Shown: positions 1 through 64,000 of the stretch, in pieces | How positions within the stretch are numbered: position 1 is the first letter of the stretch | Layout of the letters: each line of letters begins with the position of its first letter | DNA from: Vibrio sp. YMD68 | GTDB lineage: Bacteria > Pseudomonadota > Gammaproteobacteria > Enterobacterales > Vibrionaceae | Assembly (NCBI RefSeq): GCF_029958905.1 | Contig: NZ_CP124614.1 | Location: 1,984,001-2,048,000, forward strand | Direction: 5' to 3' | DNA length: 64,000 nucleotides | Program-made: the position numbers and the translations under genes | Notes under the pieces: model-generated | Told to the model about the DNA's origin: nothing | Seen by the model: the letters and a program-made list of their open reading frames with translations, nothing else | Database searches by the model: none

Positions 1-936
1 AATTCGTATACTGTCATCGATATTCCCTTCAACCTGCGTTACACCTGCTGGTTTTGTGGTGAGCCCTCTTCTGATTGCCTAGATTTTCCTAGCAACGAGC
101 TATCTCGTCAATATGTGACGCACCCTTCGCTGGCAATACCCGCGTGCAGTGAATGTCATTCTATTCGCTATCCTAACCATTTAACCTCAATTTGGGCATT
201 ACGCGCTCATATCAAACAGGCGCTTATCTCTAAGTACACTAAGCACTTGGGAATTGGGGAAAACTGGACGGAACAAGAGCTGATTGATAGCGATTTCTCA
301 GGTGCGATATTAGGTGGTTTTGGCCGAAGTGCCTGGGAAATGTATAACATTGCCAAACAGCGAGTCTCTTTCCAAGGGTGGCCCGTCTGCGTCGACGAAC
401 TTCCTATCGATTGTGATGACGACACAAGCTATTTCGAGTTTAACGGCACTCACTACTCCTCTCTCAGTGCATGCATCGACTACTTCGTTGAAGCCACAGG
501 AATCGACAAAGATTTGATCACTGAACTGGTTCACATTCTGACGCCTGAACGGTTTGATTATGCGCTCCAAATAGCCAAGTTAAATAGACGCCCTTCCCAC
601 TCTCAACGGACCCAGATCATTGATGACATTCACCAGCAGGAAACAGAAAAACACGAAGCGTTAACGTTAGAACATCAAGAGCAAGACTCAATAACAGACG
701 TTTCTGTGTCTGGCACCAGCGCACCAGCGTTTGCAGTAAGATGGGCCATAGAAAACGGTGTAGAGAACCTTTCTGACTTGTGTGAACAAGAAGACGCGTT
801 CTTTGATGAGTTTGAGCATTTAGGCGGGGTCACGGCGTTTGCATCGTACAATGGGTTGCAGTTATACCTCAAAGCCCGTGAAGAGCCTGACTGGATCGCC
901 CGCAATGACCCAAATAAACACCACTGGGGTAAGTAA
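1..936 (+). CDS. Cys-pair protein of unknown function, 5' end outside window
   Basis: The reading frame is open from base 1 with no stop, so the true start lies upstream; the first ATG/GTG-type codon inside the window (115) is probably internal. The visible part is about 311 residues. It begins with a CWFCGE motif (about residues 16-21) and then a CSECH motif about 32 residues later, a pair of CxxC knuckles that could hold one zinc, as in HNH-type or zinc-ribbon proteins. No HNH catalytic residues can be assigned. The middle and C-terminal parts are acidic and rich in Glu/Asp with no membrane segment, so a soluble cytoplasmic protein is likely. I do not recognise the family. It is followed by a 13-nt tandem repeat. 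Confidence 0.75.
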   Translation, partial: NSYTVIDIPFNLRYTCWFCGEPSSDCLDFPSNELSRQYVTHPSLAIPACSECHSIRYPNHLTSIWALRAHIKQALISKYTKHLGIGENWTEQELIDSDFSGAILGGFGRSAWEMYNIAKQRVSFQGWPVCVDELPIDCDDDTSYFEFNGTHYSSLSACIDYFVEATGIDKDLITELVHILTPERFDYALQIAKLNRRPSHSQRTQIIDDIHQQETEKHEALTLEHQEQDSITDVSVSGTSAPAFAVRWAIENGVENLSDLCEQEDAFFDEFEHLGGVTAFASYNGLQLYLKAREEPDWIARNDPNKHHWGK

Positions 937-948
937 GAGTTCTCACTA

Positions 949-1013
949 AAGCTTCTAAACCAAGCTGCTAAACCAAGCTTCTAAGCTAAGCTGCTAAACC
1001 AAGCTTCTTAAAC
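949..1013. repeat. 13-nt tandem repeat, five copies
   Basis: Five head-to-tail copies of aagct(t/g)ctaaacc start at 949, 962, 975, 988 and 1001. Position 6 alternates T, G, T, G, T, so the array can also be read as a 26-nt unit. It begins 12 bases after the stop codon of the preceding gene. No T-run or hairpin marks it as a normal terminator. Confidence 0.9.
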
Positions 1014-1219
1014 TTAAATGAGTCCCTAAAGAGCCCCTAAACAAAGCGATGCAGTCCGAGCATTTTTGATTCCCCCCACGACTCCCACACTGAAAAAGGT
1101 GAATAGCCCTATTTTATGTGGGTTTTTGTCTTACCTATGCTTGGTTATACTTCGCGTGATTTTAATACGCCTAGAAGGCACGCACTGGATTTACGTTCCA
1201 GCTCGCAGAAGGAAAAACC

Positions 1220-2209
1220 ATGTCTCAATATGTTGTATGCGCACTCTATAAGTTTGTCACGCTAAACGATTACCAAGAAATTCGCCAACCGCTCACCGAA
1301 CTCCTTGAAGCCAATAAAATTAGAGGTACCTTGTTACTAGCAAGTGAAGGAATTAATGGCACAGTTGCTGGTAAACGTGAATCCATCAATGCATTACTTG
1401 AATGGTTCAAGCAAGATACTCGCCTAGCCGATGTTGTTTACAAAGAATCGTTTAATGAAGAACAGCCTTTCAACCGCACAAAAGTAAAGCTGAAAAAAGA
1501 AATCGTCACCATGGGCGTAGAAGGCATCGACCCTCTTAATGTGGTCGGTACGTATGTGAAACCAAGCGATTGGAATGCACTCATTTCCGATCCAGACGTG
1601 TTACTAGTGGATACGCGTAACGACTACGAAGTGGACATTGGTACATTCAAAAATGCCGTCAATCCAAACACTGAAACATTCCGTGAATTCCCACAATACG
1701 TTGCCGACAATTTAGACCCAGCCAAACACAAAAAAGTGGCCATGTTCTGTACTGGTGGCATCCGCTGTGAAAAATCAACCGCTTACATGAAAGAGCAAGG
1801 ATTTGAAGAGGTTTACCACCTGGAAGGCGGCATTCTCAAGTATTTGGAAGATGTACCAGAAGAAGAAAGCCTATGGGAAGGTGACTGCTACGTGTTCGAC
1901 GGGCGCGTTGCCGTCAATCATCAACTAGAAAAAAGTGGTTACGATGTTTGTAACGCTTGTCGCTTACCCATCACTAATGAAGACAAAGAATCGATGCATT
2001 TCGAAAAAGGCGTGAGCTGCCCTAAGTGTGTCGACAAACACAGTGATGAGCAAAAAGCACGCTTCCGTGAACGTGAAAAGCAAGTTCAATTATCTAACTT
2101 ACGTGGTGAAACCCATGTTGGTGGTGAAGCTGCTCATTTGATTGAACAACGCAAAAAAGCAAAGTTGGCGCTAAAAGAGCAACAGCGTTCAGGAAAGAAA
2201 ATACAATAG
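1220..2209 (+). CDS. trhO: tRNA uridine(34) 5-hydroxylase TrhO (YceA family)
   Basis: A 329-residue rhodanese-family protein that, in the characterised family, hydroxylates U34 of certain tRNAs, the first step to 5-carboxymethoxy/methoxyuridine, using oxygen rather than prephenate. The N-terminal ~95 residues match the family's acylphosphatase-like domain, followed by a rhodanese domain (about 115-215) with the catalytic Cys near residue 177 in the motif FCTGGIRC. Two further Cys pairs (VCNAC, SCPKC) lie near residues 250-275, and the tail is basic. The ATG at 1220 has an AGAAGGA ribosome site seven bases upstream. The length is close to that of the E. coli protein. It is monocistronic and ends before a strong bidirectional terminator. 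Confidence 0.93.
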
Positions 2210-2276
2210 AATAAAACGACAGGGTGTTGTGATTGTACAGTTTGTGATGACAAGGTTTACAATGGCAATATTTACC

Positions 2277-2313
2277 AAAAAAGTGGTCTAGATTTTATCT
2301 AGACCACTTTTTT
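2277..2313. terminator. Bidirectional rho-independent terminator
   Basis: A perfect 16-bp stem (2277-2292 with 2298-2313, loop tttta) has an A-run on one side and a T-run on the other. It lies between the convergent trhO and YitT-like genes and can stop transcription from both. Confidence 0.93.
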
Positions 2314-2337
2314 ATCTTAAAAACGTTACCTTAAAGA

Positions 2338-2949
2338 CTAAGGCGTACTGTTCACCACAGCCTGATAACGGCCAGGCTTATGATTCATCGCCAAAATCAA
2401 GTTCGTCGCAATAGCACCTACGATTGAAAGCAATATCAGCTCAACATTCACAATAAACAGCGACATCACCACAATCGAGCAATCAAGACCCATTTGAACC
2501 TTGCCCGCTCGAATGCCAAAGCGTTCTTGTAAGTAGAGCGCCAGGATATTGAAACCACCTAAGCTCATTTTATGTCGAAAGATGACAAGCATGCCCATTC
2601 CAATCAATCCACCGCCCAGCAGAGCCGCGTACAACGGCTGAATATGAGCGATCTGAATCACATGGTACAAATGATCAACAGCAAACGAAACAATACTCAC
2701 CGCAACAAAAGTATTAATAGAAAAACGCCAGCCCATTCGCGTCACCGACAAAATGTAAAACGGCAGATTGAGAACGAAAAAGACTTGGCCAAAAGAGTAA
2801 TCCGAGATCTTGGTGATAAAAATAGACAGCCCAGCCGTACCACCGGTCAATAGACCGACCTGATTAAAAAATATCACCCCGAGTGACACTAGCGCACTGC
2901 CCAGAATCAACGCTAAGAGATTCTCTCGAAGAGAATGTTCATTATCCAT
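2338..2949 (-). CDS. YitT/DUF161 family membrane protein
   Basis: A 203-residue polytopic inner-membrane protein. About five hydrophobic segments are visible, with the family motifs GLLTGGTAGLS near residues 32-42 and the loop MSLGGFNILALYL near 128-140. Long YitT proteins carry a cytoplasmic DUF2179 domain after the membrane part. That domain is absent, so this is the short form common in Vibrio and other gammaproteobacteria. Transport or another activity is not established for the family. The ATG at 2949 fits the start of the first hydrophobic helix. It is convergent with trhO and shares its terminator. Confidence 0.85.
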   Translation of the reverse strand: MDNEHSLRENLLALILGSALVSLGVIFFNQVGLLTGGTAGLSIFITKISDYSFGQVFFVLNLPFYILSVTRMGWRFSINTFVAVSIVSFAVDHLYHVIQIAHIQPLYAALLGGGLIGMGMLVIFRHKMSLGGFNILALYLQERFGIRAGKVQMGLDCSIVVMSLFIVNVELILLSIVGAIATNLILAMNHKPGRYQAVVNSTP

Positions 2950-3136
2950 GTTTGAATGTCCTTATTAATACCACTGAAATTACCCACTTCGCCAGTTCAG
3001 TCACGAGCTCTGGCTTTGAAGGACGCTAAGATCGCTTCAATTGCGCAAAATGTCGATAAGGATTTATAAATTCAATGTGAAGCGGGTGTTAAAAAATCTA
3101 TACAGCGTGCTTTTTACCAACAAAAATCGTCAATAA

Positions 3137-3156
3137 ATACCGGTAATGAACGGTAT
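3137..3156. promoter_or_regulatory. Operator-like inverted repeat upstream of BLUF gene
   Basis: ATACCG and CGGTAT form a perfect 6-8-6 inverted repeat about 80-98 bases before the BLUF start codon. The size and spacing suit a dimeric regulator. The regulator is unknown and the assignment is inference. Confidence 0.4.
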
Positions 3157-3234
3157 AAATCAGCAGGGCTTGCTCGCATTTCCCATACTATCGCTTATAT
3201 TTAATAGAGATATGTGTAAAACAGAGAATGCTCT

Positions 3235-3654
3235 ATGATTTTATGCCGATTAATTTACGTTAGTACCATTTCCGATCATTGCGACTCTGCGGATATGGAC
3301 AATATTCTCAATGCGTCGCGCAGAAACAATCAATCAAGCCATCTCACTGGGCTGCTTAGTTTCAACAAAAAGTACTTTCTGCAATGCTTAGAAGGATCCA
3401 GAGAGGAAGTAAACAAAACTTACCGTCGAATTCAAAAAGACAGTAGGCATAGCAATGTAACCATTATTTACTTCAAAGAAGTCAATTGTAGAGAATTTGG
3501 AGACTGGTCGATGGGCCATGTACCTCCTTCATATCTATCGGCGCTTCTCACACTGCAATTTTCGAGTACTGATGAGTTTAACCCTTATCAAATGTCAGGC
3601 GAAAGTGCTTACCTGCTTCTACTCGAGCTAAAACAGGATCTTCCCTCTGTTTGA
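3235..3654 (+). CDS. Stand-alone BLUF blue-light sensor protein
   Basis: A 139-residue protein made of one BLUF domain (about 3-95) plus a short helical tail, i.e. a 'short' BLUF like cyanobacterial PixD. BLUF domains bind FAD and shift a hydrogen-bond network under blue light. The key residues are all present at the PixD positions: Tyr8 (LIYVS), Asn31/Asn32, Gln50 (FLQCLEG), and Trp91 and Met93 in DWSMGH. A photoactive flavin site is therefore likely. There is no fused output domain, so it must act through a partner protein; BLUF partners in other bacteria include EAL phosphodiesterases, PixE-type regulators and MerR repressors. It stands alone on the plus strand, convergent with the hybrid kinase at 3737. 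The ATG at 3235 is the only start that preserves the first beta strand. Confidence 0.92.
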   Translation: MILCRLIYVSTISDHCDSADMDNILNASRRNNQSSHLTGLLSFNKKYFLQCLEGSREEVNKTYRRIQKDSRHSNVTIIYFKEVNCREFGDWSMGHVPPSYLSALLTLQFSSTDEFNPYQMSGESAYLLLLELKQDLPSV

Positions 3655-3736
3655 TTGATTGTGGGCACACTCAAACCTAGCTTCACTGACTCGGCTAACG
3701 GACTTGCACGGCTAGCCTATTCAGAGCATCGACTAT

Positions 3737-6220
3737 TCAGCTAACTTTAGACGAGCTGCTTGGTATGCGGTTGGGCTTCAACCAATGATGAAGAGCCTCA
3801 TCTAACTTCTCCAAGCTTATTGGTTTAGTCAAAACCTCTACGCAGCCTGCTGCCAGCATTTCTAGCCTGGTTTCTTCAAATACATCCGCAGTACAACCGA
3901 AAACCACAGGTTCTTTGTCCAGCTTCAGGTTTTTAATCACAGTGGTCGATTCAATGCCATCCATGACCGGCATGTGGTTGTCCATAAAGAGACAATCAAA
4001 GTGACCTGCCTTGGTTTTTTCAACCGCTATCTGACCATTTTCCGCGGTATCGTATTCAAACCCTCGTAACTCTAGCAACTTAGAGAGCAAGATGGTATTC
4101 ACTCTATTGTCTTCAACAATGAGTGCCGATAATCCACTGCCGGTGAACATAGGGGTCTCGACCATGTAGACATGCCCTTCGCTCTGCACAAGCGTAACCG
4201 GTAAGTCGACACTAAACCGACTGCCTATACCTAATTCACTGTCAACATGGATATGTCCCCCCATTTCGTGGGCAATTTCTTTACATATCGCTAGCCCAAG
4301 GCCTGTACCGCCAAAGTTTCGAGTGCTGTTACTGTCCGCTTGAACGAAAGCTTCAAACACGTCACCCAGTTTTTCTTTTGCAATACCAATACCCGTATCC
4401 GTTACTGCAATCGACAAGGTTTTATTGTTTACCCCATTATCGACAATCTTCAGCTCGAACTTGATGTCTCCTTTCAAAGTGAACTTATACGCGTTCCCGA
4501 GCAAGTTTTGCAATATCTGAACAAGGCGCTTTTCATCACTGCAAATCATAATCTCATCATTATGGCTAGGCGTCTGTTGAACGAAGTTCAATCCTTTCTC
4601 GCGACAAAGAGGTTCATACATATGGACAACTTTATCCACTGCACTCATCAACGAAAAGTTGTGGGACGATATATCGAGTTTTCCCGCTTCAATTTTAGAG
4701 TAATCAAGAATATCGTTGAGGACGGAGATCATGTGCGAGCCTGACTGTAAGAGAGTATCAACATGCCCTTGCTGAGTAACCGACAACTGGGTTGACTTTA
4801 ATAACTCGCCCATTCCTAACACACCATTCATTGGCGTTCGTAACTCGTGGCTCATGGCCGCTAAAAATTGCGACTTAGCGATATTCGCAGCTTCCGCTTC
4901 CAACACTTTTTGCCTGAGTGACGTTTCCAAATCAACCCGTTGTGTTACGTCTCTTTCAACCCCCATAAAACTTTCTAACTCTCCTGCTTTGTTGTAAAGA
5001 GGCGTTAAGGCAACTTCAACCCAGTACAGTTTTCCTTGCTTGGTGTAATTGATAACTTCGAAAAAAGCAGACTCGCGATTCTGGATCGCCTTTCGAATCT
5101 TCAGCGTCGTTTCACGATCAGTGTCTTCTCCCTGTAGCAACTCTCCTGGCCTTTTTCCGACTGCCTCTTCAAACGCATAACCTGTCATTTTCTCGAAAGC
5201 ATCATTCACCCAAGTGATCTTGGTCTCTGTGTCAGTGAAGATCACGGCATCTCGCATATGCTTCGCCACCCTCGCGAGGAGCGCCGATTCTTCTTCTTTA
5301 CGTTTCAATGCTTCTGAATAAACGATCAATTCTTGCTCTGAACGATACAACTGCTGATAAGGGGAAACCAGAACTCGGCGACCAAGAAAAAACAATGCGG
5401 AAAACGCCACTGTTGTAGCGACCAATAAACCGACAAACAAACTGTTAAACAGTGACTGCTGTGCATGACTAAAAAGTGAAGGAGACAAGGCAAAAGAGAC
5501 AGAGAGCGCTTTTTCTGGGATCTCAGAGGTTTGTGTTTCCCAGCCTGTGGGAGCGATCATTTTCCAACCTAAGCGATCTTGGGTAATGCCAACCCAATAG
5601 TTACCATCATCACTCAGCCCTAAACGCAGCCTATTTTCATCGACGGTTGAAATATAAACACCTAGCCCCTCAGCAAGCCCATTATAAAGAATAGGCGCAG
5701 AGAGCATTATATATCGAACACTATTTTTCTTGAAAAAAGAATAGGATACGGAAGTTAGTAAACTTTCATCCCTGACGCCAGATTTAATATAATTGGCGAC
5801 ATTTTCCGGTAATATCGATTCGCTATAGATTTCATTACCGATGAAATCATAGACACTAAAATAACTGCTTACCTCTGTGACTTTGAGTTTAGCGATTTGA
5901 TCTTCAAACGCTATTTTATCCGCCACACCTTGTAATGTTGAAGCTCGAACGAGCGGGTGCTCCACCATTTTTGTGAGGGTCTGTTGATGGGAATTTAGGA
6001 ACTCCTTGGTGTAATTCTCAATCGTAGAGAATCGCCCCGCGTTACTTTCTTCTACAATTAAGCGAGCCGTATCTTCTGCCTGCTTTTGGACAAAAAACAA
6101 ACTGACCATTGAAAAAACGCAAGCACCCAACAGGATAAAAACCGAAAAGAGGTGCATTCCATTTTTCTTGTCGAACTTAAATGTGCTTTTATCGACTTTA
6201 TTCTTTTTACGCTCAATCAT
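3737..6220 (-). CDS. LuxQ-like hybrid sensor histidine kinase (sensor-PAS-HisKA-HATPase-REC)
   Basis: An 827-residue inner-membrane hybrid kinase. Order: basic N-terminus, TM1 (about 24-45), periplasmic sensor region (about 46-258, Cache/LuxQ-periplasmic-like), TM2 (about 259-280), PAS with PAC segment (about 315-430), HisKA with phospho-acceptor His458 in SHELRTPMNG, HATPase with DTGIGI and GGTGLGLAI, and a C-terminal receiver with Asp747 in FMDNHMPVMDG. No Hpt domain follows, so a separate Hpt protein (LuxU-like or other) would be needed to pass the phosphate on. The PAS motif GKRPGELLQG resembles a LOV core but lacks the photoactive Cys. The gene lies 64 bases after the binding-protein gene in the same direction, the same order as luxP-luxQ. 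The ligand is unknown. Confidence 0.92.
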   Translation of the reverse strand: MIERKKNKVDKSTFKFDKKNGMHLFSVFILLGACVFSMVSLFFVQKQAEDTARLIVEESNAGRFSTIENYTKEFLNSHQQTLTKMVEHPLVRASTLQGVADKIAFEDQIAKLKVTEVSSYFSVYDFIGNEIYSESILPENVANYIKSGVRDESLLTSVSYSFFKKNSVRYIMLSAPILYNGLAEGLGVYISTVDENRLRLGLSDDGNYWVGITQDRLGWKMIAPTGWETQTSEIPEKALSVSFALSPSLFSHAQQSLFNSLFVGLLVATTVAFSALFFLGRRVLVSPYQQLYRSEQELIVYSEALKRKEEESALLARVAKHMRDAVIFTDTETKITWVNDAFEKMTGYAFEEAVGKRPGELLQGEDTDRETTLKIRKAIQNRESAFFEVINYTKQGKLYWVEVALTPLYNKAGELESFMGVERDVTQRVDLETSLRQKVLEAEAANIAKSQFLAAMSHELRTPMNGVLGMGELLKSTQLSVTQQGHVDTLLQSGSHMISVLNDILDYSKIEAGKLDISSHNFSLMSAVDKVVHMYEPLCREKGLNFVQQTPSHNDEIMICSDEKRLVQILQNLLGNAYKFTLKGDIKFELKIVDNGVNNKTLSIAVTDTGIGIAKEKLGDVFEAFVQADSNSTRNFGGTGLGLAICKEIAHEMGGHIHVDSELGIGSRFSVDLPVTLVQSEGHVYMVETPMFTGSGLSALIVEDNRVNTILLSKLLELRGFEYDTAENGQIAVEKTKAGHFDCLFMDNHMPVMDGIESTTVIKNLKLDKEPVVFGCTADVFEETRLEMLAAGCVEVLTKPISLEKLDEALHHWLKPNRIPSSSSKVS

Positions 6221-6269
6221 AGGCGTCTCGTTTTACTCCAACATTCCATTGTAAATATCATTAATCAGT

Positions 6270-6317
6270 TAATTATTTTCACCGCTAATTATTTTCACCG
6301 CTAATTAATTTCACCGC
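6270..6317. repeat. 16-nt tandem repeat, three copies, across a stop codon
   Basis: Three copies of taatta(t/a)tttcaccgc start at 6270, 6286 and 6302. The first two are identical and the third differs by one base. The stop codon of the minus-strand binding-protein gene (6285-6287) lies across the junction of copies one and two, so the last codons of the gene are part of the duplicated unit. Confidence 0.92.
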
Positions 6318-7508
6318 ATTGTTTTCATCATATTTAGCCATGCACAAATCATCAGCACCTAACGCTTCATGCGCATCGAGGTCTTGCGAGCTAAAGACTC
6401 TAAACGGTTGGTTGTATTTTTTAATCAAACCTTGGACGGGTACTGCCAATGATTCCAACGACTCCTTCAGTTTCCTTTGATTCAATTTTGCATCGTGGGT
6501 TAATACCGTATTGTCTGCCGCTTGAAGGAAAATCTTCGCCAAATCATAACTGTGCACGAAGCCTGCAGGCGCTGCGATATTGCGTGTGGCATAATCGTTG
6601 GGATACAAAGCCTGAGCCCGGTTGAAGACATCTTGCTGGAAGCGATTATTCTGTTGGCTATAAAAATTGAAACAAGACTGAACGAAATTAAGCTGTGCAT
6701 TTTCTCTTGTTTCTAAAGAGACTCTCTGTGCGAAATCTCCCCCGGTAATACCCCAATGGCTATAGACCGGCGTGTTCAATTCAAGGTCACTCACCCCTTG
6801 AACAATCAACCGACCTTCCCGAGCGTTACTGACTAATAATAGACAATCGGCATTCGTGTCGATGGATTCGCGAATTTTGATTCTTGCGTCAATATCAGAA
6901 ATCCCCCAATTAAACCAAGTGACTTGCACTTTGGCTTTCAGTTCTTTGGGCAGTGCTGATTTCATGGCTTCATAATTTGATTTTCCCCATGCCGTATTCT
7001 CTAACATAAGTTGAGGTTGCTGACATTGATTGGCTAACGCATGTTTCACCAAAATACTGCCGACCTTTGAGTCATCAACCGATAGGCGAAAAACAAAATT
7101 ATTGTCAGGGGATGGGTAGCGAGTAATGGGCGCACCAGCAGCCCAAGGTACTAACGTTAGCATCTGCGATTCATTGATAAACTGACGATATTTAATCAAT
7201 GGCGGTGAATGTATCCCTGAGATATACGCTAACCCATTAGGATCTTTGGAAAAGCGTTCCATATTTTTTAGACTACGAAGTGAGTTCCCACGATGGTCTA
7301 ACACGACGAACTCTACCGGAACACCACCAATTTGGTCGCCAACTTCCGAAAACGCGACACGAACCCCCTGTTCAATCGATCGCGCCGATTCAATATGTCC
7401 TGTTCTATCGGCATCTAAATAGACTCGAAATACGCTGGGTTCGGCAGCAAATAGAGCGGAACAATATACAGTGAGTAAAACCAGCAACCATTTAGTCATA
7501 ATAACCAT
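6285..7508 (-). CDS. Periplasmic binding protein, type 1 (branched-chain amino-acid-like)
   Basis: A 407-residue secreted protein. It has a signal peptide (KWLLVLLTVYCSALFAA, cleavage after AEP region) and then the two-lobed type-1 periplasmic binding fold of the LivJ/LuxP superfamily: an N-terminal beta strand FRVYLDADRTG, GVRVAFSEVGDQIGGVPVEF, VVLDHRGN, and a hinge/second lobe containing PVYSHWGITGGDF. Only free Cys in the mature protein are a few scattered residues. No ABC permease or ATPase gene lies nearby. Its downstream neighbour is a hybrid kinase, so it probably acts as a sensory ligand receptor rather than for uptake, by analogy with LuxP. An alternative ATG lies at 7499 (MTKWLL) and gives a more compact signal peptide. 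The 3' end carries the 16-nt repeat. Confidence 0.85.
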   Translation of the reverse strand: MVIMTKWLLVLLTVYCSALFAAEPSVFRVYLDADRTGHIESARSIEQGVRVAFSEVGDQIGGVPVEFVVLDHRGNSLRSLKNMERFSKDPNGLAYISGIHSPPLIKYRQFINESQMLTLVPWAAGAPITRYPSPDNNFVFRLSVDDSKVGSILVKHALANQCQQPQLMLENTAWGKSNYEAMKSALPKELKAKVQVTWFNWGISDIDARIKIRESIDTNADCLLLVSNAREGRLIVQGVSDLELNTPVYSHWGITGGDFAQRVSLETRENAQLNFVQSCFNFYSQQNNRFQQDVFNRAQALYPNDYATRNIAAPAGFVHSYDLAKIFLQAADNTVLTHDAKLNQRKLKESLESLAVPVQGLIKKYNQPFRVFSSQDLDAHEALGADDLCMAKYDENNAVKLISGENN

Positions 7509-7568
7509 TCCATCTCTTATTCATTACCTATCATCAAAGGGTAGAAGGTAAATCAAAATAGTCGAGCG

Positions 7569-9137
7569 TTAGCATTCAGGATCTTTAAGCTCTTCTTTTA
7601 TATTTAAAAACAGCGCTTTGTTATTTAAAAACAACTCAACCAGTTTTGGATCAAAAAACAGCCCCGATTCGGATTCAATGTAGTCAAATACCTTTTCAAT
7701 TGACCAAGCGTCTTTGTAAACACGCTTGGAACACAACGCATCAAAAATGTCTGCCAACGCACAAATCCTTCCATAGATGGGGATATCCTCGCCACTTAAC
7801 CCGTTAGGGTAGCCATTGCCATCCCAGCGTTCATGGTGCGTACCCGCTATGATTGCACCCGCATCCAATAGCTCGAGTTCAGACCCCTGTAGCATCTGCT
7901 GACCAATTTCAGCATGCGTTTGCATGATCGCCCACTCTTCCGCATTTAACTTAGCCGGTTTGTTTAAAACGCGATCAGGAGTGCCTACTTTGCCAATATC
8001 GTGCAGTGGCGACGCAAATAGAATGGTTTCGCATTGCTCTTCGTTCAAGCCGTATAACTGCGCCAACAATTCACAATAGCGGGCGACTCGTTTAACGTGA
8101 TAGCCAGTTTCATTCGAACGGCTTTCTACCACTTCGGTTAATCGATAAATCACCTCTCTTTGAGAGTTTTTCATTTGCTCATTCAGGTCGATATTTTTCA
8201 ACCCCACCACTAAGTTCTCGGTAAATACTTCTAATAGATGCCGGTCAAGATGGCCCAATTCTCGTCCTGTGGCGATGTAAAAAGCTACCGCATGATTGTC
8301 ACTTTTGCAGTAAATAAGAATTTCTTCACCATCAAAAACAGATCCATTATTTTGTCGAGACTTAGCGACAAGACACTGAAACGGTAGCTCTTCTAAATAC
8401 GTGTATTTATCCTGCGTGTTTTGAAACAAACCCGTTCCACAAATGACATCAACCTTACTTTTTGCATCTTGATTTTGAGTACCAGAAACCTGGGCCTTGG
8501 TCATTGGCGTCAAGTCAATCAGCATGGTGTCGTTGACATTAATGAGCGTAATAATCTGGTCGAGCGCCGCTTTTGAAAACGCGACAAAACCCAATTTATC
8601 CATCACATTTTTGGTCGCAACGACCACTTGCTCCATCCCCATCTTACTTTGCTCGAGAATCATAATGTGTTGATAGGCTCGCAAAGCAGTAAGTGTTGTG
8701 GTGTAGAGTTTCTGCGCCGTCAATTCCGTTTTGGCTTTGTAATCATTAATGTCATAGTCTTTAATCACTGACTGCTCTGGCGATTGGCCTGGCTGGCCTG
8801 TTCGCAACACGATTCGAACATTTAGATCACCGTGCTCATCTCGAATCCATTTTGCTAACTCTAACCCCGCATGATCCGTTTCCATAACCACATCAAGCAG
8901 CACCATCGCGATGTCGGTATTATTGAGGAAGGCTTTCTTTCCTTCTTTTGCAGAGTTCGCACTGATAAAGTTTAACGGTCTATTTTCAAATTCAAATGAT
9001 CGCAATGCCATCTTGGTGACGCGGTGAATCTCTTCATCATCATCGACAATCAGTACGTTCCAGGGTTTTTGAGGCTCTTTGTCCTGTGCTTCTTCTTCAT
9101 CGGCAAAAAAATCATCATCAAACAGATCATCGCTCAT
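7569..9137 (-). CDS. Response regulator REC-DUF3369-HD-GYP, c-di-GMP phosphodiesterase
   Basis: A 522-residue cytoplasmic regulator. After an acidic leader, a receiver domain (about 25-150) has acidic pocket DDD and phospho-acceptor Asp82 (VLLDVVMETD), and carries the VRTGQPGQSP loop seen in DUF3369 regulators. DUF3369 (about 165-315) follows, then an HD-GYP domain (about 320-510) with HDIGK (His379-Asp380), the distal THHERWDGNGYP motif and conserved metal ligands, so c-di-GMP hydrolysis is expected. The start codon overlaps the stop of the upstream kinase gene by four bases (ATGA), which strongly suggests a cognate pair. It is a paralogue, in REC and DUF3369, of the EAL regulator at 13802. 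Confidence 0.93.
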   Translation of the reverse strand: MSDDLFDDDFFADEEEAQDKEPQKPWNVLIVDDDEEIHRVTKMALRSFEFENRPLNFISANSAKEGKKAFLNNTDIAMVLLDVVMETDHAGLELAKWIRDEHGDLNVRIVLRTGQPGQSPEQSVIKDYDINDYKAKTELTAQKLYTTTLTALRAYQHIMILEQSKMGMEQVVVATKNVMDKLGFVAFSKAALDQIITLINVNDTMLIDLTPMTKAQVSGTQNQDAKSKVDVICGTGLFQNTQDKYTYLEELPFQCLVAKSRQNNGSVFDGEEILIYCKSDNHAVAFYIATGRELGHLDRHLLEVFTENLVVGLKNIDLNEQMKNSQREVIYRLTEVVESRSNETGYHVKRVARYCELLAQLYGLNEEQCETILFASPLHDIGKVGTPDRVLNKPAKLNAEEWAIMQTHAEIGQQMLQGSELELLDAGAIIAGTHHERWDGNGYPNGLSGEDIPIYGRICALADIFDALCSKRVYKDAWSIEKVFDYIESESGLFFDPKLVELFLNNKALFLNIKEELKDPEC

Positions 9138-10240
9138 TGATTCACCTCGATTGGTAGAATGATGTTAAATTGAAGGCCTGACGGCTTTACGTGGCTGACT
9201 TCCACTTGGCCATTTTGTTCCTTGATAATATTGTAAACAATATTCAGGCCAAGCCCGGTGCCACCTTCCTCTCTTTTGGTGGTAAAGAAAGGGTCAAACA
9301 ATTGAGTTAGTATCGTGTCGTCTACCCCGCTACCTGTATCAAAATAGCAAATGTGTATGTGTCCGTTTTCACGTTTAGCGTTAATTTCAATGCTGCCTTT
9401 GTTACCTTTATCAAAACCATGAATAAGCGAGTTATTGACTAGGTTAGTCATGATTTGATTCAGTTTCCCTGAACAGGTTCTAAACACCAGATCACTGCCA
9501 ACATTATTCACAAAAGTGACTGGCTTATTTTTGAGTTTATGGTGAAAACTGTTTTTTATGTTCGCCACCATCTCGTTCAAATTTACATCAAATATTGAAT
9601 CAATGGTTTGTTCTACCGCGATTTGCTTGAAGCTCTTAATTAAGTCGCTGGCCCTCATCAAATTATCTTGAATGATTTCTCCGCTTTCTAGCGTGCCCTC
9701 TAAAAAGTCTTCCAGTTGTGACTTTTTCATCGTCTTATTGTCATAGCGTTCGATAATGGATTTGGTTTCCAATAATAAGTGCGATGCTGCGGTGACTCCT
9801 ATCCCAATCGGCGTATTGACTTCATGGGTCACGCCAGCCACCAACGCCCCTAAGGAAGCCAGTTTCTCAGACTCAATAAGTTCTTTTTGTGCTTTCTCCA
9901 GAAGTCGAGCTTGCTCATTGAACGTCAAGTTCTCATTATTGCGAATGGGTTGGATATTCGGCTCATTCGAAGATATGGGTGTGATCAAATTTAAGCGGTA
10001 AAAATAAAGATCATCGATACAGGTGACTTCCGCTAGATCCATAGAAAAACCGCTGAAGTCCGGGGAATTTAATTGCTCAGGAGTGAGGTTTGAAAGAAAC
10101 CCCACGATATCTAAATCGCCTTGCGAAAGTGTCTTCAATAGCCCTTTGCTTTGGCATACATAATTTTGTTCTGGATGATACAGCACCAGCAACTCTGACG
10201 AGCCAGAGCAATATTGTTCAGCCCAATTTGAAACGCTCAT
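9134..10240 (-). CDS. Soluble sensor histidine kinase paired with HD-GYP regulator
   Basis: A 368-residue kinase with no membrane segment. The N-terminal ~85 residues form a small PAS-like sensor (VLYHPEQNYVCQSKGLL). A coiled coil (about 105-130) leads to the H-box SLGALVAGVTHEVNTPIG with His139, and an HATPase domain follows with the N-box NLVNNSLIHG, DTGSGVD, FDPFFTTK and GGTGLGLNI. The unusual dimerisation segment (SFKQIAVEQT) is nearly the same as in the kinase at 16097. It overlaps the HD-GYP gene by four bases and is the first gene of the minus-strand unit that runs through the binding protein to the hybrid kinase. What it senses is unknown; being cytosolic it may respond to a metabolite, redox state or another protein. 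Confidence 0.9.
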   Translation of the reverse strand: MSVSNWAEQYCSGSSELLVLYHPEQNYVCQSKGLLKTLSQGDLDIVGFLSNLTPEQLNSPDFSGFSMDLAEVTCIDDLYFYRLNLITPISSNEPNIQPIRNNENLTFNEQARLLEKAQKELIESEKLASLGALVAGVTHEVNTPIGIGVTAASHLLLETKSIIERYDNKTMKKSQLEDFLEGTLESGEIIQDNLMRASDLIKSFKQIAVEQTIDSIFDVNLNEMVANIKNSFHHKLKNKPVTFVNNVGSDLVFRTCSGKLNQIMTNLVNNSLIHGFDKGNKGSIEINAKRENGHIHICYFDTGSGVDDTILTQLFDPFFTTKREEGGTGLGLNIVYNIIKEQNGQVEVSHVKPSGLQFNIILPIEVNQ

Positions 10241-10423
10241 AAGTACCTACACGCTTTGTTTACTATTCAATTTAGTTCAAGCAGACACTTATTTCTAATT
10301 AGTGGGTAATTTGTTGCTTAACTTTTCCTCTCGCTACACAACCGATGGGGCTATTCTCTCGGCTGAACACCCAATTTTTCAATGTAAACCTCATTTTTCA
10401 AATCATTACCTTATTAGAAGTAT

Positions 10424-10456
10424 AAAAAAACGCCGAAGATGGTTGTCTTCGGCGCT
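10424..10456 (-). terminator. Rho-independent terminator of the rhlE-like gene
   Basis: The stem cgccgaaga/tcttcggcg (10431-10439 with 10446-10454) is followed, in the minus direction, by seven T. It is placed to stop transcription from the helicase gene at 10566 after the tandem repeat. Confidence 0.88.
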
Positions 10457-10474
10457 TTTCATTTGACGCTGAGC

Positions 10475-10535
10475 TTTGCAAACTTAGCGCTTCAAACTTG
10501 GTACTTTTAAACTTAACGCTTTTAAACTTAACGCT
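10475..10535. repeat. 15-nt tandem repeat, about four copies
   Basis: Two identical units tttaaacttaacgct (10506, 10521) are preceded by two diverged ones (tttgcaaacttagcgc at 10475 and ttcaaacttggtact at 10491). The array lies in the 3' untranslated part of the rhlE-like gene, between its stop codon and terminator. Confidence 0.85.
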
Positions 10536-10565
10536 TTAAAATATAGGGTCTGAAACGTAGAACCG

Positions 10566-11864
10566 CTATTTCTTAAGGCTTGCTGGCTTGTTTTTGTTCA
10601 CAATCATCTTGCGCAGCCTTGCTCGTTTTTCTGCTGACCCTTGATTGGAATCTGATGGGTTGTTTGTTCTTGTTTTGCGATTTTTAAACGCCGGCTTGGA
10701 GTGCATTTTCTCCAACAACGCATCACGATTCTTTGGCTCATAGCCCGCTTGCTCGACTCGATAAATCGTATGACCTATCAGCGACTCGACCTGCTGCAGT
10801 GTCAATTCTTCTTCTCGGCTTACAAAGGAAATAGCGTGTCCTTTTTGACCAGCACGACCGGTGCGGCCAATGCGATGAACATAATCTTCTGCCAAAAATG
10901 GCATATCGAAGTTCACTACGTGAGGCAAGTCTTTGATGTCTAGGCCACGCGCTGCAACATCCGTGGCAATCATCACGCGAGCTTTGCCTTCTTTAAACTC
11001 TTCCAGGGCTCTTCTACGGGCACTTTGTGCCTTATCACCATGGCATAACACCGCTTTAATGCCATCAAGTTTTAACTCTTTTAGCAGCATATTGGCGGTT
11101 TCTTTGTAGTTAACAAATACCAAGACTTGTTTCCAGTTTTTACGACCAATCAGCTCTGAGAGCATTTCACGTTTTCGCTCTTGATCGACGGGGTAAACAA
11201 CATGTGCAATGGTCTCTGCTGTCACATTCTCTCTGGCGACAGAGATGCGTTTTGGTTGACGCAAAATTTCGCCTGCCAATTTATTCATTTGTGGCGAGAA
11301 CGTCGCTGAAAAGAGCATAGTTTGAGGCTTGGTTGAGATCCCACCCATGATGGTTTCAATAGAAGAGATGAAGCCCATATCGAGCATGCGATCCGCTTCA
11401 TCAAACACCAAGAACTCTAAGTTCACCAATGAGACATTGTTGTCATCTAAATGCTCAATTAATCGACCCGGTGTAGCGACCAATACATCAACACCTTGTT
11501 GGAGGCTTTTCACTTGCGATGACATTTTCGCCCCACCGTATACCGCTGCAACAGAGAGAGAGGTGTACTTAATGTAGTCTTCTATATTTTGCGCGATTTG
11601 GGCAACCAATTCTCGTGTTGGTGCAAGAATAAGCGCTCTCGCTTGATGGCGATTCGTTGTTTTAGGCTTGTCGAGCAATTGCTGAATAATAGGCAAAGAA
11701 AAAGCGGCGGTTTTACCCGTTCCCGTTTGTGCGTTCGCAAGAATATCGTGACCACGACGAGCGTGAGGAATAGCTTGTTTTTGTACTGGTGTTAGTTTTT
11801 CGTAGCCGCACTCCGACAGTGCTTTCACTATTTCTGGCGCAAAATTCTGAGATGAAAATGACAT
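10566..11864 (-). CDS. rhlE: DEAD-box ATP-dependent RNA helicase, RhlE type
   Basis: A 432-residue RNA helicase. It has the Q-motif (FAPEIVKALSECGYEKLTPVQ), motif I AQTGTGKT, motif Ia PTRELVAQ, DEAD box VFDEADRMLDMGF, SAT, and the C-terminal RecA domain with ARGLDI and HRIGRTGRAGQ, followed by a short basic tail (about 385-432) that probably helps RNA binding. RhlE proteins remodel ribosome-assembly and mRNA-decay complexes. Vibrio genomes carry several members, so the gene name is by subfamily similarity only. Divergent from the second helicase gene at 12245 across 380 bases. It ends with a long 3' tail containing a repeat and a terminator. Confidence 0.85.
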   Translation of the reverse strand: MSFSSQNFAPEIVKALSECGYEKLTPVQKQAIPHARRGHDILANAQTGTGKTAAFSLPIIQQLLDKPKTTNRHQARALILAPTRELVAQIAQNIEDYIKYTSLSVAAVYGGAKMSSQVKSLQQGVDVLVATPGRLIEHLDDNNVSLVNLEFLVFDEADRMLDMGFISSIETIMGGISTKPQTMLFSATFSPQMNKLAGEILRQPKRISVARENVTAETIAHVVYPVDQERKREMLSELIGRKNWKQVLVFVNYKETANMLLKELKLDGIKAVLCHGDKAQSARRRALEEFKEGKARVMIATDVAARGLDIKDLPHVVNFDMPFLAEDYVHRIGRTGRAGQKGHAISFVSREEELTLQQVESLIGHTIYRVEQAGYEPKNRDALLEKMHSKPAFKNRKTRTNNPSDSNQGSAEKRARLRKMIVNKNKPASLKK

Positions 11865-12244
11865 TGTTGTGTTCCTAAAATCTGACGGCTACGACCACAA
11901 ACAGCATAACCAAAAATAAGGCCGAAGATTATAGAGCAATACCCGTTAGAACGGCACTATTTTTGTGACTTCGACCTCTCATTGGTCAATTTTCAGTCGG
12001 TTGGGCGTATTTTTTCAGACAAGGTCGCCTCTTTCGGTTCACTCTTTCGGGCCATGTCATCAGTTGAATACCAGTGGTTAAGTGCTGATGACTAAAGATT
12101 ACGAACTCAGTATTCAGGGCTAAATACTGGCTTAAAAATACTATCGTTCCTGTAAAAAGCGCAAAATGAAAACCAATAGGCCCCCTATTCGCTCTGTGGT
12201 AAGGTTGCGGCCAGAATTTCCACATCGATTATTGGGTACAGTGA
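11865..12244. other. Divergent promoter region between two DEAD-box helicase genes
   Basis: 380 bases with start codons on either side. A stem CAGTATT/AATACTG (12108-12114 with 12123-12129) is visible, and the spacing leaves room for long 5' leaders, as is common for cold-responsive helicase mRNAs. An open frame on the minus strand (11986-12225) has no family features and I do not accept it as a gene. Confidence 0.5.
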
Positions 12245-13525
12245 ATGCCATTTTCTCGCCTAAATTTGAGTTCGACTCTTATTCATGCTCTTCCTAGCTC
12301 GTTTCGTGCACCGACTGACATTCAATCACAGGCGATTCCTGTCGCTCTTAAAGGGGGCGACTTACTTGCCATCGCCCAGACAGGAAGTGGGAAAACACTG
12401 GCCTACGGCCTACCCATCATAGAAAAAGTACTCGAGATAGATGTTCATAAAGTATTACTACCCAGCGCTATTATCGTCGTACCTACCCGTGAGCTGGCGG
12501 CCCAGGTAACGAAAGAGCTACAACAGCTGGCCACCAATATTGCACAATTGGAGCAAACCCAGAGCGTTAAAATTATCTCAGTGTGTGGTGGTATCGAAAA
12601 AGATATTCAAATAGAGCAACTGCAACCGTCACCACACATCATCGTCGCAACACCTGGGCGCTTATTGGATCTGATTCAAACTCGTCACCTCGATGTGAGT
12701 GGTATTCATAGCGTCGTGTTTGACGAAGCCGATCGTTTGCTCGATATGGGTTTTTGGTCAGATATTCAATCCATCAGCCATGCCCTACCTAGCAATCGAC
12801 AAACAATGATGTTTTCAGCCACACTGCCCGATGAGCTCAAAGAGCGCCTTGACACTCAATTAAAACAGCCTTCTTATGTCCAGGTAAGTTTGGCTAACCA
12901 GGTTGCTGACAATATAGAAGAAAGGCTTTTCTTGGTGAACAAAGGCAGTAAAGCCAAGGCGCTTATCCAACAGATACACAGTGAAGATTGGCAACAAGTT
13001 TTGGTATTTATTGGTGCAAAAGACAATGCCGATGCGCTGACAAAAAAACTCGCGAAAGCGGGGATTCATTGTGCAGCACTGCATGGAAATAAAACTCAAC
13101 AAGAACGTGAATACACACTTGAGCAATTCAAAAACAAATCCCTACAAGTTCTCATTGCAACGGACCTTTTAGCCCGAGGGATTCACATTGATCACCTCCC
13201 TGTCGTCATCAATTTCGAACTCCCTTCCGATCCGATGGCATATGTGCATCGAGTTGGACGAACCGCAAGAGCAGGACAACAAGGGCTGGCCGTTTCACTC
13301 GTGTGTCATGGAGAAGCTGACTACTTACACGCCATTCGCCAATGCACTCAACGCCCACTCACCACACAAACCCTTGCTGATTTTCCAGTCACCGATACGC
13401 CATCGTCAAGCGGGAGCAAGCGAGCCCCAAGAGATAAAAAAGCAAACCGAAGAACCAACAACAAAAAAAGCATCAAACAATTTCAGCAACGCTCACCCAA
13501 ACCGAGAAGTCGTGACGGGCAATAG
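12245..13525 (+). CDS. DEAD/DEAH-box RNA helicase
   Basis: A 426-residue helicase. The core motifs are FRAPTDIQSQAIP (Q motif), AQTGSGKT, PTRELAAQ, VFDEADRLLDMGF, FSATLP, LLARGIHIDHLP and HRVGRTARAGQ. The C-terminus (about 380-426) is rich in Lys, Arg, Ser and Gln. Sequence from the Q motif onward differs clearly from the minus-strand neighbour, so the two are paralogues rather than a recent duplication. The specific RNA target is unknown. The ATG at 12245 follows TACAGTGA and has only a weak ribosome site. Confidence 0.88.
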   Translation: MPFSRLNLSSTLIHALPSSFRAPTDIQSQAIPVALKGGDLLAIAQTGSGKTLAYGLPIIEKVLEIDVHKVLLPSAIIVVPTRELAAQVTKELQQLATNIAQLEQTQSVKIISVCGGIEKDIQIEQLQPSPHIIVATPGRLLDLIQTRHLDVSGIHSVVFDEADRLLDMGFWSDIQSISHALPSNRQTMMFSATLPDELKERLDTQLKQPSYVQVSLANQVADNIEERLFLVNKGSKAKALIQQIHSEDWQQVLVFIGAKDNADALTKKLAKAGIHCAALHGNKTQQEREYTLEQFKNKSLQVLIATDLLARGIHIDHLPVVINFELPSDPMAYVHRVGRTARAGQQGLAVSLVCHGEADYLHAIRQCTQRPLTTQTLADFPVTDTPSSSGSKRAPRDKKANRRTNNKKSIKQFQQRSPKPRSRDGQ

Positions 13526-13662
13526 CGCACCCGAAGACGACCCCAAAAACTCATTACCATACAAAATCTTACATTTAATAAGGTTTACAGCACTTCTTTA
13601 TCCAAGTTCAGGCACACCCTTAAAAACCGTTCTATACTCAAATACGTTGGTTACTTAAGGTG

Positions 13663-13694
13663 GGTGACTCATGGTTTGTAAACGACGAGTCACC
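13663..13694. other. Hairpin in helicase-regulator intergenic region
   Basis: GGTGACTC (13663-13670) and GAGTCACC (13687-13694) form a perfect 8-bp stem with a 16-base loop. It has no T-run, so it is not a standard terminator. It lies about 110 bases before the GGDEF-EAL regulator and could be an operator or leader structure. Confidence 0.4.
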
Positions 13695-13801
13695 AAGATT
13701 AACCGTCACTTACTCAGCCATAAGGGGCTTGCGAATGTAAAGCCTAGCCCATAATGACCTGAGTTTGTCACATTAACTCGCTAGATTTATCTGGAGATTG
13801 G

Positions 13802-16012
13802 ATGCCAAAGGAAAACAGTGCTCACGATGAGTTATTGACCATTATCGACGACACACAAGGCGATATTGAAGAGGTCGATCACTCCAATTACTGGCGCGTA
13901 TTGGTGGTTGACGACGACGAGGATGTCCATGTTGCTACTAACCTCACATTAAACAGCTTAGTGATCGAGGATCGAACGTTAGAATTATTGCACGCTTATT
14001 CAGCGGCTGAAGCGGAGACGCTACTTAAAGCAGAAGAAGACATCAGTGTCGTACTATTGGATGTGGTTATGGAGTCTGAGCATTCTGGATTAGATCTGGT
14101 CGATACCATCCGCAATGATTTAATGTTAGATGACGTTCGTATAGTCCTGCGTACCGGACAACCCGGTTATGCACCAGAGATGGAAACCATCAAAAAGTAC
14201 GACATCAATGATTACCGAACCAAATCTGACTTAACTCGAATTCGCCTTTTCACCATATTGACCAGTGCGATACGTGCTTACAAGCAAATCAGGCAGCACA
14301 AAGTCATGCGACAGGGGTTGGAAAACGTCGTCAGTGCCAGCACGAAAATGGCGAATATCCATGGCATGAGACTGTTTGCTGAAGGGGCCGTTAAGCAAAT
14401 AAGCGCACTGATACAAATAGAGCCCGATGGATTGATCTGTGCTCAAGACGGTTCCCATGATAATGCCGACAATATTCATGTTATCGCGGCTTCAGGTCGA
14501 TACAGTAACCTGGTACAGGCCCCTTTAGACAGTTTAAAATCGCCTAAAATAAAGCAGTTGCTTACCCATTGTTTGCAACAAAAAAAGAACCTAGTCGATG
14601 ATGGGCTTACCCTCTACTTCTCTACCGATAGAGGGCGAGGAATAGCCGCCTACGTCGATATTGACCGTCCACTCAATAGCGTTGACCAACATTTACTGGA
14701 AGTATTTTGTGCCAACCTCTCGGTCGGTTTTGATAATGTCTTTCTCTACAACAAACTTGAAGAACAGGCCTATACAGACCCTTTGCTCAAGGTGCCCAAT
14801 CTTAATTACCTGCTTAAATATCTGTGCAGCCCAATCGATCATTCTGAAACCTCTCTATTGGCCTTGATTGATCTCGATGATTTTTCAGCCATCAACGACA
14901 GTTTCGGTCATCAATTTGGCGACTCGGTACTCAAAGAAGTCATCAATCGGTTAACAAGTCGATTCCCTCAATGTTTTCTTGCTCGAGTCAGCAGTGATGT
15001 ATTTGCGCTTATTGGCCTTGAATCGGAAGTGAACTCATCTCTTATCATTGACACATTCGAAAATGAATTCATCGTCAATGAACAACCTTTTAAACTCAGT
15101 GCCAGTGTTGGTTTGGTCAAACTTGCAGAGCGCACCACCGAGCTCACCGACTTATTCAAAGATGCTCAGGTCGCACTCAAGCAAGCGAAAGTTCATAAAC
15201 GTGGCGGAGCAATGACTTTCTCACAAGACATGGGGCAATGTGCTCGAGAAAGAATACAGCTATTGACCCAACTGCGGCTGGCGCTGACCAAAAATGCGCT
15301 GTTTCTTATGTATCAGCCTAAGTACCACCTTGAAACCAAAACGATAACGGGCATGGAAGCGTTGCTGCGTTGGCGAACGGACAGTGGTGATCTCATTCCA
15401 CCGGATCAGTTCATCCCACTCGCGGAACAATCGGGAATGATGCTGACCATCGGTGCTTTTGTCATGCAGCGATCGTGTGAGCAATTAAGGCAATTAAATC
15501 AGGCTGGTTTTGAAGACATCAGCATGGCTATTAATATTTCACCCTCTCAACTTGAAGATTCGGGGTTTATTTCTTCGCTTCAATACTCTCTTGAAAGTAC
15601 GGGGATTTCACCACAGCAATTGGAATTAGAAATCACTGAAACCGTCGCGGCGAATGATTTTGACTACATTTGCAACGTGCTGACTGAGGTAAGAAATCTC
15701 GGCTGCAAAGTCGCGATAGACGATTTTGGAACGGGCTTTTCCTCACTCAGCGTTCTACACAAACTGCCCGCGACACGATTAAAAATCGATAGAGCGTTTG
15801 TTGATGCGATGGATGAAGACGACAGCATTGCCAAAATGATCGTGAATCTTGGAAAAACATTGGGCCTAGAAGTGACCGCTGAAGGCATTGAAACCGATGA
15901 GCAATTTGAAAAGCTCAAATCCTTTGGTTGTGAAGAAGGTCAAGGCTGGTTATTTGCCAAAGCGATGGTTCTTGAAGAGCTCATCTCAGAGCTTAAACAA
16001 AGTAAAGCCTAA
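13802..16012 (+). CDS. Response regulator REC-DUF3369-GGDEF-EAL, predicted c-di-GMP phosphodiesterase
   Basis: A 736-residue cytoplasmic regulator: receiver (about 30-150, phospho-acceptor Asp87 in VLLDVVMESE, loop VLRTGQPGYAP), DUF3369 (about 165-315), GGDEF (about 330-480) and EAL (about 490-735). In the GGDEF domain the active site reads SSDVF and the I-site RxxD is missing, so cyclase activity is not expected. The EAL domain keeps EALLRW, NISPSQLE, LEITET, DDFGTGFSSL, KIDRAF and AEGIET, which are the metal-binding and catalytic residues, so it should hydrolyse c-di-GMP. The ATG at 13802 has CTGGAGA upstream. The downstream kinase is its likely partner. It shares REC and DUF3369 with the HD-GYP regulator at 7569. 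Confidence 0.93.
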   Translation: MPKENSAHDELLTIIDDTQGDIEEVDHSNYWRVLVVDDDEDVHVATNLTLNSLVIEDRTLELLHAYSAAEAETLLKAEEDISVVLLDVVMESEHSGLDLVDTIRNDLMLDDVRIVLRTGQPGYAPEMETIKKYDINDYRTKSDLTRIRLFTILTSAIRAYKQIRQHKVMRQGLENVVSASTKMANIHGMRLFAEGAVKQISALIQIEPDGLICAQDGSHDNADNIHVIAASGRYSNLVQAPLDSLKSPKIKQLLTHCLQQKKNLVDDGLTLYFSTDRGRGIAAYVDIDRPLNSVDQHLLEVFCANLSVGFDNVFLYNKLEEQAYTDPLLKVPNLNYLLKYLCSPIDHSETSLLALIDLDDFSAINDSFGHQFGDSVLKEVINRLTSRFPQCFLARVSSDVFALIGLESEVNSSLIIDTFENEFIVNEQPFKLSASVGLVKLAERTTELTDLFKDAQVALKQAKVHKRGGAMTFSQDMGQCARERIQLLTQLRLALTKNALFLMYQPKYHLETKTITGMEALLRWRTDSGDLIPPDQFIPLAEQSGMMLTIGAFVMQRSCEQLRQLNQAGFEDISMAINISPSQLEDSGFISSLQYSLESTGISPQQLELEITETVAANDFDYICNVLTEVRNLGCKVAIDDFGTGFSSLSVLHKLPATRLKIDRAFVDAMDEDDSIAKMIVNLGKTLGLEVTAEGIETDEQFEKLKSFGCEEGQGWLFAKAMVLEELISELKQSKA

Positions 16013-16027
16013 CACTGCCTGGCATCG

Positions 16028-16063
16028 GCAGCCTTCTTGTCAAAAGCAGCCTTCATGTCAATC
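16028..16063. repeat. 18-nt direct repeat after the GGDEF-EAL gene
   Basis: Two copies of gcagccttc(t/a)tgtcaa(a/t)(a/c) start at 16028 and 16046, 15 bases after the stop codon and before the kinase start. This makes the TTG/ATG codons inside the repeat unlikely translation starts. Confidence 0.75.
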
Positions 16064-16096
16064 AGCAGGACGCCTATCCATAAACAGGAGTATTCC

Positions 16097-18274
16097 GTGA
16101 GCAATTCATCCGATCGCGCTGACAAAACCTCAAGCACAAGGGTCAGCTCCAAAGTCCTGATACAACGCTATCGCTCTATGATTTATGGCGGTCTTCTGCT
16201 GATTATCGGCCTAACATTGGGTAATGCGCTTTATCTGAGTGAACAGACAAAGCAACAGGTGCTCAATGAAGAAAATCACCAAGGCGTCCAAACATTACAA
16301 GCACTATCTCAAACCATTTCAGTGTCACTCGATCACATTGATCATATGCGATATTCCGTTGAAACGGCGCGTGAGCACCCCGACTTGATGCCGAGCCAAG
16401 CCTCGTTAACCTACCTAGAACAACAGGCAAAGAAATCCCCCGAGGGCTCCCCATGGGACTCCCTGCCCACGGAATTGAAACAAGTAGTGGGGCAGGTTTT
16501 TGTTGCTTCTGATGCTGGCGATATTTCTTTCGACAAACGCACGTTACTTACCATGATGCCTACGGTGGTGGCCACCCACCAACAACACAAAGAATTTCAG
16601 TGGAGTTACTACTATGACGCCCATCAAAAGTTGACTCAGCTTTATCCATGGGTGAGTTTTAATGATCTCCTCGCTGCCACGGACACGGCCAACATGGATG
16701 AAGCGATCAACGTTATCTATGAAGCTGGCGGGACTTTTCCGTTGCAGCTGGTGAGCCCTGAAAAAAATCGGGAACGAAACAAGGTATGGACGCCACCTTA
16801 TATGGATGCAGGGGGGAAAGGAATGATGATTTCATTGCTGGCCCCTGTTTATCAGGCCGACACATTCATTGGCGCAGTCGGCACAGATATTACCTTAAAA
16901 GTGCTGGATACGATTCTTAATAGTCATCCATCTAAAATCGGCCGGTTTGTTGTGCTTGATGCGACAGGGACAGTGGTCGCAGATAGCCAAGGCGCTTTAA
17001 AAGATAAAACGGACGCTGTTTCTCAAAGTGAAGTACTTTCTTTGGTCAACATAGGGGAAGCGCATCAAATCCCTGCGGAACAAATTCAAGACGTGGATGG
17101 CGGCTATTGGGTTTCTTACTCGCTTGAGCATACTCCCTGGAATCTAGTGTTAGAAATACCCGATGCCAATATCGATGGCTATATTCTCAACGCCATTTTG
17201 CCTTACGTCATTATGGGTATGTTGTTTGCAGCCCTGCTGTTATTTGTTGTGTTATATCAGCATTGGAACTTTAGTCAGCCAGCGCTGAGGCTCGCCCAAT
17301 TTGTAGAAGAAATCCCTGAGACCGAGGATATTTCCATTCCAAACATCCCTAGCCGATGGAGACATTGGTTTGAAAGTGTCGCCCGAACAGAAACGGACCG
17401 CAGGCTGCATTTATCAACCATTGAACAACAAACACAGCTACTAGAGCAGCGAGTGAATGAACGCACCATTGAATTACAAGAAGCCCTCAAGACTTTAAAA
17501 TCCACACAAGATGAACTCATTCATTCTGAGAAATTGGCTGGCCTTGGATCACTGGTCGCCGGGATAGCCCACGAATTGAACACCCCCATCGGCAATGCGC
17601 TGTTGGTCGCCAGCTCTATCAAAGATTTTAATAACGACTTTATCGAATCAACCAAAGAAGGATTAAGAAAGTCGGTACTTGATCAGTATCTATCTCAAAG
17701 CGCTGAATCAGCAAGCAGCATTGAACATAATCTCCGACGGGCAGCGGAATTGATTACCAGCTTTAAGCAAGTCGCCATTGACCAAACCAGTTATCAACGT
17801 CGTAAATTCAATTTGGCTGAAATACTCCATGAACTGCGTATCACAATGACGCCAACGCTATCACGCGAGCAAATACAGTTAGACGAACAGCTGTCTGATT
17901 CCATCGTAATGGACAGCTATCCTGGGCCTTTAACACAAGTTATGATGAATCTGCTATCTAATGCTGTCACCCATGCTTTTAATAATCAGACAATAAAACT
18001 CGTCACCATTACTTGCTCTCTGGTTGATGAGCACTGTGCCATGATTGAACTGATTGATAACGGGCAAGGCATTGAACCGGAGAACTTACCCAAGATTTTT
18101 GACCCTTTCTTTACCACCCGCCTTGGGGCTGGGGGTTCGGGCTTGGGGCTTAATATTTCCTACAACATTGTGACCGGGTTACTCGGTGGTGAACTTACGG
18201 TAACGAGTGTTAAGGGAGAAGGAACCAGATTCAAGCTTAGTTTTCCTTTAATTGCGCCGCCTGAAAGTAAATAA
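16097..18274 (+). CDS. Cache-domain sensor histidine kinase paired with REC-DUF3369-GGDEF-EAL
   Basis: A membrane histidine kinase of about 725 residues. I choose the GTG at 16097 because CAGGAG stands six bases upstream; the upstream in-frame TTG (16037) and ATG (16055) lie in a direct repeat with no ribosome site. Order: TM1 (about 30-52), large periplasmic region with a dCache-like core (W..PY.D....M.ISLLAPVYQ and FIGAVGTDI), TM2 (about 370-392), coiled coil with QQ-rich helix, H-box GLGSLVAGIAHELNTPIG with His near residue 492, and HATPase with NLLSNAVTHA, DNGQGI, FDPFFTTR and GSGLGLNI. H-box and helix SFKQVAIDQT match the kinase at 9134. The dCache motif resembles amino-acid or organic-acid sensors, but the ligand cannot be read from sequence. 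Confidence 0.9.
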   Translation: MSNSSDRADKTSSTRVSSKVLIQRYRSMIYGGLLLIIGLTLGNALYLSEQTKQQVLNEENHQGVQTLQALSQTISVSLDHIDHMRYSVETAREHPDLMPSQASLTYLEQQAKKSPEGSPWDSLPTELKQVVGQVFVASDAGDISFDKRTLLTMMPTVVATHQQHKEFQWSYYYDAHQKLTQLYPWVSFNDLLAATDTANMDEAINVIYEAGGTFPLQLVSPEKNRERNKVWTPPYMDAGGKGMMISLLAPVYQADTFIGAVGTDITLKVLDTILNSHPSKIGRFVVLDATGTVVADSQGALKDKTDAVSQSEVLSLVNIGEAHQIPAEQIQDVDGGYWVSYSLEHTPWNLVLEIPDANIDGYILNAILPYVIMGMLFAALLLFVVLYQHWNFSQPALRLAQFVEEIPETEDISIPNIPSRWRHWFESVARTETDRRLHLSTIEQQTQLLEQRVNERTIELQEALKTLKSTQDELIHSEKLAGLGSLVAGIAHELNTPIGNALLVASSIKDFNNDFIESTKEGLRKSVLDQYLSQSAESASSIEHNLRRAAELITSFKQVAIDQTSYQRRKFNLAEILHELRITMTPTLSREQIQLDEQLSDSIVMDSYPGPLTQVMMNLLSNAVTHAFNNQTIKLVTITCSLVDEHCAMIELIDNGQGIEPENLPKIFDPFFTTRLGAGGSGLGLNISYNIVTGLLGGELTVTSVKGEGTRFKLSFPLIAPPESK

Positions 18275-18300
18275 GGGCTTGGGAAAATCCACCAAAGTCC

Positions 18301-18355
18301 GTGCGCCTACTGGTTAGTGCGCTTACTGGTTCGTGAGCCTACTGGTTCGTGGGCC
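18301..18355. repeat. 16-nt tandem repeat, three and a half copies
   Basis: Units gtgcgcctactggtta (18301), gtgcgcttactggttc (18317) and gtgagcctactggttc (18333) are followed by a partial fourth (18349). The array begins 26 bases after the stop codon of the Cache kinase. Confidence 0.9.
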
Positions 18356-18495
18356 AATTAAAGGGCAGTAGAAGTGGCTTTATCCCTTGTTGTTGGCGTC
18401 GAATCGCCAATGATGAATTGAATTCCACTGCAATGGCTTTATTTGCTCTGCCCTAAACGATAAACTATCGCCAATTTGATTAAGTTGGATAAATC

Positions 18496-19014
18496 ATGGC
18501 AAAGTTAACGCTACAAGAGCAAATGCTAAAAGCAGGCTTAGTAAACGAAAAGAAACTCAAAAAAGCCAAAAAAGGCGCCAAAAAATCACGAGTTCAAGCG
18601 CGTGAAGCAAAAGAAGCGGTTGAAGCCAATAAACTTGCACAACAAGAGCGCGATAAAGAGCTGAATCAACAGCGTAAAGAGCAGCAATTGAGCAAAGAAC
18701 TAAAGGCTCAAGTGAAGCAGCTGATTGAAATGAATAAGCTGGACCTTAAAGGCGACATCAAATACAACTTTACTGATGGCACCCTGGTTAAATCTCTTTA
18801 TGTTGAATCTTTAGTCCGTGAGCAAATCATCAAAGGCATTCTTGCGATTGCTCGTTACGGCGAAAGCTACGCTGTTATCCCAGCAGGTGTTGCTGACAAA
18901 ATCGCTCTGCGAGATCAAGAAACGATCATCGAAAACAACACCTCTGATGAAGAAACACTTGCAGAAGATGACCCATACGCTGATTTCGTCGTACCCGATG
19001 ACCTGATGTGGTAA
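18496..19014 (+). CDS. DUF2058 family protein (YaiL-like)
   Basis: A 172-residue cytoplasmic protein. The first half is very rich in Lys, Glu, Gln and Ala (about 1-85) and likely forms a long charged helix. The second half holds the conserved DUF2058 block YNFTDGTLVKSLYV and the segment YAVIPAGVADKIALRD. YaiL-type proteins have been linked to ribosome-associated roles, but the function is not settled. The ATG at 18496 follows TAAGTTGGATAAATC. Single gene, closed by a terminator. Confidence 0.85.
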   Translation: MAKLTLQEQMLKAGLVNEKKLKKAKKGAKKSRVQAREAKEAVEANKLAQQERDKELNQQRKEQQLSKELKAQVKQLIEMNKLDLKGDIKYNFTDGTLVKSLYVESLVREQIIKGILAIARYGESYAVIPAGVADKIALRDQETIIENNTSDEETLAEDDPYADFVVPDDLMW

Positions 19015-19045
19015 TAGCATTTATTCACTAATGAAAAAGCCTAAA

Positions 19046-19080
19046 GGCCTAATGGTGTCACTTCATCATTAGGCTTTTTT
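19046..19080 (+). terminator. Rho-independent terminator after the DUF2058 gene
   Basis: The stem GCCTAATG/CATTAGGC (19047-19054 with 19067-19074) is followed by a run of six T. A nearby gcctaaaggcct gives an alternative pairing. Confidence 0.88.
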
Positions 19081-19192
19081 CATATAAGACACATTGTCAC
19101 TACCGAAGCCGATTTTTGTCATCCAATGGGCAACCAGCATGTCATAGACGCTAAGCGTGCTGGCTCAGATGGAATCGCTAAGGCGAAACAGC

Positions 19193-20356
19193 TTAAAACA
19201 GTTCTACGTCTCCACCCGTATCCTCTCTCGGCGCTTCTTCGCTAGGGACGGTGAGCATATCTGCGTTCTCTATTTTTAATACCAGATCTTCTAATACACT
19301 TTGCATATTCGTCAGTTCATCTTTTGCAAACGCCATTCTTTTTAGCCCTGATTCGAATAATGCCGACAACGCTTCTTCCTGCTCATAAGAGAGCCCCAAA
19401 AAGTGATAACTATTATTCAGTTCTTGCTGTGATTCACTGAGATTTTCCGCGGATATCGCATCAAAATCGTTGATACGCATTGAGACTTGCTGAGCAGTGT
19501 TAGCGATGTCTTTTACAATATCTAACATCATGTTTTGACGCCTGATATCTTGGTACTTTGCTTCTAGACCTTCAATTACAAACGCATAGATGTCTCGAAT
19601 TTGCCCGACAAAACGTTCATCGTCTTCAGGGAGGTTTTTTATCAAAATTGCACAATTTTTGTCATTGAATATGAGGCGATTGCCAAATTGGAAAACCCGA
19701 CCTTTAGTATGTAAAAGGTCAAAGATATTGCGCTCGATCGGGTTCACTACACCACTAATATTATCAAAATAGTGATCCTGCTCATCTCGAACCACCATGG
19801 AAGCGTGCAAGCCTTGCGCACTTGCTGTTTGAAAAACCGTAAAACTCAGTTGCTCAATATGCTGACAATAGGATAGGTTTCTAAAAAACTGGACAACCAG
19901 ACCATGCTGGCTCGCTTCTTTCATAAACTCTGTCGATGCGGATTTCGCTTCATCATAGTCCGACAACAGCTTTCTTTTTTCTATCAGATACTTATCGATA
20001 ACATGGAGCTTAGCCATCAACTCTTCGTGGGCAAAAGGGCGAACTAGCACTTCAGTAGCACCCGCTTGATAAACTTTGAGCCGTTCGTTTATTGATGTGT
20101 TGTCAGTAATAAATACAACAGCAAAATCATCGTAATGATTTAGGCTTTTTAGGTTGTTATAAAACTCAATCGTAGATTCGTTATTTAGGTGTGTGTCTAG
20201 CAGCACGATATTGGGCTGATACGTTTCAATCAGATCTTGCGCTCGGTTAAAGTTAAAGGCGACCTCAACGCTATAGGTGCCTTTTAGCTGTTCAACCATG
20301 GCATTACAAAATTCCGTGTCTGATTCGATGATCAACAATTTTCGAGAATCAACCAT
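19193..20356 (-). CDS. Atypical response regulator: REC plus GAF-like and helical regions
   Basis: A 387-residue cytoplasmic protein. I choose the ATG at 20356 (MVDSRKLL) because AGGAGG stands just before it; ten extra residues upstream are possible in frame. The receiver domain (about 4-125) keeps the acidic pocket (ESD), phospho-acceptor Asp54 (VLLDTHL) and Thr84, but the conserved active-site Lys is Arg106 (LVRPF). A region about 150-265 resembles a GAF fold (FTVFQTASAQGLHASMVVRD) and the C-terminal ~120 residues are helical and acidic. There is no HTH or c-di-GMP enzyme domain. It may act as an adaptor or phosphate sink. The Lys to Arg change could slow phosphorylation or lock the state. 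I do not know a named family for the C-terminal part. Confidence 0.85.
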   Translation of the reverse strand: MVDSRKLLIIESDTEFCNAMVEQLKGTYSVEVAFNFNRAQDLIETYQPNIVLLDTHLNNESTIEFYNNLKSLNHYDDFAVVFITDNTSINERLKVYQAGATEVLVRPFAHEELMAKLHVIDKYLIEKRKLLSDYDEAKSASTEFMKEASQHGLVVQFFRNLSYCQHIEQLSFTVFQTASAQGLHASMVVRDEQDHYFDNISGVVNPIERNIFDLLHTKGRVFQFGNRLIFNDKNCAILIKNLPEDDERFVGQIRDIYAFVIEGLEAKYQDIRRQNMMLDIVKDIANTAQQVSMRINDFDAISAENLSESQQELNNSYHFLGLSYEQEEALSALFESGLKRMAFAKDELTNMQSVLEDLVLKIENADMLTVPSEEAPREDTGGDVELF

Positions 20357-20584
20357 TTCTCCTCCTATTCCAACTGAACCACTCAATATCTCTTTTATAA
20401 AGCGAGATTTATTTCATTCCTTGAGTGTAGCAGTTAGTTAGAAAAAGCTCGGGTTTACGGGATCAATGAAGAAATTGACGAAATTTCACCGGATCAGTGC
20501 GTCTCATTGAATGGCACACCGTTTCCCTTCTTATGGTAAATCGTTGTTATAATAAGTTTACTGTTATTTAATTTAGGCTCAGCT

Positions 20585-20938
20585 ATGATCAACAAAACGT
20601 ATTTATTACTGCTGTCTTTACTTCTATCTCTTAGCACTTTTTCCTCATTGGCTTCAGAAAGAGCAAACCAAGGTTGGGAGAAAATAAAACAAGGTTCTAT
20701 GCTCATTGATGTTCGAACCCCAGAAGAGTTTGAACAAGGCCACCTGGATAACGCTCAACTTCATCCTCTGCAAGACTTAGAGTCATGGTCTGAGTCTATT
20801 GCTAAAGATACGCCAATTGTCCTGTACTGCCGAAGTGGTCGTCGCTCAGGGGCTGCATTAGAGCAATTAAAACAAAAAGGGTTCACTCATGTTCACAATG
20901 CTGGGGGGTACTCCGAAATGTTACAAAGTTCGCAATAG
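20585..20938 (+). CDS. Periplasmic rhodanese-like sulfurtransferase (PspE/GlpE type)
   Basis: A 117-residue single-domain rhodanese with a signal peptide (hydrophobic TYLLLLSLLLSLSTFSSLA). The active-site loop CRSGRRSG has its catalytic Cys at residue 82, and the N-terminal DVRTPEEFEQGHL motif is intact. A role in periplasmic sulfur transfer or thiosulfate/persulfide chemistry is likely. The similarity to E. coli PspE is one of architecture, and the gene is not near the psp operon of this window. Monocistronic. Confidence 0.9.
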   Translation: MINKTYLLLLSLLLSLSTFSSLASERANQGWEKIKQGSMLIDVRTPEEFEQGHLDNAQLHPLQDLESWSESIAKDTPIVLYCRSGRRSGAALEQLKQKGFTHVHNAGGYSEMLQSSQ

Positions 20939-21292
20939 AGCAATCAGTATTTCCTTAGACGAACGACTCAACTCGCATCGCCAAAGCAATCGCCTACCCC
21001 CCAGATTTCCAATGAACCTCAGAGGAAATCTGGGACTGCATTTCCTTTGCGCTCTCGACCTATTCAGAATTAACATCATAATTTTGAAACCATCATTACG
21101 ATTTCTATAATCGAAAATACCAATAACAGTTATAGTTTTAACCGTCTTTTCTCTGTACCCGCCCCCCCCTATTCTGTCTCTAAAGATGAATATCTACCTC
21201 ATCAATCACGCAAGTTATTTTTCAATCATGACAATATGCTAGATGTATAGAACATTGTCGACTCGCCCCACGAATGATAAAGGATTAGACAC
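20939..21292. other. Catalase upstream region
   Basis: 354 bases holding the catalase promoter. It contains the strong 11-bp hairpin at 21000-21034 and an AT-rich stretch with several ATA/TAT steps (about 21095-21140). I looked for an OxyR box, but the spacing of the ATAG-like elements does not match the consensus. No gene is visible. Confidence 0.5.
21000..21034. other. 11-bp hairpin downstream of the rhodanese gene
   Basis: CCCAGATTTCC (21000-21010) pairs perfectly with GGAAATCTGGG (21024-21034) around a 13-base loop. No T-run follows, so it may be a weak or rho-assisted 3' end of the rhodanese transcript, or a regulatory structure in the catalase leader. Confidence 0.5.
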
Positions 21293-22726
21293 ATGAGCAA
21301 AAAATTAACCACAGCAGCAGGTTGCCCAGTTGCACATAACCAAAACACTATGACCGCTGGCCCACGTGGTCCTCAACTTCTTCAGGATGTCTGGTTTTTA
21401 GAGAAACTGGCTCATTTTGATCGCGAAGTTATTCCAGAAAGACGTATGCATGCAAAAGGGTCTGGCGCCTACGGTAAGTTCACCGTAACCAAGGACATTT
21501 CAAAGTACAGCCGCGCTAAGATCTTTTCTGAAGTAGGCAAAGAAACCGAGTTGTTTGCTCGTTTCACAACAGTAGCTGGCGAACGCGGTGCGGCAGATGC
21601 CGAGCGTGATATTCGCGGATTCGCATTAAAGTTCTACACCGAAGAAGGTAACTGGGACTTAGTGGGTAACAACACGCCGGTCTTCTTCCTACGTGATCCT
21701 CTTAAATTCCCAGATCTAAACCACGCGGTTAAACGTGACCCTCGCACTAACATGCGCAGTGCCACCAACAACTGGGATTTCTGGACATCACTGCCTGAAG
21801 CATTCCACCAAGTTACGATTGTCATGAGTGATCGCGGTATTCCTGCAACTTACCGTCACATGCACGGCTTTGGTAGCCACACATTCAGCTTTATCAATGC
21901 GGACAATGAACGTTACTGGGTGAAGTTCCACTTTAAATCTCAGCAAGGCATTAAAAATCTAACCGATCAGGAAGCGCAAGAGATCTGCGGTAAAGACCGT
22001 GAAAGCCATCACCGCGACCTATACGACAGCATCGAAAACAAAGATTTCCCTAAATGGACAATGTACGTTCAGGTGATGCCAGAGCTCGAAGCTGACCAAG
22101 TGAACTTTAACCCATTTGATTTAACGCGTGTATGGTCTCAAAAAGATTACCCATTGATTGAGGTGGGCGAATTTGAACTTAACCGCAACCCAGAAAACTT
22201 CTTCGCCGAAGTAGAACAGGCGGCGTTCAACCCTGCCTCTATCGTTCCTGGGATTGGATTCTCTCCAGACAAGATGCTACAAGGTCGCTTATTCTCTTAT
22301 GGTGATGCACAGCGCTATCGCTTAGGAGTGAATCATCATCAGATCCCAGTGAACGCACCACGCTGCCCTGTTCACAGCTATCACCGTGATGGCGCAATGC
22401 GTGTTGATGGAAACTTTGGTTCAACCATCGGATATGAGCCAAACCATAAGCAAGAGTGGCAAGAACAACCTGATTACTCAGAGCCGCCTTTGAAAATTTC
22501 TGGCGATGCCGATCACTACGATCAAGGGCAAACAGAAAACGATTATTTCACTCAAGCCGGTGATCTTTTCCGCTTAATGAATGATGATCAGCGTCAAGCG
22601 CTCTTCGACAACACAGCTCGATCGTTAGAAGGTGTGCCTGAGTTTATTCAACAGCGCCACGTTGACCATGCGTTCCAAGCAGACAACGCTTATGGCGAAG
22701 GTTTAAAAGCTGCACTAGGCTTATAG
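21293..22726 (+). CDS. katA: Monofunctional heme catalase (clade 3)
   Basis: A 477-residue small-subunit catalase converting hydrogen peroxide to water and oxygen. Recognised by the distal His in [12 protein letters not shown], the Asn motif [26 protein letters not shown] and the proximal heme Tyr in [14 protein letters not shown]. The length fits clade 3 (about 480). There is no signal peptide, so it is cytoplasmic. AGGATTAGACAC precedes the ATG. It is followed by a strong 8-bp hairpin and sits next to a glutathione peroxidase/OhrR pair, so the region is an oxidative-stress cluster. Regulation by OxyR is likely from family knowledge but no site is certain. Confidence 0.95.
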
Positions 22727-22759
22727 TCATAATCAAAAATGTAAATCACGAATAACATT

Positions 22760-22780
22760 GCGAGGCGGTTGACGCCTCGC
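22760..22780 (+). terminator. Hairpin after catalase gene
   Basis: GCGAGGCG and CGCCTCGC form a perfect 8-bp stem with a 5-base loop, 33 bases after the catalase stop. The T content after it is modest (tcattcaata), so it is a weak rho-independent terminator or a 3' stabiliser. Confidence 0.55.
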
Positions 22781-22811
22781 TCATTCAATAAACGTCAATA
22801 GAAGGTGTATT

Positions 22812-22871
22812 ATGAAAAATCTATCATTCTTCAAGCTATTCGACACATCAGAACTGTTCCTATTTTACTGA
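22812..22871 (+). CDS. Possible 19-residue hydrophobic peptide
   Basis: An ATG with AGAAGGTG seven bases upstream opens a 19-codon frame, MKNLSFFKLFDTSELFLFY, ending TGA. The ribosome site is convincing but the peptide is very short and no relatives can be cited. It lies in the catalase 3' region convergent with the peroxidase gene. It could be a small membrane peptide or a remnant of a longer gene. Confidence 0.3.
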   Translation: MKNLSFFKLFDTSELFLFY

Positions 22872-22896
22872 TATCGAGTTTCAAGGTTTTGAGACG

Positions 22897-23376
22897 CTAA
22901 GCTAAAGACTTTTTAATATGAGCTTCAATAGCCTGAGGCTTGGTCGTTGGCGCGAAACGCTTGATAGGTTGCCCATCTTTGCCTATCAAGAATTTAGTGA
23001 AATTCCACTTGATGCGGTTGCCCAGTACACCAGGAAGCTGTTTTCTTAAATAAACGAAAAGTGGATGGCTGTTCTTACCATTCACATCCACCTTTTCACT
23101 CATGGTAAAACTGACTCCATAATTGATCAGGCAGCCCCCTTCTATTTCCCTCTCGCTTCCCGGCTCTTGTTCCCCGAATTGATTGCAAGGGCAACCAATG
23201 ATCACTAAGCCTTGGTCTGAGTATTGCTCATGTAACGCTTGTAAACCTTCATACTGAGGTGTTAGTCCACATTGGCTCGCGGTGTTCACAATCAACACAA
23301 CCTTACCTTCTAGCTCACTCAGGTTGAGTTCTTGTCCTTGCAGTGTGTTTATCGACTGCTTATAAAACTCACTCAT
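22897..23376 (-). CDS. Thiol peroxidase of the glutathione peroxidase family (BtuE-like)
   Basis: A 159-residue cytoplasmic peroxidase. The ATG at 23376 is chosen because GGAG lies seven bases upstream; an in-frame ATG four codons earlier has no ribosome site. The active-site Cys is residue 36 in NTASQCGLT; the catalytic Gln and Trp sit in CNQFGEQEPG and KWNFTKFLI. Further Cys at 62, 64 and 82 could act as resolving residues, as in Cys-type GPx that use thioredoxin rather than glutathione. The substrate is probably organic or lipid hydroperoxides. It lies downstream of ohrR in the same direction and is likely cotranscribed. Confidence 0.9.
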   Translation of the reverse strand: MSEFYKQSINTLQGQELNLSELEGKVVLIVNTASQCGLTPQYEGLQALHEQYSDQGLVIIGCPCNQFGEQEPGSEREIEGGCLINYGVSFTMSEKVDVNGKNSHPLFVYLRKQLPGVLGNRIKWNFTKFLIGKDGQPIKRFAPTTKPQAIEAHIKKSLA

Positions 23377-23441
23377 TTTTGACTCCATTTTAGATAGCCA
23401 CTCATTAATTCGATAGAAATAAGCTCAACTGAGCCAGGGGC

Positions 23442-23885
23442 CTAACGACTAAGGTTTGCCAGTAATTCTTCACAATCACGTTTCAACCTCATCAGGGCGT
23501 CAGCGTTCATTTTTGCCATGCACATCATTTCTTCTGGAATACTCTTTGCTTGTTCTTTCAGAGCGTTGCCTTGCTCTGTCACGGTAACAATCCGTACCCT
23601 TTCATCTTCAGCGCTGCGTGTTCGTGTCACATATCCCTTTGTCTCTAGACGTTTCACCAGCGGAGTTAATGTGCCGGAGTCGAGATGCATTTTTTTACCC
23701 AGTTGCTTAATGTTGATGGATTGATCTTCCCAAAGCACCATCATGACAATGTATTGTAAGTACGTTAAATCTAACGCTTTCAACATAGGCTGATACGCAC
23801 GTCCCATAGCATTCGATGCGCTATAAAGTGCAAAACAAACCTGATTATCCAATCTTAGATTACCTTCAGAGCAAGGTTCGCCCAT
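23442..23885 (-). CDS. ohrR: OhrR-type MarR-family organic-peroxide-sensing repressor
   Basis: A 147-residue winged-helix regulator. The reactive Cys sits near the N-terminus (Cys17 in LDNQVCFALYSASNAM), the position of the sensing Cys of OhrR. The HTH/wing covers about 45-100 with LTYLQYIVMMVLWE, LDSGTLTPLVKRLE and RSAEDERVRIVTVT. Oxidation of the Cys normally releases the repressor from its palindromic site. I use ATG 23885; two GTG codons a few residues upstream are also possible. No ohr gene is in the window; instead the next gene is a GPx-type peroxidase, which is the probable target. It is autoregulated by the palindrome at 23962-23983. Confidence 0.88.
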   Translation of the reverse strand: MGEPCSEGNLRLDNQVCFALYSASNAMGRAYQPMLKALDLTYLQYIVMMVLWEDQSINIKQLGKKMHLDSGTLTPLVKRLETKGYVTRTRSAEDERVRIVTVTEQGNALKEQAKSIPEEMMCMAKMNADALMRLKRDCEELLANLSR

Positions 23886-23908
23886 AACAGTCACCACTCA
23901 AAACTTTA

Positions 23909-23920
23909 ATTGCACACAAT
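23909..23920. promoter_or_regulatory. Second operator-like site in ohrR leader
   Basis: ATTGCACACAAT (ATTG-N4-CAAT), 24 bases before the ohrR start, matches the core of the larger palindrome upstream. It is a possible second, weaker OhrR site. Confidence 0.4.
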
Positions 23921-23961
23921 ATACTTGCGCACGTTATTTTTTTCAATTAGTATTATTTCAA

Positions 23962-23983
23962 ATTAAGTTGCTTGCAATTTAAT
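23962..23983. promoter_or_regulatory. OhrR-like operator palindrome
   Basis: ATTAAGTTGC-TT-GCAATTTAAT is a 10-2-10 inverted repeat with one mismatch, 77-98 bases before the ohrR start codon. MarR/OhrR sites are AT-rich palindromes with ATTG/CAAT cores, so this is the likely self-regulatory operator of ohrR-GPx. Binding is inferred. Confidence 0.6.
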
Positions 23984-24221
23984 GGGTATAAAACTCTCGG
24001 TGAACGGAATTGAGCTGTAGCTTTATTGCTCGCGAGCTCCCGAATAAATCCGAATAGCTCCCAAGCTGAGATGTTCTCTATAGAGGCGAAGCGAAGATAG
24101 CCATACTGATACTGTCAGAGGCTATCTTTCACTTTGCCGAACAGAGAACGGCGAATGGCGGACATCTTTGTCGGCCATCACTTCTCTAAATATGGAAATC
24201 GACCTCTCTAAATCTAGAAAT
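23984..24221. other. Region upstream of the ohrR operator with composite repeat
   Basis: No gene is visible. It holds the composite inverted repeat at 24073-24178, described separately, between the ohrR promoter and the 3' end of the GGDEF-EAL gene. Confidence 0.5.
24073..24178. repeat. Composite inverted repeat (two nested hairpins)
   Basis: The outer arms GTTCTCT (24073-24079) and AGAGAAC (24143-24149) enclose nested arms AGATAGCC (24095-24102) and GGCTATCT (24120-24127), with partly complementary segments between them and a small CTGA/TCAG stem at the tip. It makes a 77-base imperfect hairpin. A second hairpin, ATGGCGGACA/TGTCGGCCAT (24155-24164 with 24169-24178), follows directly. Such two-part palindromes are typical of intergenic repeat families or MITE-like elements. 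I cannot name the family. It could also be a structured RNA end. Confidence 0.6.
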
Positions 24222-26222
24222 CTAACTCACCTTTCTGAGGTACTGAACTTTTGCGAGGTTAGCACTAAACAGTCGCTCTATGAGAATACTGGCGGGTTGC
24301 GGATTAGTCATAAAGTAGCCTTGCCCAATAAGACACCCAAAATCTTGCAGATCTTCTTGTTGCTTGCTCGTTTCAACTCCTTCAGCAACCACATCTAAGC
24401 CAAGCTCTCTTCCTAGATTTAGAATATTTTTGAGTAACACCATTGATTTGGCGCTTTCTCTGTAATCCGCCACAAAACTTCGGTCAATTTTGAGTGTTTG
24501 AAAGTCGAATTCTTTCAAGTAGGAGAGTGATGAAAATCCAGTGCCAAAATCATCCAAAGCCAAACGAACGCCAAGTTGCTTTAACTCCTTGAAGATGACT
24601 TTCGCTTGTTCTGCGTTTTCAATCAGCACACTCTCTGTGATTTCTAATTCTAAACTTGTTGTGTCAACGCCAGAATCGATAACAATGCGCTTTAACTGCT
24701 CAAAGAACGCCTGATTTTTGAGGCTTTTTGCAGAAACATTAATCGCCATCGTCCCCGTATCAATCTCCCTCGCCTGCCACTCTTTTTGTTGCTCAATTGA
24801 CTTGGACAACACCATCAAATCTAGCTCTCGAATCAATCCTGTCGATTCAGCAATGGGAATAAATGCATCTGGGCAAATCATGCCTTTTGTCGGGTGAAAC
24901 CACCGTAGAAGGGCTTCAACACCCACAATCTTGCCGCTTCTCAGTTCCCATTTCGGCAAATAATAAAGTGTAAATTGGTCTCGCTTAATGGCGGTTTTTA
25001 GATCGCGTTCGATTTCTATTCTCGACATCGAAATGCGATTAAGCTCTTCAGAGTAGAACTGAAAGTTGTTCTTTCCCAAAGACTTAGCGTGATACATCGC
25101 GTTGTCAGCGTAACGCATCAAAGAATCACTGTTCATACTGTCATCAGGATATATCGCAATACCGATGCTGGCTGAAATGGATGCGCAAACATCATTAATT
25201 TGAAAAGGGCGTTGCAGCGCCTTATTCAGGCTTTTGGCTATTTTACCGGCCGCATTGGTGGCTTTTTGCACATCATTGAGATGTTCAAGAACGACAACAA
25301 ATTCGTCTCCGCTGATTCTTGCGGCAGTATCGGAGTCTCGAATGCAGTGGTTGATGCGCGTTGCGACACTTTTTAGAAGTTTGTCACCAATGTCGTGACC
25401 ATATTGATCGTTGACGGTTTTGAAATGATCTAAATCGATGAACAGCACAGCAAACGTATTCTTTAATCGTGACGCTCTCGAAACAGACTTTTCCAAGCTC
25501 TCTAGAAACATCACCCGATTTGGCAATTTCGTCAGAGAGTCATAATGTGCTTGGTTATGCAGTTGTTCATTTTTGGCCGCGATAGATTCATTCGCTTTAC
25601 TTAAGGATTCAACCCAAACGGTTCTGTTCTCTTCAAATTTATTAAGCACTCGGTACAAGTACGCAACACTAGCAATGGAGACCATGATCAACATAATGCT
25701 GATGTACTGGTATCTTTGGATTCCCTCTTCTAGGTGCATTTTCACGGCTCTTTGGACATCATCCGCTTCTTGAATGAAGTCTAGGAACATTTCATCTGAC
25801 CGGATATCAATGGCCGAACCTGCACTTGAGATATCTTTATTTTGATGCCTTAGTAACGCTTCATTTCTAAACTTGACGAGTGTGTCTCGCATTGAAACCA
25901 AGATGATTCGCAGAGCGGAATCTTGAATGGGCTTAAAGTCACCCTGTATGCTGCTCCCACCTTCTAGCAAAGCTAATGTATGCCAGTCTGCAAGGTCGAG
26001 GTAATACCACACCTCTTGCACCGACTGAGTGGCATCCCCAGACATAACCTCTTCGAACCAAAGGTGCGCCAGTGTGCCGTTAATTTTGATTTCCTGAGAG
26101 GCTTCAATCAGCGGGGCTTTCTCTGTCAACAATTTGTTCGCTTGCGCAAACAGTAACGTTGTTAAGGAAATAATAATTCCTGCCAAAGTAACCGTGAGTA
26201 AAAATAACCTCTTTGCCTTCAT
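24222..26222 (-). CDS. Membrane GGDEF-EAL c-di-GMP turnover protein
   Basis: A 666-residue inner-membrane protein. A single N-terminal TM (about 7-27) leads into a periplasmic, mostly helical sensor region, then a second TM (about 175-195), then GGDEF (about 225-385) and EAL (about 400-650). The GGDEF site is SGDEF and is preceded at the correct distance by the I-site RDSD, so feedback-inhibited cyclase activity is possible. The EAL domain has EALLRW, NVSAKSLKN, LEITES, DDFGTGFSSL, KIDRSF and AEGVET, so it should be an active phosphodiesterase. Which activity dominates is not decidable from sequence. It is divergent from an orphan PstS-like gene, suggesting that it may read a periplasmic signal from that protein. 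Confidence 0.92.
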   Translation of the reverse strand: MKAKRLFLLTVTLAGIIISLTTLLFAQANKLLTEKAPLIEASQEIKINGTLAHLWFEEVMSGDATQSVQEVWYYLDLADWHTLALLEGGSSIQGDFKPIQDSALRIILVSMRDTLVKFRNEALLRHQNKDISSAGSAIDIRSDEMFLDFIQEADDVQRAVKMHLEEGIQRYQYISIMLIMVSIASVAYLYRVLNKFEENRTVWVESLSKANESIAAKNEQLHNQAHYDSLTKLPNRVMFLESLEKSVSRASRLKNTFAVLFIDLDHFKTVNDQYGHDIGDKLLKSVATRINHCIRDSDTAARISGDEFVVVLEHLNDVQKATNAAGKIAKSLNKALQRPFQINDVCASISASIGIAIYPDDSMNSDSLMRYADNAMYHAKSLGKNNFQFYSEELNRISMSRIEIERDLKTAIKRDQFTLYYLPKWELRSGKIVGVEALLRWFHPTKGMICPDAFIPIAESTGLIRELDLMVLSKSIEQQKEWQAREIDTGTMAINVSAKSLKNQAFFEQLKRIVIDSGVDTTSLELEITESVLIENAEQAKVIFKELKQLGVRLALDDFGTGFSSLSYLKEFDFQTLKIDRSFVADYRESAKSMVLLKNILNLGRELGLDVVAEGVETSKQQEDLQDFGCLIGQGYFMTNPQPASILIERLFSANLAKVQYLRKVS

Positions 26223-26381
26223 TCCGCGTCCCTAACTTGAGCAACCGAGCATTCCAATTCTCAGTTGAAACTGGTTCTGACCTAATATCACCCGATTTAA
26301 CTCTTCCAAATCGTTGCGGTGAGATAGATAAACCAATTTATCTATATGATTGTTAAAACATTGATGAGGATTATCAGATCG

Positions 26382-26400
26382 TAATATTAAATTAATATTA
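26382..26400. promoter_or_regulatory. Perfect 9-1-9 palindrome before pstS-like gene
   Basis: TAATATTAA-A-TTAATATTA is a perfect 19-base inverted repeat 44-62 bases before the start of the PstS-like gene. It is in the divergent region shared with the GGDEF-EAL gene. It may be an operator, but AT-rich palindromes also occur by chance. Confidence 0.45.
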
Positions 26401-26443
26401 AAATGGCAACATTATCAGTAGCAGCAATCTCACGGAGTGAATT

Positions 26444-27382
26444 TTGGCTAAAAATATGACAGCAAAGAAAACACCCAAACCATTGATTGTAATATTAGTT
26501 ACTTGTCTATTTTGCTCATATTCTCAAGCAAAAAACCTCATCAAGGTGGACGGTTCAAGTACGGTCTTTCCTATCACTAATGCCATAGCAAAAGAGTTTA
26601 TGGCGACTGAAAATGGTAAAACTCAAATCGCGATTGGTATCAATGGAACTGGCGGTGGATTTAACAAATTCTGTCGAGGTGACATCGATATATCGAATGC
26701 TTCAAGGCCAATCAAAGCAAAGGAAATGAACATTTGTGAACAAAACGGCATTGAGTTTATTGAGCTGCCCGTCGCGCTTGACGCCATTACTGTCGTCGTC
26801 AGTAAACACAACACGTGGGCTCACTCGATGACCGTTGAAGAGCTCAAAACCGCTTGGAGCCCTGAATCAGAAGGGGTAGTTCAACGCTGGAGTGACTTAA
26901 ACAGCCTCTACCCCGATCGACCAATCGAACTTCATGGGCCAGGCGCTCATTCCGGCACTTACGATTACTTTGTCAACGCAGTATTAGGTGAAAAAACGAG
27001 CAGAAAGGATTACCGACCAAACGAAGATGACAACGTTTTGGCGCAAAACGTTGCCACTGACATAAACGCTATGGCTTTTTTTGGGCTCGCTTATTATTTG
27101 GAGCATAAAGACACGTTAAAAGCCGTGGCCATTGGCTGGCAAGGAAGAGAAGCCGTTCTTCCAAATGCTTCTAATGCCGCAAGCGGTTTGTATCAGCCAC
27201 TCTCTAGACCTTTGTTTATTTACGTCAATACTCAGTCTATGAAGAATAGAGCCTTCGTTAGACGGTTTGTAAACCTGTATCTAAACAAACACAGCACACC
27301 TGACGTTGTTAAACAGGCAGGCTATGTGCCACTCCCAAGTCATGCTTATGATTCAGCATTAGCCACGTTCAATGGGAAGTAA
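26444..27382 (+). CDS. Orphan PstS-like phosphate/anion-binding periplasmic protein
   Basis: A 312-residue secreted binding protein of the PstS family. It has a signal peptide (TAKKTPKPLIVILVTCLFCSYSQA), the phosphate-loop motif VDGSSTVFP, the Gly-rich IGINGTGGGFN, DISNASRPIK and HSGTYDYFV, all hallmarks of phosphate coordination. There is no pstC, pstA or pstB in the window, so transport by this cluster alone is not possible; a sensory or scavenging role is an inference. The start is likely TTG at 26444 because ACGGAG lies eight bases upstream; an ATG four codons later is the alternative. Divergent from the GGDEF-EAL gene. Confidence 0.88.
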   Translation: MAKNMTAKKTPKPLIVILVTCLFCSYSQAKNLIKVDGSSTVFPITNAIAKEFMATENGKTQIAIGINGTGGGFNKFCRGDIDISNASRPIKAKEMNICEQNGIEFIELPVALDAITVVVSKHNTWAHSMTVEELKTAWSPESEGVVQRWSDLNSLYPDRPIELHGPGAHSGTYDYFVNAVLGEKTSRKDYRPNEDDNVLAQNVATDINAMAFFGLAYYLEHKDTLKAVAIGWQGREAVLPNASNAASGLYQPLSRPLFIYVNTQSMKNRAFVRRFVNLYLNKHSTPDVVKQAGYVPLPSHAYDSALATFNGK

Positions 27383-27666
27383 ATTCTCTATAACGAACAC
27401 ACGCAACCCGTTCAATGCCTAATCAACATTGCTCAGTTTGAATTCTGTTGGTAAAGCGATCGACCACGACAGGTTGGTTATGGTGACAAATGCCTTCAAG
27501 TTTTATTCTGGTCTTCAGAGAGCAACCCGTAAGCGGAAATCATTTGCAAACAATCACCAATTTGATGCATCTCCCCCCCTTATTTCTCAATGAACACTTT
27601 TTGCCACTTTTATTATCGATTTCGATTAATATAATAATACTCTGTTATCAATCTCTGAGGTTAGCC

Positions 27667-28578
27667 ATGCTTAATCCACTTTGGCTGAACACGTTTAAAA
27701 CCCTTGTCGATATTGGCCACTTCACCCAAACCGCTGAAAAGCTGTACATGACTCAGCCAGGTGTCAGCCAACATATCAAAAAGCTTGAGTCAGCATGTAA
27801 ACATTCGTTAATTAAGCGAGAAGGAAAAAGCTTTGAGCTGACAGAACAAGGAAGAATGGTGTATCAATACGCACTCACATTAGCCAATAATGAGGCGATG
27901 CTGGTTGAAAGCCTGAGCTTTGATAATCCATTTTCAGGTCAATGTAAAATTGCGTGTTCGGGTTCGCTGGCGTTGCGTCTATACCCCGAACTCATCACAT
28001 TACAGCAGACGCACTCCGACTTGAGTATTCACCTTGAAGCCGCACCAAATCACAAGATCCTGAATGATTTACAAACGGGAGCAATCGACCTAGGCATCGT
28101 AACTCATATTCCCACGGGCAATCTTTTCCAAAGTAAAATCATTGGTAACGAGACGTTATGTTTAGTTGTACCTCGGTCATTCGACAATGAAAGAATAACC
28201 GCAGAAAAACTGATTGAATGTGGGCTCATCAGCCACCCTGATGCTAATCACTACTTATCACTCTACTTTGATTTATGTGGCGATAAAGAGCTAGAGAACC
28301 TTAATCTGGATGACATTCCACATTCCGGCCATATCAACCAACTTAGCCAGATTCTGCTTCCGGTAGCTAAAGGCATTGGATTTACGGTTATCCCTCAAGG
28401 CGCAATCGACAGTTTTTCAGAAAAAGAACAGCTGCATATTGTTTCGACCCAGTCCCCAGTCAATGAAACGTTATACATGGTACAAAAACGTCACAGAAAC
28501 CTGCCCGCTCGTTATGAGACGATCGCCGACTTACTTGATCAAACGCTTTCATCAAACACTTTCAGCAAACCGAGATAG
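27667..28578 (+). CDS. LysR-family transcriptional regulator
   Basis: A 303-residue LysR-type regulator. The ATG at 27667 (MLNPLWLNTFKTL) is used because GAGG stands ahead of it and it places the HTH at residues 1-62; a longer frame from 27490 has no such site. The HTH motif FTQTAEKLYMTQPGVSQHIKKLE is typical. The effector domain (about 90-300) spans the PBP fold with CSGSLALRLYPELI. There is no divergently transcribed partner gene, so the target is unknown. It lies 284 bases downstream of the PstS-like gene. Confidence 0.9.
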   Translation: MLNPLWLNTFKTLVDIGHFTQTAEKLYMTQPGVSQHIKKLESACKHSLIKREGKSFELTEQGRMVYQYALTLANNEAMLVESLSFDNPFSGQCKIACSGSLALRLYPELITLQQTHSDLSIHLEAAPNHKILNDLQTGAIDLGIVTHIPTGNLFQSKIIGNETLCLVVPRSFDNERITAEKLIECGLISHPDANHYLSLYFDLCGDKELENLNLDDIPHSGHINQLSQILLPVAKGIGFTVIPQGAIDSFSEKEQLHIVSTQSPVNETLYMVQKRHRNLPARYETIADLLDQTLSSNTFSKPR

Positions 28579-28614
28579 AGGATCTTAAAGAAAAGGCAGG
28601 GGATAAATAAGTGG

Positions 28615-28974
28615 TTAAGCCGTGCATGCTCTTAATTTAGCGAAGTGCACGGGATACTTCTGGCGTATGTGTCGCTGCTCTCTAACCATATCTTTAAAGC
28701 TAGGGCCTTTGGACAATAAAATAATCACTTCGTTTTTGTCTAGGCGCAGTACTTCGCCTTCAATTCTGATTTCACTGTCATCATGCAGATTTAAAACACC
28801 TGATAGATCTAACCCGTGGTGCACTGCCAATGGGTCATCAATCACAAAACGAATGCCTTTCTCAGACACTTCACTCACATGAAAAAGACGCTCATGAATT
28901 CTTATGATCGGCCTCGCTCGTTTTGGGTATTTTAGCCGATAATACTGGCGCTTTTGCTCTGGATTTTCACTCAT
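28615..28974 (-). CDS. PilZ-domain protein
   Basis: A 119-residue protein consisting of one PilZ domain. The c-di-GMP-binding RxxxR motif is present as RQYYR (residues 9-13), and the second motif, normally [D/N]xSxxG, reads EVSEKG (about 36-41), so the first residue is Glu rather than Asp/Asn. The overall fold signature (KGIRFVIDD, LDLSGVLNLHD) fits. It can act as a c-di-GMP receptor adaptor but binding is weaker evidence than in the canonical motif. Convergent with the LysR gene. Confidence 0.85.
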   Translation of the reverse strand: MSENPEQKRQYYRLKYPKRARPIIRIHERLFHVSEVSEKGIRFVIDDPLAVHHGLDLSGVLNLHDDSEIRIEGEVLRLDKNEVIILLSKGPSFKDMVREQRHIRQKYPVHFAKLRACTA

Positions 28975-29394
28975 ATGACAACCACTCCATTCTACTTCTT
29001 ATCCCTAATTATGTGAGTAATACATCCACATATGAATCAATCTATCTATTATTCTTATACTAAGGTTTCGACCTATTATCGTCTAACTTTAGCATAACGG
29101 GACCCGACTATCCAAAATACACCGACGAGTTGGCATCACCACTTCCTATCGCTATCTAGTGAATCTGTTAGTTCCACCGCTTCTAGAGTTAACATCTGTA
29201 CTGTTTTATTTTTGCGAAGAGAATGACTTTCTCAATGGTTGTCCACTCTATTACTTTTTGATTCTACAACTGTTTTTTTCGATCCTTTTAAAAGCACGAA
29301 AAAAGTCTCAGAATTAGGGCGAAATCGGTTTGACGCTCATGTGATTAACTTCTAAATTTTGTTATTAAGTCTATTAACTAGGAGGTCATTGAGG
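28975..29394. other. Intergenic region between PilZ gene and small gene
   Basis: 420 bases. A stem of TTTTTTCG with CGAAAAAA (about 29274-29306) and the promoter region for the small gene at 29395 lie here. I see no other gene. Confidence 0.45.
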
Positions 29395-29616
29395 ATGAAA
29401 AGAGCAAGCACTGCATATCGATTACAACTCATAAAAGAGGTCGCGACACGAAAGCAACGTGAACTTTCCAACGACGTAATGGCTAACTATATTCAGCACC
29501 TACTGAACGATAGCTCCCACAAGGAAGAATGTGTCGAAAGGAATCACCGATTTAGCGGCAGTCATTTTGATGAAAGTGCCGGGGGGTGGGTTAGTGATAC
29601 CTGGGGGCTAAAATAA
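29395..29616 (+). CDS. Small conserved-looking hypothetical protein, 73 residues
   Basis: The ATG at 29395 is preceded by GAGGTCATTGAGG, a plausible ribosome site, and starts MKRASTAYRLQLIKEVATRK. The protein is basic at the N-terminus, with a helical LSNDVMANYIQHLLND segment and a Trp/Gly-rich tail (GGWVSDTWG). No Cys cluster or TM is seen. I do not recognise the family. It stands alone. Confidence 0.55.
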   Translation: MKRASTAYRLQLIKEVATRKQRELSNDVMANYIQHLLNDSSHKEECVERNHRFSGSHFDESAGGWVSDTWGLK

Positions 29617-29757
29617 GTGGGATCCTATTACGCCGCCTGGATGTTATAAACAAGCTTCTACAAACAAGAGCTTGGAAATAAGTTATTGTAAATAATGGTG
29701 TGCGGCGTTACTTCTCTTCTGTCATTCTTTCTTTCCTGAAAACACCAAGTATTCCGA

Positions 29758-30006
29758 TTAAAACAGATCTTGCTGAGGGTCACTGGCTTCAATATCCGGT
29801 GATTGATCATGTTTTCCTTGCGACATTTTTCGTCGGTACCGTTGTCGACACAATTTTATAACATGAAGCTGCTGTGCCGTTGTCATCGATAACCAGTTAA
29901 AACGCTCCTCGCGATTTCGCATGCAGCCTTGGCAATACCCTTTTTCATCAGTGAGACAGACTCTTACACAAGGGCTTGGTACAGTAAAGAATTCTAATTG
30001 TTCCAA
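29758..30006 (-). CDS. DUF1289 family small protein
   Basis: An 82-residue protein with the DUF1289 Cys arrangement: SPCVRVC (Cys at about 13 and 17), then CQGC (about 25-28) and the RYRRKM tail. The Cys could bind a metal or iron-sulfur centre, but no function is established. The start is TTG at 30006 since AAGGGG stands five bases before it and no ATG is available in frame before the conserved core. Single gene. Confidence 0.8.
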   Translation of the reverse strand: MEQLEFFTVPSPCVRVCLTDEKGYCQGCMRNREERFNWLSMTTAQQLHVIKLCRQRYRRKMSQGKHDQSPDIEASDPQQDLF

Positions 30007-30203
30007 ATTAACCCCTTAAATCTCGATAATTCAATATGTTAGTTAATGATTATTAAGAGCGTGTTTTAAATTAGCAAAACTGTGACGTAGAGTAAACTAT
30101 GACTTAGTTCTGACAAAAACACTGTTTTATTAACTATACTTTTTTGCATTCTTAGACCGAATAGCACATTGCTTGGTCATATTTCAGTTCGGAGTTTTAT
30201 ATT

Positions 30204-30650
30204 ATGAAGCTTAGTTTAAAAACGCTCGTTGTTGCTATTTCTGTTCCAGTATTGTTGGCTGCCTGTACAAATGTCAGCGAGGAAGGACAAGTCATCACTC
30301 CTAAAGATCTACAGCACCACAACTGGGAACTTGTCCAAATCGATGGGCAAGACATAGTTAAAGATAACGACCATCGACCTGTGCGCCTAGAAGTTGGGGA
30401 GAACATGACGGCTAACGGACACGCTGGCTGCAACAATTTCTTTGGACAAGCTGAACTAAACGAAAACCAGTTCCGTATTGAAAAAATGGGCATGACAATG
30501 AAAATGTGTGATGACGTATCAATGAACACTGAAATGGTTATGTCTCAAGTGCTTACGGACTGGAGCAATATGACGCTAACAAAAGACAGCCTAGTACTTG
30601 AAAATGATGCACATACGTTAACGTTCACACTACGCGACTGGGTAAACTAG
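30204..30650 (+). CDS. META-domain lipoprotein (HslJ-like)
   Basis: A 148-residue secreted lipoprotein with signal peptide and lipobox LLAAC (Cys21, leucine at the -3 position). The META domain covers about 35-145 with the Gly/Cys segment GHAGCNNFFGQ. E. coli HslJ is a heat-inducible outer-membrane lipoprotein linked to novobiocin resistance, and the same location is expected here. A strong terminator follows. There is no neighbouring partner gene. Confidence 0.85.
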   Translation: MKLSLKTLVVAISVPVLLAACTNVSEEGQVITPKDLQHHNWELVQIDGQDIVKDNDHRPVRLEVGENMTANGHAGCNNFFGQAELNENQFRIEKMGMTMKMCDDVSMNTEMVMSQVLTDWSNMTLTKDSLVLENDAHTLTFTLRDWVN

Positions 30651-30685
30651 ACCCGACTTATATACTTAAATGTATTCGCTCAAAC

Positions 30686-30711
30686 AAAAGAACGGTTCGC
30701 CGTTCTTTTTT
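30686..30711 (+). terminator. Rho-independent terminator with TTCG tetraloop
   Basis: aaaagaacgg (30686-30695) and ccgttctttt (30100-offset copy at 30700-30709) form a perfect 10-bp stem around the very stable loop ttcg, followed by T. It terminates the META-domain gene. Confidence 0.92.
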
Positions 30712-30751
30712 CGTGTTAGAAGCCGACTTAGTAACGCTTTCGCTTCGCACG

Positions 30752-32584
30752 TTAGCGCTTTTCACGAACTTTAAAAAAACCCATCACTGATTGTAATTGT
30801 TGTGCCTGCGTACTCATTTCATTTGACGTGGAAGAAAGCTGAACTGAGCTTGAAGCATTCTGTTCAGTAATGACCGTGAGTTGTTTCATGGCATCGTTGA
30901 TCTGCTCGATCCCTGCTGATTGCTCATCGGAAGCGTGATTGATTTCTTGAACTAAACCGGATGTTTTGTTGATCGAAGGGACAATTTGCTCCAACAACCG
31001 TCCTGCTGTTTCAGCCAAAATAACACTGTCAGAGGCAACGTCTCCGATTTCTTGGGCTGCTCTTTGGCTCCGTTCAGCTAACTTTCTCACTTCTGCTGCC
31101 ACGACCGAAAACCCTTTACCATGCTCCCCCGCTCTGGCGGCTTCAATCGTTGCGTTCAATGCCAGTAGATTCGTTTGGTAAGCGATATCATCGATGATGC
31201 TTATTCTATCCGCTATTTTTTTCATCGCGATTACCGTTTGCTCAACCGCGACTTTACCCTCTTGCGCTTCAAAGGTCGCTTTAGAGGCCATATCATCCGT
31301 TACCTTAGCATTTTGAGTGTTCAATTTAATCAAAGCGGTCATGTCTTCCATTGAGTCTCTCGTTTGCTCAACACTGGAAGCCTGAGTCACAGAAGAGCGG
31401 CTCATCGAGTATGCTGTTGCGCTGACCTTTTCTGATGCACTGGCTAAGCTGTTTGATGTACTTCTTACTTCACCAATAATGCCTGAGAGTTGTTGTACCA
31501 TATGCTTCATCGCTTTGAGCAATTGTCCTGTCTCATCTTCGCTGTCAATTGAGATGTTTGACGTTAAATCCCCTTTAGCGAGTCGATTGGCAATCAATAC
31601 GGCTTTTCGAACAGGAACCGTAATAATTTTCGTAATAATGATGGCAAGAATAGCGCCCAAAAACACCGCGATGAAGCTGATTGCGATAACAAATGCTTTC
31701 GATTGATCATTTGAGGTCTGTAACCGAGGGCCTAGCAAATCTTGCCTCTCTTTAATGGCGAGTTTGAAACCTTCTATGAGTTTGGCGGATTGTTCTCCTA
31801 CCAAATCTAGCTTTTCACTCTTTAATCGATTTCGTTCCTCAATAACCGAAACAAGCTCATTGAAGGCGGTTATATATTGCCCATTGAGTACCGTTGCCTT
31901 GTCAATGATGGCACGATGCCTTGGGTTATTGGTTTGATGTGTTATTTGACCGAATGTGCGTAAATAGTGTTTGAATTCATTTTGCACCCGAACGACATCT
32001 TTTGAGTCATTACCATTGAGGAATTGACTCACATACAGCCTAGCCAACAGCAGATGGCGCATTGATTGCGAAACATCGTAGGCCTCATCCATATTACCGT
32101 CTTCTTTACTGCCAACGAGTAATGCCGTGATGTGTGTTTCTATCTCTGGGCCAAGTTTGTTCAGCGTTTCATGCACTAAAACATGTCGACGCTCAATTTT
32201 CTCGATAATTTGATTAAAGGTGACGTCATAAGTCTGTAAATGCTTTTCTACACGCTCAAAAATGGCCTTGTCTTCTTTGGTTAAAGCTTCATTCTGAGCT
32301 TCGACCATTAAACCGGTTAATGTATCAAAACGAGTTTGCTGCTCATCTAAAAACAGCTCATCTGAACTATCAATGTATTTTAACGCCGCTAAACGTACAC
32401 TTAATAAATTAGCTTGTACTCGGCCTGCGTTATTGGTGTTTCTAGCCAGTGAACGATAATCTGCGAATCCCGATGAAGCGGTTTGAAGCGCATTAAAAGC
32501 AAGATATGCCGTGATCATCAGAAGCAGCAAGACTGATGCAAAACCAAGCCCTAGCCGCATTCCAATTTTCATATTTCTAAACAT
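30752..32584 (-). CDS. Methyl-accepting chemotaxis protein with HBM-type sensor
   Basis: A chemoreceptor of about 610 residues. I take the ATG at 32584 (MFRNMKIG), which has GGGGTGG upstream; the frame opens ten codons earlier. Order: TM1 (about 9-30), a long all-helical periplasmic sensor of about 250 residues typical of the helical bimodular (HBM) family, TM2 (about 300-325), HAMP, and the signalling domain whose tip reads [26 protein letters not shown]. The tail FFKVREKR lacks a CheR-binding pentapeptide. HBM receptors in other bacteria sense TCA-cycle organic acids or amines, but the ligand here is unknown. Single gene. Confidence 0.92.
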
Positions 32585-33073
32585 TAAAACCACCCCACGG
32601 AGAGCAGAACTCAATCCTCATTAACCTTATGTCCTTTTAGAGCAGCGACTACAAGGGAAATCCCTCAGTTTTAAAAAGAATACCTGAATGACAGGTGTTC
32701 ATTGACAAAACGGGCTGATTTCACTCTCTATTCAATACCTATGTACTACAACAATATTAGAACGATCCTAGGCAATTGCATGGTTTAAAGAGGTTTAAAG
32801 TCAATGTTGGCGACAAAAGACGCGGCCATTACAGAACAAAATGCCGGGTTCTTGTCGGCACTTGGCCACACTTTTCATTTAATTCTATCTTTACTGTAAT
32901 CTTTTTTGCTCTTTACGGGTCTCTAGAAACATCGCTTACACACCCTAATTCATTAACTGGGCTGTTCTGGATACATTTACGACAATCATTAAGTAAATAG
33001 TATTGATAAATGAATGAGATAGATTAGTATTTCTAGTTAATGGAACATAAAAACTTCACTGGTATTATTTAAC
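32585..33073. other. Divergent region between chemoreceptor and ynjB-like genes
   Basis: 489 bases between the divergent chemoreceptor gene (minus) and the ynjB-like gene (plus). It holds the inverted repeat at 32678-32700 and both promoter regions. A plus-strand open frame at 32776-33000 has no ribosome site or family features and is not accepted as a gene. Confidence 0.5.
32678..32700. promoter_or_regulatory. Inverted repeat upstream of the chemoreceptor gene
   Basis: GAATACCTG and CAGGTGTTC form a 9-5-9 inverted repeat with one mismatch, about 94-116 bases before the chemoreceptor start. It could be an operator; the regulator is unknown. Confidence 0.35.
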
Positions 33074-34231
33074 ATGGATAAGGTTATGAAGACGCTACTT
33101 AGTACGATGTTACTAACGACGGCCACATTGGCAACTCAAGCTCTGGCAACAGATTGGACAACGATTGAATCCCAAGCAAAAGGGCAAACGGTCTATTTCC
33201 ATGCCTGGGGTGGAAGTCAAGAGATCAACCGCTATATTCAATGGGCGGGATCAGAGCTTGCCGAACAATATGACGTTACACTGAAACACGTTAAAGTGAC
33301 CGATATTGCTGAAACAACAACGCGACTGATTGCGGAAAAAGCCGCAGGGAAAAACGAAGGCGGCAGTGTCGATATTGTTTGGATCAATGGAGAGAACTTC
33401 AAATCCATGAAAGACAACCAACTTCTATTTGGTCCTTTCACGCAATCACTGCCAAATTGGCAATATGTCGATAAGTCACTCCCTGTTGACGTGGATTTTT
33501 CGGAGCCAACTCTTGGATTGGAAGCCCCTTGGGGTGTCGGTCAGTTGGTCTTTATTCATGACAGCAAAACATTAAACAACCCACCTAAATCCTTTGCTGA
33601 GATGCTCAATTACGCAAAAGCATTCCCTAATAAGGTCAGTTATCCTCGCCCCCCTGAATTCCACGGGACAAGCTTTCTTAAAGCACTGCTCATCGAGTTG
33701 ACCGATAATGATCCTGCGCTAGCCAAACCGGTTTCCGAGAGTGATTTTAATGCCGTCACAGAATCTCTCTGGTCTTATCTCAACGAATTACACACTGTCG
33801 CTTGGCGTGGAGGAAAACAATTTCCAGCGGGCACAACGGAAACCATTCAATTGTTGGATGACGGCCAACTGGATTTAGCGATCAGCTTCAACCCGAATTC
33901 CGTCTTTTCTTCTCAAGCTAGCGGTAAACTCGCGATGTCGACGAAAGCCTATGCCATGGACGCCGGAGCCCTGTCTAATATTCATTTCCTAGCGATCCCA
34001 TGGAACTCGAATGCGAATGCTGGTGCGCAAGTTGCGATTAACTTTTTACTGAGCCCTGAAGCTCAATCGAGAAAAGGGGATTTGTCAGTATGGGGCGATC
34101 CATCTGTATTGAGCAGCCAGTACCTAACAGGAAGCGCAAAAAACACCCAGCAGTTTAAGTCCGTCTCTGAACCTCACCCTAGTTGGCAAGCCGCTCTTGA
34201 AAAAGCTTGGCTTGAACGCTACGGAAACTGA
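33074..34231 (+). CDS. ynjB: ABC transporter periplasmic binding protein (YnjB-like)
   Basis: A 385-residue secreted binding protein (signal peptide LLSTMLLTTATLATQALA). The mature protein has the type-2 fold of the iron/thiamine/polyamine-like family (VYFHAWGGSQEINRYIQWAG, GSVDIVWINGENF, WGVGQLVFIHDS). It is the first gene of a YnjB-C-D-type system; the substrate of E. coli YnjBCD is uncertain. Its stop is six bases before the permease start. An ATG four codons in is the alternative start. The block runs on through a CDP-alcohol phosphatidyltransferase gene. Confidence 0.85.
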   Translation: MDKVMKTLLSTMLLTTATLATQALATDWTTIESQAKGQTVYFHAWGGSQEINRYIQWAGSELAEQYDVTLKHVKVTDIAETTTRLIAEKAAGKNEGGSVDIVWINGENFKSMKDNQLLFGPFTQSLPNWQYVDKSLPVDVDFSEPTLGLEAPWGVGQLVFIHDSKTLNNPPKSFAEMLNYAKAFPNKVSYPRPPEFHGTSFLKALLIELTDNDPALAKPVSESDFNAVTESLWSYLNELHTVAWRGGKQFPAGTTETIQLLDDGQLDLAISFNPNSVFSSQASGKLAMSTKAYAMDAGALSNIHFLAIPWNSNANAGAQVAINFLLSPEAQSRKGDLSVWGDPSVLSSQYLTGSAKNTQQFKSVSEPHPSWQAALEKAWLERYGN

Positions 34232-34237
34232 TTCTAG

Positions 34238-35947
34238 ATGTTGAGAGCGCTGTACCCTTTCATTATCCTGATCTGTTTTATTCCGACTATCCCTGGGGTA
34301 GTCGGTGTGATCGCTTCTTCTTTTAGCTATATACCGCCGATCAACATGCACACTCTCTCTTTTCTTGGGTTTCAGTGGGTATTTGAATGGCAAGGTGTCT
34401 GGCAGTCCATTGGGCTCTCTTTGTTTTCAGCACTGGCCAGTAGCTATCTTGCTGCATTGCTTTCTTTTGCAATCTTATTGTCTTGTTGGGGAAAGCCGTT
34501 TTGGAATAAGATTGAGTTAGCACTCTCACCGCTGCTCGCGCTTCCCCACGTTGCTTTTGCGATTGGCTTTGCTTTTCTTTTCGCTCCGACAGGCCTAATT
34601 TCCCGAGTACTCTTCAATTCTGTTGGCTATGACGTGAATCAGCAAACGGTCAATGATCTTCCTTTGTTGGTGAACGACCCGTATGCCATTGGTCTTGTGG
34701 TTATGCTTGCTCTAAAAGAAATTCCTTTCTTGTTATTGATGAGCATGTCGATACTCAAACAAATGAATGTCGACCAATTAGAAAAGGTGACCGCTTCGTT
34801 GGGGTATAACCGCGCTCAAACATGGTGGAAATGCATTTTTCCCCAGTGGATTAGGAAAATGCGCTTTCCTTTACTGGCGGTGCTTGCTTACAGTCTATCG
34901 GTTGTTGATATTGCTCTGATCATTGGCCCGACTAACCCACCGACATTTGCGGTACTGGTTTGGCAATGGTTTAGTGACCCAGACTTAACGTTACTCCCCC
35001 GCGCAGCCGCTGGCGCCATGGTTTTGTTTCTATTAGCGTCATTATTAATGGGGTTTGCTCGCTTATTTGAATGGGTATTCATTCATGGGCTACGAGGTTG
35101 GCAGTTCTCAGGGCGGTATGGACAATCGTTAGGCGGAAAACCTGTATTGGTCGCGGTATTCGCCTTATCGATGTTAATCATCCCTTTAACGGTCGTGTGG
35201 AGCTTCGCTCAGCGATGGCGATTCCCGGATTTACTGCCTAGCAACTTTACGACTCGTTATTGGCAATATGAATGGTTTGGCCTTTTAGGCAATATTCTAC
35301 AAAGCCTGACGCTCGCGCTTGCCTGTGCTTCGATGGCTTTAATGCTTGCCGTGATTGCTCACGAGTATCGCCTGAAACATCGTTGGGCACTGTCGGACTA
35401 CCTCATCGCCATTCCAATGTTGATTCCACAACTGTCTATTTTATTTGGCATCCAGATCATCACCTTGTATATCAATCAAAGCAGTTACTTCCTTTGGACT
35501 CTTTGGTCTCATGTGTTTTTCGCCTTTCCTTTTGTCTATTTGTCTCTCGATGGCGCTTGGCGCAGCTATAATAGTAACTTAACGAAATCGGCTTTAAGCC
35601 TTGGAAAACACCCTATTAGTGTTTGGTGGAAAATAAAAATGCCCCTTCTCTTTCCCAGTCTGATTTTTGCTTGGGCGATTGGTGCCAGTGTCAGTTTGGC
35701 TCAATATCTACCTACATTAATGCTAGGAGCAGGTCGAATTACCACGGTTACCACGGAAGCGGTTGCTCTTTCGAGCGGTTTTGACCGACGAGTCACTGCA
35801 ATTTATGCGCTATGGCAAATGCTGTTGCCCTTACTCTTTTTCTCTGCTGCAATTCTATTAAGTCGATTTAGCGTTCGCTCTCGTAAACTCTCTAATAAAG
35901 GTCTATTACCGAATGAGTCTTTGTCTCAAAAACCTTTCCATCATTAA
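34238..35947 (+). CDS. ynjC: ABC transporter permease, fused two-domain (YnjC-like)
   Basis: A 569-residue inner-membrane protein with about twelve membrane helices, made of two BPD-transporter permease halves fused in one chain: the first half (about 1-280) and the second (about 300-560), each with an EAA-like cytoplasmic loop. E. coli YnjC (about 510) has the same fused layout. Together with the adjacent ATPase and binding protein it would form a whole importer. Its 3' end overlaps the ATPase gene by 35 bases, a strong sign of translational coupling. Confidence 0.88.
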   Translation: MLRALYPFIILICFIPTIPGVVGVIASSFSYIPPINMHTLSFLGFQWVFEWQGVWQSIGLSLFSALASSYLAALLSFAILLSCWGKPFWNKIELALSPLLALPHVAFAIGFAFLFAPTGLISRVLFNSVGYDVNQQTVNDLPLLVNDPYAIGLVVMLALKEIPFLLLMSMSILKQMNVDQLEKVTASLGYNRAQTWWKCIFPQWIRKMRFPLLAVLAYSLSVVDIALIIGPTNPPTFAVLVWQWFSDPDLTLLPRAAAGAMVLFLLASLLMGFARLFEWVFIHGLRGWQFSGRYGQSLGGKPVLVAVFALSMLIIPLTVVWSFAQRWRFPDLLPSNFTTRYWQYEWFGLLGNILQSLTLALACASMALMLAVIAHEYRLKHRWALSDYLIAIPMLIPQLSILFGIQIITLYINQSSYFLWTLWSHVFFAFPFVYLSLDGAWRSYNSNLTKSALSLGKHPISVWWKIKMPLLFPSLIFAWAIGASVSLAQYLPTLMLGAGRITTVTTEAVALSSGFDRRVTAIYALWQMLLPLLFFSAAILLSRFSVRSRKLSNKGLLPNESLSQKPFHH

Positions 35948-36560
35948 AAAGAATGGCGAACCTCTATTTTCGTCTATCACTATGACTATCCATAATGGCG
36001 AGATCCTTACTCTCATGGGCCCTAGTGGTTGTGGAAAATCGACCCTGTTAGATCTTGTTGCGGGCCATCTTTCAAATGAATTTACTTATGATGGCCAGGT
36101 AACCCTTAACGGGAAAGATCTGTCTCAGCTTGAGGCACATAAACGTGACGTGGGCATTCTGTTTCAAGATGATTTGTTGTTTCCGCATCTCTGTGTTTGG
36201 GAAAACCTGGCTTTTGCTTTACCTAATCACATAAAAGGCGCAGCCCGAAAGAAGCAGGCATTGGAAGCCCTTGAAGCCATTTCCCTGACTCAATTGGCCA
36301 ACGCACTACCAGATCAAATATCTGGCGGCCAACGCGCTCGTATTAGCCTAACTCGCATGTTATTGGCTAAACCCAAACTCGCGTTGCTCGATGAACCATT
36401 CAGTAAGCTCGATAAAGAGTTGCGAGGTCAATTTCGAGACTGGGTCATTAGTGAACTCAGCAACGCCAACATACCAACATTGATGGTTACGCACGACAAA
36501 GAAGACGTGCCACCAAACAGTAAGGTGTATAGCTGGCCTTGGGAGACGCATCATGCTTGA
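35913..36560 (+). CDS. ynjD: ABC transporter ATP-binding protein (YnjD-like)
   Basis: A 215-residue ATPase with Walker A GPSGCGKST, Q-loop FQDD, signature ISGGQRAR, Walker B LALLDEPFS and switch His in THDKED. It energises the fused permease upstream. The overlap with the permease is 35 bases and with the next gene eight bases, so all four genes read as one unit. Confidence 0.9.
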   Translation: MSLCLKNLSIIKKNGEPLFSSITMTIHNGEILTLMGPSGCGKSTLLDLVAGHLSNEFTYDGQVTLNGKDLSQLEAHKRDVGILFQDDLLFPHLCVWENLAFALPNHIKGAARKKQALEALEAISLTQLANALPDQISGGQRARISLTRMLLAKPKLALLDEPFSKLDKELRGQFRDWVISELSNANIPTLMVTHDKEDVPPNSKVYSWPWETHHA

Positions 36561-37167
36561 TAGTCTTAGCATCAAAATCATTCGATGGCCGTTAGCAACC
36601 GCAGCAAAAGGACTAAATCGCGTCGGCATTACTGCCAATCAGACAACTTTATTCGGATTTTTCATTGGTTGCCTAGCTCTGCCCGCTTTGGCTCTAGAGC
36701 AATATCACCTGGCTTTGTTTCTGATTGTTATTAACCGCGTTTGTGATGGACTTGATGGCGCACTCGCACGGATTCAGGGGATAAGCGATGCAGGCGGGTT
36801 TCTCGACATCAGTTTAGATTTCATTTTCTACTCGCTTATCCCATTTGGGTTCATCTTAGCCAACCCTGATCAAAACGCGATTGCCGGAGCTTTTTTAATT
36901 TTTTCGTTCATCGGGACGGGAACAAGTTTCTTAGCCTTTGCTGTGATGGCGGGCAAGCGAGGAATTGAAAACCCAGTGTATAAACATAAATCGCTGTATT
37001 ACATGAGCGGGTTGACTGAAGGGACAGAAACCATCGCGTGTTTCATTACCTTCTGTTTGTTCCCAATGCACTTCGCTCTCATCGCTTATATTTATTCAGC
37101 TGCGTGTTGGTTTACGACCGCCAACCGTATCTACTCGGGGTTCCATACTCTGAATGAAACCAAATAA
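36553..37167 (+). CDS. ynjF: CDP-alcohol phosphatidyltransferase family membrane protein (YnjF-like)
   Basis: A 204-residue inner-membrane enzyme with six hydrophobic segments. The family motif is visible as DGLDGALARIQG...GGFLDISLD (about residues 60-87), with Asp residues spaced close to the classical DG..AR..G...D...D pattern. Such enzymes transfer a phosphatidyl group from CDP-diacylglycerol to an alcohol. The acceptor cannot be told from sequence. The E. coli ynj cluster also carries a homologue (ynjF), so the linkage to the transporter is conserved. It overlaps the ATPase gene by eight bases and is followed by a terminator. Confidence 0.85.
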   Translation: MLDSLSIKIIRWPLATAAKGLNRVGITANQTTLFGFFIGCLALPALALEQYHLALFLIVINRVCDGLDGALARIQGISDAGGFLDISLDFIFYSLIPFGFILANPDQNAIAGAFLIFSFIGTGTSFLAFAVMAGKRGIENPVYKHKSLYYMSGLTEGTETIACFITFCLFPMHFALIAYIYSAACWFTTANRIYSGFHTLNETK

Positions 37168-37199
37168 AAAAGTAGCGCTAAAGAGCGCTACTTTTTTAT
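37167..37199 (+). terminator. Rho-independent terminator of ynj-like operon
   Basis: aaaaaagtagcgct (37167-37180) and agcgctactttttt (37185-37198) form a 14-bp perfect stem with an A-run before and T-run after, right at the end of ynjF. It can also stop convergent transcription. Confidence 0.92.
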
Positions 37200-37227
37200 G
37201 CATCATACGTGCTACCAACGCCATGAT

Positions 37228-38175
37228 TTAACTGAACACAAGCGCTTTTAGACACGCTTCAGGGTCTGTATCAATAAACTCTGGAGGGTTGTCCAATCGA
37301 TACTGAAATGAAAGGCTTGGCGCTTCTTCTTTCATGCTATCAACAAGGAATTCACTGTTCACAACAGGCGAATTAACGCACGCAAGAACTTCACCACCTT
37401 CCGTTAAAAGATCAGGCAGTCGGCGTAAGATTTTCTTGTAATCCTTAGTTAAGGCGAAGCTGCCTTTTTGAAACGAAGGCGGGTCAATGATGATTAAATC
37501 ATACTGTCCCATCTTCTTGATCTTTCCCCAAGACTTGAAGATGTCATAGCCAAGGTAGTTGACTGACCGCGCGTCATGCTCATTCAATCGGTGATTTTCA
37601 CGCCCCTTGCTCAGTGATGATTTCGACATATCGACGTTCACCACTTTGGTCGCGCCACCTTCTATTGCCACAACGGAAAAACCACAGGTGTAAGCAAACA
37701 GATTAAGCACATTTTTTTTCTCAGATCGTTCTTTTACCCATTCACGACCTAAGCGCATGTCTAAGAATAAACCAAAGTTCTGGTTTCGGCCGATGTCCAA
37801 TTGATACTTTAACCCACTTTCTGTCACGACAGGCCTAGACTCTAACTCGCCAACTAAAACTTCAGAAGGCGCACCGTCGGTATATCGATGTTGAACAACG
37901 ATGCAAGAACCAGACTTCTCTAGCCAGGGCGACGTTTGGGTAAACGCTAACAAACCATTTTTTAGGCTCATTAGGAACGCGTCATCCACCGACTTAAACA
38001 AGCTAACGATCATCTGACCTTGTAGCCAGTCACAGGTCATCTGTTCAAGTCCTTGCCAGTTGTGTCCTCTACCATGAAAAAGGCGACGCAATTCATTCGG
38101 CGCTTGTGCGAGTTCAGATTCGATATGTTCAAAAAAAATCGGTAGTTGTGAAACCTGCATATTCTTCTCTATCAA
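37228..38175 (-). CDS. Class I SAM-dependent methyltransferase (RlmI/RlmK-like)
   Basis: A 315-residue enzyme with a SAM domain (about 140-300): motif I FAYTCGFSVVAIEGGA, ribose-binding acidic VVNVDMSKSSL, and the catalytic-loop motif DPPSFQKGSF. The DPPSF core is that of rRNA and protein methyltransferases of the RlmI/RlmKL class, but the PUA domain typical of RlmI is missing. Target RNA or protein is unknown. It is transcribed divergently away from ynjF's terminator and together with the pseudouridine synthase gene at 38207. Confidence 0.8.
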   Translation of the reverse strand: MIEKNMQVSQLPIFFEHIESELAQAPNELRRLFHGRGHNWQGLEQMTCDWLQGQMIVSLFKSVDDAFLMSLKNGLLAFTQTSPWLEKSGSCIVVQHRYTDGAPSEVLVGELESRPVVTESGLKYQLDIGRNQNFGLFLDMRLGREWVKERSEKKNVLNLFAYTCGFSVVAIEGGATKVVNVDMSKSSLSKGRENHRLNEHDARSVNYLGYDIFKSWGKIKKMGQYDLIIIDPPSFQKGSFALTKDYKKILRRLPDLLTEGGEVLACVNSPVVNSEFLVDSMKEEAPSLSFQYRLDNPPEFIDTDPEACLKALVFS

Positions 38176-38206
38176 TATTTAATTATTAGTTAAGTTATTT
38201 TTTGTC

Positions 38207-38917
38207 TTATTTTGGCTTAGGGCTATTTTTAAGCTTTGGCCAAGCCAACAAGTCGGGCTTTAGCCATGTTGCAATGCCTTCACTCACAATTGGCTCATGC
38301 CACTTCTCACCTAACGTAGAATACTCTCTGGGATCGCAAACAAACTGAAACTCTAGCGCCTTATATGTGAAGTTAAGAGCAAAGGCATGGAGGTAGCCAC
38401 GATCTGCTTGACTACTGGCATTGTAAATCGAATCACCAACAATACTAGAGCCAACAGAATTAAGAGCGACACGTATCTGATGAGTTTTGCCTGTATGAGG
38501 TTTACATAAGAATAGGCGCTCACCAGGCTCACCAGGCAGGGACATAAACTGTGTAATTGCTGGGTTATTTTGAGACTTAGTCAATTTCCAGCTTGATCGA
38601 CGAGAGCGTTCCATATCCCCAATAATAAGACCCTGTTTCTTCTTGGGTTTTTTACTGCTAATTGCGAGATAAAACTTCGCGACCTCTCGGTTAGCAAAGG
38701 CTTTGGAGAGTGAGCTAGCGCTTTCTTTGTTTCGCCCTAATAGCAGAATCCCTGATGTCATCTTGTCCAGTCGGTGTACTAAATACAACTGATCATCGCC
38801 ACTTTGGCGTCCAACTTCTTGAAGAAGCATGGTATCACCATCGTCTTTGTGGACAGACACATTTGGGTGTTTGTTGATAACAAGAAAATCTGTATGGGTA
38901 TAAAGTATATCGAACAT
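38207..38917 (-). CDS. RluA-family pseudouridine synthase
   Basis: A 236-residue enzyme. The ATG at 38917 (MFDILYTHTD) is chosen, since GGAG lies nine bases upstream; the frame opens 24 codons earlier without a site. The catalytic motif HRLDKMTSGILLL carries the active-site Asp, followed by AKFYLAISS and KPHTGKTHQIRVALNSVG. It modifies uridine to pseudouridine in an RNA. It is the short, single-domain type without an S4 domain; the specific RNA position is not readable from sequence. It ends 31 bases before the methyltransferase start, so they likely form one unit. Confidence 0.85.
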   Translation of the reverse strand: MFDILYTHTDFLVINKHPNVSVHKDDGDTMLLQEVGRQSGDDQLYLVHRLDKMTSGILLLGRNKESASSLSKAFANREVAKFYLAISSKKPKKKQGLIIGDMERSRRSSWKLTKSQNNPAITQFMSLPGEPGERLFLCKPHTGKTHQIRVALNSVGSSIVGDSIYNASSQADRGYLHAFALNFTYKALEFQFVCDPREYSTLGEKWHEPIVSEGIATWLKPDLLAWPKLKNSPKPK

Positions 38918-39015
38918 CAGGCTAGCTCCATTTTCGAGTTGGAGTATACCCAGTATCACGTAGGATGCCAGTGGTAGTTGACGTTCCACCTCTGTCTATC
39001 CCATATGCACTGCTA

Positions 39016-39056
39016 AAAAACAAAAAGCGAGAAACAAATCAATGCTTCTCGCTTTT
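39016..39056 (-). terminator. Terminator of the NSS transporter gene
   Basis: On the minus strand AAAAGCGAGAA pairs with TTCTCGCTTTT (39046-39056 with 39023-39033), followed by a T-rich run. It ends the transporter transcript after a first, smaller hairpin at 39068-39087. Confidence 0.8.
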
Positions 39057-39067
39057 CAATTCAATAA

Positions 39068-39087
39068 AGCCAGCGATAAAGCTGGCT
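39068..39087 (-). terminator. Small hairpin downstream of the NSS transporter gene
   Basis: agccagc (39068-39074) and gctggct (39081-39087) form a 7-bp stem, followed in the minus direction by ttatt. It comes just after the transporter stop and before the stronger terminator, making a tandem pair. Confidence 0.55.
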
Positions 39088-39098
39088 CTATGGAAAAC

Positions 39099-40526
39099 TT
39101 ACAACTTCTTAGAAATGAAGCCAGATACTACGATAACGCCTAAGCCAATCAGCATGATTGCACCTTTACCGCTATCAAAGCCTGCCTTGATACCTGCGAT
39201 AGCAACAATCGCTACAGCAAAAGGAATCACGTACTTCACTAGGTTGTACCAAAGACCGAATAGAGGGAATTTGACCGTACCGTCGTTAGTGATTTCTTTT
39301 TCTAGATCTTCACGGTTAAGTCTCCAACCCGCAAAGATACATATCAGCATACCGCCAACCGCTAGGAAGATTTTATCTGTTAGTAGGTCAAATACATCGA
39401 ACGCACCTGTACCAAACAGTTGAGGACCTAAGCCACCTAGAGAAATTGAAGAGAACACACACAACACAGCCATTACTGTCGCTGCAAGCCCTACGGCTGA
39501 AGAACGCTTCAAACCTTTCTCATCGATTAAGTACGATACAACCACTTCAAGTAGAGATACTGAAGATGTTAGAGCTGCAACACTTAGACCAACGAAGAAC
39601 ATCAGTGCGAACATCAAGCCAACTGCGCCCATTTCAGCAAATAGCTGAGGAACAACAACGAACACTAGACCTGGGCCAGCTGCTGGTGCCATACCAAATG
39701 CGAACATTGCAGGGAACATTGCAACACCAGCAAGGATAGCAACACTGGTATCCATCGCCGTAACCATAGCGGTCGTTTGAACTAGGTTCTCTTTCTTCTT
39801 CAGGTAGCTACCGTATGTGATCATACAACCCATACCTAGGCTTAGAGAGAAAAACGCTTGCCCTAGAGCAGCCAACACTACGCTACTGTCTACCTTTGAA
39901 AAGTCTGGTTTGAATAGGAACTCTAGACCCGCGCTTGCGCCCGGTAGCATCATTCCCTTAACAGAAACGATAATTAGGATGATGAATAGCATAGGCATTA
40001 AAATTTTGCCTGCTTTTTCGATACCACCAGAAATACCGCGAGCAACGATAGCGATGTTTAGAAGTAGGTAAAGACCCATCCACATCAACGGCTCAATTGG
40101 GTTTGAGATAAACGCACCAAAGCTATCACCGATCGCTTCAGGGGCACTCAATAGACCCGTTGACAGTTTGTAGATGTAAGCAATTGCCCAACCACCAACA
40201 ACTGGGTAGAAACCCATGATCAATAGACCACTGAAAACACCAATTACGCCGACGAACGACCAACGTCTGTCTGTCGATTTAAAAGCACCTACCGCTGAAA
40301 CACCGGTCTTACGACCAACGGCAAATTCCGTTAGCATGACGCTGAAACCGATAAAGATCACAAACAGAAGGTAAATTAAAACAAACGCACCGCCGCCGCT
40401 TTCACCTGCTGTATACGGAAATTTCCAAATATTACCTAGGCCTACGGCTGAACCTGCCGCTGCCATTACGAATCCAAGTTTCGACCCCCAGGTATCACGG
40501 GGTGCTGTGGTTGTATTAGTCGCCAC
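39099..40526 (-). CDS. Sodium-dependent transporter of the neurotransmitter:sodium symporter family
   Basis: A 475-residue inner-membrane symporter with eleven to twelve hydrophobic helices. The family signature is at TM1: GFVMAAAGSAVGLGNIWKFP, including the unwound Na/substrate region, followed by GGGAFVLIYLLFV. Bacterial NSS members (LeuT, MhsT, TnaT type) take up amino acids with sodium, in keeping with a marine host. The substrate cannot be called from sequence. It is divergent from cardiolipin synthase with a 353-base gap. Confidence 0.9.
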   Translation of the reverse strand: MATNTTTAPRDTWGSKLGFVMAAAGSAVGLGNIWKFPYTAGESGGGAFVLIYLLFVIFIGFSVMLTEFAVGRKTGVSAVGAFKSTDRRWSFVGVIGVFSGLLIMGFYPVVGGWAIAYIYKLSTGLLSAPEAIGDSFGAFISNPIEPLMWMGLYLLLNIAIVARGISGGIEKAGKILMPMLFIILIIVSVKGMMLPGASAGLEFLFKPDFSKVDSSVVLAALGQAFFSLSLGMGCMITYGSYLKKKENLVQTTAMVTAMDTSVAILAGVAMFPAMFAFGMAPAAGPGLVFVVVPQLFAEMGAVGLMFALMFFVGLSVAALTSSVSLLEVVVSYLIDEKGLKRSSAVGLAATVMAVLCVFSSISLGGLGPQLFGTGAFDVFDLLTDKIFLAVGGMLICIFAGWRLNREDLEKEITNDGTVKFPLFGLWYNLVKYVIPFAVAIVAIAGIKAGFDSGKGAIMLIGLGVIVVSGFISKKL

Positions 40527-40879
40527 GTTATCTCCAAATCTTTAGTTGTGTTTGTCTTATTTGGCGTCCAAAAGGTTGAGTGTAAAGTTAGCGTGTAAAC
40601 TAAAATATACAACCTACAAAGGTTATGTGACGCTCATGCCTAGCAAGTAAACCAGTTTGCGATTAAAATTGGAACCCCACAAAGTATAAATTACGGCCTA
40701 CAATCCCAATTTGCAGTTTATCTGTTGCATTTTTAGCCAGCCATATTCCTCTAATTCTATTTATCACTAAAATTTAACAATATTATACTGTTACTAATTT
40801 CATATTAGTGCATTTACACGTTTCTATATTATTAGATTCCCATTACTATCAAACTTCTCTCATTCAATGTTGTGTGTAT
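40527..40879. other. Divergent promoter region between NSS transporter and cls-like genes
   Basis: 353 AT-rich bases holding the two promoter regions. I see no clear hairpin, repeat or regulator site. Confidence 0.45.
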
Positions 40880-42334
40880 ATGGATAAGTTTTATCACTTT
40901 CTTACGCTAGCAAGTATTGGCATTTACTGGTTTCTAGTCGCTGGTGTTACTTTACGAATTGTCCTGAAAAGGCGGGCTGTTAGTGTTTCGCTAGCTTGGC
41001 TTATGATCATTTACATTGTTCCTGTTGTCGGCGTAGCTTGCTATTTTCTTTTCGGCGAGCTCAATTTAGGCCGTAAACGTGCGGAACGAACCAAAGAGAT
41101 GTTTACCCCCTTTCAGCATTGGTTTCGTCAATTGAATCACTGCCAAGCGCACCTTCCAGAGTCACTCGATGGGCACATCTCCAAAATTGACGAGCTGTGC
41201 AATAACCGTATGAGCATACCTGCCCTTGTCGGCAATTCTTTGTCTTTACAAAACTCACCTGACGAGATTCTTCATTCGATTATTGAAGATGTAGAAAAAG
41301 CGCAACATAGCATCAGTATGGTTTTCTATATCTGGCACCCAGGCGGTCTGGCTGATTCGGTTGCAAGTGCCCTTATTCAAGCCGCTAAGCGAGGGGTTAA
41401 AGTTAAACTGCTGCTCGATTCTGCTGGAAGCCCACGCTTTTTCAAAAGCCCTTGGTGCCGGATGATGAAAGATTCAGGTATTCAAGTGGTTCAAGCTTTA
41501 GAAGTCAGCCCATGGCGAATGTTTCTACGCCGTCTTGATCTTCGCCAGCACCGCAAGATTATTGTCATCGATGATACTATTGCGTACACAGGTTCAATGA
41601 ATCTTGTCGATCCCGCTTTTTTCAAACAAAGCGCCGATGTCGGGCAATGGATTGATATCATGATTCGCATTACTGGCCCGACGGTTAACGTTTTATCCGC
41701 GATTCATAGCTGGGACTGGGAAGTTGAAACAGGCCAACGTCACTTACCCAAACAGCCGGAATGCACAATTCAGCCCAATGAACAACAAAACCCCGTTCAA
41801 GTGGTTCCTTCAGGCCCTGGTATGCCAGAACACTTGATCATGCAAGTTCTCGCTTTAGCCATGCATCAGGCGAATCATTCGGTCAAAATTACTACCCCTT
41901 ACTTTGTTCCTAGTAACGATTTACTTGAGACCATAAAATTAACCGCTCAGCGTGGTGTTTCCGTTGATATCATCATCCCTCATAAAAATGATTCAATCAT
42001 GGTTAAGTGGGCATCGCGTGCCTTTTATGGCGATCTGCTCGACGCGGGGGTGAACATTCATGAGTTTCATGGGGGGTTGCTGCACACCAAATCGGTCGTT
42101 ATTGATGACCATTTCTGCCTTGTCGGAACCGTCAATATGGATATGCGCAGTTTGTGGCTCAATTTTGAAGTGACCTTAGCCGTGCAAGATCCAGCGTTTA
42201 CTAAAGAAATGTCGTGGCTTCAACAGCAATATATTGAGCAGTCGTATCCTGTTGACCAAGAAAAGTGGCAAGAACGCCCACTTCACCATAGATTCTTAGA
42301 ACGAGCCTTCTTTTTATTCAATCCGCTTCTTTAA
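40880..42334 (+). CDS. cls: Cardiolipin synthase, ClsA type
   Basis: A 484-residue inner-membrane phospholipase-D family enzyme that condenses two phosphatidylglycerol molecules into cardiolipin. Two N-terminal TM helices (about 4-26 and 38-58, MDKFYHFLTLASIGIYWFLV and AWLMIIYIVPVVGVACYFLF) are followed by two HKD motifs: HRKIIVIDD with TGSMN, and HTKSVVIDD with GTVNMD. The length matches ClsA (486). The ATG at 40880 is selected as it starts the first membrane helix; a GTG at 40808 would add 24 non-family residues. Confidence 0.93.
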   Translation: MDKFYHFLTLASIGIYWFLVAGVTLRIVLKRRAVSVSLAWLMIIYIVPVVGVACYFLFGELNLGRKRAERTKEMFTPFQHWFRQLNHCQAHLPESLDGHISKIDELCNNRMSIPALVGNSLSLQNSPDEILHSIIEDVEKAQHSISMVFYIWHPGGLADSVASALIQAAKRGVKVKLLLDSAGSPRFFKSPWCRMMKDSGIQVVQALEVSPWRMFLRRLDLRQHRKIIVIDDTIAYTGSMNLVDPAFFKQSADVGQWIDIMIRITGPTVNVLSAIHSWDWEVETGQRHLPKQPECTIQPNEQQNPVQVVPSGPGMPEHLIMQVLALAMHQANHSVKITTPYFVPSNDLLETIKLTAQRGVSVDIIIPHKNDSIMVKWASRAFYGDLLDAGVNIHEFHGGLLHTKSVVIDDHFCLVGTVNMDMRSLWLNFEVTLAVQDPAFTKEMSWLQQQYIEQSYPVDQEKWQERPLHHRFLERAFFLFNPLL

Positions 42335-42412
42335 AAGCGCTTTAGGGGTTGAAACCAATAGCAACTCCATGCTTTAAATAGCGTTATCAAAATTCGTAGA
42401 CAAGGAACTGAT

Positions 42413-43609
42413 ATGTCAAAGGGGAAACAGACCCAGCTCATCACCGCTGGGCGAGATAAGAAATGGACCAATGGTGTGGTTAACCCTCCGGTACAACGTG
42501 CATCAACCATCGTATTTGATACCGTTGCTGAAAAAAATGCGGCAACATTGAACAGAGCGAATAAAACGCTTTTCTACGGACGCCGAGGAACAAATACACA
42601 CTTTGCGTTCCAAGATGCAATGACAAAACTAGAAGGTGGTGCGGGATGCGCACTTTATCCTTGTGGAACCGCCGCAATATCAAACGCCATTTTATCGTTT
42701 GTTGAAACTGGCGATCACATTTTGATGGTCGACACTTGCTACGAACCGACTCGTGATTTTTGTAATACTATTATGAAAAAAATGGGCGTTGAAACCACCT
42801 ACTACAACCCACTTATCGGTGAAGGTATTCGCGATCTTATTCAGCCAAATACCAAGATATTGTTTACCGAGTCCCCAGGTTCTGTAACGATGGAAATTCA
42901 AGATATACCCACGTTATCGCGCATTGCACACAAGCACGATATCATCGTTATGCTCGATAATACTTGGGCAGCGGGTGTTAACTTCTCGCCGTTTGAATAC
43001 GGTGTCGATATTTCCATACAAGCGGCGACTAAATACATCGTTGGGCATTCCGATGTCATGTTAGGGACCGCAGTCGCGAATGAAAAGCACTGGCCTCAAC
43101 TTAGAGAGCAAAGTTATTTGATGGGCCAATGCGTGTCACCGGACGACGCTTACTTGGCACTACGAGGGATACGGACACTGGATGTTCGTTTGCGACAGCA
43201 CGCTGAAAATAGCTTGACCATCGCCAAATGGTTAGAAAGTCACCCTGACGTCGATCATGTCCGTCATCCGGCGCTTGCTTCCTGCCCTGGCCATGAGTTC
43301 TTTGAAAGAGATTTCACTGGCGGTAACGGCCTGTTCTCTTTTGTTCTAAAAGAGTCTCACCCTAAGGCAACCACAGAACTGCTCGATGGAATGCGTCATT
43401 TCAGCATGGGATATTCATGGGGTGGGTTTGAAAGCCTGATTTTAGCGAACGAACCTAGAAGCTTTAACAGTTTACGTACCGTTGCGAACCCAAACTTTGA
43501 AGGGACTTTGATTCGTATTCATGTGGGCCTTGAAAACGTAGATGATTTGATTGACGATCTAAAATCTGGCCTCGAGCGCTACAAGCAAGCAGTGGCGTCA
43601 GCTCAATAA
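42413..43609 (+). CDS. metC: Cystathionine beta-lyase
   Basis: A 398-residue PLP enzyme of the Cys/Met metabolism family that cleaves cystathionine to homocysteine, pyruvate and ammonia in methionine biosynthesis. The PLP lysine is Lys207 in QAATKYIVGHSD, with YGRRGTNTHFAFQDAM and LYPCGTAAISN around the phosphate loop and DNTWAAG before the lysine. The gamma-synthase/gamma-lyase-like alternatives are less likely because the sequence keeps the metC pattern (EPGSVTMEIQDI reads as ESPGSVTMEIQDI). AAGGAACTGAT precedes the ATG. Followed by an 18-nt repeat. Confidence 0.9.
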   Translation: MSKGKQTQLITAGRDKKWTNGVVNPPVQRASTIVFDTVAEKNAATLNRANKTLFYGRRGTNTHFAFQDAMTKLEGGAGCALYPCGTAAISNAILSFVETGDHILMVDTCYEPTRDFCNTIMKKMGVETTYYNPLIGEGIRDLIQPNTKILFTESPGSVTMEIQDIPTLSRIAHKHDIIVMLDNTWAAGVNFSPFEYGVDISIQAATKYIVGHSDVMLGTAVANEKHWPQLREQSYLMGQCVSPDDAYLALRGIRTLDVRLRQHAENSLTIAKWLESHPDVDHVRHPALASCPGHEFFERDFTGGNGLFSFVLKESHPKATTELLDGMRHFSMGYSWGGFESLILANEPRSFNSLRTVANPNFEGTLIRIHVGLENVDDLIDDLKSGLERYKQAVASAQ

Positions 43610-43615
43610 TCTAAA

Positions 43616-43651
43616 CTTTGCTCCACTTGCAAGCTTTGATCCACTTGCAAG
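43616..43651. repeat. 18-nt direct repeat after metC
   Basis: Two copies of ctttg(c/a)tccacttgcaag start at 43616 and 43634 and a partial third follows. The array begins six bases after the metC stop codon. Confidence 0.88.
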
Positions 43652-43677
43652 CTCTGAGCTGCGGAATCGAAGAATGT

Positions 43678-43708
43678 GCCTTTCGACTCGTTAATTCAGT
43701 CGAAAGGC
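43678..43708. terminator. 11-bp hairpin between metC and tag
   Basis: GCCTTTCGACT (43678-43688) and AGTCGAAAGGC (43698-43708) pair perfectly around a 9-base loop, between convergent metC and tag. No long T-run follows on either strand, but the stem is strong enough to act as a shared 3' end. Confidence 0.6.
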
Positions 43709-43784
43709 TAAAATTGCCAATGTCTGTGTTTCTTCCTCATCCTATATCGCCTGTTGTTTACCACTTGTTGTCTTTCAGTGATGG

Positions 43785-44345
43785 CTAACGCTGATATTGG
43801 GGGCAATCAATAAGATGATCGTTGACCATTCCCATCGCTTGCATAAATGCATAACAGATCGTTTCGCCAACAAATTTAAAACCATTCTTTTTTAGAAATT
43901 TGCTCATGGCTGTCGATTCTGCGGTGAAAGCGGGCACTTGATCCACGGATGTCCACCCATTGACTCGTGGCTGACCTTCTACAAACTGCCAAAGTGCGTT
44001 TGATAATGAGCCATATTCCTGCTGCAGTTTCATTGTGGCGCGTGCATTATTGTAAACCGATGCTATTTTTCCTTTATGTCTCACGACGTCATAGCTTTCA
44101 ATAATCCTTGCTACATTCGATTCGTCTAGCTCGGCAAGTTTTTGTATGTCGTAGTTTAGAAAAGCAGAACGATAGCCTTCCCTCTTTTTCAAAATGGTGA
44201 TCCAACTCAACCCGGCTTGTGCACCTTCCAGCGTAATAAACTCAAAAAGAACGCGATCGTCATACACAGGGCGTCCCCATTCTTCATCATGGTACGCCTT
44301 TTCCAAAGGATGGTTCAGTGCCCAAGCACACGTTTCATTTGCCAT
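43785..44345 (-). CDS. tag: DNA-3-methyladenine glycosylase I
   Basis: A 186-residue DNA repair enzyme that removes 3-methyladenine. The Tag signature is complete: zinc ligands Cys6 (CAWA), His19 (YHDEEWG) near the N-terminus and HLIDC (His and Cys) at the C-terminus, the catalytic Glu in FEFITLEGAQAGLSW, and WITILKKREGYR. The length equals the family standard. GGAGAAGGAGAAA precedes the ATG. Convergent with metC. Confidence 0.95.
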   Translation of the reverse strand: MANETCAWALNHPLEKAYHDEEWGRPVYDDRVLFEFITLEGAQAGLSWITILKKREGYRSAFLNYDIQKLAELDESNVARIIESYDVVRHKGKIASVYNNARATMKLQQEYGSLSNALWQFVEGQPRVNGWTSVDQVPAFTAESTAMSKFLKKNGFKFVGETICYAFMQAMGMVNDHLIDCPQYQR

Positions 44346-44365
44346 TACTCTTTCTCCTTCTCCTT

Positions 44366-44389
44366 AAAGCAACAAAGCAATAAAGCAAT
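44366..44389. repeat. 8-nt tandem repeat upstream of tag
   Basis: Three copies of aaagcaa(c/t) start at 44366, 44374 and 44382, between tag and the RND pump gene. It lies in the tag 5' region. Confidence 0.6.
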
Positions 44390-44463
44390 GCCCCTGAAAT
44401 ATCAGAGGCATTGAGTGTCTATATGTCTTTTCTAGGGTGAATCAATCCACCCATTAGTAACCG

Positions 44464-47400
44464 TTAAATCTTGTTCGGTATTTTGAGTCCATGAAAGAGT
44501 CGATACAGCACAGGCACTACGATAAGCGTCAATACGGTTGCAAACCCTAAGCCAAACATAATTGTGACGGCCATCGGTTTAAAGAAGATATCAGGCAACA
44601 ATGGAACCATACCCAAGATCGTCGTGACCGCTGCCATGCAAACAGGTCGCACACGGCTAAGGGCCGCGTCTACCACAGCAACGTAAGGCTCTTTTCCTGT
44701 GCGCATTTCTATTTCAATTTGATCAAGCAATACAATCCCGTTTTTCAACAGCATACCGGACAGACTCAAGAACCCAAGCAGCGCCATAAAACCAAAAGGG
44801 GTATTCAAGGCGAGCAAGCCCGTTGTTACCCCTATGATCGCTAACGGTACAGTAAGCCAAACAATCAACGGCTCTTTCACTGAGTTAAATAGGAAGACCG
44901 TGATAAGGAACATAAACAAGTAGCCCAATGGCATCGTGGTAAACAATGACTCTTGCGCATCACGAGAAGATTCATATTCCCCACCCCACTCTAGAAAATA
45001 CCCTGGCGGCATATCTATCGCTTCAATTTGTGGCATTAACCTTTTTTGTAACGTAGACGCCGTCTCTTCACCTAGAATGTCTGGGTCGGCCATCACAGTA
45101 AGGACACGCTTACGGTTTTTGCGCACTATGATTGGGTCTTCCCAACGTAGCTCATACCCAAGTGTGATTTGCTGTAAAGGAATGTATTCACTGAGTACAG
45201 GGCTCCACATTTTCATGCCTTCAATATTACGAATATCAACCCGTTCATCTTCCGGCAATCGGGTCACTATCGGCATTAGCGTCGTGCCATCTCGATAAAC
45301 CCCGACAGACTTACCTGAAAACGACATGGACAAGAAATCGTCAACATCCGATTTTGTGATACCGTAACGTCGAGCCTGGCTTTCGTTAAATTGAGGCTCT
45401 AAGACTTTTGTTCGCTCACGCCAATCGTGACGTACATTGGTTGCATTTGGGTCGGCAGACATAATCTCTGAAACCTGCGCCGCCAGCCCTCTTAGAATAG
45501 TCGGATCTGACCCCACTATTCGCGCTTCAATTTTCGCGCCACCACCAGGACCGAGTTCTATCTGCTTGAGCTTGTAACTGATTTCTGGGAAATCAGACTC
45601 AACATACTGACGGAACGCTTCCATAAGATTGTGCAAGGCTTCGTAATCATCAACACGAGTGGTGATTTCTCCATAACCTGCGTAACTTTTCTCTGGTGCA
45701 TAAGTCAGCATGAAACGCTGTAAACCTTTACCCGCTGTGGTCGTCACATGTTCAACATGATCTTGCTCTGATAGCCAAGACTCTAAAACCTTGAGCTTGG
45801 TATTGGTGGCGCGGATATCCGTACCTTCAGGTAACCAAATGTCAGCTTGAAACATCGGAGTCGTTGATGAAGGGAAGAAGGATTGCTTCACCATGGTGAA
45901 ACCATAAAGGCTAACACCTAACCCCACAACCAATACAATCACAGTTAACCAAGCGCGATTCATACAAAACTCTAGGAAGTTTTTGTAGGCAACAAACACA
46001 ACCCCATTGTATGGATCACTGTTCTCATCGCCCTCTGGAAGCTTTTGCCCTTTGAAAAACATATCAGCAAAAAACGGCGTCAGTGAAATAGCGGTAAACC
46101 AACTGAGCATCAACGAGATCAGCAACACCGTGAACAGGGTGCCACAATATTCGCCAGTGGCATCTTCAGAAAGCCCAATCGGCGCGAATGCCGTCACCGC
46201 GATAATAGTAGCACCGAGTAGTGGCCATTTCGTCTGTGTAACAATATCAGTGGCGGCTTGGGTGCGGGTTCGTCCTTTTTGGGTGCCGATGAGTATTCCT
46301 TCAACCACCACAATGGCATTGTCCACCAGCATCCCTAGCGCAATCACCAACGCACCCAATGAGATACGTTGCAAATCGATCTTGAAATACTGCATGAATA
46401 TAAAGGTGCCGAAGACGGTCAGTAAGAGAATCAGACCAATCAATAACCCGGACCTTAAGCCCATAAAAAACAACAGCACGATGATGACGATCGCAACCGC
46501 TTGGCCAAGACTGACAACAAACCCACTTACCGATTTGTCCACTTCCTTGGGTTGACTGTATATCTCTGCTATCTGCACGCCAACAGGCTGCTGGTACTTT
46601 AACTCGGCTAAGCGCCGATCAAACCGTTCACCGACTTCAACCACGTTAACACCGGTTGCAAAAGAAACACCAATATTAAGCGCGACATCGCCGTTATAGT
46701 TAATAATATTACTCGGTACTTCCTGGTAACCACGGGTGATTTTGGCAACATCACGTAAATAAATAAGCCCTGAAGCGCCATTTTCATTAATGATTAAATC
46801 ACCAAGTTGCTCAACATTTTCGAACTCGCCCGTAGGATGAATTCGAATGTATTCATCGCCGATTCTTATAGCACCTGCATCCGACACTAGGTTCTGTGTT
46901 GAAAGTAAGTTGAATACCGTTGCCGGCGCCAAGCCAAGGCTACTCATTCGAGTCATCGATATTTCAATGAATACCTGCTCTTGCTGTTGCCCAGAGACGG
47001 AGATTTTGCTCACGCCATCAACTAACTCTAGCTCTCGTCTTAGGTAATCTACATAATCCAGCAGCTCTTTATAACCGTACCCATCCCCTGTCACCGCGAG
47101 CAAAATACCGTAAACGTCACCAAAGTCATCGATGACTTTAGGAGCGCCCACCCCTGGTGGTAATGACCCTTGCAGATCATTGACCTTTCGACGCAACTCA
47201 TCCCAGATCTGCGGCAAGTCATCTGGGCCATAATTGTTCTTCATCGTCACCGTTATTTGTGACAACCCTCGGCTGGAAATCGAATTAACTTCATCCACAT
47301 AAGTAAGCTGTTGAATGGCTTTCTCTAAAGGATAAGTCACCTCTTCTTCGACTTGCTGAGGAGTCGCACCTGCATACTGAGTCACGACCATAGCGTCTTT

Positions 47401-47574
47401 GATCGTAAAGGCAGGATCTTCAAGACGACCTAACCCAAAAAAGGCAGACACGCCTCCAATCAAAAAGATCAGTGAAATCATCCAGCTGATGACTTTATTC
47501 TTGATAAAATAAACCGCGATTCCTTTTTCTTCTTCATTCGTTTGGTCGGGTATCGCTTGCTTCAAATCACTCAT
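44464..47574 (-). CDS. RND-family efflux pump inner-membrane transporter
   Basis: A 1036-residue RND transporter with the usual two sets of six helices and large periplasmic loops. The proton-relay region is visible in LGMLVDNAIVVVEG, with GDVYG and the GLG-type hinges also present. By layout it belongs to the hydrophobe/amphiphile efflux class and closely resembles VmeV-type Vibrio pumps and Pseudomonas TriC, which work with two adaptor proteins. The start overlaps the upstream adaptor by eight bases. No outer-membrane channel gene is present, so a TolC encoded elsewhere is needed. Substrates cannot be told from sequence; no local regulator gene is seen. Confidence 0.92.
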   Translation of the reverse strand: MSDLKQAIPDQTNEEEKGIAVYFIKNKVISWMISLIFLIGGVSAFFGLGRLEDPAFTIKDAMVVTQYAGATPQQVEEEVTYPLEKAIQQLTYVDEVNSISSRGLSQITVTMKNNYGPDDLPQIWDELRRKVNDLQGSLPPGVGAPKVIDDFGDVYGILLAVTGDGYGYKELLDYVDYLRRELELVDGVSKISVSGQQQEQVFIEISMTRMSSLGLAPATVFNLLSTQNLVSDAGAIRIGDEYIRIHPTGEFENVEQLGDLIINENGASGLIYLRDVAKITRGYQEVPSNIINYNGDVALNIGVSFATGVNVVEVGERFDRRLAELKYQQPVGVQIAEIYSQPKEVDKSVSGFVVSLGQAVAIVIIVLLFFMGLRSGLLIGLILLLTVFGTFIFMQYFKIDLQRISLGALVIALGMLVDNAIVVVEGILIGTQKGRTRTQAATDIVTQTKWPLLGATIIAVTAFAPIGLSEDATGEYCGTLFTVLLISLMLSWFTAISLTPFFADMFFKGQKLPEGDENSDPYNGVVFVAYKNFLEFCMNRAWLTVIVLVVGLGVSLYGFTMVKQSFFPSSTTPMFQADIWLPEGTDIRATNTKLKVLESWLSEQDHVEHVTTTAGKGLQRFMLTYAPEKSYAGYGEITTRVDDYEALHNLMEAFRQYVESDFPEISYKLKQIELGPGGGAKIEARIVGSDPTILRGLAAQVSEIMSADPNATNVRHDWRERTKVLEPQFNESQARRYGITKSDVDDFLSMSFSGKSVGVYRDGTTLMPIVTRLPEDERVDIRNIEGMKMWSPVLSEYIPLQQITLGYELRWEDPIIVRKNRKRVLTVMADPDILGEETASTLQKRLMPQIEAIDMPPGYFLEWGGEYESSRDAQESLFTTMPLGYLFMFLITVFLFNSVKEPLIVWLTVPLAIIGVTTGLLALNTPFGFMALLGFLSLSGMLLKNGIVLLDQIEIEMRTGKEPYVAVVDAALSRVRPVCMAAVTTILGMVPLLPDIFFKPMAVTIMFGLGFATVLTLIVVPVLYRLFHGLKIPNKI

Positions 47575-48655
47575 TAAATGCTACCTCTGAAATCACGTTC
47601 ACTTTCATTCCCTCTCGCAATTTAGAAAGTCCTGCAACAACGACGACGTTAGTTTTGTCTAGCCCATCGAGTACTTTAAATGAGTTTTGCGATGCTTTGC
47701 CTAATGTGACTTTTTGTTTTGTTACCGTATTGTCACTTTGTAAAATCCACACGTATTTATTGTCTCTTTCTAAGGCATCCCCATCCCCATTAAAGATCGC
47801 TTCTACAGGGACAGAAGCCCCGACGCTGATACTATGCCCAAGGCCCTCACCCATGGCGGCAACTTCAACAGCCATACCGTCGAGGATATATTCGCTTTCT
47901 GGCATCGGCATAGACAATGTGGCAGTGAATGTACCTGTTGCCGGATCCGGCTCGGTGGTAAATTCTTTTACTGATGCCTCATATTCATTGCCACTAGGCA
48001 CTCTGACGACCGTTTGAATCGACTCTACAACCTGGCGAGTTGGCGCATTGACGTAAAGCCTATCTGGTAACTGTATGAGTATCTCTACTGTTTCAACACT
48101 GTGTATGTTGACAATGTGCTGCCCAACTTGAACATTTTCAAATTGGTCAGTATTAACTCGAGAAATAACGCCATCAACAGGGGCTTTAAGCTGGGTGAAC
48201 GACAGTCTTAATTTCGCCAACTCTAATTCGGCCAAGGCTATTTGTCTTTGCGCCGCAATCTCATCAAATTGTGACTTAGCCAAAAGCCCTTTGTTAACGA
48301 GGGGTTTGGAACGATTAAACTGATTATTCACAACGGTAAATCGAGCCTGAGCGTTGTCGACATCAAGCTGATAATCGGTGGGATCTAGCCTAGCAATCAA
48401 TTGCCCTTTCTTAACTCGGTCCCCTTCTTTTACGCTTAACTGGCTGATTTCGCCTGATACTCGAAAGCTCAAATGAGAGCGCTCTGCCGCATTTGCCACA
48501 GCGGGGAAGTAAAGCGATTCTGTCACTTCAGAAATCGATAGATCAGCAACCCTAACGTTAAGAGGAGCCATTTCAGTCTTTACAACGGTATCTTTACATC
48601 CCACCAAAACGATACTGAATGCGAACAAGCCAACTGTTTTCCATTGTTTCATCAT
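47567..48655 (-). CDS. RND periplasmic adaptor lipoprotein (second adaptor)
   Basis: A 362-residue membrane-fusion protein. A signal peptide with lipobox LVGC (Cys20) gives a lipid anchor. The biotinyl-lipoyl halves, alpha-hairpin (about 90-165) and beta-barrel follow, with typical segments RVSGEISQLSVKEGDRVKKG and LKAPVDGVISRV. It is the adaptor directly upstream of, and overlapping by eight bases, the RND transporter gene. Its start touches the stop of the first adaptor (TAATG). Confidence 0.9.
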   Translation of the reverse strand: MMKQWKTVGLFAFSIVLVGCKDTVVKTEMAPLNVRVADLSISEVTESLYFPAVANAAERSHLSFRVSGEISQLSVKEGDRVKKGQLIARLDPTDYQLDVDNAQARFTVVNNQFNRSKPLVNKGLLAKSQFDEIAAQRQIALAELELAKLRLSFTQLKAPVDGVISRVNTDQFENVQVGQHIVNIHSVETVEILIQLPDRLYVNAPTRQVVESIQTVVRVPSGNEYEASVKEFTTEPDPATGTFTATLSMPMPESEYILDGMAVEVAAMGEGLGHSISVGASVPVEAIFNGDGDALERDNKYVWILQSDNTVTKQKVTLGKASQNSFKVLDGLDKTNVVVVAGLSKLREGMKVNVISEVAFNE

Positions 48656-49686
48656 TACAGCCCTCTCTCCTTAACCCACTCTCGGACTTTGATGCCACTT
48701 TCAATGCCACCAACGCCAGATACGATGATTTGATCACCATCATTTAAGCCAGAGAGTACTTCTCGCTTATCATTCACTTCAACCGTTGCTTTCTCTGTTA
48801 GACCCGATGGTGTAACACGCCATACTCGTGTTTTTCCATCTTCTTCAAACAGTGCAGATGATGGGATTCGGGTAGATTGACCCGCATCAACGATGGCTCG
48901 GACACGGCCTGCCATTCCAGGAAGAATACCGACATCCTTTGGCCGTTCCATCACCATCGTCACTTTATAAGCCCCCGTGTTCCGGTCTGCTTCTGTGTCT
49001 ATTTCTTGAAAGAGAAGCGGATAACTCGTGTCGGGGAAAGCATCAAACGTCATGGTGACACTAGGGTTAAGATCTTGCGAAAAACGGTTCAACAGATGAT
49101 CAGGTAACTGAAACACCACTTTCAGCAACTGGTTCGTTTGAATGTTCATTACCCCTGTTTTCTCGCTCACAAATTCAAAGTTTTGAGCTGGGGAAAGTGA
49201 AATGGTGCCGTCATAGGGCGCGATCAGTGTAGTGTATCTAAGATTTGCTTTCGCTTGAGAGAGGATAGCTCGCGCAGAATTGTGATTCGCTTTGGCTTGG
49301 TCAAAGTCTTGTTCTGACACTACTTTATCAATATGCAACTTTTTGTAACGTTCAAACTGCACGTCAGCCAACATGAAATTGGCTTGGGCTTGCTTGGCCA
49401 GTAAGGCGTATTCATCTGGGTTTAAAGCCGCTAACTGCTCACCTTTTTTGACATTTTGCCCGGCAGTTACATCAATCGATTGCAGTTGGCCAGGAACCCT
49501 AAAAGTCAATATCGCTTTATCACCCGCTTCGGTTGTCGCGGGGAAAGTGCGTTCAAACTGGTTATTACCAACCGATACTGTGAATAATTTTGCAGGCCGT
49601 GATTCCGGCTCAGGTACAGGAGGAAGATCTTTACCACAACCACTTAAGATTGCGCTAAAGACAATGAGATAAATATACTTTGCCAT
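48655..49686 (-). CDS. RND periplasmic adaptor lipoprotein (first adaptor)
   Basis: A 343-residue membrane-fusion protein with lipobox LSGC (Cys17 from the ATG at 49686; a GTG three codons earlier is possible). The core repeats the adaptor pattern: RVPGQLQSIDVTAGQNVKKG, hairpin helices and LIAPYDGTISLS. It differs enough from the next adaptor to be a distinct subunit rather than a recent copy. First gene of a three-gene pump operon. Confidence 0.9.
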   Translation of the reverse strand: MAKYIYLIVFSAILSGCGKDLPPVPEPESRPAKLFTVSVGNNQFERTFPATTEAGDKAILTFRVPGQLQSIDVTAGQNVKKGEQLAALNPDEYALLAKQAQANFMLADVQFERYKKLHIDKVVSEQDFDQAKANHNSARAILSQAKANLRYTTLIAPYDGTISLSPAQNFEFVSEKTGVMNIQTNQLLKVVFQLPDHLLNRFSQDLNPSVTMTFDAFPDTSYPLLFQEIDTEADRNTGAYKVTMVMERPKDVGILPGMAGRVRAIVDAGQSTRIPSSALFEEDGKTRVWRVTPSGLTEKATVEVNDKREVLSGLNDGDQIIVSGVGGIESGIKVREWVKERGL

Positions 49687-49783
49687 GTGTAGCACCCAAC
49701 AGAATCATTTAGTTACAAAGATAGTTGAATACCCTGATGGATACCAGTGAATAATCGGTTAATTCATTGAAATCAAATGAGTA

Positions 49784-49808
49784 GAGAGTGGTATTTGATG
49801 CCACTCTC
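49784..49808 (-). terminator. Hairpin downstream of pspC
   Basis: GAGAGTGG (49784-49791) and CCACTCTC (49801-49808) form an 8-bp perfect stem just after the pspC stop. The following minus-strand bases are only moderately T-rich, so it is a moderate terminator. Confidence 0.6.
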
Positions 49809-49816
49809 ATTATTGA

Positions 49817-50206
49817 TTAAAGATTTTTAAACTCGCGGTTGACTTTAAACGCATCAGAGGTGACGTAGGCCTCCATTTTTCCTAATTTCCCTCCCAGTGT
49901 ATCAAAATCACTTTCTAACGTTTTTAGCAGTTCACTGGCACTCTTGCCTTGTTGCCAAGGCTTACTTTTTAGCTTGTGCTCTTGTTGAGTTTTGATGTCT
50001 TGAGAATAATTCACCGGCTGTTTCTCAATCATCAGTGTCATCGCGACATAAGCCAGGAGAACCAGAAATCCAGCACCAAGTAATGCCGCAGATATGACTA
50101 GGATTCGAATCAACCAAACCTCGACACTGAAGTAGTTCGCTAAACCAGCACAAACGCCGGTCAGTTTACTATTTTGAACATCTCTGTAGAGTTCGCGTTT
50201 AGTCAT
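49817..50206 (-). CDS. pspC: Phage shock protein C
   Basis: A 129-residue inner-membrane protein of the Psp envelope-stress response. The PspC domain begins at ELYRDVQNSKLTGVCAGLANYF with a membrane helix (about 40-65), followed by a soluble tail. PspC with PspB senses secretin mislocalisation and proton-motive-force stress and relieves PspA inhibition of PspF. The ATG at 50206 is chosen for GGAGATCATCTT before it. It overlaps pspB by eight bases. Confidence 0.93.
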   Translation of the reverse strand: MTKRELYRDVQNSKLTGVCAGLANYFSVEVWLIRILVISAALLGAGFLVLLAYVAMTLMIEKQPVNYSQDIKTQQEHKLKSKPWQQGKSASELLKTLESDFDTLGGKLGKMEAYVTSDAFKVNREFKNL

Positions 50207-50432
50207 AAGATGATCTCCAATTGGGGGACTCAGCATCTAGAATTCTCTCTAACGTCACCACTCTAGATTGCAGCTTTTCTGCTTGCTCTGACAAATGGTG
50301 GATCCGTTGGTTATCTTCTTTGGATAACCCATTACCGGAATGACGTTTTGCTCGATAATGTAAAAATAACCATAAGGGAGCCACAAAGATTAAAAAAACC
50401 ATCAATGGCCCAGCGATCAAAAACGATGACAT
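50199..50432 (-). CDS. pspB: Phage shock protein B
   Basis: A 77-residue inner-membrane protein. One TM helix (about 4-27) with FLIFVAPLWLFLHYRAKR, followed by a short coiled coil (LSEQAEKLQSRVVTLERIL). It is the partner of PspC in stress signalling. It starts nine bases after the pspA stop and overlaps pspC. Confidence 0.93.
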   Translation of the reverse strand: MSSFLIAGPLMVFLIFVAPLWLFLHYRAKRHSGNGLSKEDNQRIHHLSEQAEKLQSRVVTLERILDAESPNWRSSYD

Positions 50433-50441
50433 AGAACTCTC

Positions 50442-51110
50442 CTATCCTTTATCTTTCATTTGCTGCTTTAATTTCGCCAGCTCTTGTTCAATTTCATCTT
50501 GCGCTTGGAGCTCGGCAAATTCCTGATCTAAGGATTTTGCATTACCACTCTTGGCATACACATCCGCTTCCGCTTCCAGTTCATCCACTTTACGTGAATA
50601 CTGCTCAAACTTCGCCATAGCTTCATGAGTACGACTAGTATGAAGATGCTTTTGGACATCACGTCGGCTGGTTGCTGTTTGGTTTCGAATCGCCAGTGTT
50701 TGTTGCTTAGCTCGCGTTTCAATGATCTTGCTCTCTAATTTACTTACCTCACCGCTAAGCTTTTCAATCGTATCTTCCACCAATACGTTTTCAGCTTGCA
50801 GCCCTTTGAGGATCTCGATGAGTTTTTGCTTCTCGATCAATGCCGCTCTCGCTAACTCTTCGCGCTGCTTGGTAATGGCGAGTGTTGCTTTTTGCTGCCA
50901 ACCTTCAATCTGGTCTTCCATTGATTCAATTTTACGGCTCAGATCTTTTTTATCGGCCAACGCTTTCGCGGAGTTGGTTCTTACTTCAACCAGTGTATCT
51001 TCCATTTCCTGTATGATAAGTCGAATCATCTTTTCTGGATCCTCTGCCTTATCAAGTAGAGAACTAATATTTGAGTTTACGATATCTGCAAAACGAGAAA
51101 AAACACCCAT
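50442..51110 (-). CDS. pspA: Phage shock protein A
   Basis: A 222-residue coiled-coil protein of the PspA/IM30 family. The N-terminal amphipathic helix MGVFSRFADIVNSNISSLLD precedes long coiled coils with heptads. It coats and protects the inner membrane under stress and binds the activator PspF to hold it inactive. The ATG at 51110 has TTAGGAG upstream; a longer in-frame opening (24 codons) has no site. Transcribed from the sigma-54 promoter at 51182-51197. Confidence 0.95.
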   Translation of the reverse strand: MGVFSRFADIVNSNISSLLDKAEDPEKMIRLIIQEMEDTLVEVRTNSAKALADKKDLSRKIESMEDQIEGWQQKATLAITKQREELARAALIEKQKLIEILKGLQAENVLVEDTIEKLSGEVSKLESKIIETRAKQQTLAIRNQTATSRRDVQKHLHTSRTHEAMAKFEQYSRKVDELEAEADVYAKSGNAKSLDQEFAELQAQDEIEQELAKLKQQMKDKG

Positions 51111-51181
51111 GATATATCTCCTAATTAACGGTAACGATGCGCGGTATATGCGCTGACATTCTTGATGTATGAAAAGAAACA

Positions 51182-51197
51182 ATCAAGATGCATGCCA
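51182..51197 (-). promoter_or_regulatory. Predicted sigma-54 promoter of pspABC
   Basis: On the minus strand TGGCATG-CATC-TTGAT matches the -24/-12 consensus TGGCAYR-N4-TTGCW with one departure (GA for GC at -12). The start site would be about 60 bases before pspA. The divergent pspF upstream of it encodes the sigma-54 activator, which supports the call. Confidence 0.7.
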
Positions 51198-51320
51198 ATT
51201 TTTAAATCTTTATAATCATACACTTATATTATCCGTCATTAGCCACCACTCTGTGTTATGATGAAATTAACCTACTATTGGTATTTTTAACCAGTTCGTT
51301 CTTAACATGGAGTCGACATC

Positions 51321-52409
51321 ATGCGCCAAAACTTGATCGGTGAATCCCCAGCCTTTCTCTCAGTATTAGATAAAGTCTCTCGTTTGGCGCCTATTGAACG
51401 GCCCGTCCTCATTATTGGCGAGCGTGGTACGGGGAAAGAACTGATCGCTCAGCGGCTTCATTACCTATCCAGACGGTGGGAAAATAGCCTTGTTTCACTT
51501 AACTGCGCCACTTTGAGTGATGGCTTAATTGATTCGGAACTGTTTGGTCATGAATCTGGCGCGTTTACCGGGGCTAAAGGTCGTCACCAAGGTCGGTTTG
51601 AACGTGCAGAAGGCGGAACTCTGTTTTTAGATGAGCTCGCCACCGCGCCTTTAGCCGTGCAAGAAAAGCTGCTCAGGGTGATCGAATATGGGCAATATGA
51701 GCGAGTCGGTGGTCAAAAAACACTGAATGCCAATGTTCGTTTGGTCTGCGCGACGAATGCAAACTTGCCTCAGCTCGCACAGAAGAATCTCTTTCGGGCC
51801 GATCTTCTCGACAGGCTCGCATTTGATGTTATTCACTTGCCGCCATTGAGAGAACGCCCTGAAGATATTCCACTGCTTGCTGAGCACTACGCGATAAAGA
51901 TGTGTCAAGAATTGGATCTGGAATTTTTTCCTGGCTTTTCTCACAGCGCCATGCGAGAACTTCTTGAATACACTTGGCCGGGTAACATCAGAGAGCTCAA
52001 AAATGTCATTGAGCGTGCTATCTACCAGCACAATCGCATCGATGAGCCCATTGATACTCTAGTGTTTGACCCCTTTGGTGGCGCTTGGGGCAACACAACA
52101 GTGAACCACGAGGATAACGATAGTAAAATGGGCGAGCAGCCAGATTCCGCTCTTTTGAACCCTCAAAATAATGGTTTTGTATCGCCATACTCAGACGATA
52201 AATCACTAGAACCGAGTAAACTCAACCCGTTAGCGTTGCCAATTGACTATAAAGCGTGGCAAGAAGAACAAGATATTGCATTGCTGAATCTGGCACTCAA
52301 TGAGGCGCAGTTTAACCAACGAAAAGCCGCTGAGCTTTTAGGCTTGAGCTATCATCAATTAAGAGGCATGGTCAGAAAATACGACTTGATTGCGCAAAAC
52401 GGCCAATAA
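51321..52409 (+). CDS. pspF: Phage shock operon sigma-54 activator
   Basis: A 362-residue bacterial enhancer-binding protein. It lacks an N-terminal receiver and starts straight into the AAA+ domain: Walker A GERGTGKE (about 33-40), the sigma-54 contact loop GAFTGAK (80-86) and FLDELATAP as Walker B. The C-terminal HTH reads RKAAELLGLSYHQLRG. A longer linker than in E. coli (about 325 residues) explains the size. It is divergent from pspA and is held inactive by PspA. The sap operon lies 117 bases downstream in the same direction, the known pspF-sap neighbourhood of gammaproteobacteria. Confidence 0.95.
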   Translation: MRQNLIGESPAFLSVLDKVSRLAPIERPVLIIGERGTGKELIAQRLHYLSRRWENSLVSLNCATLSDGLIDSELFGHESGAFTGAKGRHQGRFERAEGGTLFLDELATAPLAVQEKLLRVIEYGQYERVGGQKTLNANVRLVCATNANLPQLAQKNLFRADLLDRLAFDVIHLPPLRERPEDIPLLAEHYAIKMCQELDLEFFPGFSHSAMRELLEYTWPGNIRELKNVIERAIYQHNRIDEPIDTLVFDPFGGAWGNTTVNHEDNDSKMGEQPDSALLNPQNNGFVSPYSDDKSLEPSKLNPLALPIDYKAWQEEQDIALLNLALNEAQFNQRKAAELLGLSYHQLRGMVRKYDLIAQNGQ

Positions 52410-52526
52410 CCTCATAGATTCAACTGTTTTCAGTTGGTTTGAATGTCCAAACAATGGTAAATTATCGAGATCTGACGGCATGAATATTGGTTTAGTTTTG
52501 CCTTATCCCCTGACAAAGTTCTTTCT

Positions 52527-54146
52527 ATGAAAGCGTTCTCAAAACTGACATTTGGATTCTTTGGCCTACTGTTTTTGGTCGGCTGTGGTGAAGATATCGA
52601 TCACGATAAAATCCGACAAAGTGGCTTTATTTTTTGTGGGCAAGGCGGCTTACAAACGTTCAATCCACAACTTGTCGATAGCGGTATTACGTCTGAAGCA
52701 CTTAGCCCGCAACTCTTCGATACTTTAGTTGTACTCGATCCAGAAACGCATCAACCCATCCCGAGTGTTGCGACTCAATGGACGGTGAATAAGTCTCGTA
52801 CCGAATATATTTTCGATCTTAAAGAAGATGTTCCGTTCCATACGACTGAATGGTTTACGCCAACGCGCAACCTTAACGCTGAAGATGTTGTATTTAGTTT
52901 TCGACGTATTATAGATTCGAGTCATTCTTATCATTACGTGGGTAATGGCCAGTACCCTTGGTTTACCGGCATTGATTTTCAAAATCTGCTGATCGATGTA
53001 CAGGCTTTAACAGCCCATCAAGTCAAGTTCACGCTCAGTCGCCCTGATAACACATTTTTGTCTAACATCGCGACAAGCCATGCTGTTATTCACTCTTTGG
53101 AATACGCCACTCAGCTTGAGAAAAACGACCGTAAGCGACAGATCGATACTTTACCCGTGGGGTCTGGGCCATTTTATCTAGATGAATATCTGGTCAATGA
53201 CTTCGTCCGTCTTCGTAAACATAATACCTACTGGAATGGTCCAGCGAAACTTCAGCAAGTGGTGTTTGATATTTCTCACCGTGGGACAGGGACCTTCGCG
53301 AAGCTTCTTCGAAATGAGTGCGATGTCCTGAACGCACCTCTTTCAAGCCAAATTCCTATTATTGAGCAGCAAGAGTCACTGGTGTTAACCGCAAGACCGG
53401 CCATCAATGTTGCGTATATAGCGGTCAATACCATTCACCCAGAGTTAACCGATGTCAGAGTCCGTAAGGCACTCAGTTTTGCCATCAACCGCCAAAATAT
53501 CCTCGATTCGGTTTATTACGGTACCGGTAGCTTAGCCTATACACTTCTACCACCAACATCCTGGGCGTATCAGAAAGACCAAGTACAAATCCGATACGAC
53601 CGGAATTATGCGATAGCTCTCTTGCGAGAAGCCGGTTATGACTCGGGTTTAGAATTAACCATGTCCATCCCTTTAGAAAGCAAAGCGTACAACCCTAGCC
53701 CTCGTAAAACTGCCGAGCTGATCCAAGCTAATTTTGCTGATGTAGGTATCACACTGCATCTTATTACTGAAGATAGATTGAGTCGGAGCGACGCAAACAA
53801 CAGGGATAATATCGACTTATTTTTAACCGGTTGGCTTGGTGCGACTGGGGACCCAGACAATTTCTTTAGGCCTCTACTCTCCTGTGATTCTGAAAGAGCG
53901 GGGCTTAATATCTCCATGTGGTGTAACTCAGATTTTGATTTCTTACTCGATTTGGCGCTGGAAGTCGACAAACCTCGTTACCGCACCAATTTATATTATC
54001 AGGCTCAGAATATTTTGAATGATGAATTTCCAGTCATTCCACTTGCCCATGGCAGACAATTTCAGGTTTACCACCATTCTCTAAAAGGGATAGAATTCAA
54101 TCCCTTTAATTTGCCCCCATTTAACTTAGTTGAACGGAGTCAGTAA
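52527..54146 (+). CDS. sapA: SapA-type peptide-binding lipoprotein
   Basis: A 539-residue extracytoplasmic solute-binding protein, family 5. The lipobox VGCGED places the lipidated Cys at residue 20. The mature protein has the typical oligopeptide-binding pattern (SGFIFCGQGGLQTFNPQL, DVRVRKALSFAINRQNILDS). Sap importers take up antimicrobial peptides, heme or putrescine in other bacteria; the substrate here is not proven. First gene of sapABCDF; the next gene starts at its stop (TAATG). Confidence 0.92.
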   Translation: MKAFSKLTFGFFGLLFLVGCGEDIDHDKIRQSGFIFCGQGGLQTFNPQLVDSGITSEALSPQLFDTLVVLDPETHQPIPSVATQWTVNKSRTEYIFDLKEDVPFHTTEWFTPTRNLNAEDVVFSFRRIIDSSHSYHYVGNGQYPWFTGIDFQNLLIDVQALTAHQVKFTLSRPDNTFLSNIATSHAVIHSLEYATQLEKNDRKRQIDTLPVGSGPFYLDEYLVNDFVRLRKHNTYWNGPAKLQQVVFDISHRGTGTFAKLLRNECDVLNAPLSSQIPIIEQQESLVLTARPAINVAYIAVNTIHPELTDVRVRKALSFAINRQNILDSVYYGTGSLAYTLLPPTSWAYQKDQVQIRYDRNYAIALLREAGYDSGLELTMSIPLESKAYNPSPRKTAELIQANFADVGITLHLITEDRLSRSDANNRDNIDLFLTGWLGATGDPDNFFRPLLSCDSERAGLNISMWCNSDFDFLLDLALEVDKPRYRTNLYYQAQNILNDEFPVIPLAHGRQFQVYHHSLKGIEFNPFNLPPFNLVERSQ

Positions 54147-55108
54147 TGTTTCTCTATACGCTTCGTCGTCTGAATCTGTTTTTTATTACTCTGCTGCTGC
54201 TGACGCTCATTGGATTCAATATTGTTCGCCTTGATGCCCTATCTCCGTGGGCACATCTTGATTTCTGGAGTGGCTGGTTAAGCTATCTTGTCGAACTGTC
54301 TCAGCTTAACTTTGGCACCAATAATAATGGGGTGCCTATCATTGACGAACTCATCATCGTTTTCCCTGCGACCATTGAGTTATGTTTGATCGCTTTCATC
54401 ATCTCAATGTTTGTCGGTATTCCACTCGGCACGCTCGCAGGGATGAAACAAGGTAAGTGGATCGATAGCATTATTTCATTCACTTCAATGACCGGTTATT
54501 CCGCTCCAATTTTTTGGGTCGCATTACTATTGATCATGGTGTTTTCTTTAGAATATCAAGTCTTACCTATTGCAGGTCGGTACGATTTTCTATACCAGGT
54601 AGAACACGTGACTGGGTTTGCTTTGATCGATGCCTTCTTTACGGAAGGAAAGTATCGCGCTCATACCGTTCAAAGTGTCTTGGAACACTTAATATTACCC
54701 TGCTTGGTACTGGCATTGGCACCCACCACTCAAGTGATTCGATTGATGAGAACGTCTGTCGCGGAAGTCATGACACAAAATTACATTCGAGCTGCTCGAA
54801 TAAGAGGTCTCACGACCCTAGAGATCATTACCCAGCACGTAATGAGAAACGCTATTCCACCTATCATCCCAAAGATTGGTGTCCAGCTCTCTAGTATGCT
54901 GACCCTGGCGATTATTACCGAGACTATCTTTAATTGGCCAGGAATCGGCCGATGGTTACTTGATGCATTATCCAATCAAGATTATACGTCCATACAGGCC
55001 GGTGTGATGGTGGTGGCGACGTTTGTGTTAACCGCAAATATTATTTCAGACTTAATTGGTGCAATGGTTAACCCATTGGAGAGAAAGGCTTGGTATGCTA
55101 ACAAATAA
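54146..55108 (+). CDS. sapB: SapB-type ABC permease
   Basis: A 320-residue inner-membrane permease with six helices and the EAA-type loop (AARIRGLTTLEIITQHVMRN). It forms one half of the translocation channel with SapC. The start touches the sapA stop by one base, and its 3' end overlaps sapC by 14 bases. Confidence 0.93.
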   Translation: MFLYTLRRLNLFFITLLLLTLIGFNIVRLDALSPWAHLDFWSGWLSYLVELSQLNFGTNNNGVPIIDELIIVFPATIELCLIAFIISMFVGIPLGTLAGMKQGKWIDSIISFTSMTGYSAPIFWVALLLIMVFSLEYQVLPIAGRYDFLYQVEHVTGFALIDAFFTEGKYRAHTVQSVLEHLILPCLVLALAPTTQVIRLMRTSVAEVMTQNYIRAARIRGLTTLEIITQHVMRNAIPPIIPKIGVQLSSMLTLAIITETIFNWPGIGRWLLDALSNQDYTSIQAGVMVVATFVLTANIISDLIGAMVNPLERKAWYANK

Positions 55109-55982
55109 CATTTATCAAGAAGAGCATATCCCGACTCAGTTCCAACGGTTCTGGCGAAGTTTTCGCTCTAACAGTCTTGCGATGTTCGGTTTGTGGTGCT
55201 TGGTTATCATTATTTTGATTACACTCGCTTCACCCTTGATCACACCTCATGATCCACAAGCGCAATCGACACAGCTTCTTATTCCTCCTTCATGGAACCC
55301 ATCCGGGACCGTTGAATACTTTTTAGGGACTGACGATTTAGGTCGAGATATTCTTTCTCGGCTAATTCAAGGGTCTCAACTCACCTTTGGGGCTGCGGTA
55401 GTGATAACGGCTATTGCTGCGACTATAGGTTGCATCATTGGTATCCTCGCCGGTATGACCAAAGGTCTATTATCAAGTACTCTCAATCATTTGCTTGATA
55501 CGATTATGTCGATCCCTTCTTTGTTGCTGGCCATTATTTTTGTCGCCTTTCTCGGTTTCGGCGAGTTCAATATTCTTTTGGCGATTTGTCTTGCTCTTAT
55601 TCCACGCTTCATTCGTTCTGTTTATATTGCCGTTCATAATGAGATTGAAAAAGACTACATTATGGCCGCCCGCTTAGATGGCGCGAATGATTTTTACCTC
55701 CTATGGAGCTCGATTTTACCTAACATTCTGATCGTCATCGCCACAGAGATGACCTACGCGTTGTCGATTGCAATTTTAGATATATCCGCACTTGGATTTC
55801 TCGGATTAGGTGCACAGGCACCCAGCTCTGAATGGGGTGCTATTTTAGGTGATTCGGTTGAACTGATTTATCTCGCTCCTTGGACGGTGACACTTCCAGG
55901 GCTGGCCATTATGGTCACGGTTATCGTGATCAACTTGGTTGGCGAGGGGATCAGACAAGCGCTCAATGCGGGGACTGAATAA
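55095..55982 (+). CDS. sapC: SapC-type ABC permease
   Basis: A 295-residue permease, the length of E. coli SapC (296). The ATG at 55095 is chosen (GAGAAAGG upstream; an earlier in-frame ATG adds 13 residues). The EAA-like loop [20 protein letters not shown] is present. It overlaps sapB by 14 bases and touches sapD by one base. Confidence 0.93.
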
Positions 55983-56977
55983 TGCCGCTATTAGATATTC
56001 GCCATCTCACGATTGAAATAGACACCCCTCAAGGCTTAGTCAAAGCGGTAGATCGAATGAGTCTAACCTTAAATGAAGGAGAGATTCGAGGTCTCGTTGG
56101 CGAGTCGGGATCAGGTAAAAGTCTTGTCGCTAAGGCCATTGTAGGAGTTTGTAAAGACAACTGGAAAGTGACCGCCGATCGCATGCGTTTTGGAAACATA
56201 GACCTTTTGCAACTCGCGCCCAGAGAAAGACGTAAAGTCATCGCCCGTGATATCGCTATGATTTTCCAAGAACCTTCTACTTGCCTTGACCCATCTGAGA
56301 AAATCGGTAAACAGTTGATTGAATCCATCCCTTCAAGAACATTTACAGGGCGCTGGTGGGAACGATTAAAATGGCGTAAAAAACAAGCCATCACCCTACT
56401 GCATAAAGTAGGCATAAAAGATCATAAGAGCTTAATGGAAAGCTACCCATATGAGCTAACGGATGGGGAATGCCAGAAAGTGATGATCGCAATGGCTATC
56501 GCGACTAAGCCTAAGATATTAATTGCCGATGAGCCGACCAATGATCTCGATCCAATAACGCAATCACAAATTTTGCGCCTGTTAAGCCGGATGAATCAAC
56601 TGCACAATACGACCATTATGTTGGTTGGGCACGACTTAGCCACCATTACTCAATGGGCGACCCGCATCACAGTAATGTATTGTGGACAATCGGTAGAATC
56701 CGCCAGTACCAAGAAGATTTTGTCCGCGCCAAAGCATCCTTATACTTCTGCATTGCTGAAAGCCGTCCCTGATTTCAGTGATTGGATTCCGCATAAACAG
56801 AAATTACAGTCTTTACCCGGCTCTATTCCACCTCTTCAGCATCTACCGATTGGCTGTCGACTCGGACCACGATGCCCTTACGCTCAAAAACAATGCGTAA
56901 TGATTCCCCCTACTAGGCGGATTAAGCAACATAAATTTGCTTGCCACTTTCCTCTTAACATGGAGAAAAAACAATGA
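55982..56977 (+). CDS. sapD: SapD-type ABC ATPase
   Basis: A 331-residue ATP-binding protein with Walker [10 protein letters not shown], Walker [11 protein letters not shown] and H-loop GHDLAT. The ABC signature is altered to LTDGECQK instead of LSGGQ, as in E. coli SapD, so this is family-typical rather than damage. A C-terminal oligopeptide-transport extension contains [14 protein letters not shown] with Cys that may bind metal. It overlaps sapF by four bases. Confidence 0.93.
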
Positions 56978-57759
56978 GCGCATTGTTGGAAGTCAACGGG
57001 CTGAAAAAAGACTTTGTTACCCGTTCTGGCTTTTTCCGAAAGAAAATTCAACACGCGGTTAAGCCCGTCAGTTTTTCATTGGATGCAGGGCAAACCATCG
57101 GATTTATCGGCCAAAACGGCTCTGGAAAATCAACACTTGCTCGAATGCTTTCCGGTATGGTTGAACCTACAGAGGGTGACATTCGCGTTAATGGCGAACT
57201 GTTAGAGCACAAAGACTATTCGACACGTTGCAAACTGATTCGAATGATTTTTCAAGATCCAAACACGTCTTTGAACCCCAGGATTCAAGTGGGCCGAATA
57301 CTTGAAGGGCCGCTGAAGAGAAACACCAATATGACTCCTGACGCTCGAATGAAACGGGTGAAAGAAACGTTAAGAAGAGTTGGTCTTTTACCTGAGCACG
57401 CCTATTTCTATCCACAAATGTTAGCAACAGGGCAAAAACAGCGCATTTGTTTGGCGAGAGCCCTCATTCTTCAGCCTTCCATTATTGTTGCAGATGAAGC
57501 CCTCAATGGCCTCGACATGGCAATGCGATCTCAGATCATCAACCTATTTTTGGAACTACAAGAAGAGATGGGCGTTTCTTTTGTGTACGTATCCCAACAT
57601 ATTGGAATAATGAAGCACATTACCGATAAAGTAATCGTGATGCATGAAGGCGATGTCGTAGAATCAGGAGAGACACACCAAGTGTTATCTGACCCCCAAC
57701 ATCCTATCACTCAACGTATGATTGAAAGCCATTTTAATAAAGCGCCTTTTTTCAAATAA
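56974..57759 (+). CDS. sapF: SapF-type ABC ATPase
   Basis: A 261-residue ATPase pairing with SapD. Walker [10 protein letters not shown], signature region MLATGQKQR (altered from LSGGQ, as in E. coli SapF), Walker [13 protein letters not shown] and H-loop SQHIGI. Its last codons (AATAAAGCGCC...) are part of a 19-nt duplicated segment running past the stop codon. Confidence 0.93.
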
Positions 57760-57806
57760 AGCGCCCTTTTTTAAACAGCCTAACTTGGTTAAACAGCCTG
57801 AACGTG
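57736..57806. repeat. Two direct repeats at the end of sapF
   Basis: First, aataaagcgccttttttca (57736) is repeated as aataaagcgccctttttta (57755), so the stop codon TAA at 57757-57759 is the start of the second copy. Then ttaaacagcctaacttgg (57771) is repeated as ttaaacagcctgaacgtgg (57789). These are 19-nt and 18-nt units back to back. Confidence 0.88.
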
Positions 57807-57896
57807 GGATCAATGAGTACAAAAGATTCCGTCAAAGTCATTCCGCCTGTTCTTACAGTGAATGACTTTCATTGAGGAGTGACTCGATAGCGTTAA

Positions 57897-58289
57897 CTAA
57901 CGTTTTGCTGCTTGTTTTTTCAGTTCAAAGTCAAATTCGTCTGGAAAAACAATCACGCCTTCTTCCTTTTCGTTTGGAAATACAACGATAGAAAGTTCAT
58001 CATCTTCGAGCCCTTGGGTCCATCGGCTATGCCATTTGTTTAATGAAATCGCTTCTGCTTTGCACTCTTTCCAGTCATCCGTTGCCCAAGCCGTCGCAAA
58101 TTCTTCGTTTGGCCAAACAGGGACACAATCATCATCCTCGGTATTGAGCATCACACAGCCATGTTCATCGGTAAGAATCCAAACTTGCTTATTGGTGACG
58201 ATTTCTTTTATACAATATTTGAAACGCTGATCATCGTTATAACGGTTAATCGTCGCGATTTGATCGGCGTTTAGCGCTGTCGTTGTCAT
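57897..58289 (-). CDS. DUF2750 family protein
   Basis: A 130-residue soluble acidic protein. The conserved block reads YCIKEIVTNKQVWILTDEHGCVML with FATAWATDDWKEC and WTQGLEDDELSIVVFPN. The family is found in many bacteria but has no established function. A possible immunity-type role has been suggested for related small acidic proteins but there is no partner gene here. It sits next to ppaC in the same direction, with 83 bases between. Confidence 0.75.
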   Translation of the reverse strand: MTTTALNADQIATINRYNDDQRFKYCIKEIVTNKQVWILTDEHGCVMLNTEDDDCVPVWPNEEFATAWATDDWKECKAEAISLNKWHSRWTQGLEDDELSIVVFPNEKEEGVIVFPDEFDFELKKQAAKR

Positions 58290-58319
58290 GTTTTATTCCT
58301 CAGCTTTTTAAGCTTTCAT

Positions 58320-58356
58320 AATAAAAGCGCCCACAGACTGTGCCTGTGGGCGCTTC
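58320..58356 (-). terminator. Rho-independent terminator of ppaC
   Basis: aagcgcccacag (58325-58336) and ctgtgggcgctt (58344-58355) form a 12-bp stem; read on the minus strand, TTTTATT follows. It ends ppaC and separates it from the DUF2750 gene. Confidence 0.9.
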
Positions 58357-58372
58357 AATGATTCACATTTGG

Positions 58373-59278
58373 TTATACGAGTTCAGCTTGTAGCCAAGGC
58401 CAACCTTGCTTCTTACGGCTAAGCGTGTTTTCCATCATTAGTAAGCCATCTTTTTCATGCTTCACTAATTTTTCAGCCCACTCGCCTTTGTAAAGAAGAC
58501 GAGTCTGAGCCGTTGTGATGTCCGTTAACATAACAGCAGCGAAGGCTAGATTGTCTTTCGCACAACGAGCGTCTAGATCCGCTTCTAGCTGTTCAATCAT
58601 ACCGTCAACTTGCTCTAGAGTTGCAAGTTCAACTTGGCCTACAACCACATCACGCCCATTAAATGGGTAACCTTTTAGATCTTTCTCTACGAGTTCAGCA
58701 GCAGAAAGGCCTTCGATGTCTGTTTTTGCAATCAAAAGATCTTTGATGAATGCATCAACATCTTGTACGTCCGCGATTTCAGCCAGCTCTGCAACGGCAT
58801 CTTTATCTTTTTGAGTACATGTTGGCGAAGCAAAGCCTACCGTGTCAGAAAGAATCGCCGACATCATCAGCTTAGCGATCTGTTGAGAAATCGTATGGCC
58901 TTCAATTTTGAACATGTTAAATAGAACAGTGTTAGTACAACCTACAGGCCAGATCCAAGCTTCCATAGGGTTGATGGTCATTACATCACCAAGACGATGA
59001 TGGTCAACAATGCCTAGGATTTCAGCATCAGCGACATCATCTGGGGCTTGTGCTAGATCAGAGTAGTCTACTAACCAGATTTTTTCGCCAGCGACAGATG
59101 TACGCAACTCTGGAGATTTAGCATCAGCCACCTCTAAAATGTGCTGCGTTTCGCGGTTAATTTCACCTTGGCGAATTGGCATCGCTTCAAGACCACGAGA
59201 CTTTAATAGCTCAGTGGCTACTAATGCGCTACAAATACTGTCACTATCTGGGTTCTTATGACCGACAACTAGAATCAT
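58373..59278 (-). CDS. ppaC: Manganese-dependent inorganic pyrophosphatase (family II)
   Basis: A 301-residue cytoplasmic enzyme of the DHH superfamily that hydrolyses pyrophosphate. It shows the N-terminal GHKNPDSDSICSA, the central DHH as VDHHRLGD, and the C-terminal DHHA2 domain with the substrate-binding SRKKQ motif. Family II enzymes require Mn2+ or Co2+. The ATG at 59278 is preceded by AGGAAGAAAA. The putative metal exporter gene lies divergently next to it. Confidence 0.95.
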   Translation of the reverse strand: MILVVGHKNPDSDSICSALVATELLKSRGLEAMPIRQGEINRETQHILEVADAKSPELRTSVAGEKIWLVDYSDLAQAPDDVADAEILGIVDHHRLGDVMTINPMEAWIWPVGCTNTVLFNMFKIEGHTISQQIAKLMMSAILSDTVGFASPTCTQKDKDAVAELAEIADVQDVDAFIKDLLIAKTDIEGLSAAELVEKDLKGYPFNGRDVVVGQVELATLEQVDGMIEQLEADLDARCAKDNLAFAAVMLTDITTAQTRLLYKGEWAEKLVKHEKDGLLMMENTLSRKKQGWPWLQAELV

Positions 59279-59708
59279 TTTTCTTCCTGTTCATTTAGTT
59301 TGTTCACCCTCTGCGGGGTGAGGTTGCTCACAAAGGTGTTACTTTACCTGAATTTTTAAATTTGTCATTCCTTTACACGTCAAAGCACAAACCAAGCTTG
59401 TCTCTGTCATTTTTTTTCGATCTATAACGTATCTTTTTAACCGGATTTTTCTATCCCTTTTATCATCACCCACCACCATTTTTTATCGCTGCTTTCCGGC
59501 GCTAAGCCTAATTTTCCCACATATACCATACAGTTACTTTCAAATTTACGAGCAAGGAATAGGCTTTTAAAGCGGAACGACTTCTGTTGTACGTCTTAGT
59601 GCTGATATTGGCAAAAGGCCGTTATCTAAAAAACCAAAGCAAATGCGATTGATAATAATTATCATTTGCATATAATGAAGGTATTGAATAATTACGGATG
59701 CTCTGTTG
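59279..59708. other. Divergent region between ppaC and metal exporter genes
   Basis: 430 bases. Next to ppaC there is a CACCC/GGGGTG hairpin (about 59308-59323). The rest is AT-rich, and the last 60 bases hold the Fur-box promoter of the exporter gene. No further gene is visible. Confidence 0.5.
59649..59676 (+). promoter_or_regulatory. Sigma-70 promoter covered by a Fur-type box
   Basis: TTGATA (59649-59654, -35) and TATAAT (59671-59676, perfect -10) are 16 bases apart. Between and over the -35 lies TGATAAT-A-ATTATCA (59650-59664), a perfect 7-1-7 inverted repeat of the Fur class; the 19-base site GATAATAATTATCATTTGC matches the classical Fur consensus at 15 positions. Fur bound there would block RNA polymerase. 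Confidence 0.8.
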
Positions 59709-60929
59709 ATGAATACATTCAGCCCTTTTAGCAAACATTTATCTTGGCTTTCATCGACTCAGTTTCGTTTAACTTATAAACGACTGATTCTTCCTATTTG
59801 TCTCATTGCTCTGCTGGCATCCGATACCACGAGGCAAATCACCGTAACCACTTTATCCGATGCTTTTTGGGCGGTTTCATGTTACGTCGCATTTACCTTG
59901 GCGATTTATCACTACCTTTCCAATCGAATGAGTAAAAACAGTCAACTGGTTAAGCTCTATACTCGCTCTCGTACTCATCAGGTCATTTTTGCTTCGCTTC
60001 TCGGGGCGTTACCCGGTTGTGGAGGCGCTATTGTAGTGACAACCCAATTCATCAGTGGTCGCGTAGGATTCGGAGCAATGGTGGCGGTACTCACCTCCAC
60101 AATGGGTGATGCCGCTTTTCTGCTGATTGCGAGTGCACCTAAAGTGGGATTAAGTGTTATTGCTCTTGGGGTTGTTGTAGGGTGCGTCTCTGGGTGGACC
60201 GTCAATAGACTGCATAGAGATGATTTCTTAAGGCCTGAGATTGAAACAATGCCAGAGAACAATTCTCGAATGAACCTCCTACACCAAGCAGAATGTTCAG
60301 AGAAAAAATTCGAAAGCAAAGCCATCAATTTACAAGGCATGTTCTGGAAAGCGCTGCTCATTCCAGTGACAATAGTGGCAGTACTCGGTTCGTTTCAAGT
60401 GGATATTAATCATCTTTTATCCCTTTCTGATATGACCATCGAGTGGATTGGCTGCATACTCATCATTGTTAGCATGCTTTTGTGGTCATTAACTAAAGAG
60501 TTAAAAGACTACCAAACCACCGTTTCTGAAGATCTAAAATACTCGACCTCTCACCCGATTCAAAAAGCGGCCCAAGATACCAATTTTGTCACCGCCTGGG
60601 TCATCATCGCCTTTCTGTTTTTTGAGCTCGCTGCATTTTTTTCTGGTCTTGATATTAAAGCCAGCGTTTCTGGTTGGGGAGTCTGGATGCCACTCATCGG
60701 GTTGGCTGTTGGTATTCTTCCTGGTTGCGGCCCACAGATATTGATCACCAGTCTTTACTTGTCTGGGGCGGTTCCGCTATCGAGCCAACTGGCTAATTCA
60801 ATTTCAAACGATGGTGATGCGTTGTTCCCTGCAATCGCTCTTGCACCAAAAGCCGCCTTGATAGCAACGATTTACTCAGTGATCCCCGCCTTTATTGTCG
60901 GCTATGGGTATTTCTTTCTATTTGAGTAA
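59709..60929 (+). CDS. Putative 10-TM heavy-metal exporter (ArsP_2-like, annotated by some as manganese transporter)
   Basis: A 406-residue inner-membrane protein with about ten hydrophobic helices and two similar halves. Each half carries a Gly-rich repeat: LGALPGCGGAIV with GRVGFGAMVAV and GDAAFLLIASAPK in the first, and VGILPGCGPQILI with DGDALFPAIALAPK in the second. This inverted-repeat pattern fits the ArsP_2-type putative heavy-metal exporter family. The true substrate is unknown. ATG at 59709 is preferred to the TTG just before it. The promoter is Fur-boxed. A ~16-nt tandem repeat follows the stop. Confidence 0.75.
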   Translation: MNTFSPFSKHLSWLSSTQFRLTYKRLILPICLIALLASDTTRQITVTTLSDAFWAVSCYVAFTLAIYHYLSNRMSKNSQLVKLYTRSRTHQVIFASLLGALPGCGGAIVVTTQFISGRVGFGAMVAVLTSTMGDAAFLLIASAPKVGLSVIALGVVVGCVSGWTVNRLHRDDFLRPEIETMPENNSRMNLLHQAECSEKKFESKAINLQGMFWKALLIPVTIVAVLGSFQVDINHLLSLSDMTIEWIGCILIIVSMLLWSLTKELKDYQTTVSEDLKYSTSHPIQKAAQDTNFVTAWVIIAFLFFELAAFFSGLDIKASVSGWGVWMPLIGLAVGILPGCGPQILITSLYLSGAVPLSSQLANSISNDGDALFPAIALAPKAALIATIYSVIPAFIVGYGYFFLFE

Positions 60930-60942
60930 CCCACAAAGATTT

Positions 60943-61087
60943 CAGTTTGTGTGGTTTTCGTTTGTGTGACTTCCGTTTATGTAGCTGTCAGTTTATAAAG
61001 CTATCAGTTTATACAGCCATCCGTATAGATAGCCGTCAGTTTTTACGCAGTAATCGGTTTTCACTTGGCAATCGGTTTTCATTTAGC
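60943..61087. repeat. Degenerate 15-18-nt tandem repeats between convergent genes
   Basis: Seven units of 15-16 nt, most similar around cagtttatacagccat, start at 60943, 60959, 60974, 60989, 61005, 61021 and 61037. Two 18-nt units aatcggttttca(c/t)tt(g/a)gc then start at 61052 and 61070. The second unit contains the TGA stop of the alpha-galactosidase gene (61079-61081, minus strand), so again a gene end is inside a tandem repeat. 18 is a multiple of 3, so the second copy continues the frame after the stop. Confidence 0.85.
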
Positions 61088-62824
61088 AATCGCGGTAATG
61101 ATCGCCCGGCTACTTGGACCTTTTTCTAAACTGATTTGAAGTGCATTTGTTGGCTTTGACGTCAGCTTTTTGCCCGACCAATAATCGTACCAATAGACCG
61201 CTTGTTTGGACGTTAACGTAAACTCTTCAAGTTCAGAGTGATAATTGAATAAGCAGTGTAGATCGTTTCTATCCGTTATCGGAAGAAACGCGTGGGAAAG
61301 CGATAACGATGTGAATTTTGAAGCTTTTTGATTGTGTTTTTGCCGCAGCACAAGTTTGGTCAAACTCGACTTAGCATAAGGGGTAAGCTCTGGAAGTGGA
61401 TCCCCCGAAAGAAGTAAACCTCCACTTGCCAATAGAGCGGTACGATGAAAATCGTAATACTGGCGTTCTGTAGACTGATTCGCGAGTGATACAAAGGTCG
61501 CACAGTCTGGGTCAATATGCCAAAGCTGGCGATGTTGCCAACTGCGGAAAAAGGTTTCTTGGGCAATCTGACAAAAGCGATCGGGAGAGCGCTCTACGTC
61601 ATCAGAGACCCGCATTGCATCGACCAAACCCAATGATGGCCACATGGGTGCATTGCAACCGAGTATCCATGCGTCTCCGGCTCCCTTCTCTATAGCTTTC
61701 ATCCCCATTCGATACGCTTGAATCCCTGTTACACCCGTTTGGTCACGCTTTCCTTTTAATGTGCCCCAATAATTCGCATCGAGTTTAAAAAGCTGCACGC
61801 CCCAATCTTCATGCATCGTTTTAACAATGTGAGTTAGGTGATCTTGCACTTCAGCATTTGATGTATCCAACACATACCAAGGTGTGCAGCGCCAACCACC
61901 ATAAGTCACGTCTTCGGCTTTGAGTAATTCACCAGATTCGTGTCGGACAAACCAGTCTGGGTGCTGTTTAAATAGCTTGGATTTGGGTTCAGCGATAAAA
62001 GGCGCTAACCAAATAGCCGGTTTCTTCCCCTGTTTGATGATCGCTTGAATCATCGCTTTTACGCCGTGAGAAAACTTCGACGATGGGGTTAACCAATCAC
62101 CCATAAACGCTTGGTATCCGTCGTCCAGTAACACCCAATCTAAATAAGAAAGATCCTGTTTCATCGCCTTTACATTACGCGCGATGTTGTTCTCTGTTAC
62201 GGCATCGTAATACGCATACCAAGAGCACCAGCCAATGGGTGACTTTTGTGTCAACGTGGATTTCGTTGGATGATGATGTTTAATGAGCTGAGAATACTCT
62301 TCAAACAGTAAAGACAGAGAAGGCCCGCTGAGCACAGCAACAGATTCAAGCCTTTGGCTATCCCAGTCGAGTGGGTATGTTTTCTCACCATCTATATTCG
62401 CCAAGATAGTGCGTTGGCCTTCTTGGTTGATGATTTGAAAATATCCGGCAAATCGATGGCAACTTGTAAAGCCTAACAAGGTATATCCCGCAGAGTCTTC
62501 TATGACGAGATAGTTGTAATAACGCTTAGCCTCGGTTTGTGGGTAAATTCGATAACTCGCATTGTTGTCCGCACAACGACCTATTTCTATTGGATTATCA
62601 CAACTTCCTGAAGTCTGAGCTAGCATCTGAAAACCATCACCGAGCAAGGTCGCCGACAGTTCAAAATCGAACGGCATGGTAAACAATCGGTAGTCACTTG
62701 GAATTGGATTGTTGTGCAGTCCAATAAAACGAAAGGTGAGCTCCTGGTTAGCCAACGACACGGAGAGATCATTATTGAGAACCGATATCTCACGCTGGCA
62801 AGCTAAAGTAATGATTTGCGGCAT
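61079..62824 (-). CDS. Alpha-galactosidase-like glycoside hydrolase, GH36 type
   Basis: A 581-residue cytoplasmic enzyme (no signal peptide). An N-terminal beta-rich domain precedes the TIM barrel (about 190-490). GH36-type landmarks are WCSWYAYYD with DWVLLDDGYQ, KPAIWLAPF, the likely nucleophile Asp in FKLDANYWG, GCNAPMWPSLG, and the likely acid/base Asp in MRVSDDVERS. The enzyme should cleave terminal alpha-galactose. No transporter or regulator gene lies next to it, so it is an isolated catabolic gene. It ends inside the tandem repeat. Confidence 0.85.
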   Translation of the reverse strand: MPQIITLACQREISVLNNDLSVSLANQELTFRFIGLHNNPIPSDYRLFTMPFDFELSATLLGDGFQMLAQTSGSCDNPIEIGRCADNNASYRIYPQTEAKRYYNYLVIEDSAGYTLLGFTSCHRFAGYFQIINQEGQRTILANIDGEKTYPLDWDSQRLESVAVLSGPSLSLLFEEYSQLIKHHHPTKSTLTQKSPIGWCSWYAYYDAVTENNIARNVKAMKQDLSYLDWVLLDDGYQAFMGDWLTPSSKFSHGVKAMIQAIIKQGKKPAIWLAPFIAEPKSKLFKQHPDWFVRHESGELLKAEDVTYGGWRCTPWYVLDTSNAEVQDHLTHIVKTMHEDWGVQLFKLDANYWGTLKGKRDQTGVTGIQAYRMGMKAIEKGAGDAWILGCNAPMWPSLGLVDAMRVSDDVERSPDRFCQIAQETFFRSWQHRQLWHIDPDCATFVSLANQSTERQYYDFHRTALLASGGLLLSGDPLPELTPYAKSSLTKLVLRQKHNQKASKFTSLSLSHAFLPITDRNDLHCLFNYHSELEEFTLTSKQAVYWYDYWSGKKLTSKPTNALQISLEKGPSSRAIITAIAK

Positions 62825-62859
62825 AACGGCGACTTACCCCTCGGTTTATTTTAGGTCAA

Positions 62860-62921
62860 TGAACAATGCACAGTGCCCAACAAACAATACACAATAAACA
62901 ATGCACAATGCACAATGACTG
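62860..62921. repeat. acaatgc-type low-complexity repeat
   Basis: The stretch runs gaacaatgcacagtgccc, aacaaacaatacacaata, aacaatgcacaatgcacaatg. Units of 7 and about 15-18 nt are mixed. It lies between the alpha-galactosidase start and the torA-like gene. Confidence 0.6.
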
Positions 62922-63051
62922 CGAGTCACGATGGCTCTGTACTACCAGCTTTTACGTACTGTCTGTTTCTCTGTACTATCTACTTGGATTTTAATACAAA
63001 AATGCCAACCCTGTTGGATTGGCATTGAATTATGTTAATTGCAGAGCGTAA

Positions 63052-64000
63052 TTAGCTCACTTCAATCGGTCCACCGAATGAGGTAACAGGTGGAACTTTC
63101 CCAGTAAACTTCTCAAAATCAACAGAGCAGGTATTGGCTGAGGTTGCCTGCGCAAGTTCAGACGTTGGGATATCTTGAGTTAATGTGTTTGGATCGCCAT
63201 AGGTATCTAAGGCACCTACTTTTTCGTTCATAGGGCCATACCAAGCACCTTCTTCGATACGAACCACTCCTGGTGCATAACTGTCCATAAGAACGGCTCC
63301 TGCTAATAATTGCCCGCGGTCGTTAAATACTCGAACTAGGTCTCCATCTTTGATACCTTTTTTCTTAGCGTCACCTGGGTTCATGTAGATTGGCTCGCGG
63401 CCTTGTACTGCATAAGTCGCACGGAATTCTTCCGACTCACACATTTGGGAATGCAAGCGCTTATCGGGGTGACAAGATTGCAACCAGTATGGGTGCTTTT
63501 CGGAACCCGGACCACCATGTGAACGCTCTGATTTCTCAAACCACATTGGGTGTTCTTGGCAATGCTCATAGCCCATATTACCAACCGTACGGCTCGAAAT
63601 TTCGATAAAGCCAGAAGGCGTACCTAAGGCATTAATTTCTGGGTCTTCACGGAACGCAGCATGGCGGGTCCACGGCTTCCCTTTGCCGAAATCTAAGAAG
63701 CCTTTCTCCCAAAATTCTTTAAATTCTGGCATGTCGAAATTAGCACCATTCGCTGCACGACAGTCGTTGTATAAAGACTCAACCCATTGCATTTCATCCA
63801 TGCCACGAGTGTAATCATCGTGACGGCCCCAGCGACGGGTAAGGTTTCTCATGATATCAAAGTCAGATTTTGACTGGAACAATGGGTCTACCAATTTGTG
63901 CATGGCTATCAAACCACGACCAGAATAAGAACCATAACCATCAATATCATTACGCTCCCACTGTGTACACGCAGGCAGCACGATATCAGAATGGCGACAG
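63052..64000 (-). CDS. torA: Molybdopterin oxidoreductase, TMAO-reductase like, 5' end outside window
   Basis: The C-terminal ~315 residues of a DMSO/TMAO-reductase family molybdoenzyme; the open frame runs past base 64000, where residues CRHSDIVLP... continue. Visible are the [14 protein letters not shown] segment, GFIEISS and the C-terminal molybdopterin-dinucleotide-binding domain with [24 protein letters not shown] and [11 protein letters not shown]. The last residues (SFGGPIEVS) fit a TorA/TorZ-type enzyme. The N-terminal Tat signal and the Mo-ligand serine are not in the window. The name is by similarity and may also be TorZ or DorA. Confidence 0.7.

What the first reader, a model, noticed from the sequence alone, without database searches (positions are those of the whole stretch)
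949..61087. Short tandem repeats placed on or right after stop codons, all over the window
At least nine gene ends carry back-to-back copies of a 13-19-nt unit: 949 (13 nt x5), 6270 (16 x3), 10475 (15 x4), 16028 (18 x2), 18301 (16 x3.5), 43616 (18 x2), 57736 (19 x2 and 18 x2), 60943 (16 x7) and 61052 (18 x2). Units differ in sequence from locus to locus, so they are not one dispersed element. Three sets include the stop codon itself. Nearly all others begin within about 30 bases after a stop, and only the rhlE-linked set (10475-10535) lies 31-91 bases beyond one. This points to a local process (slippage, or selection on mRNA 3' ends, read-through or transcription-replication conflict) that acts at gene ends. 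I am not aware of a description of such a pattern.
Basis: partly seen in the sequence, partly recalled or inferred. Interest (0 to 1): 0.72.

Follow-up and report, generated by a model that had tools for sequence, protein, structure and literature searches.

The report
Tandem repeats after Vibrio gene ends
In this marine Vibrio, short pieces of DNA (mostly 12-18 letters) have been copied head-to-tail just after many genes, with little sequence shared from place to place; the pattern is real and fast-changing, and most likely records a copying error that survives best behind genes rather than a purposeful device.

Summary
All nine listed sites are in the sequence. In 1.36 Mb sampled from this Vibrio genome (nearest named match: Vibrio genomosp. 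F10 ZF-129), arrays with units of 10 nt or more and no shorter sub-period number 40 in 37.3 kb of convergent gaps, 43 in 104.4 kb codirectional, 6 in 53.2 kb divergent and 23 in 1,152 kb of other, mostly coding, DNA. Shuffles give almost none. ZF-129 shows the same; other Vibrio examined show it more weakly; E. coli K-12 had 1 in 31.7 kb. Arrays grow from local DNA: four window sites have about one copy or less in ZF-129. Twelve tandem differences of 12-23 nt separate the two genomes; eight are clean single-to-double events, four without bordering homology and four with some. Best reading: a clade-elevated process making short tandem duplications, kept mainly where they do little harm, behind genes. 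Head-on replication conflict is not supported. Attraction to the stop codon itself is not seen in this genome's convergent gaps. Density follows the number of genes ending at a gap (about 2:1:0), more steeply than substitution divergence does, so a mutational link to transcript ends stays open.

The parts
949..1013 (+). 13-nt unit x4.9, starting 12 nt after the stop of the + gene ending at 936
   Evidence: sister genome has a 13-14-nt array at the same place
6270..6317 (-). 16-nt unit x3 containing the TAG stop of the - gene 6285-7508
   Evidence: sister protein tail NAVKIIH*, window NAVKLISGENN*; sister appears to have one unit
10475..10541 (-). 15-nt units (about 4, degenerate), 24 nt after the stop of the DEAD-box helicase gene 10566-11864, before a hairpin + T-run (about 10425-10465, by eye)
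   Evidence: about one copy in sister
16028..16061 (+). 18-nt unit x2, 15 nt after the stop of the EAL/GGDEF gene 13802-16012
   Evidence: two diverged copies also in sister
18301..18355 (+). 16-nt unit x3.5, 26 nt after the stop of the histidine-kinase gene ending 18274
   Evidence: less than one copy in sister
24183..24222 (-).
   Evidence: not compared with sister
43616..43657 (+). 18-nt unit x2.3, 6 nt after the stop at 43609, before a hairpin at about 43665-43705 (by eye)
   Evidence: gap not cleanly alignable with sister
57736..57775 (+). 19-nt unit x2.1 spanning the stop of the ABC-transporter gene 56974-57759; protein end unchanged
   Evidence: one copy in sister with a 4-nt direct repeat at its borders
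57771..57807 (+). 18-19-nt unit x2 following the previous set
   Evidence: seen by eye; both copies also in sister
60941..61040 (+). 16-nt units, about 6-7 degenerate copies, after the stop of the ArsP_2-family gene ending 60929
   Evidence: the compared stretch is 80 nt shorter in sister
61052..61092 (-). 18-nt unit x2.3 spanning the TGA stop of the - gene 61079-62824; protein end unchanged
   Evidence: one copy in sister
28538..28570 (+). 13-nt unit x2.5 inside the end of the CDS ending 28578; same copy number in sister
62857..62917 (.). 7-nt unit array (different size class), nearer a start than a stop; shorter in sister

Best explanation
These are local minisatellites made by a process that copies a stretch of mostly 12-20 nt (peak 16) head-to-tail; a pair can then grow to several copies and decay by point mutation. 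Shown by sister-genome comparison: the first step, single to double. Inferred: the growth step, from multi-copy arrays whose site has about one copy in the sister. The process acts genome-wide and is more active in the Vibrio genomosp. F10 clade than in the other genomes compared. What survives depends on position: inside genes nearly only multiples of three survive, upstream of starts spacing matters, and behind a stop, or across it with the first copy keeping the last codons and the stop, the change is nearly free. This yields arrays on or just after stop codons. The enzymology is inferred: misaligned DNA synthesis, using short bordering repeats in about half of the clean cases. A second component, a raised duplication rate at transcript ends, is possible but not shown.
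For: Class densities and shuffles. Arrays wholly inside called genes have periods that are multiples of 3 in 19 of 21 against 26 of 89 in gaps. Sites 10475, 18301, 57736 and 61052 have about one copy or less in the sister. Among 178 orthologous gaps (32.3 kb), 17 clean tandem indels: five of 4-7 nt, none of 8-11, twelve of 12-23 nt. Of the twelve, 6 are codirectional (all in the stop half), 4 convergent, 2 divergent (both >100 nt from a start); 8 are single-to-double. Unit sizes peak at 16: 76 units of 12-18 nt, 7 of 19-22, 3 of 23-90; a single-base shuffle gave none of 12 or more. Position in convergent gaps of this genome is random. Substitution divergence within 30 nt is 0.127 behind convergent stops, 0.080 behind codirectional stops, 0.038 and 0.034 before codirectional and divergent starts. 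Lineage: no tandem indel of 12 nt or more in 26 kb of gaps from 20 other Vibrio pairs by the same rule.
Against: Tolerance alone predicts too shallow a gradient: at 120 nt or more from any start, substitution divergence is 0.074-0.120 within 120 nt of a codirectional stop and 0.073-0.100 in divergent gaps, yet arrays are 18 in 22.0 kb against 1 in 10.0 kb. In the sister, codirectional arrays overlap the stop more than random placement gives (8 of 20 against 3.6, p = 0.005). Of the twelve tandem differences, two are copy changes in an existing array, one is a 5-nt-unit run and one is unclear, so the single-to-double evidence is eight events. No gene difference was found that explains the clade's higher rate.
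Confidence: 0.6

Rival explanations
1. Transcript-end-linked duplication: the rate of duplication itself is raised in DNA where transcription ends (pausing, R-loops, nicks), so each ending gene adds its share and gaps with 2, 1 or 0 gene ends carry arrays in ratio 2:1:0.
For: Convergent 1.79/kb (36 in 20.2 kb), codirectional 3' side 0.82/kb (18 in 22.0 kb), divergent core 0.10/kb (1 in 10.0 kb) in this genome (codirectional against divergent p = 0.012, convergent against codirectional p = 0.006); 1.29 (15 in 11.6), 0.74 (10 in 13.6) and 0 (0 in 5.1) in the sister. Substitution divergence does not fall in step. Where my rule found a terminator (46 of 119 arrays, both genomes), 29 arrays lie between stop and terminator, 10 beyond it, 5 overlap, 2 have one on both sides.
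Against: No relation to a codon-bias proxy of expression (75 genes with, 509 without, p = 0.95). On chromosome 1 arrays are rarer near the origin (5 in 27.2 kb) and mid-arm (5 in 26.3) than near the terminus (26 in 29.3), while on chromosome 2 the order is reversed (9 in 14.4, 8 in 16.4, 4 in 16.8). Random position inside this genome's convergent gaps. Spacing constraint upstream of genes could give the same gradient without showing in substitutions.
Confidence: 0.25
2. Homology-independent duplication is the main source: for example strand displacement at a nick and ligation of an unremoved 5' flap, which would give a limited unit length and need neither bordering repeats nor end joining.
For: Four of eight clean single-to-double events have no bordering homology in either genome (L160 20 nt, L249 17 nt, L251 17 and 23 nt); narrow size peak; no Ku match in the genome, so end joining of staggered breaks is unlikely.
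Against: The other four clean events have 4 nt (57736), 2 nt, 1-5 nt and an imperfect partial copy at the border, more than chance would give; exact pairs within this genome also average about 2.9 nt of border homology (22 arrays; partly inflated by third copies). Flap processing was not tested; two genes with a 5'-nuclease domain are present.
Confidence: 0.15
3. Selected 3'-UTR function: arrays act as spacers, back-up stops or RNA-protein binding sites at mRNA ends.
For: Arrays often lie between stop and terminator (29 against 10 beyond); 48 of 83 units, tiled, give stops in all three frames (no shuffled control run).
Against: Almost no shared unit sequence, no composition or folding signal, copy-number turnover from the sister.
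Confidence: 0.1
4. Head-on transcription-replication conflict causes the arrays.
For: Gene-end placement only.
Against: Leading: lagging 32:25 for arrays against 388:285 for background stops, p = 0.89.
Confidence: 0.03
5. A dispersed mobile repeat family (REP/BIME-like, MITE).
For: Intergenic placement; 6 array pairs share an 11-mer against 0.6 with shuffled units.
Against: That is 6 of 3,916 pairs, 9 of 89 loci; about-single-copy precursors sit at the same site in the sister.
Confidence: 0.02

Closest known systems
Bacterial minisatellites / VNTRs
   Same: Head-to-tail units, variable copy number, often intergenic
   Different: Here spread over the genome, preferentially behind genes, with mostly unrelated units of a narrow size; usually treated as individual typing loci (recalled)
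Borg tandem repeats (PMC9879509; passages read)
   Different: Borg repeats are perfect, A-enriched, and 43-65% lie in ORFs; here arrays are often imperfect, not A-enriched and mostly in gaps behind genes
De novo tandem duplications in a bacterial beta-lactamase gene (PMC4169377; passages read)
   Same: New two-copy duplications (9-60 bp); 3 of 11 bordered by direct repeats, 8 not
   Different: Selected in one gene under drug; no genome-wide gene-end pattern in the passages read
Small tandem duplications from fill-in at breaks in mammalian cells (PMC8355091; passages read)
   Same: Small duplications, in wild-type cells mostly not guided by microhomology
   Different: Needs Ku-dependent end joining, CST and Pol alpha-primase; Ku was not found in this genome
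[quoted passage not shown] passages read)
   Same: mRNA sequence conservation is lost around the stop codon
   Different: Causes named there are rearrangements, local nucleotide changes and insertion sequences; short tandem duplications are not named in the passages read
TAACTGA repeats of Beggiatoaceae (PMC4679880; passages read)
   Different: One fixed heptamer, mostly upstream of start codons

Membership tests
Bacterial minisatellite/VNTR | head-to-tail array of units of about 10 nt or more | tested here: met
Bacterial minisatellite/VNTR | copy number varies between related strains | tested here: met
   (one sister genome, about 90-96% identical DNA in the aligned pieces; no strains within one species)
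REP/BIME or MITE (dispersed element) | shared sequence between copies at different loci | tested here: not met
   6 of 3,916 pairs share an 11-mer, shuffled control 0.6
REP/BIME or MITE (dispersed element) | hairpin-forming unit | tested here: not met
   mean fold z +0.19 over 47 arrays of 40 nt or more against tiled shuffled units
Borg-type tandem repeats | perfect units, A-enriched | tested here: not met
   array A content 0.312 against 0.301 in post-stop DNA; many imperfect arrays
Direct-repeat-mediated slippage duplications | direct repeat bordering the duplicated segment before duplication | tested here: inconclusive
   eight clean events: four with none, four with 2-5 nt or an imperfect partial copy; within-genome estimate about 2.9 nt, confounded
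Staggered-break fill-in with end joining | Ku present | tested here: not met
   0 Ku matches in the genome; of 14 control genomes the search rang in Bacillus subtilis
Flap-ligation duplications (recalled from yeast work) | rate depends on 5'-flap processing | not testable with these tools
   5'-nuclease-domain genes are present; rate dependence needs mutants
Phase-variation repeats | copy number switches expression of a gene | not tested
   at two checked stop-spanning arrays the protein is unchanged, at one the C-terminus differs

The most novel reading that the evidence does not exclude
The Vibrio genomosp. F10 clade carries a lineage-specific duplication mutator: a process that copies a DNA segment of nearly fixed size (about 16 nt) next to itself, in about half of clean cases with no bordering homology, at a rate set by how many transcripts end at the site (2:1:0 in convergent, codirectional and divergent gaps), making transcript ends hot spots where new tandem repeats, and now and then new protein C-termini (gene 6285-7508), are born.
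Probability: 0.2. Interest if true: 0.75.

Novelty: new variant of a known kind. Interest (0 to 1): 0.48.

Why it matters
If right, gene-end DNA in this clade is an easily read recorder of a bacterial mutation type, short tandem duplication, that is usually purged. The two genomes already give its size spectrum, its place and a first comparison with other Vibrio, so the question of what sets the length, and whether transcript ends raise the rate, becomes testable. It also gives a concrete route by which 3'UTRs diverge quickly and by which stop-spanning duplications can change a protein's last residues, and it cautions against reading such arrays as regulatory elements.

Tried and rejected
Head-on conflict: tested by strand against GC-skew replichores, no bias. 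Dispersed element: unit sharing tested, rejected. RNA structure, base composition and an expression proxy gave no signal. Loss of a repair gene as cause of the high rate: an sbcC-like gene (below the family cut-off in 12 of 13 genomes, this one included), recJ and Y-family polymerases were looked for in 13 genomes, 5'-nuclease and Ku domains in this genome only; no obvious loss, but only presence was checked. Pure stop-codon attraction: not seen in this genome's convergent gaps, some signal in codirectional gaps and in the sister. Microhomology-free duplication as the rule: my first measure gave 0-1 nt in 10 of 12 events, but it stopped at the first mismatch and counted copy changes in old arrays; reading the events one by one gave four of eight without border homology, so I withdrew that claim. 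My first table by distance included rRNA-size gaps; it was repeated with gaps of 30-600 nt and without tRNA-bearing gaps. The long-indel list contains start-call artefacts at gene borders, and its per-kb bases include gene flanks; drop events more than 50 nt inside a gene. One of the 17 arrays filed as CDS lay outside any called gene. My first gene model was too weak (77% coding) and was replaced; on one E. coli stretch the final caller found 26 of 27 annotated stops but 18 of 27 starts, so distances to starts are fuzzy. Literature searches, titles and abstracts of the listed papers only, that showed no report of this pattern: 0 papers; 22 of 22 listed; 20 of 23; 15 of 60; 15 of 38; 1 of 1; 8 of 21; 12 of 87; 12 of 70; open-licence PMC only.
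Full report
WHAT WAS CHECKED. The window is G000:C2:1984001-2048000 of a three-contig genome (3.35, 1.34 and 0.17 Mb). The best named match of a window protein is Vibrio genomosp. F10 ZF-129 (99% protein identity); the aligned pieces of the window are about 90-96% identical to it in DNA. Every site of the finding is present. The nine window arrays of period 10 or more that my scan assigned to gaps begin between 33 nt before and 44 nt after the end of a stop codon.

GENOME-WIDE TEST. I took 65 stretches of 20 kb from the same genome plus the window (1.364 Mb of 4.85 Mb). The stretches are evenly spaced except for a block next to the window, so the sample is not random and the dense window region is over-represented. 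I called genes with a dicodon model of my own (check on E. coli: stops 26 of 27, starts 18 of 27) and scanned for tandem segments of period 10-40. Leaving out 18 arrays with a 7-8-nt sub-period, the counts are convergent 40 in 37.3 kb, codirectional 43 in 104.4 kb, divergent 6 in 53.2 kb, elsewhere (mostly coding) 23 in 1,152 kb. An earlier scan (stricter score, periods 10-30, sub-periods kept) gave 24, 37, 4 and 20; dinucleotide shuffles of the gaps gave 0.3 in all.

WHERE EXACTLY. In convergent gaps of this genome the arrays lie as if placed at random: 23 of 40 within 30 nt of a stop (22.8 expected). In codirectional gaps they lean to the stop side (19 of 43 against 13.2, p = 0.025). The sister gives 13 of 16 against 9.9 (p = 0.06) and 11 of 20 against 7.6 (p = 0.047), and there 8 of 20 codirectional arrays overlap the stop against 3.6 expected (p = 0.005; in this genome 5 against 4.8). 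The 3' flank rather than the stop codon is the main target, with some doubt from the sister. Arrays can cross the stop because a duplication that starts in the last codons keeps the protein end in its first copy: 57736 and 61052 leave the protein unchanged, while 6270 goes with different last residues.

WHAT HAPPENS OVER TIME. Against the sister, the sites 10475, 18301, 57736 and 61052 have about one copy or less where the window has two to about four. 949, 16028 and the second 57.8-kb set are repeated in both, 28538 (inside a CDS) is unchanged, 43616 could not be aligned, and the sister has an array of its own downstream of the 949 site. Over 178 orthologous gaps (32.3 kb) I found 17 clean tandem indels: five of 4-7 nt, none of 8-11 and twelve of 12-23 nt. 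Read one by one, eight of the twelve are single-to-double events, two are copy changes in an existing array, one is a run of 5-nt units and one is unclear. Bordering homology in the eight: none in four, 4 nt at 57736, 2 nt, 1-5 nt (depending on the genome used) and an imperfect partial copy in the others. Unit sizes in gap duplications peak at 16 and almost stop at 22 although 6-90 was scanned; a single-base shuffle gave none of 12 or more.

HOW WIDESPREAD. Density per kb of gaps: this genome 0.46 (89 arrays), ZF-129 0.40 (42), 79 other Vibrio loci around one conserved gene 0.11 (16 in 143.7 kb), nine unnamed Vibrio 0.18 (9 in 50.1 kb), Vibrio sp. THAF64 0 in 20.3 kb, Photobacterium 0 in 24.8 kb, Salinivibrio 1 in 21.3 kb, E. 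coli K-12 1 in 31.7 kb, Pseudoalteromonas 4 in 15.9 kb, all four in one divergent gap and three of them with 33-34-nt units. Twenty pairs of other Vibrio, 85-96% identical, showed no tandem indel of 12 nt or more in 26 kb of gaps, against twelve in 32 kb here by the same rule; at lower identity some old events may be missed. The 79 loci are one syntenic, gene-dense region, so that comparison is not a random sample.

WHY BEHIND GENES. Part of the answer is tolerance: substitution divergence is highest in convergent gaps, lower behind codirectional stops and lowest near starts, and duplications inside genes nearly always keep the frame (19 of 21, against 26 of 89 in gaps). But tolerance measured by substitutions does not cover the whole gradient. 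At 120 nt or more from any start, divergence is similar behind codirectional stops (0.074-0.120) and in divergent gaps (0.073-0.100), yet array density is 0.82/kb against 0.10/kb, and 1.79/kb where two genes end (sister 0.74, 0 and 1.29). The 2:1:0 series is what a per-transcript-end process would give. Against that: no strand bias, no relation to codon bias, opposite origin-terminus trends on the two chromosomes, and a dense patch at 1.88-2.09 Mb that contains the window (1.37/kb against 0.60 in the other terminus-third stretches and 0.32 in the rest of that chromosome; the smaller chromosome has 0.65). Spacing constraint upstream of promoters may act on insertions without showing in substitutions.

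MECHANISM. Shown: local origin, duplications of about 12-23 nt, and a higher rate in this clade than in the other Vibrio pairs examined. Inferred: misaligned synthesis, helped by short bordering repeats in about half of the clean cases, then ordinary expansion of the pair; for the rest a homology-independent route such as flap ligation is possible. Ku was not found. Two genes with a 5'-nuclease domain (polA- and xni-like by length, my naming), recJ, an sbcC-like gene and Y-family polymerases are present, so the cause of the clade's higher rate is unknown.

KNOWN WORK. The closest descriptions, all read in passages only, are the Borg tandem repeats, de novo duplications in a beta-lactamase gene, fill-in duplications in mammalian cells, 3'UTR evolution, TAACTGA repeats, repeat surveys of prokaryotes (PMC4060949; PMC12699852) and small variable segments of bacterial genomes (PMC2884548). 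None of the passages read describes gene-end arrays with locus-specific units. The searches, with capped lists, are given under Tried and rejected.

VERDICT. A real, genome-wide, fast-changing pattern; most likely a clade-elevated short-duplication process with retention behind genes. It is a new variant of a known kind. The transcript-end hot-spot reading is open and testable.

Noticed in passing
62857-62917; L019:11068-11141; L131:8070-8113: A second class of arrays with 7-8-nt units (13 of 7 nt and 5 of 8 nt in the sample) that also occurs in divergent gaps and away from stops.
   Followed up: partly
6270-6317 (gene 6285-7508): A 16-nt duplication over the stop codon goes with a different, longer protein C-terminus than in the sister genome.
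   Followed up: yes
G000:C2:1884001-2088000: Array density in this part of the largest contig, past the GC-skew terminus, is several times that of the rest of the contig; no cause found.
   Followed up: partly
L018 (G000:C1:900001-920000): Only 45% coding by my caller, with short + strand ORFs; looks like a superintegron cassette array (guess from layout, not tested).
   Followed up: no
L264:47722-48060 (Pseudoalteromonas piscicida replicon): A cluster of 25-34-nt tandem units in an 805-nt divergent gap.
   Followed up: no
L016:11323, L016:12541, L017:19033: Three arrays share a TGACCCCTTT core, the clearest sequence sharing between arrays at different loci.
   Followed up: no
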